A DNA stretch of 64,000 nt from Ianthella basta (lineage: Eukaryota > Porifera > Demospongiae > Verongiida > Ianthellidae), in assembly GCA_964019415.1 (NCBI GenBank), contig OZ025885.1:1936851-2000850 (forward strand), written 5' to 3'. How positions within the stretch are numbered: the first letter of the stretch is position 1; every line of letters begins with the position of its first letter. Shown in pieces: positions 1-64,000 of this stretch. The position numbers and the translations under genes are program-made. Under the pieces are notes generated by a model. It made no database searches. It was not told the DNA's origin and saw only the letters and a list, made by a program, of their open reading frames with translations.

Positions 1-3000
1 TGTCTGCAGACAGCTTGGACTGGGGTACCCAGTGAGAGTGCTCAATGAAGACACAGATGAACTGGACAAAGTGTCAGGGAGCAACACATCAGATTCTATT
101 AGCAGGTAATGTTCATTTTAGACTGCCCTTACAATTCTGCTGTTGTTACTATTGCCATTGGAAGATCTTTACTACAGTGGAACCTGTCTAAGATGGTCAC
201 TGTGTTTGGCAGCCACCTTTCTAAAACAGCCAGCCTCCCTGACCCATAATGACACAAAAGCATTGCAATCTACCTCTGTAGAGCAGCCACCTCTCTTTAA
301 AGATCAGTTTGAACTGGCCCACAGGAGGCTGTCTTAGATAGATTCCACTGTATTATCTTTTGACAACGTCCTCTGATGTCCTCAACTTATGTCATTGAAT
401 AATACAGATTCCGCTTTGGCAGTGGAAATCCCGTGCACATCATGACTGATGTGGCCTGTAAAGGGGATGAATCAAACATTTTCAGCTGTCCACCATATGT
501 GGGTCTAGACATCAGATGTGAGCCGTACAAAGCAGTGGGAGTACAGTGCAGTGAGTACAGACAAATTACTCTTCTTTAATTACATGATCTTCTTGGAATG
601 CTATGAATATCACATATCAGAATAATTATTAATTTCTAGTTGACTGCTATAATAGCTGTTCATCTGACTGATTTGACTTTAGCTGTATTATAAATTTGTC
701 AACCTCAGTGGAGTAACGCACTTTTAGCTTGTAGTCACTCTGATGCAGTCCATATAGCACACGGTCTCTGCAGAAACATATAGCTGTAATTTCTGTTCTG
801 AAACATAGGTGAGCTGTACCCCCAGCCGTACTCTGGTCAGGTACGTTTGGTTGGAGGGGAATTCTCCTCTGAAGGTAGATTGGAGGTGTACTTTAATGGG
901 CAGTGGGGAGCTGTCTGTGGAGAAGGCACACTGGATACGAATGTGGGAGAGACTGTCTGCAGACAGCTGGGATACACACATGGCAACGTTAACATATCTA
1001 TACAAACAGACAGGTATACAATTATTAGTGTTATTGTGATAAGAATATATGCATATTCATATGTACTTATGTCTGTAGTTCTTATCAGTTTTACAGAATC
1101 ATTCCCAGGGCCTGTATGGCTGACATCAGTGAACTGTTCTGACCGTTTCAGTTGCTTATCATCATGTCTGAAAGCAGCTCCCACTACAACCCAGACTTGT
1201 TCCAGCAGCACCTACCTTTTTATCACTTGTAGTGAGTTGGCACGACTTTGTATGACTTTCGTTTGACTTTGCCATGCCGTATTACTGACCTGAAGGAACT
1301 CGTGCTTTATGCAAATTAATGGATTAACTGGGCAGCTTCAGCACTGTGCAACAGTGATTAATGGTGTTTGTGACTACCTACAAAGTAGCACGTACATAAT
1401 AATTATTATGATTAATAGCGATGAAAAGGTTTGGCAGCATAGAAGCTTACAAATCTATATATTGCATCCCATGGTCTTGTTTTAGTATAGTGGAACCTGT
1501 TAAAGATGGTCAGTATGAATGGTAGCCACCTCTCTAAAATAAGTTATCTGCCTCATTGACCCCAAAATTGCGCTAAAACATAGCAATCTACGTACCTCGG
1601 TAGAGCAGCCAATTTTTTATATAGCCAGTTAGAACTGGCCTGAAGGTGGCTGTCTTAGACAGCTAGATTTCACTGTATACAGGCATTCTGGAGACTGTAA
1701 TCCTATGGGTTTTTTCTTTAGCTGATTGAATATGTCCTTTACCATAATTTTCTTTTGTGAATATAATTCTAGTTCCACTGTACACATGCATTGCTTACAT
1801 TACTTTCTACAATGTCATGTAATCATTCAATTTGAATTCACCATTCAATCTGTAATATGCAGCCCACAATACTATCAGCATTACAGACTATGGTACCAGA
1901 GATAGGTGCGAGCTGACTTCTGCAAGCCCAGGAGAAGGTACACTGAGACTGACTGGAGGTGCTACTGCCAACTCTGGGGTGGTACAGGTGTACCTGGGTG
2001 GAAAGTGGGGAGGGATCTGTGCAAATGAAGACCAGTGTGTCAGAAATACACTAGAGGTGATGTGTCGACAGCTTGGATACAGGAGCGGGATATCAGTTAG
2101 GTAAGTACATGCATGTAGTGAGTGAGTGCTTTAAATGAATGCAAATTTAATACCTAGCTGCACATGCTCTATTCATGTTATAACTAATTGCGTCTCCTCT
2201 GTGTGAAGCACACAACTTTTAATAAATTAGTGGTTTTTGGTATGCCCATATTATTATTGCTTTAACTCTCTGTATGCAGTCCTAAAGCAGTCAACCATCC
2301 CATCAATATTGCAAGTATAAACTGCACGGGTGGAGAGGGGAAAATAACAGATTGCATATACGTGCAGTCTTCTTCGTGTTCCTCAAATGCCCAGCTCTAT
2401 CTCAACTGCTGTAAGGCCATATATAGCAAGAGACAATAGCCTTATTATACCAGACAGCATGTGTACTAGACTATAGAAACACTAGTTATACTTGAGCAGT
2501 ATTGTAAGTTAATAATTGTTCTATTTTAATAGCAACCGAATTCTCTGCTCCATTGTATGGAGCAGTAACACTGACTGGTGGGGGAGGAGCAAGTGGTACT
2601 CTCGCAGTGGGGTCGTTAGGATCATTGTGTGACACTCCATTCAGCCGTGCCACTGGTGATGTGGTGTGCAGGCAGATGGGGTACCAAGGTGCTCGGGCTG
2701 TGAAGAAAGGGTCATTGTAAGTGCTTATTCTGAAATTCTGTTTGCATGGCAACTCTCGAGATGCATGCTTTTATTTATTTCCTCAGTTATGGAGCACCTC
2801 GTGATCCAGTTGCTATTTCAGCAGTTTGCACAGGAAGTGAGCAAAATTTGACTTCCTGTCAGTTGAGTGCCTGTTCAGGTACTGCAGCAGCTGGAGTTCA
2901 GTGTAGTAAGTACTAATTAGTAGATCAATCAGTACTATATAACTTGACTCAGATTACTGCAGCAGTTTCTACAATTTGTTCTTTTACTTATAGATGTAAA

Positions 3001-3541
3001 CAGCACTGAATCTGATCATGGTGACCTGAGACTGATTGGTGGCAGTTCAACAGCAGGAAGACTACAGATGCAATTGGATGGAATGTGGACTGCAGTGTGC
3101 TCATTCAGCTTCAGTGCTACTGCAGCCAGTGTTGCTTGCTCACAGATGGGATTGGGATCAACAGGAACTGTACTCACTGATAGATGGTTGGTTTGTTAAC
3201 CTTTTTGGTATGTAACAGTTTCTCTATTACATTTTTTCTAACTCACTATTTTACTGACTTCAATGACTGTCTTAATGACTTGCTCGCTTGAGCTCTGTTT
3301 CACCTTGCTAGGCGAAGTCACATCTACAATGGAAAACTTGCCATTCAGAACTGCTCTGGGACAGAGGCAAAGCTATATGACTGCTGGTATTTATTTGTAT
3401 ATTCTCATGACGTATGCGGCACAGACGTAGCTGTGGAATGTAAAAATTGCACCCGAGTCTGTCAGAATGGTGAAACACTAAACACCATCTCTTGCACTTG
3501 CATATGTACAGATGGGTACTTGGGAGAAAATTGCAGCCGCA
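1..3541 (+). CDS. Gene A N-terminal SRCR domains and EGF-like domain
   Basis: Exons: 1-105, 408-550, 809-1013, 1089-1231, 1863-2100, 2280-2410, 2533-2716, 2787-2905, 2994-3186 and 3312-3541. They encode five scavenger-receptor cysteine-rich domains, each split in two by a phase-2 intron just after the VCRQLGY-type motif. The first domain lacks its start because of the window edge. Typical motifs are RLVGG near the start, WGAVC, CRQLGY, and a final Cys pair around GVQC. Domains 4 and 5 are poorly conserved and short of some residues. The last exon continues into an EGF-like stretch with six cysteines (CTRVCQNG ... CICTDGYLGENC). SRCR domains bind proteins or polyanions on the cell surface; the partner here is unknown. 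Confidence 0.85.
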
Positions 3542-6500
3542 GTAAGTATATATAAATATGTATATATATATATATTAATATATTATTATATAATAACTAT
3601 ATATACTATTTTGTTGCATACTGTTATAATATTATTTGTCAGTTGTTGTGTAATACACTTATGATAGTGAGCCTGAATATTGGCTTTCTTTTAGCTCTTC
3701 TGTTGCAATTGTTTGTGGACTAGACAGTCTTACTGTACCAGATTACTAAGAAGCAGTACTGAACTTGAAGTGACCAATCTGCGACTATATATTCAGCAAA
3801 TGCTCAATGTCATAATATTGACTGATTGTACATTGGATTGAACATGTAGGTAAATTCCTGATACTGGGTAGTCACAGACAGAACAGATGAAGACTAAGAA
3901 AGAGAATGTGCCATGCTATCCATCAGGAATGATGAAACCCTTGGATAGTGACAATTCTTTAACTCTGCGTTATGTCTCCTTTGTATACATGGTGATGGTA
4001 GACAACTAGATTCTTATTATCATAATTATAGTAGCTAAATTTTTAAATACTCTAACTGACGGGCTGATGCAATGTCATACTCCAAAGTTGTCTGTATATG
4101 GTAAGATTACTCTTCCAACATGCATGCTGTGCTCAAAATTGGTTGATTTGGTTCTCTTACAGGAATTTCCTGTGGCAACCTAACTGTCCCCAGCAATGGT
4201 CATGTAGACACTAGTGCAGGCACCTCCTTTGGGGACACAGCAATGTACTCATGTGACACAGGGTACATGTTGAGTGGACCAGCTGAGAGAACATGTCAGG
4301 CTAATAGACAGTGGAGTGGGAGTGAAGTAACCTGTGGAAGTGAGTAGGTAACTGCAACCTATCAATATCTCAATTGCCACACAGTGTGCACAGTTTTGGC
4401 AAACTTACTTATTGTAACAGTATTACTTCAGTTCCATTGCAACACATTTCTGGTTTGACAAGTTTGGCTTGCTGTTGTTTGCATTAATTTAATCTACACA
4501 TATACTATTCTGTAGGAGTGTCCTGTGGTCAGCTTACCAATTCCAGTAATGGCCGTGTAAACACCAGTGCAGGCACCTCCTTTGGGGACACAGCAATGTA
4601 CTCATGTGACACAGGGTACATGTTGAATGGACCAGCTGAGAGAACATGTCAGGCTAATGGACAGTGGAGTGGGAGTGAACCAACTTGTGCAAGTGAGTGA
4701 ACAACTTATCTGTAACTTTACTGCACCACATTTGTGCCGTTCACAAGCTTCAGCAGACAACTGCTGACAACAGGGGTGTGCTGCATGTGTTTAGGTGATG
4801 TTCGATAATGCTAATTAAGATGGTCTATATACCATGTGTAGTTCTGAACGTTGTCTTTTATTCATGTCACCATGGTACATAGACCATCTTAATTAGCATT
4901 TCCGAGTGTCACTGATTAGTCAGTGCCCGGTGTGGGAGTTTCAAAAGAGGCTCTGGATAGAGCTCGCCTGGATCGGTATATAAGGAGAGAATGGATCAGT
5001 GGCTGTTGACGGTGACCAGTGAGCCGGCTGCTAAAGGGTCGGCTAAAGATCTGGAGGTTGCCAGTGCTGGTCCGGTTCACTGCCATTTCCCCTTCCCCCC
5101 TTCTTTCCTTACCATGTGTAGTTCCGAATGTTGCCTTTCATTATATAATTATAGTAGCTAAATTTATGAAACTGTAACTGTCAGGCTGATGCAATGTCAT
5201 ACTCCAAATTTGTCTGTATATGGTAAGATTACTCTTCCAACATGCATGCTGTGCTCAAAAAATTGGTTGACATGGTTCTCTTGCAGGAATTTCCTGTGGC
5301 CCACTTGCTGTCCCTAGTAATGGCCGTGTAGACACTAGTGCAGGCACCTCCTTTGGGGACACAGCAATGTACATGTGTGATGAAGGTTATGCAAGGCATG
5401 GACCACGTCTGACAACATGCCAGGCCAATGGAGAATGGAATGCGAGTGAACCATTGTGTTTACGTGAGTGAACAGTAGCATACCTGTTGCAGTACAATTG
5501 TACTGTCACATGTATAACATGTAGCTAGACAAATTTTCTTCTCTCTTACCCCTTCACTGAAGTTGTTGACTGTCGCACCCTCACACCCCTTCCTAACGGA
5601 ACCGTCTCCTTGCTTAACAGCACTACCACGTTCAACAGCATGGCAAAGTATGAATGTGAAATAGGATTTCAGCTGGTAGGCAATACCTACAGAGTTTGTG
5701 CGGCTCACGCATACTGGACTGGGAGTGTGCCAACTTGTAAACGTGAGTGAAGCTATGTGTACATCTAGTATTGTGTAGTGGACAAAGAATTATAGAATCC
5801 ATTTGAGTGCGGCAGTATGTGATAATGAGATTCTGGAATACAGTCATCATCTGTGCATGTGTGACTTTGCTCACAATTTCTTGACTGTTAGCAGATCAAT
5901 GTTGGTAAAGATTGCATGTTACTTATGCTATGCATTCTGTAGGTGTTGTCAGTTAATCATAGTTCTGCAGCTAAATTTATAAAAACTCTAACTGTCGGGC
6001 TGATGCAATGTCATACTCCAAAGTTGTCTGTATATGGTAAGATTACTCTTCCAACATGCATGCTGTGCTCAAAATTGGTTGATTTGGTTATATCCTGTAG
6101 GAATTTCCTGTGGCAACCTAACTGTCCTTAGTAATGGCCGTGTGGACACTAGTGCAGGCATCTCCTTTGGGGACACAGCAATGTACTCATGTGACACAGG
6201 GTACATGCTGAGTGGACCAGCTGAGAGAACATGCCAGGCAGATGGACAGTGGAATGGGAGTGTACCAACTTGTGAAAGTGAGTGGACAAGTTATGTATCT
6301 GTAACTCTATTGCACCAAATTGTGCCATTCACAAGCTTCAGCAGACAACTGGTGACAACAGGGGTGTGCTGCATGTGTTTAGATGAATTTGAGGGAACCA
6401 GTTAGTCCATTTAGTGTGAACTTTGCACATTCACTGAAATTTTGAAACATTTGCAACCTTTTGCTATTTTGTAGGAGTGTCCTGTGGTCCTCTTGCTGCC

Positions 6501-9500
6501 CACAGTAATGGTCGTGTGGACACTAGTGCAGGCACCTCCTTTGGGGACACAGCAATGTACTCATGTGACACAGGGTACATGTTGAGTGGACCAGCTGAGA
6601 GAACATGCCAGGCTGATGGACAATGGAATGGGAGTGAACCAACTTGTGCAAGTGAGTAAGCAGCTGATCTACATAGCCTATCTATAGCTACTACTGGACT
6701 TGTATCTGCCTTACACAATTCTTGCTAAATTTTAGTAGGCAACTGTGGATGGAAAGAGTAAAATGTGTGTATGCGTTTGACTGTTCTCATATCATTATTC
6801 AGTTTGATGTAATCTCCCATTCCTTGGAGAGTTACCATTTTTCTTATCTTTTTAGGGGATGCCGCAGGCAGCCCCTATATTGTTTTCAAATTGACATTTC
6901 GTATAGCTTATAGTTGAGTTGATGAATCTACTGGCAACAGATTCTTAAGCATGACACAGGCTGTTGTTGATAAAGCAACTGCAGGATGTTTCTACCTGGA
7001 GGTCTTATCAACTGCATGCAGGATTACTAGTGGATCCACTTGTTGTTTTAATCTTTACTTTGTAATGAACTTAAAGCTGAGCGTTCTTAACATCACTTAA
7101 TTAAGTTCTATGAGCCTCTACAGTATATGCAGAATCTCCTTGTATTTTTTGCTGTGGCAGTGTTTTATGCATGCTGTAACAACAACTGTATGCACCTTTC
7201 AATTAAATCTGCAACAGTGTATACAATATGTACATGAACATTGATGTCCATACATGTTATGTTCAATATTCTGCCAGTTCATCCTCTGTTATATTATATA
7301 TATATCCATAATAGATACACCACAGCTGACTGATGCCAGTGTATCAGTTATGGCAGTGAATGAAACAGGAAAGATCAGAGTCACTTGGAGCAGACCAACT
7401 CTGGGAGCTGGTCAAGTGATCACTGGCTACTCTGTACAGTATAGGAGAAGGGGAACCCCCTCTTACATCACTCGCTCAGTGTCTGGCTCTACTGCAACCT
7501 CATACACCATCACCAACCTCAATCTTGGTACAGTGTATGAAGTGAGAGTTGCATCAGTGGGCCCTCTTGGACTGAGTGGATACTGCTGTGGGAGTGGGAA
7601 ACTGGTTACAACATACAACAGTGAGTGTGCAGTGCATGGGAAGCAATTCTGTTCCATTTAAAGTTAATTTAAACTTACAGTAATTATAAGCCTCAGTTGT
7701 GCTTTTAGCAGATTCTTACAGTATAGAGGACTTTCAACCGTGCTGTGCAATGATTATGCTGCAGTTTGTTGTCTTCTATAGTTATGCAAATTATGCTTCA
7801 TTCATTATGCCTGATTGTATGTATATGATATGAGTAAAAACAACATGACACTAAACCTATATTTCGATACTAATGATGCACTATCTCCATTTCCCTTACC
7901 CCAACCACACCCATTCATTGTTTCTTTCGGTCATCATTGCCCATTGTCTATTTCTGCCTCATCCATTAAGAGCTCTACAATGTCAACCTATGTTTACCTA
8001 AGCTTTAGCATTGAAACTGTTTAGATTTCCTGATTAAATTATCAGAATCATAATGAGAAAGGGTTGGTTCTCTAATACCAGCTTCACAACAGGGTTGAAA
8101 ACCTTGCCGACGTTTCGAATTTGCAAAACATTGACAAGGTTTTCAACCCTGTTGTGAAGCTGGTATTAGAGAACCAACCCTTTCTGATGCCTGAGCCAGC
8201 TGAGAAGCCCTCACTTCAGAATCATAATGTTTCCAGTTACAGGACAAGTGTACAAGGGTTGCAAACAGCATTAATGTACTTGGCTCTCCAGGAATGAATT
8301 GACCATGAAGGGATGTTTCTAACATAACGTTTACCTCAACCAGGCTTTAACCATGCCTCAAATTTACCCCATGGCAAACTTATATTTCCTACTGTTGCCC
8401 ATTTTACCCTCCCACACGTGTCACTATGCATGCATAAATTTGAGCTCTTCTACTGCAAAAGATGCACCTAAAGACAGTTAAGGTTGCATTGAATTAGACA
8501 CAAGTTATAAAATTGAGCTAGTTAATTCTCAATTTGTGTCATCATTGTATTGCTTTTGTATGCAGCTACACGTACATATAATTATATGCAGCATTCAGCA
8601 AGACCATCATCAGCTATATATCTACACCATAACATAATTTCGTGTTTGTGAAATATCTTTCCCATGCACAATAATGTGGGTACAGGTACAACACAGCCTG
8701 TTATCTTACTGGCCAGCACAGCACTCTATACAATGATTTATTCATATTATGCCGGTACATTGAATTTTGCAACCCAATATTCTCTTACTGTGACAGTCCC
8801 ATCTCAAGTGACTGATGTCACTGTGTCAAAGGCAGTGAGATCAGGGAGACCAGCTCTGAGGGTGATGTGGACCACTCCCCAAAGTGATGTGTCCATCTCT
8901 CAATACCAGGTGCAGTACAGAAGAAGTGGGACTACTTCCTGGAGTAGTGCAGCCCCAGTCTCAGGTTCAACCACATCCACTTACCTTGAGGAGCTAGTTG
9001 CTGGCTCTGAGTATCAGGTTCGGGTGAGAGCAGTGTCTGCCATTGGAAGTGGTGCTTGGAGTGCGGTACAGTCATTGACAACATACAGGAGTGAGTCGTT
9101 CACCACTGAAGTTGTAATCTTGCAGAAATTGCAAATGTACAAATGCACATAACTCATATTTTGTATGACTTGGGATGAACTTGAGCTACACTTGAATCTT
9201 ATCAGTGTCGATAGTAGTATGCACCTTTACATCGCAATACGGCAGTTGTTATATATAGAAGATGAACAAAAGACGCAGTTAGCAACGCCTTAAATGTTCC
9301 TAAAACAATCCATCATACCTCACATAAGTGATGAGGAACAGAACAATTTAAGACTGCCAGCCCCATGGCCAAGTGAACTCAACAATAGATGTTGTCACAT
9401 AGCCTAGAGTTCATTACTCCTACTTCACCACACGTCTATGCTTAGCTTGTAATTCGTATAAAAATATTAATGCACACAACACAGTGGGTGTTGTAAAATG

Positions 9501-12500
9501 AGTCTGCCGTTGTCCTTGTACCTAAACGACAGCATTTGTATTATGTGGATTTCCTGATTTATGTAAGGGTGTGTATAATGCTTCCAGTTAGAGGGCAAAT
9601 GTCCATGGACTGTATACAGACTATATATACTTGGCATGCACTCCCGGATTGCGTTAGTGACTAACTACTTTATCACTTCCAGGAGTTGATGTGTTTTCTC
9701 CATGTTCCTATCTGTCACGGCTAACTTAACCAGGCTCTAGCTACACCCCACTTTAACCTGTGGTTGGTATATACTTTTCTTGTTGCCATTTTACCAACCA
9801 ATGTGTCTCTGCATGTGAACACTTATACACCTCCATATATTGCAAAAATTGCTGATAGCACTAGATAGTGCTGGTATGAATTGGAACATTACTGTAGTTA
9901 TGAAATTAAGCTAGTTTCCACCTTGTGCCATCATTTGAATTGCCTTTGCTTGCAGCCAAATATACCTGTGGTTGGTATATACTTTTCTTGTTGCCATTTT
10001 ACCATCCTGTGTGTGTCTCTGCATGTGAACTTGCATTGCAGCAGTAAATATATATAATTATACAGTAAATAATATTATGTTGCATAATGGTATAATAGTA
10101 TTTGTCAGTTGTTGGATAATAAATATTAATTATATAATTATTATATTATGTATTCTTAGAGTAGTGAATCATACAGTATTTTATGCGCATACATGCAATG
10201 ACAATACAACAATTTATTTGTCAACAATACACAGGATCTGTGTTCTGTGGTCAGCCCAATTTACTCAATAATGTACTCCAAATTTGCTGAATGTTTACAT
10301 TATTCATGCATTATGAATAGTTGCTTCATTGTTATGCTTATTGTGGTATTATTTACTTATATAGGGGTGTCCTGTGGTCAGCTATCTGATCCCAGTAATG
10401 GTCATGTGGACACTAGTGCAGGCACCTCATTTGGGGACACAGCAATGTACTCATGTGACACAGGGTACATGTTGAATGGACCAGCTGAGAGAGAATGTAA
10501 AACTAATGGACAGTGGAGTGGAAGTGAACCAACTTGTGAGAGTGAGTCTGATTGGATCTCTTTTAGCTCTTATTTGCAATTGTTTGTGGACTTGACAGTC
10601 TTACCGTATGAGATTAATAAGAAACAGTACTGAACTTGAAGTGACCAATCTGTGACGATATATTCAGCAAATGCACAATGTCATAACATTGACTGATTGT
10701 GCATTGGATTGAACAGCAGGTAAAATTCCTGATACTGGGTAGTCACAGACAGAACAGATGAAGACTAAGAAAGAAAATGTGCCGTGCTATCCATCAGGAA
10801 TGATGAAACCCTTGAATAGTGACAATTTTTAACTCTGTCTACAGTCTCCTGTGTATGGTGCTGGTAGACAACTAGATTATTATATAATTATAGTAGCTAA
10901 ATTTATAAAAACTCTAACTGTCCGGCTGATGCAATGTCATGCTCTAAATCTGTCTAATAGTATATGTAGTAAGGTTATATACTCTTCCAACATGCATGCT
11001 GTGCTCAAAAAATGGTTGATTTGGTTCTCTTGCAGGAATTTCCTGTGGCAACCTAACTGTCCCCAGTAATGGCAATGTAGACACTAGTGCAGGCACCTCC
11101 TTTGGGGACACAGCAATGTACATGTGTGATGAAGGTTATGCAAGGCATGGACCACGTCTGACAACATGCCAGGCTAATGGAGAATGGAATGCGAGTGAAC
11201 CATTGTGTTTACGTGAGTGAACAGTAGCATACCTGTTGCAGTACAATTGTACTGTCACATGTATAGCATGTAGATAGACATAGAGATAAATTTTCTTCTC
11301 TCTTACCCCTTCACTGAAGTTGTTGACTGTCGCACCCTCGCACCCCTTCCTAATGGAACCGTCTCCTTGCTTAACAGCACTACCACGTTCAACAGCATGG
11401 CAAAGTATGAATGTGAAATAGGATTTCAGCTGGTAGGCAATACCTACAGAGTCTGTGCGGCTCACGCATACTGGACTGGGAGTGTGCCAACTTGTAAACG
11501 TGAGTGAAGCTATGTGTACATATAGTATTGTGTAGTGGACAAAGAATTATAGAATCCATTTAAGTGCGGCAGTATGTGATAATGAGATTCTGGAATACAG
11601 TCATCATCTGTGCATGTGTGACTTTGCTCACAATTTTTTGACTGTTAGCAGATCAATGTTGGTAAAGATTGCATGTTACTTATGCTATGCATTCTGTAGG
11701 TGTTGTCAGTTAATCATAGTTCTGCAGCTAAATTTATAAAAACTCTAACTGTCGGGCTGATGCAATGTCATACTCCAAAGTTGTCTGTATATGGTAAGAT
11801 TACTCTTCCAACGTGCATGCTGTGCTCAAAATTGGTTGATTTGGTTATCTTGTAGGAATTTCCTGTGGCAACCTAACTGTCCCCAGTAATGGCCGTGTGG
11901 ACACTAGTACAGGCACCTCCTTTGGGGACACAGCAATGTACTCATGTGACACAGGGTACATGTTGAGTGGACCAGCTGAGAGAACATGCCAGACTAATGG
12001 ACAGTGGAATGGGAGTGAACCAACTTGTAAAAGTGAGCATTGCCAAACAGCTATTGGCTGTCCGTGCACTGCCACAACTTTATTTGACAATTTTCTATAT
12101 AATCTCTCTCCTCACCTACATTCTTTGTAGTTGTTGACTGTGGCTATCCAGAACATCTTCTTAATGGAAACATCTCCCTGCTTAGCAATAATACTACTTT
12201 CAATGGCATGGCAATATATGAATGTAATTCAGGATTCCACTTGGTAGGCAACACTAAAAGGGTTTGTCATGCCAATGGACAGTGGAATGGAAGTGTACCA
12301 ACTTGTAAAAGTGAGTGAACAGCTTACCAAATATTGCTACACATTTGTGGAATAACAAGTTTACTGTAGCTGATTGATTTGAGGTCAAGTATGCATGGAG
12401 AGAGAATGATCCAATAAGAGATCTTCAAGTGCTATATCTTACATTATACAGTGCGCCTGAGTACATGCAGGTTCACAAGTTTGATCTGTTTTTATCCACT

Positions 12501-15500
12501 CATGGCGTAAAAATTCTATAGGAGTATCCTGTGGTCAACTCGTTGCCCCCAGTAATGGTCGTGTGGACACTAGTGCAGGTACCTCCTTTGGGGACACAGC
12601 AATGTACTCATGTGACACAGGGTACATGTTGAGTGGACCAGCTGAGAGAACATGCCAGGATGATGGACAGTGGAATGGGAGTGTACCAACTTGTGAAAGT
12701 GAGTGGACCAGTTATGTATCTGTAACTCTATTGCACCAAATTGTGCCGTTCACAAGCTTCAGCAGACAACTGGTGACAACAGGGGTGTGCTGCATGTGTT
12801 TAGATGAATTTGAGGGAACCAGTTAGTCCACTTAGTGTGAACTTTGCACATTCACTGAAATTTTGAAACATTTGCAACCTTTTGCTATTTTGTAGGAGTG
12901 TCCTGCAGTCAACTATCTGATCCCAGTAATGGCCATGTGGACACTAGTGCAGGCACCTCCTTTGGGGACACAGCAATGTACTCATGTGACACAGGGTACA
13001 TGTTGAATGGACCAGCTGAGAGAGAATGTAAAACTGATGGACAGTGGAGTGGAAGTGAACCAACTTGTGAGAGTGAGTCTGATTGGATCTCTTTTAGCCC
13101 TTATTTGCAATTGTTTGTGGACTTGACAGTCTTACCGTATGAGATTAATAAGAAACAGTACTGAACTTGAAGTGCCCAATCTAAGATGATATATTCAGCA
13201 AATGCACAATGTCATAATATCGACTGATTGTGCATTGGATTGAACATGTAGGTAAATTCCTGATACTGGGTAGTCACAGACAGAACAGATGAAGACTAAG
13301 AAAGAGAATGTGCCATGCTATCCATCAGGAATGATGAAAACCTTGGATAGTGACAATTCTTTAACTCTGCGTTATGTCTCCTTTGTAAACATGGTGTTGG
13401 TAGACAACTAGATTCTTATTATTATAATTATAGTAGCTAAATTTATAAAAACTCTAACTGTCGGGCTGATGCAATGTCATACTCCAAAGTTGTCTGTATA
13501 TGGTAAGATTACTCTTCCAACATGCATGCTGTGCTCAAAAAGTTGGTTGATTTGGTTCTCTTGCAGGAATTTCCTGTGGCCCACTTGCTGTCCCTAGTAA
13601 TGGCCGTGTTGACACTAGTGCAGGCACCTCCTTTGGGGACACAGCAATGTACATGTGTGATGAAGGTTATGCAAGGCATGGACCACGTCTGACAACATGC
13701 CAGGCTAATGGAGAATGGAATGCGAGTGAACCATTGTGTTTACGTGAGTGAACAGTAGCATACCTGTTGCAGTATGTGATATCTTGTAAGCGTGGTAGCG
13801 TTTCGATATCAACAACGAACAACAACTGAAAGAGCACTCAGCTCAACAACTCAATGAACACATGCAAATAGGGCAGCCAACCAACTCACATCTACAACAG
13901 CTGCAACAACTGACAATAGCGTGCAAAACATGAGCTTAAATACTAAATGATTTGTTGCCAAGGCAATCACAGGGGACCAATCAGAAACAGGACTAAGGCC
14001 CATGATGATGCAGTATGACATAGTACAATAAATAAGATAAAGATGTTTCATACATGTCTAACAACCATGGCTTAACAAAGATGGAGTAACAACATAGGTT
14101 AACACTACACTACACAGTACAATTGTACTGTCACATGTATAGCATGTAGATAGACATAGAGATAAATTTTCTTCTCTCTTACCCCTTCACTGAAGTTGTT
14201 GACTGTCGCACCCTCGCACCCCTTCCTAACGGAACCGTCTCCTTGCTTAACAGCACTACCACGTTCAACAGCATGGCAAAGTATGAATGTGAAATAGGAT
14301 TTCAGCTGGTAGGCAATACCTACAGAGTTTGTGCGGCTCACGCATACTGGACTGGAAATGTGCCAACTTGTAAACGTGAGTGAAGCTATGTGTACATCTA
14401 GTATTGTGTAGTGGACAAAGAATTATAGAATCCATTTAAGTGTAGCAGTATGTGATAATGAGATTCTGGAATACAGTCATCATCTGTGCATGTGTGACTT
14501 TGTTCATAATTTTGACTATTAGCACATCAATGTCAGCAAAGATTGCATAATACTTATGCTATGCATCTGTAGGAATTTCCTGTGGCCCACTTGCTACCCC
14601 TAGTAATGGCCGTGTGAGTACTAGTGCAGGCACCTCCTTTGGGGACACAGCAATGTACTCATGTGACACAGGGTACATGTTGAGTGGACCAGCTGAGAGA
14701 ACATGTCAGGCTGGTGGACAGTGGAATGGGAGTGAACCAACTTGTGCAAGTGAGTGAGCAGCTAGCTGTTGGCTGTTCATGCACTGCCTCAACTTGCAGT
14801 GAAAGTCAGTGAGCAGTCTACCTGAATTTATAATAGGCCTTGGTATGTGTAATACAGTATATTTATCACCTGTGTTCATTTTGAATGTCTATCTTGCAAG
14901 GGGACAAAGATAAGTAGTTCACTATAAAATAGTTTAGTCAAATATATGCAATAATGTGTACTCTCAAGAAGTTCATCATGTATCATAATATTATTATAGT
15001 TACGCTATAGAATCTGGTTTCTTTTTGGATTAATCTATAGTTGCTGTAAACATGAATGAAAGAACCAATTAACATTCATATATTCAGAAATGGTTATTGT
15101 AAGCCTGTTTGAAAACAAGCTCAATTCCTTAATTCTCTGCATTCATAATATAGATGACTTGGATTCCTGTGGTCAACCTGATATTCCCAGTAATGGAGGT
15201 GTGGACACTAGTGCAGGCACCTCCTTTGGGGATATAGCAATGTACAATTGTGATGAAGGTTACACACTAAATGGACCAGCTGTGATATCTTGTCAGGGTA
15301 ATGGACAATGGAATGGAAGTGTACCAATTTGTGAAAGTGAGTAAATAGCCTGCTTGTACAGTGGCTCGTTTGGTGGTTTGACAACTTCCTAACCCCCACT
15401 GTGATTTGCAGTTGTCAATTGTGGCTCTTTGTTGCCATTTGCCAATGGAACTGTCACCCTTCTAAGCAACAGTACCACCTTTAATAGCATGGCAATGTAT

Positions 15501-15721
15501 GAATGCAGAATGGGATTTCACTATAAGTCAAGCTTGGTAGGTAACACCAGCAGAGTTTGCCAGGCTGATGGACAGTGGAGTGGAAATGTGCCAACTTGTG
15601 AAAGTGAGAGAACTTCCTCACCATTTTCTATAATTGTGCTCAAATGCTTGTGTCTATAAATGTGTTTGCATTTGTGTGAGTATGCAGTTTGTATAAATGT
15701 CCATGGTGTATGTGAATGTAG

Positions 15722-15772
<51 letters not shown>

Positions 15773-18700
15773 TGTGTGCGCGCGCGCGTGTGTGTCTGTG
15801 TGTGTGTGTGTGCTCATGATCATTCCAGCAATTGTATATAATTAATTACCATTTTGTAGACAACCTGAATACACATTCATTACAAGCAGAATTACCACAC
15901 TCTCAACTTCATAAGTAAAAATGCCCAATTTCTCCTTACAGCAATTTTCATACAATTCAACAAAATATCAGAAACTGTTTCTGAAAGTGAACATGCTGTA
16001 GTTGTTGGCATCACCGGATCAAATCCACCACAGATTAGTTCTTCCTTTGAAGTTATCCTTCATGATGGAACTGCAAATGGTATTGATCATGGACTCCTAA
16101 AATGGTAAATATTCAGTAGTAATGCATAGCATTTGCTTTCTCTTGTACAGTTACAAGTGACTTGGAAGTAGAGGCTAACAGGTGGCAAGTTGAAATTTCA
16201 GCCGGTTCCACCTCTGTCAGCATCACCATTCACATTCTCAATGACAAAATGCATGAAAGTGACGAATATTTTAAGTTAGCCCTTAAGCCAAAAGGAGGGC
16301 TTCGGCTTGGTTCACCTGCTGAGATGACCATACACATACTGGATGATGACTGTGAGTTTCTAGCCTGACAATCCCAACAATGCATCTTTTGTGTACAATT
16401 GGTAGACAACATAAGATAGATTTAGTGTATGGATGGTGCAAATGAATGGTCTGTATACAGTATAATATAATTTAGTATTATGCTTTTGTTGGTTTCTTTT
16501 GGAAGATATTGTCTAACATTCACACTTCCCAAATCCTGCTGCAGTTTGCCCTCAGGCATTCTTCTTTCCAATGACACCTGCAAACTCACATGCACAGCTC
16601 CCATGTTCCCGCCTGGATAGAAGCTTCTTTTGTGGTGGGATGGTGACAGCCGTGTGTTCTGTTAATAGCACATGGGGTCCTCTGGACATGTCTCAATGCA
16701 CATTCAGGAATGGTACACCTGTAGCTTCTGTGGTTGTGATTGAGATTATAACTGATTCACCATCCAAGGTTAAAGTAAGTGCATGTATGCATCAAATTTG
16801 CATCATTGAATACACAAGGTCAACAACTGAAATATAGGTGGCCATTTCACTTGTTGCATTATACTAGAGTGCATGGTGTGCTCTCCGCTATCTTTCAACC
16901 ATTTTGTACAGAAAGCCCAAAAGATCTTTAGCAAAGTGGGAGAAGCAGCCAGACTCACAACACCCAAAGGCTCAGCTGTATTCACTATTAGACTGAACAG
17001 CGAAGTTGAAGGAAATGGGTTTGGTTCTATTCTCATGAATGACTCAATCAAAGTTTCAAAACTATTAGTGGCTCAGAAAAATGGTATTGTGTACTGTAGC
17101 AAATTTGCCGGACATTTACATTATGCATGCATTATTAATGATTACTTCATTGTTATGCTTATTGCAATTATGGAATTATTCATTTACATTTATTACATTC
17201 AATACATTGCATTCATATTCATTTCCACATGCAGACTATTGTGACTGCTGTGATTTCTCAGCTATTGAGGCATTGCAGAATGGTAATGTGTCAGCCTCTT
17301 TCAATGTGTGCACTGGCTTACGTGAAGCACCCCAAGCTTGCATATGTTCCAATGAAGGCCTGGAGGTGAGGTATTGTGCATTAAGTTATACCCTTATCAG
17401 GTGAATAAGTATGCATATACCTCTTTAACAGGTCAATAGTTTTGTAAGTAATTATTCAATGCTTCCCTCAGTGCTTGCGAAGATTCAGTTTCACAGACCA
17501 ACTACCAAATAAGTGTTCCCTTGATGTGGATGAAGATGGAGTTGTGGACGTTAAAGTGAGCCTGTAAAGGGCAATGTGATTATTGCATTGTACATACGCA
17601 TTATATAGAGGGTTTGACGTAAACATGCCAGTAACACCAGCCAACTTGTATAGCTCTGTGTACTCGGTCTGCACAAATGAGATCATCCATGCTTATACAT
17701 TCTTAGGACCCCTGTGTTGGCTGCTGTCTGCCAAGCTTTGATCTAGCCTTTCAGTGGCCTCGCACTCTGCACAGTACTAGTGCTGAGGCACCTTGCTCTG
17801 AGATCCACCCTAGTTTCTCAGACACCAAGGTGCGAAGAAGATGCAGAAGAGATGACTCCTGGGAGCCAGCAGACATCAGCTCATGTACATTCAGAAACAC
17901 AATGAAGAATCCTATATATCTACTCACAACTAAAGTGACATACACTGGAGAACAGGGAAGAGCTAATGTGATACATAATGTACAGATGATCTTTGAAAAT
18001 CAGGTTAGGGCATAATTATAGTGTTGAAAATTTAAGCTATCACTGGGTTTCTGATATTTACTGCCATATCTTCCACCATCAGCTCCCAAATCTGACAGAA
18101 GTAGCCATGCTAGGTAACTCCAGCTACAACATTACGGCACTGACTGTTGCTTCCACGGTCAGAAATGGCTCCAATGTCTCTACTGTTGTGTTCATTGTCG
18201 AGTTTGATCAAAGTGTAAGGTTGCCCGAGAATGCCACAGCTGTACCCAAAGAAACAACTGATGATGTATCATACACATTTGGGGAGTTGATGGGATTCAC
18301 ACCTTCAGGTTAGCTTAATTGCTTGTCTGTCAGTTCTTGTTGCAGTAAAAGTATTAATTTTGAGCTCATTGATAATAGGACATGCTAGCATTTGCATCCA
18401 CACTGTACACTTACCTATGTGCCACACGCTGCACTAAATTTCAATTAATTGACATACTTTGGAAAGAAAGTATTGTGCATTTGTGTCATTGCCGAGCAAT
18501 CATTGCTTCCATTCATATCTGTAGACTCCTGCCAGTGTCAAGCAGGTGGTGGTCAGATTGCTCACCTGTGTATTGGTACCTCCATTAGCCCTTGTGACTG
18601 CAGTGACTTGGGAATGTGTCAAGTTAGTATAATTATACGTACATTGTGCTATATACTGCCTGCATGCACCTCAAGTAAGTACATATATGTTCACTTGCTT

Positions 18701-21700
18701 CCTAACATCTCTTATCTGTCCAACTCCCCTCACCATACAGTGTATAGACCCCTACATTAATGATACTCAGAGTAACCAGTGCACTTTGGACACAGATGGG
18801 GATAAGTTCCCTGACTACAGGGTAAGTAGTTCAATTCACAATGTGTTTAATTATAATTACATGTATTACTATACTAATCATACTATTCAACAATGTGTAT
18901 ACAACTGCTGGAAAGATGCAGGGAGCATTTTGTAGCATGCAAATGAAAGAACATATCAGGCAGTTGGAATTGTTTATATTTGTAATTCTGTTGTATGTGT
19001 ATGTATGTACATATATCATAAACAGTTGATTATCAAACTATACATTTAATACATAATTTTGGTGAAGCATATAATGTTTCCATCCAGAGTGAAATATATT
19101 GAAGAAATACTGTACATCAATGAAGTAGCTAATTTGAATTCATATATGTTTAAATAAACTGAATTGCACTCTACTCTTCACGTTGTCTCAGGATAATTGC
19201 CCAACAATGTTTGGCCTGGAAGCAATTGGATGTCGTAAGTGTATGGCGGTAACTGCATGGACCCACACCTTGTGCCATAAGATCACACAATGCAGTCTAT
19301 TATAGTGCTTTTCAGTAACATTCTATTGTAAAGGTATCTAGCATGGATAATCTATGAAATCCAATGATAACACAATGTTTTCACCTTCATAGTTTTATGC
19401 CTCTTATTGAGTGCTTTTGTTCACTGCATGTTTCTCTGCTTTGCAGCCTTCATTGAACTGCATCATGCCTGTCCTGCTGAGGAAGACACTGACTGGAGGA
19501 TCCAGTGGCCTGATGCTGCTCCAGTCTCCACTCAGTCTGTTCGCTGTCCAGGAGAGGGGGACACTACTGGGTTGGGGTTGGCCCACAGGAGATGTCTGGC
19601 TGGTGGTGTGTGGGGTCCTGTTGATGCCAGTGCTTGTGGGTCAGCTGCTGTCAGAGAGATCAGCAGGAAGGTGAGATATGTACATCACACTATACATTGT
19701 TTGTGCACCAGATTTGCAGAGCTGTTACAGAATTCTATTTCAATATGCTCATTTTGATAGAGTGAAAGTTTTCTGAATACATTGGACATGACTAATGGTA
19801 CAAGCCTTACCCTCACTGAGGGCCAAATATCAGTCATCCGAAGTATATCAGAAAATTTGAACTCAGCTTTGGAACCACCTGATGAAGGGAACAGGTCAAT
19901 TCTTCCAAGAGATTTGATTATAACTGCTACTTTTGTGAAGACCCTGGCAAAGTGAGTACTGATTTTACTATACAAGAACAGCAAGATAGCTGTTAGCAGT
20001 TACTACACACACCACTACATGATGTTAATGCATTTATCATGCTGCAGTCTTGGAGAGAACAATGATCTACTGAATGAAGAAAGTAATGAAACTCAGGAGG
20101 TAGGTTTCTGCATTGTAAGGTATTATTGTGCCAATTTCACGGTTTTAAATTATCCTATATTACGTACATTAAATTTTATGATGTATGTTTTTGTAGGTGG
20201 TTGCAAATGTTTTGAGTAATGTTCTGGATGAACGCAATACAGCCGCATTTGAAGCTACTGCAATGGTGACAAACAAGACACATTCCACTATTGCACATGC
20301 ACACATGGCATATACATAGATCATGCATGAATACTGCAAATCAGCAGGACTGCAAATGGTGCTATAACATAGAACTTTGTCATGTATGCGACTGTTCAAT
20401 GACAATAATTGCGTAATTATTAACTTGACAAGAAATAGTATGAACTTCATTTCAGTGCGTGCTTGTGTTGGTATGCTATGCCTGATCATAGGAGAGTACT
20501 TCAGCCTACCCACAACGTGATGAAGCAACTTCTCCGGCTGTTAGTATACTTCAGAGTACAGAACGAGTGGCTAATGCGATTGTAAATACACTTTCCATGA
20601 AAAGGAATTCCTTTACCATTTCAAGGCCTAATATTGGTATGAGACCCATACACTGTATTCATCATTAAAGTTATGGTCCATAACTGAGACCAACATGTAA
20701 TTAAGTGCCCTGATGAAATATTATTATACCACTACAATATTAATTAATTTGTATAATATACTCAACCCTGTGCTTCTTATCTATTCAGCATTACATGGTG
20801 AGCGACACTCATTCAACAGTCTTGGCAAAGGTTTTGTATTCCCAGGTCCTGGCATCAGTTTGTCTGATTTTAGCATTGATGAAATCCCGCAAATTCATTT
20901 TCCATTCCATTTTCTTCTTGCTGTAAGAGGCATAGAGATACCAACAAGTAAGGGGCCTAGATGAATCCAAAACGTAGTTGCCAAATACAGTACTATGCAT
21001 GTGTGTCATGAATTCAATGTGTTGTGATTTCACCCTGCACGAACTCTAAATTTATACGTAGTCATATTTTCTGAAGGTTTATTCACATGCTCAAATAGTG
21101 CTTTAATTTACTAGCTGCATATCTCCTGACTAGTCATTGCATAGTGGCTTTCTCCCTCTTTCAGGTTTGCCTCCTCAGACTCCATTGACAACAGGTGTAA
21201 CAGCAACCCAACTGCCCTCGCGGTCAACTACCCATTTACCAGCAGCATCAAGTGTACCAACACAACCACCTGTTCCATCAAGCGAACCCAGACATCTACC
21301 CACAAGCAAAATTGCTTACACACCCACACCTATTGTCTCACCTTCCCCTGAACCACCTGTGGTCAACATCCCAGGAAGTATTGAAGTAGTGAATGTGGTG
21401 ATGAAGAACATGGAGAATTATCTGCCCACTGATGTGGTTGAACAAGATGATGATGCAAGGTAAGTCTAGTTCTTCATGAGTTGCCTTAAAGGTGCAATAT
21501 TAATGCTGCTAATATTATTATAGGTTTAATTCCATGTAGCTAATAGGAGAGCTATGATTAGCTGTTGATGAGATGAAAAGGGAGCATGATGTACTATGTA
21601 CGTACCGAGGAGGGGGGGACAATTTAATAAAGTACTATTGTTGCATGATTTGTGCAACATCTAATCACGTATGAACCACAAAATTTAATGAGCATTTATG

Positions 21701-24700
21701 CCAGCTGTGTTTGCTTAGCCTATCTGTATCGCTATTATTGGATAAAGTATAAGGTCCACCATTGTGTCATGTGTGCATAATTATATCTCTTTGAATGCCA
21801 ATGCACGTAATTATACTCCTTGCTACTCCAATAATGTCCACTTGATCTCCATTGCAGTGAGGATGACACAGAGGAGGTCAGTCCTGCCAGTCGAGTGTTC
21901 TCCAGTCAGATTCCTGGCTATGATGGAGGAGAGGTGGACACCACCGAGACTGTGGAAATCATATTCCCTCTTAATGTAAGGCATAATAGAAAATATATGC
22001 ACCGAATATAATCTTTTGTACAATGTATTATATGGTAATGAAATGCATAGCATTAATATTTTCCCTATCACCTCGGGTGTGTATTGGTATATATGTATAT
22101 AGCTGCTAATTAAACTTACATACACTGTTCTATCTTTTGTAGCATAAGCCATAGAATGGCAAATTGGGTTTTGGTACAAAATCTTCCTTATATTTTCCAC
22201 TCTCCATAATTTAATATAGTTTTGCAATACTTAGAACCTACTGCTTTTGTAATACACCTCATTGTACACCACATTGTGCAGGAGAAGGCAAGAAGCCTTA
22301 CAGTCCCTATGGGGAAAATGAAGCATATCCGTTGTGCCTTCTTTAATTTCACTGGAGGGGACAACGGTACTGGAGGATGGTCCTACCGAGGAGTGACGAC
22401 TGAAGTCATCAATGATACTCATGTTGGATGTCATACATCCCATCTGACCAGCTTTGTGGTTCTAGTCAGTATTGTACCAGATAACAGTCCTGGCCCAGTG
22501 GAGGTATGTAATGTACTTTATTAATTTTACTATGCACAATTATTTAGTCTCACATGAACAAATTGCCGGCCCTCCAGTACTCTTTCATTCTGAGGCAATG
22601 GTGCTCATACAACCAAAGGGAGGCAGGGCAAGGGGTTGGCCTACATCAGACAGAGCACAACTATGTCCTCTATCTATTTCAGAAAAAGCATGTACAATAA
22701 TGTTGGTTGATTTAATTAATTACTCAGAGTCTTGCCAGATTATATGAATATTTCTGACTATATCATCTGAGCAGGCATGAAGCCAGCTTGACACCCATTC
22801 TAAAGTGTAATTACTTGCTAAGCATCCTTTCACATTTCTCTTGATCCTGTAGACTCCATTGGACTACATCACCTACATTGGTTGCAGCATTTCTTTCCTA
22901 TGCTTGCTTGCCTCCATTGCATTCTTCTTGTCATTGAGGTTAGTGATCAAGCTCTATAATATTATGTCATTTTTCTTCTGGATGAGCATTCACACATGAA
23001 CCTCCTAACACCATAGAAATGAGCTGACTCAGAAGCTCCACAACTTTGTCCACCTCAACCTGTGCATTGCCCTTTCCTTGGGACTACTCTTGTTCCTCAC
23101 TGGAATACAGACAGCTACAGGCAATGCTGTAAGAGACATGCACCAATTTGTGCAAAGTGGAATGTAGAAACTTTATTGGATGAACTTACATAATACTATT
23201 TGCTGAATAAATTATTATATTGAATATCACTGGCATGTAAAATATCTTGAACATGCATGATTGTTTATATTCTATACCCTGTTATATATTGTAGTATGCT
23301 TGCAAAGTTGTGACAGCCCTGCTGCACTACTTCTTCCTTGCCACCTTCACCTGGACACTGTGTGAAGCTGTCCTTATTTACATCCTCCTGGTAAAAGTTT
23401 TTAAAGCCAATGACAAAAAGTGGATCTACCTCTACCTAATACTGGGATGGAGTGAGCTTGTACCCAACACACTGTGGATGCTGTGTAGGATTGTTGTATA
23501 GGCTAGGGCTTTAATGGCAATCACCTTATAAGTTTCATATCTTCATTATCATTAAAATCTTATAATAATCAATATAAGGAAGGTGCTGCTGGAGGACAGT
23601 GCCAAAGAAGAGATCCATGCAATTGAAAGAAATGAAAGAATTCATATAGTTGCATTCTTCTTTCCCTTGCTTGAGTTTGACACAAATCTCTTTCCCTTGG
23701 TTCATTCAGTTCTCCCCATCCCTGTTGTCATAATCACTGGAGGAGTGAAACACGAAAACTATCTAATTAAATATTCTTCTGATCAGAGTCATCCTCACTA
23801 TAACAAAATCAAGGCGTAAGTCCAGTCTTATTTTATGTATATGAGATTATATTATACTAATGATACCATACTTTTGTGTTGCACAAATATATTCCTACCA
23901 TTTGGTCACTATAGTTGCTGGCTGCCAACTGAAGATGGAGTGATATTTGCTTTCATTGGACCAATGGTGGCCATACTTTTGGTAAGCTAGCATAAAATGT
24001 TAGCATAATAGTATTCATTTTCAGCTCACGAACAGTACAGTGCATCTATCTTGAAGAGATTGGGACACACCATGCACATTTTCTCTTAACTGGGATTGAG
24101 TTTGTTCCTGAACGTTGCATTAATGCATGATTGAACCTATGGCAATCACTATTACTTATACCGTTAAGCAGCTATTTTTCTAAGTATGGAGATTACTAAT
24201 TAGACAAATATAGCCCAATGAAAGGTTCAAAGGTACAACCCTTCTAATCAAAGCTATGTTATATAGCCATAACCTCTCACATGCATGTGCAAGCTAGATC
24301 TCAGGATTGCAAATGCTTGGCTTGTATGTATGTCCCTATCACATGTGTGCATAGTCTAGCGCGCTAGCCCCACTTCGCCCCAGGGCGCCTGCGCCGCGTA
24401 AGGAAGCTAACCGCCCCCAGGCGGAGAGGGGCTAGCTTGCTAGACTAATGTGTGCATTTCTTGATTCTCAATTATGACATTGAGTGTTTATATGTTGCGT
24501 AGATCAACACTATACTGCTGACTATCAGTTTGTGGTCACTAGCTAAGTCTCAATGGGGAAGGAAGTCTGAGTTACAGTTCGAGAAGGATGAGAGGAGAAA
24601 GCAGCTCATGGAAGTGGGCAAGTGAGTGTGGTAAAGCTATACATAAGTACGTGTACTGTTATAGTGTGTGCTTTCTACATAATTTTCCAAGATGTGTATA

Positions 24701-25821
24701 GCAGAAAATTACTGAAAGTGAATTGATATGGCATTTCTTCATGGTATAACTGTAATGACCTTAATAGTAGTTTTCCATTCTCCTTCTGAGAATATGGTCT
24801 GCATTCTTTGAGTGACTCTCAAACTTATGACGTATTCTCTATTCTCCCATTTAAGACGCCTGCTCAAGGCCACCATCATCCTTGTCCCTGTGATGGGTTT
24901 CACCTGGATCATTGGACTGTTTGCAGTGGGGGAGGAGGGGAAGGTCTTTGCCTACCTCTTTGTCATTGCCAATGTGTTTCAGGTAAGTAAATCGTAGTAG
25001 CATAATTTAGGTAGCAGTACAAAATACACTCAGTCTGTTTTACAGTACATGTAAACAGGAATTGAAGTTGTATGCATAAGTAATCGTTATATCAATACAT
25101 CCCTGACCAACAACTTCAGGGTCTGTTCATCTTTCTGTTTCATGTTTTGAGACATGAGAAAGTGTATGGAAAGATCAAGAGCAAACTACCTAATCTGAAG
25201 GTATAATACAATACATCTGTTTCTGAGTTGATAGGAGTTACTAGTCGACCGTAAACTGCATAACCCATATCATGATAAATACATCATGCTTGCATGTATG
25301 TTTAGAACAGTTTATAGCATGCACACATGTAAATCATGTTTTACTATGCACATTAATTACTCACTACCAATTAAGATGTAGAAGTCAGAACTGAATGGAC
25401 CGATTGCCTTATATTGAAACAATTGCTATATCACCTCTATTTTCAGAATTTATTCTCTGAGCCCACTGCATCAGGCACAACCTCAGGTATAGTGCAGTTT
25501 GCAACTCACGCAATACTTAGGAAATTAATACATTCCTGAGGATTCTTTTGCGTTCTTTCATACCACCTCTATTTGATCTTGGCCACAAATACAGGCACTC
25601 TTGCTCGTTCTAATTTCAAGTCCAACTCTAAGTTCACAAGTTCAACTGCAGACACTGAGGCAGTTGCAGATGATGGGAAGAGAGTGGGAGGCACTGGGGA
25701 TGGTGACAGCAAAGAAGTTCTTGAGCTCATAGCTCGCCTAACTGATGATGAGAGGCAGGTCAATCACTACGAAGTTCCCAGAGCTACCACCACAACGTTT
25801 GGAGAGGGCAGTGCCAATTAA
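1..25821 (+). CDS. Gene A: SRCR-EGF-CCP-FN3-CCP-Calx-beta adhesion GPCR (5' partial)
   Basis: This is a large multi-exon receptor gene whose 5' end lies left of the window. About 60 exons can be chained from base 2 to the TAA at 25819-25821, and all phases agree, giving roughly 3268 codons. Module order is five SRCR domains (the first truncated by the window edge), one EGF-like, six CCP, two FN3, twelve CCP, one Calx-beta, three HRM-like units with calcium-loop segments, GAIN/GPS, seven helices and a tail. The protein should sit in the plasma membrane with a very long ectodomain and signal through the class B2 (adhesion) seven-helix core. Nearly every ectodomain module is a separate phase 1-1 exon. 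The ligand is unknown. I treat the region as one gene because no start, stop or phase break was found between modules; transcripts could still split it. Details follow in the module entries. Confidence 0.85.
173..352. repeat. MITE-like element, family 1 copy 1
   Basis: A 180-bp intronic element begins TACAGTGGAACCTGTCTAAGA and ends with the inverted version, TCTTAGATAGATTCCACTGTA, apart from a few mismatches. It is clearly related over its full length to 1486-1677. It lies in the intron that splits the first SRCR domain. No transposase is present, so it would be non-autonomous. Confidence 0.75.
1486..1677. repeat. MITE-like element, family 1 copy 2
   Basis: This second copy of the family at 173-352 has ends TATAGTGGAACCTGTTAAAGA and TTTCACTGTATA. 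Shared interior words include GCAATCTAC, AGAGCAGCCA and GGCTGTCTTAGA. It sits in the intron before the third SRCR domain. The intron otherwise shows nothing recognisable. Confidence 0.75.
4163..6651 (+). CDS. Gene A CCP/sushi block I (6 domains)
   Basis: Six CCP exons lie at 4163-4339, 4516-4692, 5287-5463, 5563-5742, 6101-6277 and 6475-6651. Each is a phase 1-1 exon of 177 or 180 nt holding one complete domain with four cysteines and the late Trp. Five are type A, with a shared core SNGxVDTSAGTSFGDTAMY. The fourth is type B, starting VDCRTLTPLPNG and containing FNSMAKYECEIGF. Exons and introns are close copies of those in block II, so the array grew by recent segmental duplication. CCP modules form elongated adhesion or complement-type binding rods. 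Confidence 0.9.
4808..4899. repeat. Inverted repeat in CCP intron
   Basis: Arms at 4808-4828 and 4879-4899 (ATGCTAATTAAGATGGTCTA and its complement) are perfect over 21 bp, and extend to about 29 bp with one mismatch. The words CCATGTGTAGTTC and related bases recur at about 4833 and 5112 and may mark a larger insertion between CCP2 and CCP3, up to about 5130. This segment is missing from the otherwise duplicated introns. Confidence 0.6.
6652..7314. other. Intron between CCP6 and FN3-1
   Basis: The intron is about 660 bp of AT-rich sequence. Some short open frames occur but none has domain character or joins in phase. I see no gene or element here. Confidence 0.6.
7315..9090 (+). CDS. Gene A fibronectin type III pair
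   Basis: Two FN3 domains are encoded by single exons 7315-7620 (306 nt) and 8797-9090 (294 nt), both phase 1-1. Recognisable FN3 features are the TPQLTDASVSV and VPSQVTDVTVS first strands, the buried Trp in VTWSRP and VMWTTP, the SVQYRR/QVQYRR strand C, and the YEVRVASVGPLG/YQVRVRAVSAIG strand F. They sit between the two CCP blocks and probably act as spacers or ligand-binding sites in the rod. The intron after each has related sequence, so the exon was copied together with its downstream intron. Confidence 0.9.
8056..8185. repeat. 51-bp-arm hairpin element with GACGTTTCGA core
   Basis: Arms 8056-8106 and 8135-8185 are perfect or nearly perfect inverted repeats of 51 bp around a 28-bp loop that starts CCGACGTTTCGAATTTG. 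The transcript would fold into one long hairpin. The GACGTTTCG word is shared with hairpins at 29184-29364 and 31918-32504. It lies in the intron between the two FN3 exons. Confidence 0.85.
9091..10364. repeat. Intron with 39-bp direct repeat and relics of the upstream intron
   Basis: This intron of about 1.27 kb follows FN3-2. Two identical 39-bp copies starting CCTGTGGTTGGTATATAC lie at 9757-9795 and 9965-10003. The stretch 9715-9960 is also recognisably similar to 8330-8590, the intron after FN3-1 (shared words AACCAGGCT, CCATTTTACC, AAGCTAGTT/GAGCTAGTT). This supports duplication of an FN3 exon with its flanking intron. No further exon was found. Confidence 0.6.
10365..15603 (+). CDS. Gene A CCP/sushi block II (12 domains)
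   Basis: Twelve CCP exons lie at 10365-10541, 11036-11212, 11320-11499, 11856-12032, 12131-12310, 12522-12698, 12896-13072, 13567-13743, 14196-14375, 14573-14749, 15154-15336 and 15412-15603. All are phase 1-1 and keep the reading frame. Type B domains are the third, fifth, ninth and last; the rest are type A. The pairs 11036-11499 and 13567-14375 are near-identical to 5287-5742 including intron sequence. The last two exons are the most diverged from the array consensus. The intron between 13743 and 14196 carries an LTR-like insertion. Splice signals look normal throughout. Confidence 0.9.
13775..14114. mobile_element. Solo-LTR-like insertion with 5-bp target duplication
   Basis: The insertion of 340 bp begins TGTGATATC and ends CTACACTACA, the TG...CA ends typical of LTRs. 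It is flanked by CAGTA on both sides (13770-13774 and 14115-14119). The sister introns at about 5475-5510 and 11225-11260 are uninterrupted at the same point, which shows the empty site directly. An AATAAA lies at 14027-14032. No internal retroelement genes accompany it, so I read it as a solo LTR. Orientation is uncertain. Confidence 0.75.
15725..15812. repeat. TG/CG microsatellite
   Basis: An alternating TG tract with some CG steps lies in the intron after the last CCP exon. Alternating purine-pyrimidine DNA of this kind can adopt the Z form. It is not coding. Confidence 0.95.
15942..16351 (+). CDS. Gene A Calx-beta domain
   Basis: Two exons, 15942-16079 and 16151-16351, encode one Calx-beta domain of about 113 residues. 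The first starts IFIQFNKISETVSESEHAV and the second ends with the diagnostic acidic MTIHILDDD. The domain is an immunoglobulin-like calcium-binding beta sandwich known from Na/Ca exchangers, integrin beta-4 and sponge aggregation factors. The same two-exon structure, with the first exon 138 nt long in both, occurs in gene B. The donor at 16080 (gtattg) was chosen because it keeps phase 1 and aligns with gene B; another GT lies about 30 bp downstream. Confidence 0.85.
16545..19670 (+). CDS. Gene A linker: three HRM-like units with TSP3-like calcium loops
   Basis: Exons: 16545-16774, 16912-17083, 17235-17365, 17472-17555, 17707-18003, 18083-18308, 18525-18622, 18741-18821, 19192-19234 and 19447-19670. 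Three Cys/Trp modules resemble the hormone-receptor motif (HRM) of adhesion GPCRs. They end WGPLDMSQC (unit 1), SWEPADISSC (unit 2) and VWGPVDASAC (unit 3). Between them are Cys-rich strips and short acidic loops, LDVDEDGVVD and LDTDGDKFPDYRDNCP, which look like thrombospondin type-3 calcium sites, and beta-rich segments such as NVSTVVFIVEF. Unit 3 (CPAEEDTDWRIQWPD) is the closest to a classic HRM. Gene B has the same units in the same order, several with identical exon lengths. Confidence 0.75.
19761..22503 (+). CDS. Gene A GAIN domain and GPS autoproteolysis site
   Basis: Exons: 19761-19951, 20048-20099, 20197-20265, 20492-20636, 20789-20947, 21165-21459, 21858-21975 and 22282-22503. The first part is helical and polar, as in GAIN subdomain A, followed by beta-rich GAIN B. 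The last exon holds the GPS: IRCAFFNF, GGWSYRGV and GCHTSHLTSF, with predicted cleavage between Leu and Thr of HLT. Only two of the four usual GPS cysteines are present. Exon 21165-21459 encodes a Pro/Thr/Ser-rich, mucin-like stretch of about 60 residues that gene B lacks. After cleavage the N-terminal fragment would stay non-covalently attached and the new N-terminus (TSFVVLVSI) would be the tethered agonist. Confidence 0.85.
22853..25200 (+). CDS. Gene A seven-transmembrane domain (adhesion GPCR class)
   Basis: Exons: 22853-22938 (TM1), 23017-23128 (TM2), 23295-23451 (TM3, start of TM4), 23710-23815 (TM4, second extracellular loop), 23915-23981 (TM5), 24503-24621 (end of TM5, third intracellular loop), 24856-24982 (TM6, TM7) and 25120-25200 (TM7 end, juxtamembrane helix). 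Family marks are HNFVHLNLCIALSLGLLLFL in TM2, FTWTLCEAVLIYILLV in TM3, the loop-2 CWLPTEDGVIFAFIGP, and GFTWIIGLFAVGEEGKVFAY in TM6/TM7. The Cys before TM3 (YACKVV) and the CWL Cys can form the conserved disulfide. Exon lengths match gene B in six of eight cases. Confidence 0.93.
24352..24447. mobile_element. Short TIR element with 9-bp direct flanks
   Basis: The 96-bp GC-rich element has inverted ends TAGTCTAGC...GCTAGCCCC and GGGGCTAGC...GCTAGACTA. The 9-bp word ATGTGTGCA flanks both sides (24343-24351 and 24448-24456), as a target-site duplication would. It is inside the intron between TM5 exons of gene A. A related end sequence occurs at 45431-45510 in gene B. Confidence 0.7.
25447..25821 (+). 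CDS. Gene A cytoplasmic tail with YEVP motif
   Basis: Exons 25447-25486 and 25595-25821 encode a tail of about 88 residues that is polar and rich in Ser, Thr and Asp, ending in TAA. Near the end it reads NHYEVPRATTTTFGEG. YxVP is the type of tyrosine motif that, when phosphorylated, is bound by Crk-family SH2 domains; this is inferred from motif knowledge. The gene B tail is homologous and carries two such motifs, so the feature is conserved rather than accidental. Confidence 0.85.
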
Positions 25822-26717
25822 GAATCCTTCACTTACACAGTTGTTGAGTGTGCTAAATAGTTAAAACACCTTCATTTGTTCATTTAGGTTTAGATCTAGA
25901 TTCAAGGTGCATGCGTGGAACAATGTTTATAGGTACGTAGGTGTTTTGAGTAGAGTGCTTAGTTATACAGTAGAGTGTGAGTAGTGAGTGAGTGCAATAC
26001 TGTATTTAATAAGCATCAACTTTCTTGAATTGCTATAACTTCCTTACTAGCAGTGTGTACATGCAGCAATGTAATGTCAAAGCCGCTGTTGGGCTTATCC
26101 ACTGATTCACACAATTGTGCCAGTGTATATAATATTATACTGTGCACATTGTCAAATGCATGCCAGTCCAGTCATAATCCTAAATGAAATGTCTATACCA
26201 AGGATGCATTAGTTTTACGATGGTTGCGTGTTACACTACTAGAGATATGCATTATAATAATTATAGTTACGTATTCTGGAAACAGGTGAGATGTGGGGAC
26301 AGCACAGTACATGCCTCCACCCTGTATACTAGCATGAAAAGCTCAGAATTCACTGAAGGAGGATGTTTCAGTTACCTCTGCCATTACATGGGGAAAATAC
26401 CTACATCTGGCAACATCTCAGTGTACTTACTTCCACATCCACAGATGTTGCTAGATGTAAGTTTGCCTTGTAACAAGACATGATTATATCATAATATTGC
26501 AACATAACAGAAGAGTTCAGGAATTATATTAATATTGTATGCATATTAATACCCATTACAGTTTAAAGCAACTGTGGCTACCACACACAAACACATACAC
26601 ACATGTGCACCCACATGGTTATACGTTCCTTCTGTTCTTCACACACAAGTGCATGATCTTGAAGCATGCTACAATGTGAGTATGTGTGCATGTATTTGAA
26701 GTTGTATTATATTGACA
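25822..26717. other. 3' flank of gene A
   Basis: About 900 bp after the stop. The stretches at about 25823-26060 and 26260-26420 are similar to the 3' flank of gene B (48327-48530 and 48715-48845), sharing words such as GAGATGTGGGGACAGCACAG. The duplication that made the two genes therefore included the downstream DNA. No canonical AATAAA was found close to the stop. Confidence 0.65.
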
Positions 26718-27080
26718 GAGAGTGCTGCAGAAGCACAACTATGCCTATGTATAGTGTCACCGACTGTGTCACTACACTATATTGTGTGTCAATACAGACA
26801 GCCACAGCCAACACAGTAAGTGACAGGCAAACTCAGTAAATGAGTATGATATAATAATGAGCATTCATTGCACCATTAATCATGAACATGCATCTGCCTG
26901 CCATGTTTCACTGCCAGATAGCCTATAAAGTTGTAGCAGGCTTGCTGCACTATATACCTTTTCCTGGCCACCTTCACCTGGACACTGTGTGAAGCTGTCC
27001 TCATTTACATCCTTCTTGTGACAGTTTTTGGAGCCAATGACAGACAATGGATTTACCTCTACCTGGCACTGGGATGGGGT
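26718..27080 (+). pseudogene. Relic of adhesion-GPCR TM2 and TM3 exons
   Basis: The piece at about 26718-26815 is a decayed TM2 exon ending in ATACAGACAGCCACAGCC with a surviving splice donor. The piece at about 26917-27080 matches the TM3 exon of genes A and B (CACCTTCACCTGGACACTGT, GAAGCTGTCCTCATTTACAT). In the second, the LLHYFFLAT codons carry a 4-bp insertion (CTATATACCTTTTCC), which shifts the frame. Neighbouring TM exons are missing. The intron between the pieces survives, so this is a failed genomic duplicate and not a retrocopy. A TG tract starts within 100 bp downstream. Confidence 0.8.
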
Positions 27081-27170
27081 ATGCATGCGATGCATTGTCC
27101 TATTAAGCTTTTTTCCATGATTGATCATGCGTGTGCAGTGTACTCAATCATTTGCATGTTTAACATGAGC

Positions 27171-27172
<2 letters not shown>

Positions 27173-27251
<79 letters not shown>

Positions 27252-27391
27252 GTGTGTGCATGTGTGCGTGTGCGCTTGCGTACGTGCGTGCATGTGTGTG
27301 TGCGTGCATGCGTGTGTGCTTGTGTGCCTGTGTGCGTGCCCACGCGTGTGTGTGTGTGTGAGTACGTGTGTGTGTGTGTGTGTGTATGTGT

Positions 27392-27482
<91 letters not shown>
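27173..27482. repeat. Long TG tract (about 310 bp)
   Basis: An almost uninterrupted TG dinucleotide tract with a more variable centre (GTGCGT, CATGTG). The Cys-Val and His-Thr open frames across it are artefacts of the repeat. Confidence 0.97.
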
Positions 27483-27485
<3 letters not shown>

Positions 27486-27564
27486 ATGTGTGTACAGATT
27501 CAATGGGTTCAAGGATAATACATTGACACATTTGAGGAGTACTGTATGTTGAACTATACATGTA

Positions 27565-27760
27565 CAGGTTTCACATTTTCACAATGACTGCACAACAGAA
27601 GCCAAGTGCTGGCCTGTTTTCAATGTAATGTCTGGATATGTAATGAATAAGGAGATACATTAGCAGAGTGCCTTTGGTGGAAAGCATAAGAATGCTGTCA
27701 AAGGACTCATAGGGTCATTGTGAAAGTGAGATAATAAATTTTGTAGGGCTTGCGCATTTA
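27565..27760. repeat. Diverged duplicate of 53815-53975
   Basis: Both stretches contain CACAACAGAAGCCA, then TGTAATG and CATTAGCA, and end in TTGTAGGGCTTGCGCA or a close variant. One follows each decayed copy of the receptor cassette, so they are probably parts of the same duplicated segment. No coding potential is visible. Confidence 0.6.
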
Positions 27761-28205
27761 TGTATACGCACACGCACACACACATACACACACAGACACA
27801 CACACACACACAACAAGCTTATACATGTACGCACAAGCCATACATACATATGTACATCCATGGTAAGTGTTCACTCATCTAGAGTGGTAAAGGCCATAAT
27901 ATTATACTTCTGAACACTAGCTATAGGGTAGGGGGTTGAGAGTGCTTCACTACCTTCATCCTCATTACTTGTATTTGGTTGGAATTTCTGTTTATAGAGC
28001 TTTGTGTGAATTTCTGGTCCTTGCTTGTCTGTACTGTCCACTGCAATGCTGTTATATAAATATCAGTATCTCTTGAGCTGCATCTCTGTACCTCTGCCTC
28101 TGATGGTTGATTAGACAGAACTTACTCTGGGCAAAGAAGTCTCAACCAAATTGTTTACAACACACACACGCTTACTCATACACCCACATTCACATGCGCA
28201 CACAC

Positions 28206-28329
<124 letters not shown>

Positions 28330-28339
28330 GTCTCTATGC

Positions 28340-29183
28340 ATCCACTGCCTCGGGGGAGTAAGGATAGAGTTCAGCCGAGGAGTTACTTTGCTATATTTGT
28401 TTAGCCACTGTAGACAGGAAATCTTTGTCTCAACCTAATTAATTCACTCAGTACAAGAATTATGATGGCACAATGGTGTATGATCACTGGAAGAGGCACA
28501 AGTTTGCATGCTATTGGGAAGGTCAAAGGAACCACCGAGTGGTGTTCATTTGATGGTACCCTTCATTGGCTCTGACCACCCAGCATACTAGAAACTCTAG
28601 CGCAAGGATCACACAACTCTCAACTCTCATTAGTTTTGTTCAGGAATGTACGCAATGTCACGTGGAGTGCATATCATTCTAAATCATCCAAGTACAATTA
28701 TTATTATTAACATTATGTATACCCGGTACTAACTAGTGTAGCTGAAAACAGTCATTCGCAAACAATATTTTGGCTGTGAAGTAAACAGCTTAGTCAGTCA
28801 GCCAGATTTCCTGTACTACTGCATGATTGTATTTCCTATATATAGTAGTAATAGCTATCCTCACCAACCACAATTCCCTATTCTGTGTTATTGCGTGTCT
28901 ATGTGTATGTAATTATGTGTTACTGGGGAGTACTTAAATAGGCAGATTGCCTTTTGTGCAACCCTTTCCCTTTTTGGGGGTTAAAATTAATTCAAATTCA
29001 AAAAATATCAAACCACAGTCCGACCACAGTTGTACAATAATGCTGTGGCACAGCTCAGCTTATGCAATGCTACCAATCCGGTGTCCGCAGGTGATTGGCA
29101 TGTGAGACTAAGAAAATATCTGATATAATTTTCATGTGTATGTTGGGTAATGATATTGTAGAGGCTCATAATTGCGTTGATAA
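28340..29183. other. Intergenic, nothing recognised
   Basis: About 840 bp of AT-rich sequence between the CA tract and the next hairpin. No exon-like frame, RNA gene or repeat was identified. Confidence 0.5.
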
Positions 29184-29364
29184 TACGATGATACGAGATT
29201 CTTGAGCAAGACACAACTGATAATGATAAATCAATCAACTGCAGGACGTTTCGACCCGAAGGTCTTTGTACGCAGTTGACAAAGACCTTCGGGTCGAAAC
29301 GTCCTGCAGTTGATTGATTTATCATTATCAGTTGTGTCTTGCTCAAGAATCTCATATCATCGTA
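29184..29364. repeat. 85-bp-arm hairpin element with CGAAACGTC core
   Basis: Arms 29184-29268 and 29280-29364 are inverted repeats of 85 bp with about one mismatch and an 11-bp loop. Each arm contains a small stem GACC-TTCG-GGTC directly followed by GAAACGTC (29284-29303 on the + strand). This layout is the same as in the hammerhead-like motifs at 32392-32433, but here the catalytic CTGATGA is replaced by TTGACAA. The element would be an inactive relative. Confidence 0.85.
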
Positions 29365-30760
29365 TGTTGGGTAACTTCCAACCCATGCTCCAATCTGTAA
29401 TTACTCACCAGTACATGGTAATGGTGATTCTTCATGAGGTATATAAAAAGACCTAGAATAATAAATGTAGTGTCTGTATTGTATTGGCTATAGCAATATA
29501 TAAACATACACAACACATGCCAATGGAAGTTCCCTCTTATACTATACATTTGCAAAATGGCTTGCTTTTCCAGGCCAAATTCAAAACACTGTACTATATA
29601 TTGCAAGCTACTGCATATATAGGTAATCTGATGTACACAGGTCCCTCTGTAAACCATATGCTATATATGCTTGCAAGAGAAGCTCATTTAAATGTGTCCC
29701 TATTTTCTGTGTATTGTCTAGTTGATAATGGACGTACTTATAGTGTTATTGCTGATCAGCACATAGCTATACCAAGTTATGTTAGCTATCTGCGTTGCAG
29801 TGTAAATGTGTGACCATTGGCAAATGACAGGTGGATAAACAAGTGCTTATCAGATTATTGCAGTGCAACTTAATTATGTGCTATCTAATTATCATGCAAT
29901 CGAATTAGTAATACTGTGTTAAATGTAATCTAATTCTGTGTAATCTCATATGCAATCACACCATGTTGGACTTGTGTCACATATATATAGGTCTAATATG
30001 CATGGATATGAATGTGACACATCCTTTTTCTAAAAGGCACACACTATACCTGCACACATAGTTGTAACATAAAATGAAACTTGCACTGTGTGGTGGTAAT
30101 TAAGTGCAAATAAACTTACTAGGAGGATGCTGACTACACACAGTGCTCACTTATTCCTGTGCCAATAAAAATACATAGCCAAACACATCCTTTGTGCAAT
30201 TTACATGCAGCCCACATCTTCAGCCAGGTCATCTACAGTCATGTGCCTGAAACAATGCATGGTTTTCTAACATTAGTTAAGGCACAAAGTTAAAACATGC
30301 AACTCATTTCTCCTTTTACTGTAGCACGGACTTACATATTACAGGGTGTGGCTTATGGCCATTAAAGTGGACTATGTTGTAGAAATAGCCATGGGTGTAA
30401 TGGAAGATTAAATATTTTCTAATTTCTTTTTCTATTAATGCACTTTGCATCCAAAATATATGATTTACAGTAATCCCTAGCTAGCCTTGCTTCTCCAATT
30501 GATATTTTATGCCTCAACAATTCTGCTGAACTACTTTGCATGAATCAACTCTTTCACAATATTCTTTAACTCAGGTTCTAAATAATGTTAGTTAGAAATG
30601 CTGACTTTAATAATTATATTATCATCATTTGTATTATACTGGACAAGTTTTATAGCAGTTCGTTAGGTCTGCATAACATTAATGCACTAAGGCAATTGTC
30701 CATATAATTTGTAGGATTCCTGCGGAAGCACCACGGCCAGGAAGTAGTAATTGCATTGTG
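29365..30760. other. Intergenic upstream of gene B
   Basis: About 1.4 kb, very AT-rich. No exon, RNA gene or repeat family was recognised; the last 100 bp approach the gene B promoter. Confidence 0.5.
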
Positions 30761-30795
30761 TATATAAGATTAGTGTATAGCAACTACCATTCAGT
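30761..30795 (+). promoter_or_regulatory. Core promoter of gene B (TATA box and Inr-like site)
   Basis: TATATAAG lies at 30761-30768. An initiator-like TTCAGTA lies near 30790-30796, about 30 bp downstream, which is the normal spacing. The first in-frame ATG is at 30829, giving a short 5' UTR of about 37 nt. Start-site mapping would be needed to confirm. Confidence 0.6.
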
Positions 30796-30828
30796 AATGT
30801 AAGTAGAGGAGTGCTCAAGGCACCAGCC

Positions 30829-33800
30829 ATGAAGGTGCTGGCAATAACTATATCATTTCTATCCCTCTTCATAGAAGGTGAGGTCTTTGGCAGTCTATCG
30901 AACTCTTCCATCGTTTACTTTAAAGTTGATCTTTTCACTTTCATACACTGCTTGTCTGCCTTGTATTACCTAGAATTTATTCTAAGACAGATGTCAATTT
31001 ACAGCTACGTTAACATAGTCAGTAGTAGCTATCTGCTTGCTTTTGTCTTACAGCTGTAGGTGCTGCTGAAAACAACACAGATGGCACTGTGCGATTAGTG
31101 GGAGGCAATGGCACACATGAGGGGAGGGTTGAAATGCTAGTTCAGGGGCGATGGGGCACTGTTTGCCGCCGTTCTTGGGATCTTCGTGATGCCACTGTTG
31201 TGTGCCGTCAGCTTGGTTACACCTCTGCAGTTGCTGCATTTGAAACATTAACAGATATTTTTGGACAGGGCACTGGGTTCATATGGCTGGACCAGGTTTC
31301 TTGCACGGGGTCCGAAACAAACCTCACTCAGTGCAGCAGTAGGGGTCTTGGAGTGCATTCTTGCTCTCACAGTCTAGATGCAGGAGTCATCTGTTTTGGT
31401 GAGCTAGTTGGACTCATAGCTTATGCAGCCCACAATGCCAGGGATGAGCATTAACATGCATACGATCGCACTTTTCTCTCATTTTCTATATTTCATGAAG
31501 GAGTGTCATTGTTGTTTTCATCCCATATTTGAGGAGAAGGAAGAGGATATGTGCCTACATACTTGTATAATTATGTTAAGGGCTCCCTTGAATCATTTTG
31601 GGGCCTGCTACATATTATATAATTATGGAATTTTCAGACCCCTTGCAATGAATTTGTAGTCCCCTCACACTTTGGGACCAGGGCTACATGCTGCCCCTTT
31701 TGCTGCCAAACCTGTAAATATGTATGTACATATCTGCATTAGTGTGTCTGCAAGCATGTATGTATGTGCTTGTGCGTCATGTGCATGTACATATGCGAGA
31801 TTTCCATCCATACGTTCATAATGGTACACAGGCACGCACTATTCAAAATTGTTTGCATGTGACCCAAATTGTGTTTACATGAACCAAGTAACTACTGTGG
31901 TGCATTTGCATATAAGTGTTGATATTTCTAAAAGACACTAGCCAAAGGGGATCAGGTATCAGACGTTTCGGCAGCACTACGGCTGCCTTCATCAGTGATT
32001 ATAATGACGCTTACAAGCAGGTGTATAAATAGGGGGGGTGGTCACGTGAGGCATTGGTGATTGACTACCATCCGCACACCCAGACCCGGTGCTTGCTAGA
32101 GTCCTGGCACATTCAACACCAGCAAGCCCCTCTCAACAGAGAGAGGGGCCCCATGCCAGGGCTCTATGCAACCCTTCTAGATTGATTTATGTAACCCATC
32201 CGTTATTAGTATTATTTCATTTTCACTTATTATTTTAACCCCTGTTCCGGTTAAAGACATTGCATGATGTATGCCTATTTCTGTAAACACTAGAGACATT
32301 GCATGATGTATGCTTATTCCTGTAAACACCAATGCCTCACGTGACCACCCCCCCTATTTATATACCTGCTTGTACAGTAAGTGTCATTATAATCACTGAT
32401 GAAGGCAGCCGTAGTGCTGCCGAAACGTCTGATACCTGATCCCCTTTGGCTAGTGTCTTTTAGAAATATCAACATGAATCTGCCTAGCCACTCAGGCCTT
32501 TACAGCATTTGCATATAAGTTAGCTACTTGATGCATGTACTAATAATCTGAAGATGTACCATGGACTAATGAATGTTGGTGCAGATGCTTCCATATTTGA
32601 AAACATGAATGTTTATGCATGCTTTTATAGCCAAAATCCAGATAAAATGTAATGTGCTACCACCTTATTGCCACAGATCCTGAAGTAGTTAAGGGCTACA
32701 CTGTGGATGAAGGCACCATTCGACTGGTAGGAGGATCATACCCACATGAAGGACGTGTGGAATATTTTTTTCATGGACATTGGGGCACTGTATGCAGCAG
32801 TGGCTGGGATCTGCAGGATGCCACTGTTGTCTGCAGGCAATTTGGTAACCTCACAGCCGGTGCTGCATTAACCAAAACAGAGTTTGGGCCAGGAAATGGA
32901 GCAGTTTTCTTTGCTAGACTGGCTTGCCGTGGATCAGAAGCTAATATCACTGAGTGTAGTAGTTGGGGCTTTGGAGTACATTATTGCTCTCGCTATTATG
33001 TCGCTGGAGTTATTTGCTCAGGTATCATATAATCTACATAGATTCAGATAATCAAGCCCTATTAATCTACTATATCAAATCTACCAAATAAGGGATGTCA
33101 TATAACAATATTATAGCTGTAGTTCATGCCTGATGCTAATTAGGTATCGAACCCAATTTAAAGTTTGCTGTAAATCCTTTCTATACAATTAGAAACTGTG
33201 ACTGCTTCACTGTTAGATGGATTTAGATGGGATGCACCTAAAGATTATTGAAAATAATATAATATTTAAACTCTTACTCCATCTACTGTACATATAGTTT
33301 AAAATATCAAACAGTTGGCCTCCATCTAGCACTCTGTATGTCTTAACACTTTTAATATTGTATTATTGCCAAATGGAACAGAAATAGTGAATCAAAATGA
33401 TTGAGAGAAGCTTCTAAAGTTCACAAGAAAGCTGTGTTGTGTGACATGACATTACTGCATAATTGCCAATATATAGTTGTTATATTCTCTGTATTCTCAG
33501 GTCCAGAAATTGTGGCCAAGTACCCTGAGAAGGAGGGAGCAGTTCGACTAGTGAATGGGACAGTAGCACATGAAGGTCGTGTGGAGGTGTATGTCCACGG
33601 TCACTGGGGAACTGTATGCTACAACTCCTGGGACCTATTGGATGCAATTGTGGTGTGTCGCCAACTCGGTTACTTCACAGCCTTGTCTAGCTCTCTGTAC
33701 ACAAGAGTTCCTGGAAGTGGATACATCTGGTTGGATTATGTCAGATGCACTGGATCTGAAGGAAACCTTACACAGTGTCCCAACAGTAATTATAGCAGTG

Positions 33801-36800
33801 GATACCTACAGTACAACTGCTATCACAGTCGAGATGTAACTATCAGGTGTACAGGTTAGTTAGATTGGTTGAGAATGCTTCATTGCAATGTCATAATTTC
33901 AATATTTAATATGCTTTCCCAAACAACATACATAACTCTTTAGTATGGAAATCTGCATACGTTAAAGGGTGGCTTCATTGCAAGGAAAGCAATTCATTCA
34001 GTGTATTTATACATATGCCTGTGGTTTACAATAATTATTTCTTTGCTATTTCAACCTGAAGTCAGGATCACCACTAAATTCCAATGTTAGAGGGTCCAAG
34101 TCGCTACACTGGCCTTTGTCCTTCTCAGTTTGCCTGTCCCCTGCTTCATTGCCAATACAATCTGCATCATGATCTTCCACTGCAAGGGATCCAAGGATTT
34201 GGGTCAAAGCATTTGGTTTGACTCGAACATGATACATGATTAAGTCCCACTTTTGCTGAGCTAGAGTTGTACATACTCGTTCAGACATGAATGAGTACTC
34301 TATAGCTGTTGTCATTATTCCCTGACAAAGCGCTACTCAAATGTTGGAAAGACAATTGTCTATTAGGTTATAGTATAATACAATCAGTAGGTCTATCATG
34401 CCTGATCTACCTAATCACTTAGGCCTTTCCTCATCATAATATTATACTTGCAGGCCCTGATGTCAAAGCCAACGTTTCCTTACCAGATGGTTCAATTCGA
34501 CTTGTGGGAGGGTCTGGTTCTCATGAAGGTGTTGTGGAGATATATCTATTTGGACATTGGAGCACTGTGTGCAGATATGGCTGGGACCTGAAAGATGCCA
34601 CTGTAGTGTGTCACCAACTGGGTTACAGCTCAGCTTTAGCCATTCCTACCGGAGTATTCTTTGGAAGAAGTCATGGATTGAGATGGTTGCACACTGTGGG
34701 TTGCACTGGAAATGAAACAAACCTTTTTCAGTGCAAACATTCACCATATTCATCTTGTTTTAGCTATTCTTCTGGGGTTATTTGTTCAAGTGAGTGAATT
34801 CACAAAGCCATGACATAATTATCATTCTTGTAGTCTGAAATATTTGGTGGCTGAAATTAATGTGCTTGATGTTTGAGTCCTATAGTGATTCCCACACAAT
34901 TACAAAGTCAATCGCTAGGCGCCTCAGTCATTAGCACACAATGCTTTTTAATGAAAGGGTATTTTTATATGTATTATGTGTATGTGTGTTATTTTTGTGT
35001 ATAAAAGCATGCCCTGCACACTAGACCCACACCAATTCTTGCCAATAAACAGTACAGTGGACAGTGACTGCTACACTAGCTACTGCATGTGCTGGCCAGC
35101 TTTGCCATTGTGCATATACAGTCAAACATTCACTGCAACCCACATAAGAAATTGTATAGTAAATATAAATTGAGAATAAGCACATTATTATGCAGATTTA
35201 GTGCTTCACCCTCTGTCTTGCAATTTTCCAGGCTCCTTAAATCGTATAAACACAGTTGCAGAGGGTTCTATTCGGCTGGTGGGGGGATCAAGGCCTTATG
35301 AAGGACGAGTAGAGGTATTCTACATAGGACGTTGGGGCACAGTCTGCAACAACCGATGGGACATCAATGATGCTACTGTCGTCTGCCATCAACTGGGATT
35401 TGCCTCAGCAGAAGCAGCACTGGTTACGGCTGCAGACCTATTTGCACTAGGTAGTGGATTCATATGGTTGGATGCGGTTTCCTGCACAGGATCAGAAACA
35501 AATCTTACTCAATGCTCTAATAGCGGTCTTGGTGTACACACTTGCAATCACTATCATGATGCAGGAGTCATCTGCTCCAGTAAGTGTACGCATGTGCAAT
35601 GTACCTGGTATGAGATCAAATTTGCTCTTCAGTGTCTCTTATAGGGGAGTGTAATACATGTACAGCTCAATGATGTGAATTGAAATATTCACAATTCCAT
35701 ACCCATGCAGGTGCAGATATTTCTGTGAACAATACAGAAGGTGCTATTCGACTAGTTGGAGGATCAGGTCCTCATGAAGGACGGGTTGAGATCTATTTTC
35801 TGGGATACTGGGGTACAGTGTGTAATAACCACTGGGACATCAATGATACTGTTGTTGTCTGCCGGCAACTGGGCTACCCTTCAGCAGTAGATGCAACTAA
35901 GAGATTTGGTCAAGGTGTTGGAGTCATCTGGTTGGATCAAGTGCGCTGCAATGGTTCTGAAGCAAATCTCACACAGTGCAGACACAGGGGCCTTGGAGTC
36001 CATTCCTGTAGCCATTATTATGATGCAGGTGTCACTTGTTCAAGTAAGTACTAGTCACAGCTACGGAATAGCCATGAATCTGGTCAAGATGATTGCTGTG
36101 CTAAAGCAACCCTAAATGTACAGGTGCCTTACAAAGATAATTTCTTTCTATTGGTTTAGATGTCACAGTTGAAGAAGGCTCTGTTCGATTACAAGGAGGT
36201 CAAAGTATCCTTGAAGGACAAGTTGAAATATTCCTTCAAGGCAGATGGGGTGCTGTGTGCTACTATTGGAATTGGGATCTGCTAGATGCTGTTGTTGTTT
36301 GCCGTCAGTTGGGCTATCCCACAGCTGCTGCTGCAAGTAGAAGTTATAATGGGGCCAGGATAGCTGTAGGAATGGATTCAGTTACCTGTAGCGGCTATGA
36401 AAAGAACCTTACCCAGTGCAGAGCACGCTTAACCCAAAGCTGCCGCAGAAACTACCGTGCAAGAGTTACATGCTCAAGTAAGTGGTATGCTTTTAGCTAT
36501 ATACACACAGCATTTAGAAAGCTGACACTGAGGCATAACAAACAATGTAAATAGCCTATGCTTGCTAAAGATTAGTCTTAATATTTCTGCCTCATAATTA
36601 TATACACAGACAACACTGCCAATGCAACACTGAGAGAAGGTTCAGTTAAACTGGTAGGAGGAACAGGACTCCATGAGGGGATAGTCAACATCTATCTCTT
36701 TGGATACTGGAGCACAATCTGTGACTATAGCTGGGACTTGCAAGATGCCAACGTTGTATGTCGTCAATTGGGATATTCTACAGCAGTTGCTGCTCCTACA

Positions 36801-39206
36801 AGAGCTGCGTTTGGAAGTAGCAGAGAACTGGACTTAGTGACATATGTTTACTGTGAAGGAGAAGAAGCAAACTTGACTCAATGTAATCACAATACTGGAC
36901 AATCTTCTTGCTCGTGGTCACGTAATGCTGGAGTTATATGTTCAAGTGAGCATTGCGAAGTCACAGACAATGTGACAGCTACCATGATTATCATTGGATG
37001 TATGGCACACATAATTGATAGGTTTGGTGCACATGTGCACAGTATATAGGTTAATCAAATTAATGTACTATAATAACTGTGCTTTTGGTAAGATCAGCAG
37101 AAACCTGGTCTGTTCCAGTATCATGTGTCCACAGTGATGACCACAGCACATCGATTTACTTGTACATAGTGCCTAGTTGTGTGACAGCATCACAGGTGTT
37201 CAGGATTTCTGCACATCAAACACACATCCCTTTCATGCAAGACTGCCACATAAATGGCTACTGCCTAGGATATTAACTTTGAATCTGTTCCCATTATGGA
37301 AACTTAATTTTGATGCAGCTTACTTTTAAAATAACTGAGTAATGAAATCCAGTTTGTTTACATGCATCAGCATGTCCATGCCTGTCAATAGCCATTACTG
37401 CTATATTCTATTAACAAAATTACAAAATAAGCGAACACAACTAATTATAATGATCCACTTTCTTGTACAGATTCTGTCACAGCCACTTACAATGATACAG
37501 AAAATGGCTCCATTCGACTGGTGGGAGGAACAGGACCGCACGAAGGGCGTGTAGAGCTATACTTCTTTGGTCGTTGGGGCACTGTGTGTGACAACACATG
37601 GAACCTTGTAACTAGTGTAGTCCTCTGTCGACAGCTGGGGTACTTTACTGCACTAGCTGCTCCATCCAGAGCTGCATTTGGGCAGGGAACTGGCTTCATC
37701 TGGTTAGATCAGGTTATATGCACAGGGTATGAGACAAATATTACCCAATGCAGGCATAGGGGCCTTGGAGTGCATTACTGCAGTCATAGTCGAGATGCAG
37801 GAGCAATCTGTTTAAGTGAGTAAATGCATGCAGTTATTTATAATTACAGATGTATGCATTTATCCAATTGTAACTTTTGTTGACCTGATAACACATGATT
37901 ATGACCATAGTAATATTCATTTTAAATGCTTCACCTCGGACAATCTTGCTAGATGCTACATCAAATCAGACAGTGGAAGAAGGCTCCATTCGTCTGGTGG
38001 ATGGATCTGGTTCTCATGAGGGACGTGTTGAGATCTATCTCCTGGGGCATTGGGGCACCATATGCCGTAATCATTGGGACCTTGCAGATGCCACTGTTGT
38101 ATGCCGTGCACTGGGTTACTCCTTGGCCATAGAAGCAAATACAACATTTCCACATGGTTCAGATACCAATCCAATTTGGTTTGAGAGTGTGGGCTGCACT
38201 GGGTACGAAGTAAACATAACTGACTGCAGCAATAAGGGTCTTGGTATACATTCTTGTGCTCACTATCAAGATGCTGGAGTTGTATGTTCAAGTGAGTCTT
38301 TATCATTTCTAGAATTTGCAGTCAAAATATATGTATATAGTAGCTAAAGATCACATGATAACAATAGCTGAAGTATGATTATGGTTTTGCTTTGTTTCAG
38401 ACACTACTGTCACAGCAACAGTGCCAGAAGGCACAGTTCGTCTTGTAGGAGGTTCAGATGCTCTTGAGGGGAGATTAGAACTGTACAAACTAGGGCACTG
38501 GGGTACCGTATGCAACTACAATTGGGATCTAGCTGATGCTACTGTTGTGTGCCACCAGCTGGGCTATACATTAGTCTCATCCCTGCCAACGAGTGCTGTG
38601 TATGGACGAGGTAATGGAACTATTTGGCTGTACAATGCCACCTGCACTGGATTTGAGGAAAAGCTGACTGACTGTAACAACAGTGGTGTTGGAATTCACT
38701 TCTGTTCTAATGCTCGTGATGTTAGTATTAGATGTTCAAGTAAGTTCACAACAGGGCATTTGTGTACTGCATACACATACAACTAAGATCACTGTAATGA
38801 TTGGCATGGCAAACCCATTTTCATCAAATCCTTTTTTGTATATAAATAGATATGACTTCCAACCAAACAGTGGCACTGGGATCTGTCCGACTAGTGGGAA
38901 CTCGACCTCATGAAGGGAGAGTGGAAGTGTACTACTTTGGACACTGGGTCAGGGTCTGTGCCCAATACTGGGATATGTTGGATGCCACTGTTGTTTGTCG
39001 CCAGCTTGGCTATCCTGCAGCTTCCACTACAAACGCTTATTATAGAGGTACAGGGCTAGTAATGCCGGATCAACTGGCATGTAATGGAACTGAAGCAAAC
39101 ATCTCTCAGTGTATCCACGGTGAAGTTCGTATAACCTCCAACAGGTGTCCTAATTATTATTATTATTATTATTACTATCGTCATGATGCAGGAGTAATTT
39201 GTTCCA
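30829..39206 (+). CDS. Gene B signal peptide and 12 SRCR domains
   Basis: Exon 30829-30877 encodes MKVLAITISFLSLFIEG, a signal peptide. SRCR exons: 31054-31398, 32677-33021, 33501-33854, 34454-34789, 35232-35579, 35711-36043, 36160-36477, 36610-36945, 37471-37815, 37953-38291, 38401-38739 and 38850-39206. Each is phase 1-1 and encodes one whole domain of 106-119 residues with the pattern IRLVGGS..HEGRVE, WGTVC, WD..DA.VVCRQLGY, IWLD.V.C.G.E.NLTQC and AGVIC. Asn-X-Thr sites recur in the NLTQC motif. The seventh domain reads VRLQGG and is the shortest. The twelfth has a run of eight Tyr. Repeats differ enough that the array is older than the CCP array of gene A. Confidence 0.92.
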
Positions 39207-42200
39207 GTAAGTTCTGCTACACCATTGAAATATTGATCTGCATGGTCTGTACTAATTTAAAGAACATTATATGCCTGAATCATTTTATGCAACATGCTAA
39301 ATAGAAGCCATCTCTCTCAAACAATTTCACTGCAAATGAATTATCCATGATAACTAAGTTGCTCTTCTCTTATAGTCATTTCTGTGAACTTTGAGAGAGC
39401 CCAGTATACAGTCTCGGAAAGTGCTGCTTCAATAACAGTTCACATTGAAGCTTCTCTGCCTCCTATAGAAAGTGTTATCATACAATTGGTGGTCACAGAC
39501 ATCACGGCTGAAGGTGAGGCGCACAGCTGCCTTTTGGCAATGTAATACTAATTGATGCAATCCATAACTTCATTCCCTCTTTCACCCGTTGCAGTGGTTG
39601 CTGACTATAGGAGTCCAAGGCAAATGAATGTGGAATTGCCAGCTGGTGAAACATCGGTAAATGTTACATTACCAATTGTAAATGATGACACATTTGAACG
39701 TACTGAAACTTTCAAGCTAGCAATTCTGACACCATCACAAGATGTTCTACAACTTGGATTGATGAATGAAACTCTGATCACAATAGTGGATGATGACAGG
39801 CACTGTGGGTTGATTGCTTCTGCTAATTTTTATGTTCTGTGAAGTTACTTTCCTTGTCCACTTCATTGTTCTCTCTCCTTTATATTAGTTTGCTTTGCAA
39901 CTTTCCTATTCAATGAGACAGCAAATGACAGGCAAGCAGCCATCACTTGCTCCCAGCTGGATGGCAGCTTCCTTCCTGATGGGTTGGTGTCAGCAAGTTG
40001 TTTAAATGATAACACATGGGGTCCTCTGGACATGTCACAGTGCACATTCAGGAATGATGCACCTGTAGTTGCAGTGGCGGTGGTGGAAGTTTTCTCATTG
40101 GTTGAAGATTCACTCTTGGATATGGAAGTGAGAATGGGCTAACTTTTATAATGCAGCATCATTCTACAATATAGCTGAATATCATACATTCATAGAATTT
40201 TTTTGAGTTTTGCGCATGCATACGTATAATTATGCAATAACATACTATCTTTATTCCTTCTTTAACTACTTAGGGATCTGGAAATGTAGCTCCTGAAGTG
40301 ACAGAACAGGCAAGATGTTATGCCTCTTGCTCTATGCATCACTTTATTAGTATAAAAGTGAATACCTTGTAATCTCTAAATTCATGCAGGCTATTTCCAG
40401 CATTTATGTGGAAAAGACCACTGTGCTACGCGATTACTTGACATTTGATGGTGAAAGAGTGGTGGTGTATTCCCTTAGGCTCAACTCAACAGTTGCTGCA
40501 GAAGAACTACAAGGTAGTCTGGTAATTACTCCAGCTGCCATGATCACTAGAGTTATCGTAACCAGGAAGGCAGGTAATTACATGCCCTACACTGACATAC
40601 AATTGTAAATAGAAGTTCATTGTGCTCTCTGCATAATTCCTGCTCTTCTGCTCCAGATTTCTGTAGTTGCTGTGATGGTGCAGCAATTGAACTAACAAGG
40701 AGGCTTATCAAGACAACAAACAGTTGTGCAGGCAGCTTTGAGGCACCAATGGCTTGTAGTAGCTGCCTTGATGGCATTTCACAGGTTAGAAAAAAGTTGG
40801 CAAAATTCCAGTCATCAATGTCTACCTAATTGATCTCTATTGTCTGATGCTCATTGTAATATGCAGTGTCAGCAAAGATTCAGCTCTGTGGATGGCCATG
40901 GACTGTGTTTCTTGGACACTGACAGAGATGGAAAGCCAGACTATAGAGTAAGACAATAATTACTGAGAAATGTGCATTCGTGTGTGAAATAGTGAATGCA
41001 TGAATGGCTCTTGAAATGTGCACATTTACACACATGCAAAGAATATTTAAAGGCTGTGCCCTAGTTTGGTTGAATGACAAGTGTATAATTTCATTTCCTT
41101 ATTAATTTACTCAATTTTAGGACCCTTGTGTGGGCTGCTGCTTGCCAGACTACGATCTTGCCTTCCAATGGAATCGCACAGCTCATCATCGTTATGCTGA
41201 GGCACCTTGCTCCAAGATCCACTCGAGTTTCTCAGACACCAAAGTGCGAAGAATGTGTCTACCAAATGACTCCTGGGAGCCAGCAGACATCAGCTCATGT
41301 ACATTCAAGAACAACACAAAGAACTCCATCGTCCTACTCACAACAAGCCTAGTTGTCAGTAGGCAACAGGATAGAGCAGAAGCAATTGTAGACATACAAC
41401 GAATATTTGAGAAGCAGGTGAGAAGTGCTGGGAAACTATGTTGCAATTAAGCCCATTGCACTCACAATATGTCTTCTCCAAGGATGATGCATATTTTTAC
41501 TCAAACACAGCTACCCAATTTCACTAAAGAGGAATTGCTGAATAGGACTGGGTACAACATCACAGCATTGGAAACAACCTCCACTTTTAGTAATGGGACC
41601 AATGTGTCCACCATTGTTTTTGTGGTTGAGTTTGAATCAAGTGTTGAACTAAAGGAAAATGTTACCAATGTGAATGAAGAAATTACTAGAAGTGGTATTT
41701 CCTATGAATTCGTGCAATTGGTAGCTGTCAAGCCATCAGGTGAAGTTTGCAGCATATTTTATTATATTGAATTTCATTAGCATTGCCACTGAATATCATT
41801 GTGTATGTGTTATTATTTGAATCTCTGACTGTGCAGAGACTTGTTCTTGTAAAACAAGTGGTGGACAACTTGCTAATCTCTGTATTGGAACATCCAGTAG
41901 CCCATGTGACTGCAGTGACTTTGGAACATGCAAAGTGAGCTCACACATGAGTTGTGATACCTGGTATAACCAGCTGCTGTAATCAGCTCCTTGATTTTGC
42001 TACATATACATTATAGTGTATAGACCCTTATGTGGATGACGCTGGGCAATGTTCTTTGGACACAGATGGAGATATGATACCTGACCACAATGTAAGTGAT
42101 TATTATTCATTTGGATCCACTTTCTGTCATTGTTGTACTTTGTTATAAACACATTACTAGCTTATGTTACAGTACATTTCCTTTGACAGGGCATGCAGGA

Positions 42201-45200
42201 CAAGATGAATTTATGCCTTATACTGTCATGTTTGTTCATTGTACTGCTTCGTTTTTACAGGATAATTGCCCAGAAACATATGGCACTGACTCAGGAGGCT
42301 GCTGTGAGTCAATGAGATACAGTTAGTGTGACAAGTACTATTGTCATATTATTTCTGCAGTTAGTCTAGCTGATACAGTATATTATTTTAAAAAGAAACA
42401 AGGTAAATTCAGTTTTGGAATGATTAACATTTGTAGCAGATGGTATAACAGTTTTCAGCCATAAATATTTGACAAATGAATATTATCCAAACATGGGTCA
42501 CTTACAACTGCTTTAATGCATGCACACAATCCTGTGTATTTGTATTTGTCTATGCTTATAATAGCTTTGCTTCCCTTCCCTTAGCCCTTGTCATACCTAG
42601 TACACAGGGGGTTGTTCTGTGCCCTGCTGAGATAGACGCTGTGTGGAGTATTCAGTGGCCTGATGCTGCTCCAGGCTCCACTCAGTCTGTTCGCTGTCCA
42701 GGAGAGGGGGACACTACTGGGTTGGGGTTGGCCCACAGGAGCTGTCTGGCTGGTGGTGTGTGGGGTCCTGTTGATGCCAGTGGTTGTGAGTCATTGGCTG
42801 TCAGGAATATTAGGATTCAGGTAATGTGATCTTAGAAGGTTTTTGCATATCAACACTAACTGAAGAAAATGAAAAAGTGATCTAGTAGAAGTTTATACAC
42901 ATAATTAAAAATGATTGGCAGAAATAAATGTAATGGTTAACTGTGGTTCAAGTGGAAGGAATGATGTGCACATACATTAGATATAGGTATATAATTATGT
43001 ATAAATTCAATGCAAATGCACAATTAGATTGAATCAATGTCATGTTATAAGTATGCGAATTGTTCATGGCTTTCCAGTGGGATTTTCTAGCAAATGACTC
43101 GATGCACTCTATTTTATACCAATGTTCATACTTACAGGCGAGAAACCTCAACAGCGATTTGAAACTAGCAAGAACACATGGACTGCCAGTCTTGCCTCAG
43201 CAGAGAATGGAAATTGGTAGTATTTCAATACATCTACGAAATATCCTGCATCAGTCGGTGTTACAACAGGGAAGGAGGTCTGTTCTTCCTCTTGACCTGA
43301 AAACATCCACCAATTGGCTAGCACTCATTGCAGAGTGAGTATAATATTATAATGTAATATACATGCAAACACGACATTGTTTGGCAATGCTTATTTCTTA
43401 CTATTTTATAGCCTGGGTGAAAATAATGCACTATTCAAAACTGATACAAACAGTAACAGTACGGAACAGCAGGAAGAGGTAAGATTTGTTCAATAATAAT
43501 GTATTTTGAGCATGCATAATTATGGAATGATTATACACATGTAAGTACAGCAATACTTCTTGCATTGATCATAATATTGTGCCATAACTCCTTAGGTAGT
43601 AGTAGACATTGTGGATAGTCTCCTGAACGAGAGGAATAAACCAGCCTTCACAGCAACTTCAAAGGTAGCTATATGCAATAAAAATACTATTATTGTTATT
43701 TTATGCAATATACTACAACAGCTGTAGTAGCATTATTTCTTATTCCAGGCCATTCCATGAAAATCAAAATTGCTTAGAATCAGCACAATTTCTTTATTAA
43801 GTTAAATGACATTGTACTGATAAGTACATGCATGTATAGTAGTATAATTGTTATGTTGTTGCCATCTTTTGGCACCAAATGTGATGTGCACATGTGAGGA
43901 CTAATTATGCACAATCTGTCAATCACAGGTAACTAATTTGAATGAAAACACCACAGATTCTCCTGCTGTTCAAATTCTTGAAAGTGCAGAGAAAGTGGCT
44001 AAAGCATTAGCTTCAACTCTCTTAAATGACAACTCAAGCATCAAATTCTACAGGCCAAACATTGGTAATAAGACCTCATTTTGGTCTCCAATGCCTCACT
44101 GTACACATTAGTGAAATACAGATGAATGACACTCTTAATGCTATATAATTACATTCTTCTATGTAGCCATTCATGGACAAGCATTCTCCTTCAATCAGCT
44201 TCATGTACAAGGTGGTATCCAGTTCCCTGGTGAAGGAGTCATGCTGCCCAATTTCAATAGCCCTTCATTAGTTCCAAACATTTACTTGCCATCTGATTTC
44301 ATTTTTGCTGCAAGAGGAAGACAATATTCTGTGGGAGTCAATGGAGCAGAAGAGGACAATGAAATGACAGGGTCAGTCAGCACTGTCTGGAACAACATTG
44401 AGAATTACTTGCCAATTACAGTAATTGAAGACATTGAAGAGGAGAGGTGAGAAACTTGTCTACTAGCTTCTCACAAATTTCAATACCACTGAAATGAAAT
44501 GCAATTTTCTTAATTAGTAGCCCACTACCTCTGAATACAGACCAGTATTATACGTAACAAGTATAATTGTAGATCACGCATTGGTTGAAACTTGTGCATA
44601 TGTTTCAGTACTGAATATTTCCAGACTGAGTGTTAACCACTGTTGCATGAAATATTTATGGAGTTTTCTATAAAAACCCAGCTTCTTAGTTATGGCTCTT
44701 TACTCATGAAATATGCAGTAAAGAAAACTCTGTGAAACCGAAAACCTTTCCAGCCAGTCTTGTTGTCACCAGTCAGTTACTTGGCTACAGTGGTGGGGAC
44801 GTCATTGCCAATGCAACAGCAGAAATAAGGTTTCCAATTAAGGTATGAAAGATATTGGAGAAACTGAAATTATAGCATAACTGATTAAGAAGATCATAAC
44901 GTTTTGTCCAAATGTGAGCACAAAACTTAGTTAACATTTCAAGGTACATCTTTTCAAATAATTTAGGAGGAAGTAATCAACTTCTCAGCCCCACCTGGCA
45001 GTGTGAAGCAGTTCCGTTGTGTGTTCGAAGTGGACAATAAAACAAGTGGGTGGTCCACCAGAGGGATCAAGACTGAAGTCATTAATAACACTCATGTACG
45101 GTGTAGTTCATCCCATTTGACCAACTTTATGGTCTTGGTCAGCATTGTACCAGCAGAGGATTCTGTGAGTTTAAGCACTCCAATCAATTTCTCATGAATA

Positions 45201-48200
45201 TTGCCTCTAACGTCATTGTTGTTTTTGCATGAAGTTATATTTACAATGGCAGGTGGTATGCATAATTATAGCTATACATATATAGATGGCCGGCAGTGTT
45301 TTAATTCAAGGTGCATAGCAAGCAATTGAGCAGTATATGTTGACCGTATTTTATGCATGTGTGGATTCTGGAAGGAAGTGGCTACATCTCATAATTATAC
45401 AATTGACAATGATTCTGAATAGGCAATGTGCTAGTCTAGCATGCTAGACCTCTCCGCTGAAGGTGCTTGAATAGGGAATGCAGCTGAGAGGGTCTCGTGC
45501 ACTTGACTAGCCATATGCAGGATGCAATGCTACAAGAGAGCTAGCTGTAACCATGCATTGTGTACAATGCTACATTGGTCAAACACATAATGTATATACG
45601 CAGAGTGAAGCAAGATTCATTCTTAGCAGAAATTTGAAGTATAGCAGTGGTCTTCATTTAGCTAACTAGTAATGCAAGGTAGAAGATAGCTAGGCATGTC
45701 AAAGCAGACAGGTCAAATGGAAAACAAATGGTTAGGATATACTGTAGATCCCATTGTGTATTTCCTAGTAGTACCCTGTACACTTTAGGTATTTAACTAT
45801 TTATATATAATTATGTTTCTAACTGAATTTCAGATCATTCTATTCTCCTTCACTGCAGCCTCTCAATCCTCTGGACTACATAACATACATTGGCTGTAGC
45901 ATTTCTTTCCTTTGTTTACTTGCTTGCATCGGATTCTTCATCTCACTTAGGTTCGTATACATAGTCATCATGCATTTACACGTAGCCCTGTGTTGTTAAC
46001 CAATATAACAATACTGTATCTTATGTAACTTCATGTTCTATAAACTATTGCAAAGACTACACGCCTGTGTTTGTGTAATTCATCTGAGTGTGTGCATTGT
46101 TACAGAAATGAGTTGATTCAGAAACTCCACAACTTTGTCCACCTCAACCTGTGCATTGCCCTTTCCTTGGGACTGCTCTTGTTCCTCACTGGAATACAGA
46201 CAGCCACAGCCAATGCTGTAAGTATTAACTTCCTGCTGCTAAATTAACTATGTAATTGGTTGTAGAAGATTGAGAAGGAAAACATACACACATTCATCAC
46301 TACTTTGCTAGAATGCCTGCAAATTTGTGACAGCCCTACTGCACTACTTCTTCCTGGCCACATTCACCTGGACACTGTGTGAAGCTGTCCTCATTTACAT
46401 CCTTCTGGTGAGAGTGTTTGGAGCCAATGACAAAAAGTGGATCTACCTCTATCTGGCACTAGGATGGGGTATGTAAGCAATCAACATCACAAACATTGTA
46501 TTGAATAGTGCGTTTGCTGGAATGGCTATCTTCTTGTGCAACTGAGTTATGATGCATTCGCTTGACTCCTCCCTAACACATGTAGCCCTCCCCATTCCTA
46601 TTGTGGTGATATCAGCTGCCTCTGGACACAAGTACTATCTCATTAGACACTCTTTTGATGAGGGAAGCACTCACTACAACCAAGTCAAGGCGTGAGTGCT
46701 TCTGCATACAGTGGAGAATTGCCACTACTAATGTGGTACTAACTTGGTTGAATAATGGCAGACTTGCATTAAGTGGTGAATCAGTTGTCGGTGGTATATT
46801 CAATCTTCCTAGTTCTATGCATAATTATCATATCATTGACATTGAGGTCATCATATCCTACCAATAACTTAGGATTATGACAATCTTACAAAAAGTCACT
46901 TGAAATGAAGCTTACTCTAATCATTCTGCCCTTTACACAGTTGCTGGCTACCCAGCCAGAATGGGATGATATTTGCTTTTGTTGGACCAATGATAGCAAT
47001 CATTGTGGTGAGAATTACATAATTAGGTGCACTTGTAAATTTCAGTGCATTTTTAACATTATCTCTATCACCACTATATCATATATGTGCATACTGTGTG
47101 TGTGCTTGTAGGTGAATGCTGTATTGCTAATCATCAGTTTGGCTTCTCTGGCCAAGTCTCAGTCAGCTAGTGTGGGAGACAAGACTAAGGATGAGAAGAA
47201 GACACAGTACATGGAAGTGGGAAAGTGAGTGATTCACACTTTGCCATCTTCATTCATACATAATAACTGCCATACATTTACAAGGACCACCCTGCCTGTG
47301 TAGGCGTCTGTTTAAGGCCACCATCATCCTTGTCCCTGTGATGGGTTTCACCTGGATCATTGGACTGTTTGCAGTGGGGGAGGAGGGGAAGGTCTTTGCC
47401 TACCTCTTTGTCATTGCCAATGTGTTTCAGGTTAGCAAAATCACATTGACATGAGGTAGTCCCATTGCTGCAAAAGTGAATCATTGGGATTTCAAAGAAC
47501 TAATGAATCCAAGCCAGATTTAACTTCCTCAACCATATCTCTAACCCATAAAATTCTTATATCCCTGACCAACCAATTCAGGGTCTGTTCATCTTTCTGT
47601 TTCATGTTGTGAGACATGAGAAAGTGTATGGAAAGATCAAGAGCAAACTGCCTAATCTGAAGGTATGCACTGATTCTGCATAATACTAAGTATGTCTCCC
47701 TACACATGGGTAGTGGTTACAGCATATATAGCAAGCTAGTGCCAATTTAAATGTGCTCTAATGCAGCCATTATTACATTATCATAATATTTCTTGAGAAC
47801 AGTTTATAGAATTCTACAAAGATAATTATAGAAGACAGAACTGAATAGACCTGATTGCCTTACATTGAAACAATTGCTATACCACCTCTATTTTCAGGAT
47901 TTGTTCTCTGAGTCCACTACATCAGGCACAACCTCAGGTATAGTGCAGTTTGCAAGTAGTATTGTTCGGTGTCTTTCATATATACCACTTATTTTTTATC
48001 TTGGTCTCAATACAGGCACTTTTGCTCGTTCAACTTTCAAGTCCAAGGAAGTTGATAACTCTAAGTTCACAAGTTCAGCTGCAGACACTAATGTAGTTGC
48101 AGATGATGGAAATGGAATGGGAGGCACTGGGGGTGGTGACAGCAAAGACGTTCTTGAGCTCTTAGCTCGCCTAACTGATGATGAGAGGCAGGTCAATCAC

Positions 48201-48326
48201 TACGATGTTCCCAGAGCTACCACCACCATGTTTGGAGAGGGCAATGCTAATATAAGAGGCATGGCCAATGACTATGACGTTCCAAGAGCTACCACCACAG
48301 TGTTTGGAGAGGGCAGTGCTAGTTAA
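30829..48326 (+). CDS. Gene B: 12xSRCR-Calx-beta adhesion GPCR (complete)
   Basis: A complete multi-exon receptor gene. Forty-three exons join in frame from ATG 30829 to TAA 48326, a coding sum of 8415 nt or 2804 residues. The order is signal peptide, twelve SRCR domains, Calx-beta, three HRM-like units with calcium loops, GAIN/GPS, seven helices and tail. From Calx-beta on, it is a paralogue of gene A with many exons of identical length. The ectodomain has only SRCR modules and these are not split by introns, unlike those of gene A. The protein would be a cell-surface receptor with a long SRCR stalk; the ligand is unknown. The ATG was chosen because it has AGCC before it, begins a clear signal peptide, and lies just after a TATA/Inr promoter. 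Confidence 0.9.
31399..31917. other. Intron start after SRCR1, nothing recognised
   Basis: About 520 bp of intron before the Penelope-like element. There are a few short frames without domain character and a loose TATG/CATG-rich stretch near 31730-31800. Confidence 0.5.
31958..31999 (-). ncRNA. Hammerhead-ribozyme-like motif, left arm
   Basis: The mirror copy of 32392-32433 on the minus strand. The core TCATCAG (31989-31995) is the complement of CTGATGA, and GACGTTTC (31962-31969) is the complement of GAAACGTC. All helix and core bases are identical to the right copy. It is part of the same inverted-repeat element. Confidence 0.55.
32392..32433 (+). ncRNA. Hammerhead-ribozyme-like motif, right arm
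   Basis: Helix I strand ATCA (32392-32395), core CTGATGA (32396-32402), one extra A, helix II GGCAGC/GCTGCC (32404-32409 and 32416-32421) with a CGTAGT loop, then GAAA (32422-32425), CGTC (32426-32429) and helix I strand TGAT (32430-32433). The predicted cleavage site is after the C at 32429. Helix III is reduced to the self-complementary ACGT, as in minimal type I hammerheads that work best as dimers. The extra A before helix II departs from the consensus and could reduce activity. Confidence 0.55.
33022..33500. other. Intron between SRCR2 and SRCR3
   Basis: AT-rich, about 480 bp; nothing recognised. Confidence 0.5.
33855..34453. other. Intron between SRCR3 and SRCR4 with an antisense open frame
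   Basis: The intron is about 600 bp. On the minus strand, 34315-34046 is an open frame of 89 codons with a natural-looking composition (...MYHVRVKPNALTQILGSL...). It has no recognised domain and no clear splice partner. It could be a fragment of an inserted gene or a chance frame. Confidence 0.35.
37016..37470. other. Intron between SRCR8 and SRCR9
   Basis: The intron runs from 36946; this main part holds no recognised element or exon. Confidence 0.5.
39376..39804 (+). CDS. Gene B Calx-beta domain
   Basis: Exons 39376-39513 and 39595-39804 encode one Calx-beta domain: VNFERAQYTVSESAASITV in the first exon, and ELPAGETSVNVTLPIVNDD ending in TLITIVDDDRH in the second. Exon 1 is 138 nt as in gene A. 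The donor at 39805 (gtgggt) keeps phase 1 with the next exon. Confidence 0.88.
39889..42820 (+). CDS. Gene B linker: three HRM-like units with TSP3-like calcium loops
   Basis: Exons: 39889-40127, 40274-40309, 40390-40573, 40657-40784, 40867-40947, 41121-41417, 41511-41739, 41837-41934, 42017-42091, 42261-42303 and 42585-42820. HRM-like ends are TWGPLDMSQC, SWEPADISSC and VWGPVDASGC. Calcium-loop segments are LDTDRDGKPDYRDPC and LDTDGDMIPDHNDNCP. Exons of 297, 98 and 43 nt are the same length as in gene A. The 36-nt exon 40274-40309 has no counterpart in gene A and needs a GC donor (gcaaga); without it the phase still works, so it may be alternatively used or false. Confidence 0.78.
43138..45164 (+). 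CDS. Gene B GAIN domain and GPS autoproteolysis site
   Basis: Exons: 43138-43334, 43412-43478, 43596-43664, 43929-44064, 44167-44446, 44719-44842 and 44967-45164. The GPS reads FRCVFEVD, GWSTRGI and VRCSSSHLTNFMVLVSI, with predicted cleavage at HL/T. As in gene A, two of the four usual GPS cysteines are absent. The exon 44167-44446 covers what gene A spreads over two exons, and it lacks the mucin-like insert. Several Asn-X-Ser/Thr sites are present. Confidence 0.87.
45165..45858. other. Intron between GPS and TM1 exons
   Basis: About 690 bp. It contains the TIR-like element at 45431-45510; the rest shows nothing recognisable. Confidence 0.6.
45431..45510. repeat. Short TIR element, relative of 24352-24447
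   Basis: It starts CTAGTCTAGCATGCTAGACC and ends GGTCTCGTGCACTTGACTAG, imperfect inverted ends. The interior has the same CTCTCCGC/GAGAGGG elements as an inverted pair. No clear target duplication remains. Confidence 0.5.
45859..47662 (+). CDS. Gene B seven-transmembrane domain (adhesion GPCR class)
   Basis: Exons: 45859-45950 (TM1), 46106-46217 (TM2), 46312-46468 (TM3, start of TM4), 46586-46691 (TM4, loop 2), 46941-47007 (TM5), 47112-47224 (end of TM5, third intracellular loop), 47304-47430 (TM6, TM7) and 47582-47662 (end of TM7). Key motifs are KLHNFVHLNLCIALSLG, FTWTLCEAVLIYILLV, CWLPSQNGMIFAFVGP and GFTWIIGLFAVGEEGKVFAY. The TM6/TM7 protein sequence is nearly identical to gene A, whereas introns differ, so this core is under strong constraint or has undergone gene conversion. 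Confidence 0.94.
47898..48326 (+). CDS. Gene B cytoplasmic tail with two YDVP motifs
   Basis: Exons 47898-47937 and 48016-48326. The tail is homologous to that of gene A but ends with a tandem repeat: NHYDVPRATTTMFGEG, then NDYDVPRATTTVFGEG before the stop. YDVP is the textbook Crk-SH2 docking sequence when phosphorylated, so the tail is a candidate tyrosine-kinase target. Gene A has one copy, so the doubling is specific to gene B. Confidence 0.88.
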   Translation, partial: DLFSESTTSGTTSGIVQFASSIVRCLSYIPLIFYLGLNTGTFARSTFKSKEVDNSKFTSSAADTNVVADDGNGMGGTGGGDSKDVLELLARLTDDERQVNHYDVPRATTTMFGEGNANIRGMANDYDVPRATTTVFGEGSAS

Positions 48327-49019
48327 GAATCTTTCACTTACACAGCAATCGAGTGTGTTAAATAGCTATTGCACCTTGATTTGTTCATTTAGGTTTAGAT
48401 CTAGATTCAAGGTGCGTGTGTTGAACAATGTATAATAGGTAGAGTGCTTAGTTATACAGTAGTGAGTGAGTGCAATGCTGCATATTAAATGAGCATCAAC
48501 TTTCTTGTATTAATGTAACTTTAATACTAGCAGTGTGTATATGCAGCAATGTATAATCTCAAGGCTGCTGGTGTGTTTATACATTGATTCACATGATTGT
48601 GACTGTGCACAAAGACTTCTCCAGCCCAGTCACAAGGCTAACAGCTATGTCAAGACTGAATTTTTACCACAGCTACATGTTACACTACCAGAGATATGCA
48701 TTATAATATAGTTATTCTGAAAACAGTGAGATGTGGGGACAGCACAGTACATGCCTCCACTCTGTATACTAGCATGAAAAGTTCAGAATGAACTGAAGGA
48801 GGATGCTTCAGTTACCCTTCATTACATGGAGAAAATACTTACATCTGTATAATTGTGCATGTGTGTACATGAGTATACAGATACATAGTCATGTGTGTAC
48901 TCTTGGGTCAACGTTGCATGTGTTATGTGTACATATGGGTGGGTATGCATGCTAGATAGGATGAATATGTGTATGGCTATATGGACATACAGACATTTCA
49001 GAGAGAGAAATTTTTATGG
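48327..49019. other. 3' flank of gene B
   Basis: An ATTAAA at 48484-48489 could serve as a poly(A) signal about 160 bp after the stop. The stretch 48715-48845 is homologous to the gene A 3' flank. No further gene is seen. Confidence 0.45.
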
Positions 49020-49195
49020 AGGAATCTGACTAAGACAGCATATAACCATAGACAAACTGACCAATAGTGCAGAGGTGGCTGCTTCAACAAGCAGATTAGA
49101 ATGTTTTAGTCCTATTCGTGACCAGAGAGGCCAGCTGTCTTAGAGAAGTAGTTACCTTATATGCAGTGACCTTCTTAGACAGGTTTCACTGCATT
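49020..49195. repeat. Diverged copy of MITE family 1
   Basis: The right end (GACAGGTTTCACTGCATTA) and interior (GAGGTGGCTGCTTCA, GGCCAGCTGTCTTAGAGAAG) resemble the elements at 173-352 and 1486-1677. The left end is poorly kept. Confidence 0.45.
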
Positions 49196-50589
49196 AATTT
49201 GCATGACGTGTGTGTGTGTTGGTGGGGAATTCTATGGTCAGCTGCAGGAGTCAAGGATGGATGCTGTCACTCAAGGCCATACCCCACCTCTACTGAACTA
49301 AGTGGACCACGTGACTGGGGTGATAAGATTGGTATCTCTGCAGCCTACAGAGTCACCAGTCTTGTTGCCACTAGCTGGCTCACCCATTAATTGGGTCCAA
49401 ATAGCCAAATCTTGGCAGTGGCATTGTAAGTGTGTGTGTGTGTGTGTATGTGTGTGGGGGTACGTGGGTGGGTGGGTGCATGGTTGAGTATCAGCCAGAG
49501 CATGCATGTGCTGCATCTCCATGTGTTTCAAGTGCCCTAAATGATTAATACTTTTATTATTAATTGGAAGAGATCAGTTAATTAATGGTTTTTACTTGCA
49601 TGCTGCATGTTGCGTGGGTGGGTATGTGTGTTATTGGGATATAGGTTTAGCATTTGAACATGCAGGCAAGTATTATTAATGATACATAAACATGTACGGT
49701 CAACTACAATGTTATGTCGCATAGATTTATACATGCATGTTGTAGTTAATCCAGGATGTGAATGCAAGAATACTATTAAATATACTAAATTAATTTGATT
49801 CTAAGATCGCCATTGCTTTTATCCTGCCCTAAATTAGTACTTAGCTCAATCTACAAATGAATGCCAGTGTCAGTCACTATGAGCTGAACATATGCACCAA
49901 CACAGTCTTGTGTTCAGCTCATTCAGTTACGTGCAGTTGTACGTGTCACCTTCATGTGCTTTAGTGTACATTAGACGGTATTTAGTGGCCATTAGAGGCA
50001 GCCCATTATGAAGTATATACACAAGTGCTCAGCCTGGCTTCTCAATTTCAGCACTGCATGGGAAGAAAGCTTTAGTATTTCAATCTTGTGAAATGGAGAC
50101 TGAGTGCATTCATTGTCATAATTTTGGGTCCAGTTTGAGAACTGACTAGACGGTAAAGTTGGATGCAAACTAGAACAACGCACGCTGCATCACATCACTG
50201 GGTGTACGATGCAGGCCATATGCATCCATCACCATTCGGCTGGTTCCAGTTGGGTGACAATATCTGGATAAAATGCCAATATTGATGTGTAAGGACACAG
50301 CGACCAAGTTTGTAGTCACATGCTATCTTGCACATTTACCCAAGTGGACAAAAAGGATATCAGAATATCAAAAGAAAGAAATGATAAACAAATAATATTG
50401 GGCATTCAAGATTGCGGTGCTCTTGGGTACTGTTCTGAACACTTAAAACCATCTTTCTTGCTATTTTGCCATCTTTCACCTCATCACTGTATAATATACA
50501 AGAGAATCTGACTTTGTTGTATTCTGAACACTCTAAGACCAATTATATTTACTAATCTTTAGACTGTAGTTTTCATTTTATGCTCTTAT
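49196..50589. other. Intergenic between gene B and pseudogene
   Basis: No gene recognised. A short TG/GGGTG-rich tract lies at about 49430-49480. The 40-bp word at 49574-49613 is repeated exactly at 50807-50846 inside the pseudogene. Confidence 0.55.
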
Positions 50590-52745
50590 CCTCAGAAACC
50601 AAGGTGCGAAGGAGGTGTCAGCCAGATGACTCCTGGGAGCCAGCAGCCATCAGCACATGCACATTCAAGAACAACACTAAGAACCCCATCATCCTACTCA
50701 CGACAAGACTAGTTATCAGAAGGAAGCAGGATAGAGCAACAGTGATTGAGGGCATACAAATAACATTTGAAAGCAAGTCGGAAATATTCTATAGTATTGC
50801 AAAAAGTCAGTTAATTAATGGTTTTTACTTGCATGCTGCATGTTGCAAAAAGTCAACAATTCTCCATCACATATGTAGCTGCCCAACATCACCAAAGGAG
50901 CATTGAACTGAAGGAGTATATTACCAATGTAAAGGAAGAAGCTACCTCAAGAGGTGTTACTTATGAGTTTGTACAGTTGGTAGCTGTCAAGCCTTCAGAT
51001 AAAGTTTTTGACAAGGCAGCATTTGTACAGATACACCAGACTATTGTGTTCATCTGTTTCTGTTTACATTGTTGGTGGAGATTATTGAACAAATGAGATG
51101 TCCATTTAATTTGTTTGTAGAGTCCTGCAGAACAAGTAATGGACAACCTGCTAGTCTCTGTATTGGCACATCCAGTAGCCCATGTGACTGCAGTGACCTT
51201 GGAACATGCAAAGTGAGTTCATACTGGCCTAAGGGTAGCACTCACATTACTGTTTAGTCTGCTCATATACAGTGCGTACATACTGGCTCCAAAGTGACCC
51301 TTATTATTAAAGTGCATAGACCCATATGTGAACGATGCTGGTACAGGGAAAATGCTAATTGGACATAGATGGAGATGGAATACCAGACTACAGGGTCAAT
51401 GCTATTAAATCTATGAAACACATCACGCAATGTCATATGATCTAGAATGTTATATTGTACATGCATACATAGGAATGCCAATTGAGTTGTTCAACTTTGA
51501 TTGATTGATTGATACTAATTCCAATGGAGTAAGCATTTCACTGAAGATGAATATATATTAATTTTGCTATACATCATGCCAGTTCATTGTCCAAAGCATT
51601 GGTGTACTGATAACTTACAAGATGACTGTCCAGTAGATTATGGTACAGAGTCAAGTGGCTGTCGTAAGTCAAAGATATATATAATTTATACTTTCATGTG
51701 GTTTTGATCTGTATGATGCTAAAATTTGGGGATCATATATACTGTAATTATTTATACTGGTTAGTAATAAATTTTAATTGGATATCTATGTCAGATTTGG
51801 AGCATGAACTTGCGCAATGCATACATTTGCAATAGCGGCAATTGGTTATTATATTGTTAACAAGAAAACAGCAGAGAGTATTGTTGATCAATAATATCAC
51901 TAGACAATGTCTGATTCATGCATACAGAGTGTTTGCATACTGCATGTTACCCTATTAGTAAGCTGTTCACTGGAGACGCCATTCTTGTGCTTCTCCATGG
52001 CCAGCACTTCTTATACCAAGCACACTAGCTGTCTTGTGTCCCGCTGAAGAGGACACGGTGTGGAGGATCCAGTGGCCTGAAACTGCTCCAAGCTCTACTC
52101 AGTCTGTTCGCTGTCCAGGAGAGGGGGACACACCTGGGTTGGGGTTGGCCCACAGGAGCTGTCTGGCTGGTGGTGTGTGGGGTCCTGTTGATGCTAGTAA
52201 TTGTGAGTCATTGGCTGTCACAGATATCAGGATTTAGGTAATGTGCTTATCTGCATGGCTACGACTATCCCATAGTATAAGCTACTTGTGCAATAATATA
52301 ACTCCAGAGAAAAGTTTGATGTGAAAGAAGGTTATAAACTGCCTATTGCTATGTAAATTATAATGATGTGCTTGTAATTTATTATGCATGATGGAATCGT
52401 ACTTGTGGCTTGGGAAGAGTGTGAGCACTATAATAACTGCAGATTTCTTTTGTACATTATGCAGAACTGTAGTAATGATTTGATTTAAAAACTGATACAA
52501 AAATGTGAAATTTATTCTGTAGAGTGTATGCAATGGATGTCTCAATTTCAGTCATTTTAAATGTGCGCAGACGAGACACCTGAACCGTGATTTGAACTTC
52601 ACAAGGCAAAATGGACTTCCACTTTTGCAGTATGACAGGAGGGCAGTTGTGAATTTATCCTTAACTCTCAGACAGATGTTAAACCAGTCAGTGCATGTCT
52701 AGGCAGGGAAACCTCAGCCTGTCTATTCTTCCTCAAGTTGGATGT
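50590..52745 (+). pseudogene. Broken duplicate of the HRM-linker exons of genes A/B
   Basis: Exon relics in order: about 50594-50775 (VRRRC, SWEPAAISTCTF, 5' part missing), 50880-51000 (internal deletion relative to 41511-41739), 51121-51213 (intact, with donor), 51315-51394 (calcium-loop exon, frame shifted), 51622-51663 (intact, with donor), about 52004-52237 (HRM unit 3; the last codon before the donor is TAG where gene B has CAG) and 52570-52740 (GAIN start, with an in-frame stop). Introns are retained, so it is an unprocessed copy. GPS and seven-helix exons are absent. It is closer to gene B than to gene A in most exons. Confidence 0.88.
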
Positions 52746-53615
52746 ATGTACATACACATTAGAACAACATGCATAATTATGAAGGTAAATATATAGTCTT
52801 AAATTTGTAATTGATGATGTCTTATATTGTTTGTCCTCTCATAACTATTAACATTGAATGTTGCAAATTATGTAGCTATTTTTCTAACACAATTAGTTGC
52901 CTATTGGGTCCAAGTTAATAAGACTTGCCCTGGCCCAATGCAAGTCGGCTATTGTCCAATCTATTTGCTTTCATGTTTGTATACTCGTTATTATGTTTTC
53001 TCATGCATTTTATGTGTATAAGAAGTGAAGTGACAATACACTGACCTTATCTTGCAGTGACTGACTTAGAGGTCATTGCAGCAAACGTTTAGTGTGTTGA
53101 AAATTGACTAACAAAAAGGCCACACAATAGTGCCATTGGAGGCCAGGCACTACACTAGATACCGATCGATGTAGCTGTGAACATTACTGGGGGTAGAGCA
53201 GAGTCTGCTGGCATACCAAGAGTCATAGTTCATTTGTGGCTCAAAGCATTCTAACACAAATTATTAAGGGTAAAGTGTACAAATTGGCTGTGCATACAAA
53301 TCCACATATGGAACAGCTCCAAATGACATTTATAAGGCTAACATTGATATGAATATTATTCATATCACACAGTGCCTGCCCTCTGTCAGGAACAACCTAG
53401 CTTGAGAGTTCATTCATGACAAACGTACAGCTCCATGCACATTCCATTTCCATGTGCATGGCTATAGGCTGAATATATAATTATTGCAATGCAAATCACT
53501 TGCACTCCCTTGATCAGCTCAATTCTAATTTGTGTGTATATACACGTGTAAAGTTATATGTTAATGAATGTGTGTATGTACACGTACATATAATAATTAT
53601 GCACTATATATATAT

Positions 53616-53635
53616 TAGTCTAGTGCACTAGACTA
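53616..53635. repeat. 20-bp perfect palindrome
   Basis: TAGTCTAGTGCACTAGACTA reads the same on both strands. Its first bases match the ends of the elements at 24352 and 45431, so it may be a deletion product of that family. Confidence 0.7.
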
Positions 53636-53814
53636 GTGCATTAGTAATTGCCTATATGTATGCATGATTGATTGTATAAATTATATGAAGTATTGTAACT
53701 GCATTGTTTCACTCCTGGCCCACAACAATTCAGTACTTCTTTCTGCAGTGTTATATGCTCACAACTTTATGTGCACAGTATAATTTAATATGCAGGTAAT
53801 GTATATTGAAGTCC

Positions 53815-53975
53815 ACATGCTTCACTAACTGCACAACAGAAGCCATGCAAATGTGCTTTTTTCAGTGTATCGTCTATGTATGTAATGGATTGGGAATGAC
53901 ATTAGCACAGTGCCCATAACTGAAGTAAGTGTTTAAAACGTTTTGTAGGGGCTTGCGCACATGCATGCAATCATA
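53815..53975. repeat. Diverged duplicate of 27565-27760
   Basis: It shares CACAACAGAAGCCA, ATTAGCACAGTGCC and GTAGGGGCTTGCGCA with the earlier copy. Each copy lies downstream of a decayed receptor fragment. Confidence 0.6.
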
Positions 53976-55103
53976 CACCACACATACCATTCTTTTATTC
54001 TCATTACTCATTACATTCTCATATACTCACATACATTCTCATTCTCATATACTCATTTATTCTTCTCCTTCTCCTCATGAGTACATGTAGGGCAAGGTCA
54101 GACTGCTGCATAAGCCACTGAGGTTGGTTGCGAACAAGGTAGGATGTGATGCCACTTGCATGCTATTGCACTATATAGATGTGAATCCTCAATACACTTT
54201 GAAATGTTAGCACACATGTACATCTGGCACAACTCCCATTGTTGTATAATTGTGCCCAGGAAAATTCGTGCATTCAAGCATACATATGCGATGCATGTTC
54301 ATATAACTGATAGTGTACTCTATGTCATGCCATAAAGCAACGAGGACACACTTTTGAATTAAAGAAGGCGAAAAGACTAAAGGTTCTCAGATAAAAGGTT
54401 AATATTGCACTTGACATTTACAATGTTCATATAATTATAGGCACCAAGAAGCACTAAATTTCCAAAATAAATACTATTATCGTATGATATTCTCCTCACA
54501 CAAGTTAGTATTTTATGCCATTCCTACATCGGATTCCTTACCATTTTTGTATAAATGTTTTATTATTCTAGTACATAACTAGATTTAGAGTGCGTTCATG
54601 CATAAGCATGTTGCACTATCATAAGGACTAAAATCATATAATTATGCAGAACCGGAAAATATGTACAGCACAGGTACACTGCAACAAGAGTTGTACAGTG
54701 GATGGGATTACATTGAAGAAGTGATCTTGCACGTTTCAGTGAATCAAGGAATCTTATTATATCTTTAGACTTTTAGCCCAAAGGGATACTATTCCAGCAC
54801 AACTGTTGCACAACAGCACACAATTGACAACTGTTAGAAACAAAATGTGAAGTGATAAGATCACATAAGATGCCTAAACCTATAATTATATTATAGTTTA
54901 CATACTAGACTATATATTCAGAGTAAAGTCTGTGGCTCAATAGACAGCCTGCACATGTATGTACACTTGGTACTGATAGCATTTTTGAAAGTCATACTAG
55001 TGCTACCTGGACTCAGTGACTCTAGCGTAATACTAAGCCCTACAGGCTTCATAAACAATTGTTACAGCAGCCAATACATTCATAGAGGGTGTTCTCTGAG
55101 TTC

Positions 55104-58100
55104 ATGGCACTAAATTCTGTGCCTTCTCGGGCATTGCTGCTCACTGTGCTGACTGTGGGTCTGGAGTTGGGAGCAACTTCTCATTTCAGAGGAGCTATCA
55201 TTCAGTGGAAACCAGTTGACCCAGTCAACTTTGATGGGAGAGTGAGTGAAATTTAATATTATAAATCTGACAGCTGATGCAGAACCTCTCAGTCGTTTGA
55301 TGGTAAATATGTCAATGCTTATAGCTGCTGTATACCTTGTGTCTTACAACTGTATAGATAGTGATTACTCATCGCATTGCCTGGCGAAGAGACTCAGGAG
55401 AGGGAGGCAACTGTGATGCTAACCTAACTGCTGCCGGGACTTTGATTGGAGGGGGAACCCTAGCCTGTCTCAGTGGCTGTTCAGGGGATATTGGATCACT
55501 GGAGTACCAGTGTACAGACTTCAGCGTTGTTGACAACTGGTCTGCTGGGCAAGGCAGCAATGAGATAAATCTGGGATCAGTAGTGAACTTTGAGGCCTCG
55601 TGAGTTAGTTGTCCAGTGAGTTTATATACCTATTGCTGTTGCTGATTTTGAACGTCGACCATTCAGTTTACGCCTAAGTGTCATTGAAGCTGCTTGAATA
55701 TGATGCGCGCAAAATAAACGCATTTTTTTTCAAAGTTTCCTATATATTTCTGCGCTATATACTTATACGTAGTCAGCGCATGTGTGCGTACTTCACTAGA
55801 AGAACAGCCACGTACCCAGCACGAGGATATGCTATTTCCCCTTGTTGCTCTTTATGAGGAGGAAGGCTGAGCTGAGCTCTACAGTGCTATCGGTTCACCT
55901 GCGTGACGCAACGAAGTGACTGATATACGTCAGCGACGGGTTGCCTGCATGTTTTGAACGATCGATGCAGCTGAAAACAACAGCCAGGGATCAGGCACAG
56001 GGTGCAGTTCACTCCATTTTCAAGTGAAGGCAACTTGGATGGAGTGCACGGTAGCTAGATCAGTATCCTAGCTCGCACGACCTTGTGCTGAGAACCGTCT
56101 TCGATTACAAACTTTACGACTTGATTTGGATGGCTTTTGGGGGGGGGGGGATGGGAACTAATCGCATAATTATTATCACAAGCAAAACTGATTTACATGG
56201 AACATAGATTATATATAACTAAACGAATCAGGTGCATTATCCGGACCATAACCTTAACCCTAACCCTAACCCTAACTGTAGCGAGCACCTAAGGCTAAGT
56301 TGTTGTAGAGAGCGCCCAAGACTAAGTTGTTGTAGCGAGCGCCCAAGACTAAGTTGTTGTAGCGAGCGCCCAAGACTAAGTTGTTGTAGCGAGCGCCCGA
56401 GACTAAGTTGTTGTAGCGAGCGCCCGAGACTAAGTTGTTGTAGCGAGCGCCCAAGACTAAGCTGTTGTGAAATTCACCTTGGTCCGAATAATGCACCTTA
56501 CCCGGCGGCGCAAACTAGTACGGAAGACGACGCTTGCCACGATTCCCGCCGTATTGCTTAGCCATTGTCCGCCATTTTCAAATTACGTAATTAAACCGGA
56601 TGAAACCGGCGTCCCGACTGGTGTCATTGCGAGCAGTTGCGTACAGCTTCCGGAGGCTCCTTTTTCCGTCATTTTGCTCCACAGTGGAATTCTTCGCCTT
56701 GCTCTACGACTTAGCATGGCATTTGGCTTGTGTAAGGAATTATTTACACTGCCAATACAATGTCTCAAAAGCAAATTGCAGCTAATTCTATCAGAAGCTA
56801 CACAAGAACTTTAAATAGCTAGCTATATTGTGCATCTTAGCTCCTGCTCCGTAAAAAGTGCAGAAACTAAACATAATAATTTTTTTAAAAATTGTAAGGA
56901 TTTAGGGATGGCATAAAAAGGACAGAACCAAGTAAAGGCTGTTACACAGTGGTATATTAACCATCGTCACAGTATTCAAGGACTATATGGTGCAATATTC
57001 TTGCATGTAGGGACAATGAAGGAAAAGCAGCGTTATCGCAAATTAAAGGAAGTATGTGTTGCATGCATCGCAAGACACAGTGGAGCAGTAACCATTGTCT
57101 CTACATTTAAAGATGCAGGACTATACGGTGCAACATCCTTGCATGGAGGGACCATGGTTAATGTTCCACTGTGTAGCTAACAGTCTTTACTTGTTTCTGT
57201 CCTTTTTATACCATCCCTACATCCTTACAATTTTGTAGAAAATTTTTATTATTTCTAGTTATTAAAGTGGCCTATCGTTAGGGCTCTGGGTTTCATGCAC
57301 AGTAGCTACCTAGTAACTATGAAGGAATACAGAACCTATGATGGTCCTGTGATGTGACTGTGAATGCCTGCATGCTGCTTGTACCTATCTATCTATCTAT
57401 CTATCTAACTATATCTATTATAATTATACATTCTCACTGTGTACATGTCTGTGCTGTAAAAGCACTTGCATATCTCTGTGTGCATGCTCTCCCTTCTCTT
57501 TGTACTACCATGGGTACATGCAGCCTTTAGGGTGTTGACTTAGTGCCTATCAGTAGTTTCCCATGATTATTACTCTATAGTTACTCCAGTTGCTGCTGGA
57601 TTTCACTAGTCCAAGGAGGTGATCGCTGGGAGATCCGAGTCAAAGGGAAACTTACTGCAAGAGCAGACAATAGAAGGATCAACTCTTCCCCAACCACTGC
57701 TGTTTCTCCTGTTATAACGCTAAGACATGGTATTACACATACTATTGCCATACCAGGTAAAGAGGAGTGTTTGCATAAATCCACTCTGTGTACGTACTTC
57801 TCTTGCAATTGCCATGTCATGTTCATGATAAATATAATGAAACTATAGTTTTCTAGACTTTTTGGTCTAATGGCATAAACTAAGCAGAATGATACGTTTG
57901 CTTTGGGCATCTGGTACTATCAGTATGCCATGCATCTACATGGTGTACACTAGCTTACTCTGTCCATGTTATTATTGTACAGTTTCTGCATGCATTTTAT
58001 GGTTGTGTCAATGCTGCATGTGTATCGGATGATGGTAGGACAGTACCTTTGTCCACTGTGTACTGCAGTATCTGATGTTGATGGAGACACTGTTCGGTGC

Positions 58101-60918
58101 AGATGGGCTGAATCAGCTCAAGGGGAATGTGGCGGAGTGTGCCAGGTGTTTCCAGCTGAACTTGACCAGGTTTGTTGAATGATATCTCCATTAGTATGTC
58201 TTACATAAGGTGTCTATACTCAATGAGCTGGTCTCTATTGCTCCACCCAGGACAACTGCAGGCTCACATTCCAGGCCAATGGGATTCTTGGCATTTATGC
58301 TGTTACTATTCAAGTAGAGGACTTTATCTCATCATCATCCACAGTGGCAATGAGTAGTGTACCAGTTCAGCTCCTTGTACAAGTTCAGAATATTACCATC
58401 CCAGCTGATTTGACTCCTCCAACATTTGTAAGAAACACTCCTGCTGATGGTACCTGCATTAATGTTGGAAGCACTTACGAGCAACGAATCACTGCCAGAA
58501 GTGGAGGAGATGATGCAATGTAAGTCTTGAAACATGCATGCACTCTCTAATCACTTTACTACAACTTAAAAAATTCAATACGATGAGTGGAAAAGTTTGT
58601 CCTATCAATCTTGGGAAAGAATGGAATAATATCACAAAGATAATGCAATTCTTCTTAATATTCCAAGTACTACACAAACTGAAGCATTTAAAAAGTCATC
58701 CATTGGAGATTAGATGTTACGGCAACGTTAAGCCACAGCCCCTTACTTACATACTCTATGATTTCTACTATTTATTAGCACTTCTTTGCAGAGGTTGGCT
58801 GCATTAAATGACAAGAAGTGATGAAAAGGTAGTATACACAGGTGTTCGCTGTAATTTCATAGCCAACTCGAGATCTCCCATATTATCTCATTTACTGACT
58901 ACTGGAGAAGGAAATACATTATTAGTTTCAATGTATATATGACTGGATCATGGAAAGACACTGAAGCATGGCCATGGACAGCCACTAGTACTGCAGTATC
59001 ATTCAGCAATATGACAATAATGGATCATGAGGACTTCACTCTGCCGCCTAGAACACATGACAGGAGTAATGTAGAAACGGGTAAGCGCCGTGATATGTAC
59101 ACGCTAACATTTTCCAACCGTCTGTAGCGTAGAAAAGCTTAGCGTACACAGTTGCCCTTCTAAATGCTCTTCAGAACCTCGCCCATGCATACTGCGCTGT
59201 AACAAAGTACGTACTTACGTAGAGTTTGCCATCATATAACACTAGCTACTCTGGCAACAGTGGGTTCCTTGGTACATTATGTTTCTGTAAATACTCACAG
59301 CCCACGAGTTATAACTCGCTGTACTTGTTCTTCTTGCTGTTTCTTTCAACCTGCAGTATTTTAGACATCTCCACTGTGTCCCCAACTGGTGTGACAAGGT
59401 CACCTCTCACAGTTCTCAACAGCCGAGAGTCTTTCATCACTGTGACATGGACGCCTTCTGATGAACAGCAGGGGACAAACATCTTCTGCTACAAAGCTAG
59501 TGACAATTTTGGGTGTGTGAACCAGAAGCATAGAGTCTAATGCAGAAATTTCCAAAGAGACTACAAGCTGTATACATTGTATTGCTTAGTAGAAAAGCAA
59601 TGAAGATATTTCATTTGCTTTAAACTATTTTACTGTGTAAATTACTTTTTATGCATCATCCAATTTCTTTCCATCTTATAGATTAACATCACAGCAGAGG
59701 TGCATTATGCTGGTAATAGCAAGAGGAGGTAAGCTATAGATAGATGAGGTATTTGTTGCTTCATTCATTTAATGTATATGGCCAGAATGCTAATTCAACC
59801 ACCTCTTCTGCGTATGTGTTGTTGTTCACTCAGTTGATGGTCTTCAGCTGACAGATGTAATGCTTACAAGCTTTAGGAATGGCACCTTTGAGCTATCTCT
59901 GCAGTATAATCAGGCGGTATGTGAAAGTGTAGTACACATTGGGAGTGTTGAGTGCTGTGTTCCAATTAGTTAGGCATGCAAGCGATTCTATGAGAAGCAA
60001 AGATTATGTGAATGTATAGTATTGAAATGTGCTTTGGCCCTTGAATTTTCAGATGTCAGTTCTTACTTAACTTAAAAAGCTGCGTGTGTGTAGGACCCAA
60101 TAGGAACCCATGCATGTGCAATGCATAAATATATAGTTTAATGGAGTTTATGGTGTACATTAATAATGTGATCAATGAGTTTCACCGCACCTCTGTTTGC
60201 TCAGGTTATAAGGCCATCTGCAGTGAATGTATCAGAAAGCCACCTTATTCGAGTCTTCCAAGATGATGGAGTGGAAGTGCTGTCTGTCGATGTATCAAAC
60301 TCTAATGTTGCTGTCTACTCTGGCACAAACCTTACTATTGCAGGCACCAGCAGGACTTTAATTGCTACCAGGACTTACTACCTACTGGCAGATAAAGGTG
60401 CATATGTGTGTGCATATGTGTGTGCATGTGTGTGTGGATGATTGTACATGGCAAACATTACATTTGAGCAATACATATGGTCTGCCATTATTCTACGTAA
60501 TAGAGCTGCTCATAATAAGTTGTAATAGTCAGCATCTTAAGGATCCTATTAAAATATTAGCTAGTTATATAAGTGTGCTTCCCGTAGGCTGTGGGTCTAG
60601 AACCCTGACTCGCAACCAATTATTACTCTTTCAGTGATGGAAGAGTATATCTATCTATCAGCTATCTCACCCTTACTGTGGTATTTCCAGAGATTAATTG
60701 CCTGTGAACCAACCAGCATACCATTGCGCTGTCCTCCCAACCCTTTAAAATGATTTGCCTGAGATGTGGATAGATAGCAATCAACTCAGCTTTGCCTACA
60801 TAATTATGCATCCTCCCTCACACATGCACAGGTGTTGCTGTTGCTGCAGCTTACTGTGCACTTGAGTCACCTGCTGTTACAAGCCCTCGTGAATGGACCT
60901 TTGGAGTCATCGTTACTG
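55104..60918 (+). CDS. Gene C N-terminal ectodomain (unnamed conserved type)
   Basis: Exons: 55104-55241, 55358-55599, 57581-57756, 58069-58169, 58251-58519, 59357-59512, 59682-59728, 59834-59916, 60205-60397 and 60832-60918. After the signal peptide come SHFRGAIIQWKP, THRIAWRRDSGEGGNC, SCCWISLVQGGDRWEIRVKG, VSDVDGDTVRCRWAES and a Cys-rich segment. Next is an Ig/HYR-like stretch with FITVTWTPSDEQQGTNIFCY and LTSQQRC. I have the impression this architecture recurs in uncharacterised surface proteins of sponges, cnidarians and choanoflagellates, but cannot name the family. All splice phases agree. The second intron (1.98 kb) is swollen by repeats. Confidence 0.7.
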
Positions 60919-63900
60919 GTAATTCCAATTATCACTAGAAATTATAGTAAATATTTTCTACAGGAATAAATAAGAATATAGGGATGGCTTAAAAAGTACA
61001 GAAACAAGTAAAGCCTGTTACACAGTGAAGCATTAACTATAGTCCCTACATGCAAGAACGCTGCACCTTATACTGTCCTACATCCTTGAATGTACAGACC
61101 ATGGTTAATGCTCCACTGTGTAACAGCCTTTACTTGTTTCTGTACTTTTTATGGCATCCTTTCATTCTTACTGTTTTTGTAGAAGATTCATATTATTTCT
61201 AGTTATGGTGTGCAAGCTGCAAATGCTATATAAGTTGCAACCGTAAGACATCCATGCAGGTATAGGACCGTAATTATTCCTGTAATCTTGGTTTCTGTAA
61301 TGTCGAGGTCGTTTTAATTTCTGTGGGACCGTGCACTTTCACTTGGAAGTAAGGTTAGTCCTGAGTGTACAACTATCACTTCCTCATGGGTATGTAGTTT
61401 TGCCAATTTTTAGCCCTATACAATTTTAGTGCTACTTTCGTTTGTATTACAGCATGCAAACAACCGCTGCCATTCCTACATAGACAGCACTACCTTGCAC
61501 TGTCCAGCACCACCACATTGAACCACCAAACAACTACCTCCACCCAGTGCAAGTTACACACTGCACCTGCAGAATACATGTCAGTGCCACTGAGAAATAT
61601 AGACCGGCCACTAGCTGCAGAGTGTAACCATTGCCAGTGCAAATCTATAGATTTAGCACTATCACTGTAGTTGATGGAATGCAAAGCAACACCAGAGTAT
61701 ATAAGTTGTTGAAGGTAAGGAGAATGCACTCCATGGCCAGAAGCAGCTGGCTCAAGTTGGATTGAGATGTAACAACATGCAAATTAACATTATAATGGGC
61801 ACTGATAAGGTTTGCAGTTGTGTCCTTGCTCAAATTGTGTTTTGTCAAAATTAATTGTTGTGTTGATGCTACTGGGCGCAACTCTGCAGCTTTGCTTCCC
61901 CATTTCTATGTTTTCAAATGTGCACACTAAGTTCTAGCTACTTGGGTCTACTTATGTCTATTTTATAGCTGATAAGTGATTGATGATCTAGCAATGCCAA
62001 TGGTGAAATCTCCCCTTCTCTTGATGGGAAGATAAGAACTAAATTTAAATTCTAGTGGGTTTGCGTGTGATATCTTCTCAGAGGTGGATGTTGCAAGTGA
62101 ATAATAGTTACTGAGCCACGCTGCTCTTAGGTGATTATGGCAAGGTGCATTCATTGACAAGCAGTTGTTCAGTACTCAACTGAATATGGTATACTGATGC
62201 TGGTGTATACTGATGCTACGGGAGACCTGAATACGATCATTGTTTCAGCTGTCACTCAATACACCAATGGTTACTCCTTGCCCACAATTCGACCAAATGA
62301 TCACACTCAGGTTCACCTTCACTCACTCACTACATGAGAACATTCATTCCTGCTCAGTATTAATGTTAGATCGAATCTTTCTAGACAATCAACTACTGAG
62401 TAGCTACAATCTCAACTCCATTACTAGTGCAAAAGATGGACTGCCACAAGTGTATGTAGCTCAAGTGGACTCACATGAGGAGTGCGAAATCCAGCATGTA
62501 GACACTGATGCCACACTAGGTGTGATCATGTACGGGTTTGGTCAGTACAGGTCTCATGGACATCCTGGAGGACTGAACCTTGCTCCAGGTGTGCTACATC
62601 TACATGAATTCGTTTTTTTTATTAGGAAACATACTACAGTATGTAGTGCACATTGTATATCGGATAAAGCATTCAGTAGATGAGTAATCATACGGTATGT
62701 ATAATTATGCAGAGTCAGACACTCTTATGTCCAAAATAAGAAGATGCTCATGTTTAATCCCAGAGCTTCAAACATTTTTGAACGTCATCAAATACCAAAT
62801 GAAGTTCAACTATTATAGTAAAATGTAATAGCTATGTATGTTGGTACTTAATGCGTGCAATGTTTAAATTTTAATGTATACTACAGTCTTGCATATGCAT
62901 GTACCAGCATTTTACAGCACTCTGCAATTGGACATCTTAGGTTCACTCACTTTAGTGCAGGATACACTTTAGCTAATGGGCCATATCCTCGCAGCTAATA
63001 TTTTTGATTGCTAATTCTATGTGAAGTACCTTTTTAGCTTTACCATTATTCTTATAGCCCCCCTACCTTCCATTGTTGGCTTTGCAAAAATTCATCAGCA
63101 AGTACGAGAAGAGGAGGGAGAGGCTTTAATCTGTCTACTGAGAAGGAGAAACCTAGACCGAAATGACACAGTCACAGTGCTTGCCCTGGAACAAGAGATA
63201 GGAGAGGAGTTGGCTACAGGTATTTGTTTGTATACACGCTAGTATATACTCCAATTCACTTCACTGTTTGTACCTAATTGATCTACCTGAAGTACAATTG
63301 CTTGCATTCTTATATATGTACAGGCGATGTAGACTTTGCTAACATGAATGTGAGTGTCACATTTGAAGTTGGTGCATCTGAGGCATGTTTTGAGGTTGAA
63401 ATTTACATGGACGGCAAAACGGAAGTCACTGAACAGTTCCTTCTGAAGATTGTGGGCAATACAGAAGAGATAGTGGTGGACGAGAACTCGGGCATAACAG
63501 TGGTTGCAATTGTGGACACAGGATCCCGTGGGTGTTGTGTGCAGCATATTGCATGAATTGACTGGCAAATTATACAGTTACATCACCATAATTTAATGGT
63601 GTTACAATTTATCTAATAGTTATATAAAAATACCAGCTCATTCTCTTCATGTTGTGCTCCCATTTGATTTAATGTTTGGTTATGCAACAGCTTGTCATCC
63701 AAACTTGATCTTCCCGAAGACACCAGTGAACTCACAAGCGAAGTTGCCTTGTTCCCAACTGGATGGAAGCTTCCTTGCCGGTGGAATGGTGATAGCCAAG
63801 TGCTCTGTAAATAGCACATGGGAACCACTGGACATGTCTCAGTGCACATTCAGCAGTAATGTACAAGTGGCTGCAGTGGCTGTGGTAGAGCTTATGTCAC

Positions 63901-63929
63901 TAGTGGAAGATTCACTCTTGAATATGGAA
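55104..63929 (+). CDS. Gene C: third adhesion-GPCR-type receptor (3' partial, possibly damaged)
   Basis: The gene starts at ATG 55104 and runs past the right edge. Ten exons to 60918 join in frame (497 codons plus one base). Next come an IgGFc-binding-like segment, a Calx-beta domain and, at 63691-63929, the first HRM-like exon of the cassette used by genes A and B. GPS and seven-helix exons are expected beyond base 64000. The ectodomain is unrelated to those of A and B. The segment at 62162-62588 cannot be read through without removing 28 bp, so the gene may carry a lesion. The N-terminus MALNSVPSRALLLTVLTVGL is a good signal peptide. Confidence 0.75.
55640..56229. other. CpG-rich start of gene C intron 2
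   Basis: This stretch, and 56500-56720 beyond the next element, has many more CG dinucleotides than the rest of the window (for example GATGCGCGCAAAATAAACGC). It holds no gene I can support. Confidence 0.45.
56252..56276. repeat. Interstitial telomere-type CCCTAA repeat
   Basis: CCTTAACCCTAACCCTAACC and a few more bases: about four copies of the complement of TTAGGG, the common metazoan telomere unit. It lies inside a mobile-looking element, so it is not evidence for a chromosome end. Confidence 0.85.
56277..56465. repeat. 27-bp minisatellite, 7 units
   Basis: The unit is TGTAGCGAGCGCCCAAGACT plus AAGTTGT. The first unit is the most diverged and later ones differ at one or two positions. 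The apparent SCCSERPRL peptide repeat is a by-product of a unit length divisible by three. Confidence 0.95.
56873..57255. repeat. MITE-like element, family 2 copy 1
   Basis: Ends TAAGGATTTAGGGATGG and CCATCCCTACATCCTTA, together with GTAAAGGCTGTTACACAGTG against CACTGTGTAGCTAACAGTCT, form long imperfect inverted repeats. The interior repeats GCAATATTCTTGCATG and GCAACATCCTTGCATG. It lies in intron 2 of gene C. Confidence 0.8.
57384..57405. repeat. TATC microsatellite
   Basis: About five units of CTAT in an intron of gene C. Confidence 0.9.
60939..61203. repeat. MITE-like element, family 2 copy 2
   Basis: Same family as 56873-57255: TAGGGATGGCTTAAAAAGTA, GTTACACAGTG on the left and CACTGTGTAACAGCC, TTTTTATGGCATCC on the right. 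It is about 120 bp shorter, lacking part of the interior. Confidence 0.8.
61204..62161. other. Gene C intron with no exon found
   Basis: Nearly 1 kb in which a central part of the IgGFc-like domain might be expected. I found no frame with that character. A stretch near 61440-61640 is rich in CACC/ACCA but has no domain signal. Confidence 0.5.
62162..62588 (+). CDS. Gene C IgGFc-binding-like segment, frame broken
   Basis: The left part, from about 62162 to 62310, reads GILMLVYTDATGDLNTIIVS and YTNGYSLPTIRPNDHTQ. The right part, 62339-62588, reads SCSVLMLDRIFLDNQLLSS and DTDATLGVIMYGFGQYRSHG, HPGGLNL. The second is a clear match to the end of IgGFc-binding protein domains, which close with an FGV.VYGF...YGYPGG motif. 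The two parts are in different frames, separated by 28 bp that begin GT and end AG. The middle of a normal IgGFc module (well over 100 residues) is absent. The left acceptor is weak. Either a tiny intron, an indel or an internal deletion explains this. Confidence 0.6.
62589..63057. other. Gene C intron before Calx-beta
   Basis: About 470 bp, AT-rich; nothing recognised. Confidence 0.5.
63058..63527 (+). CDS. Gene C Calx-beta domain
   Basis: Exons 63058-63219 and 63324-63527. The first reads VGFAKIHQQVREEEGEALIC, the second FEVGASEACFEVEIYMDGKT and ends TVVAIVDTGS. The acidic DDD that closes the domain in genes A and B is replaced by VDTGS, so a calcium ligand may be lost. Splice phases are 1-1 as in the paralogues. 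The donor at 63528 (gtgggt) joins in phase to the next exon. Confidence 0.8.
63691..63929 (+). CDS. Gene C HRM-like unit 1 (last exon in window)
   Basis: CHPNLIFPKTPVNSQAKLPC, QLDGSFLAGGMVIAKCSVNS and TWEPLDMSQCTF match unit 1 of genes A and B. The exon is 239 nt, the same as in gene B, and ends with donor gtaaga in phase 0. About 70 bases of intron follow to the window end. Confidence 0.88.
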
Positions 63930-64000
63930 GTAAGAATGGTTTAAATATTCTTTGTGGTACAATAGTACAGCTATAATTAATGTATTCTCCTCGGTTATAA

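Follow-up and report, generated by a model that had tools for sequence, protein, structure and literature searches.

A tandem adhesion GPCR array in the sponge Ianthella basta, with ectodomain modules probably replaced ahead of a shared cassette

The 64,000-nt stretch of the Ianthella basta genome analysed here (the window; G000:C18:1936851-2000850, in a genome of 209 Mb and 96 contigs) most likely belongs to a large array of tandem adhesion GPCR genes, grown by duplication and unequal recombination, in which ectodomain modules have been replaced before a shared cassette. A further 200 kb downstream and 50 kb upstream were also read (coordinates -49999 to 264000 in window numbering, excepting 67501-72500 and 252501-255000). 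An earlier reading made from the letters of the window (the sequence-only reading) had placed three genes in one orientation, which holds for genes A, B and D, all on the + strand; the flanking sequence, which it had named as a check, carries the array on to 18 adhesion GPCR cassettes or fragments. Fifty-two cassettes were found genome-wide; the sequences read here comprise 16 copies or fragments together with 4 short helix pieces. Gene D is the gene C of the sequence-only reading, Fragment C being a separate, broken cassette. What that reading had observed was confirmed in part, and its interpretation, a locus diversifying receptor specificity while holding the output constant, is likewise supported in part (see below).

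Gene content of the window

The features found are as follows (window numbering, strand, description).

1..3196, +, gene A, SRCR exons (Pfam SRCR in three frames; own SRCR profile matches at 832, 1922, 2559 and 2996, partial)
4010..6656, +, gene A, first Sushi (CCP) block, 6 stretches (Pfam Sushi 8.2e-24, 4.7e-45; coordinates from ORF cluster)
8652..9152, +, gene A, FN3 region (Pfam fn3 2.3e-25; ORF coordinates)
10202..15656, +, gene A, second Sushi block, 12 stretches (Pfam Sushi; coordinates from ORF cluster)
15944..16365, +, gene A, Calx-beta exons (tblastn with the Calx-beta exons of B; ORF)
16517..25203, +, gene A, HRM-like repeats, GAIN-like part, GPS and seven-helix exons (matched to B exon by exon)
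25447..25818, +, gene A, cytoplasmic tail with YEVPRATTTTFGEG (match to the B tail)
26912..27091, +, orphan third-helix exon downstream of A (blastn, 83.3% to B 46306-46481)
31029..39301, +, gene B, 12 SRCR exons (own profile, 12 matches; Pfam SRCR 1.2e-32 for the single one tested)
39376..39804, +, gene B, two Calx-beta exons, both phase 1-1 (Pfam 3.2e-12; splice sites)
39889..42820, +, gene B, HRM-like region, 9 exons h1a-h3 (splice-site conservation; Pfam HRM)
43138..45164, +, gene B, GAIN-like region and GPS, exons g1-g5 and gps (Pfam GPS 9.2e-9)
45859..47662, +, gene B, 8 seven-helix exons tm1-tm7 (Pfam 7tm_2 1.6e-54)
47898..48326, +, gene B, cytoplasmic tail with two YDVPRATTTxFGEG repeats and stop (match between copies)
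50592..52773, +, Fragment C, broken cassette, h2a-g1 only (match to the B cassette)
62164..62590, +, gene D, remnant of an IgGFc-binding domain, truncated and frameshifted (tblastn with the ORF of E)
63015..63553, +, gene D, Calx-beta exons of divergent type (Pfam Calx-beta 6.4e-10)
63597..64000, +, gene D, cassette start (continues to 67381; tail at 72795-73237)

The counts exclude ORF clusters on the minus strand, which overlap exons of the plus strand. A tRNA scan returned none, and no Pfam family was found at 26.0-29.3 kb (+), 28.0-31.0 kb (-) and 48.4-51.4 kb (+).

Gene A extends upstream, the window beginning within one of its SRCR exons. The SRCR, CCP and FN3 content proposed for its ectodomain was recovered by Pfam, with 18 Sushi (CCP) stretches and two FN3 stretches, the latter within 6603-9902 and the best at 8652..9152. 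The 12 SRCR domains claimed for gene B were all found with our own profile. This gene comprises 27 exons from Calx-beta to stop, and its GAIN-like region has a candidate 19-nt micro-exon (43460-43478) with a similar one in E; Pfam HRM is over the cut-off in h3 (1.2e-8), under it in h2a, and gave no match in exons h1a-h1b. Genes A and B had been described as sharing their exons from Calx-beta onwards, which holds from the HRM-like part to the tail, GPS and seven helices included, but not for every exon from Calx-beta on: h1b has no match in A, and the match to h1d there is short and out of order, so that h1d is not established in A.

In Fragment C, exon g1 carries a 4-base insertion, and neither GPS nor helices were found. 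The IgGFc-like part attributed to the third gene does have homology to IgGFc-binding domains (tblastn from E, whose own domain, PF17517, is over the Pfam cut-off at 8.3e-55), but only as the truncated, frameshifted remnant in D, for which 175 aa gave no family in Pfam. A 27-base tandem repeat of 7.1 copies occurs at 56277-56468, within the ectodomain previously claimed for this gene. On contig C11, an open IgGFc-binding frame (5329036-5330025, -) and a cassette marker (5324620-5324817, -) share a strand, the frame lying ca. 4 kb upstream; from this frame and marker, an IgGFc-type receptor probably exists outside the array too.

Assignment to the adhesion class is based on the spliced seven-helix domain of B, which scores 185 bits as 7tm_2 against a cut-off of 20.6, and on the GPS, which adjoins helix 1 and contains the tripeptide HLT in all 10 GPS exons read (D left out), HL-T/S being the cleavage site of the GPS. 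A long modular N-terminus (SRCR, Sushi, FN3, Calx-beta, HRM, IgGFc) is predicted, its parts being joined by gene layout only. No Pfam GAIN match was obtained at E<=0.05; against solved adhesion GPCRs the earliest aligned residue of the spliced query is 241 of 619. The canonical GPS has four cysteines, and the ten exons read (e.g. 44967-45164) seemingly keep just the first and third; one GPS disulfide may have been lost across the array.

Module boundary and history of the cassettes

In the more complete copies, the HRM-like/GPS/seven-helix cassette is preceded by one of three kinds of ectodomain module. Trees of the cassettes reject a grouping by kind of ectodomain (AU p 0.0001-0.0008), a mismatch which implies that whole ectodomain modules have been replaced, and sequence identity shifts sharply within genes at the Calx/HRM boundary. 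The earlier picture of varied ectodomains on a conserved GPS/seven-helix part is borne out by the trees and the identity shift, as is the replacement of modules relative to the cassette. The unit of replacement is the ectodomain together with its Calx-beta domain, and the module boundary is located between Calx-beta and the first HRM-like exons, beside phase-1 introns. Ectodomain exons had been said to be nearly all phase 1-1; in agreement, a simple scan found donors for 10 of the SRCR exons of B, all in phase 1, the remaining two having phase-1 donor candidates at 39206 (GTAAGT) and 33854 (GTTAGT), and a phase-1 acceptor is available in 12/12, both Calx-beta exons being phase 1-1 as well.

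Plain tandem duplication followed by divergence, in which ectodomain and cassette would share one history and the three types would be old duplicates without exchange, is unlikely in view of the rejected grouping and of the identity shift inside genes. The ectodomain exons might otherwise encode secreted proteins of their own (SRCR, Sushi or IgGFc), interspersed with GPCR genes that have short N-termini, and both SRCR (150 scored matches of 1173 candidates) and IgGFc (71 matches) are abundant elsewhere in the genome. Against this, which we regard as quite improbable, the exons lie on one strand, phase-1 joins are available from SRCR through Calx-beta to HRM, 12 SRCR domains precede the cassette in all five SRCR genes read (one domain in gene I, split over two frames, was merged), and SRCR-7TM proteins are predicted in Amphimedon in passages of PMC4302439. 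Protocadherin-like splicing, by which the ectodomain of one unit would be joined to the cassette of another, is hardly credible, every ectodomain having its own cassette behind it; in the gene layout, cassettes are repeated per gene, unlike a single shared constant region.

Traces of recombination, helices and tails

Each replacement of a module requires recombination inside a gene. Part of gene E (84519-87837), starting from the third-helix exon, has a second copy behind gene F (F2, 112201-115504; 92.4%, 3.4 kb, introns included). Genes A, B and D have a common tail and 3' flank (86.5% over 517 bases between A and D), this flank being present again behind H. The E copy, the common tails and flanks, the alike tail introns of A and B (see below) and the orphan third-helix exon are the residue that would be expected of unequal exchange.

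A different, second array is located at G000:C12:4781447-5038004, with 30 class-B 7tm genes among the matches listed. In these genes a single open frame, 360 to 2431 codons long, holds the helix domain, which is probably without introns.

Outer domains evolve faster than helices. Within F, G and I, dN/dS is 0.57, 0.63 and 0.60 for SRCR, and for the helices 0.09-0.15 (tm1-4) and 0.10-0.40 (tm5-7); overall SRCR values are below 1, with individual domains reaching at least 1 in some pairs. Between groups, differences at 4-fold sites amount to 291/1458 in helices versus 708/1299 in GAIN and GPS, and within F, G and I the two are similar (24/355 and 36/417, respectively). Such low synonymous divergence of the helices between groups resembles gene conversion, which is suggested for them; that continuing conversion among array members, and not selection only, homogenises the seven-helix part is possible, though we give it somewhat less than an even chance. 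However, helices on three other contigs are also close (C11, C10 and C13, at 0.39, 0.34 and 0.18 from the array), so that helix conservation is partly general to these exons, and, the F-G pair excepted, most introns between helix exons cannot be aligned. Intron homology was judged by a score test against shuffles, free-gap intron identities being unable to separate homology from chance; the A-B tail intron stands 84 standard deviations over shuffles. GC at 4-fold sites is 0.50-0.57 in helix exons (e.g. 45859-47662, and other copies) versus 0.33-0.42 in the H1, H2 and GAIN exons belonging to the same genes.

An output held constant, as had been proposed, applies to the helices but does not extend to the cytoplasmic tail, where identity among copies is 41-64% with the exception of A/B/D (80-84%) and F/G (92%). 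Tails differ between groups, and those of A, B and D carry YEVP/YDVP repeats, which we take to resemble Crk-type SH2 sites.

Proposed function and relation to known systems

Cleavage of adhesion GPCRs gives a non-covalent two-part receptor with a tethered peptide. Following this general knowledge, the array proteins would be cut at the conserved HLT site and kept as two-part receptors, and binding or pulling of the outer part would expose the tethered peptide and switch on helices and G protein. Judged from SRCR, Sushi and IgGFc-binding proteins as analogues, microbes, matrix or other cells may be what these outer parts bind, and the array would feed several inputs into one kind of output. A germline receptor-diversifying locus, in which ectodomain-plus-Calx modules of different fold classes are traded between cassettes at one phase-1 boundary, recombination keeps the helices alike and individuals differ in receptor sets for self/non-self or microbe recognition, is a tentative and rather doubtful extension. 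The locus is a candidate for diversifying cell recognition in an early animal. For the genetic basis of self/non-self discrimination and microbe recognition in animals that branched early, it supplies concrete candidates; the exchange boundary is located, and the difference in pace between fast outer and slow inner parts can be measured.

ADGRV1 (VLGR1) is a Calx-beta adhesion GPCR and has Calx-beta, GPS and seven helices in common with the array. It differs by its long Calx-beta array, each cassette here having one such domain (two exons) rather than many repeats, and the array helices are closest to ADGRL3/ADGRD1 (171 bits with ADGRL3 vs 34 bits, E 1.3e-7, with ADGRV1). The sponge aggregation factor, a cell-recognition proteoglycan core with Calx-beta, likewise presents this domain in a cell-surface context but is not a seven-helix receptor. 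Clustered immune families such as SpTransformer, and the clustered protocadherins, are like the array in tandem with variable outer parts; the array differs in that every unit brings a membrane cassette of its own and in the different fold classes of its outer parts.

In titles and abstract openings of the open-licence papers that the literature searches listed, no description of such an array was found. SRCR adhesion GPCRs are already known in a sponge and in amphioxus, according to passages of PMC4302439 and PMC2246102; what is added here is the array, the IgGFc type and a module boundary that has been located. In Aplysina aerophoba, SRCR and GPCR genes respond to microbial signals (PMC6208332, in part). 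For the demosponge Amphimedon queenslandica, passages of PMC4302439 list SRCR repeats in two adhesion GPCRs and HRM in at least eight, these receptors resembling the array in having 7tm_2 with GPS, HRM and SRCR repeats in the N-terminus; its main text contains neither "tandem" nor "Calx-beta", and those passages give no ectodomain replacement between neighbours. The holozoan adhesion GPCR module HRM/GAIN/7TM, with Calx-beta among adhesion GPCR ectodomains (parts of PMC12716839), has the same order of HRM, GAIN/GPS (GAIN-like in the array) and helices, from which the array departs by up to three HRM-like repeats, its tandem arrangement and interchangeable outer modules. Finally, amphioxus has adhesion GPCRs whose domains include SRCR, Kringle and Somatomedin B. 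They resemble the array in carrying varied cysteine-rich ectodomains on adhesion-type helices, but in passages of PMC2246102 their domain set differs apart from SRCR, and domain shuffling is proposed there with no gene-tree test. The array provides a worked case of what that work suggests, the replacement of adhesion GPCR ectodomains as modules.
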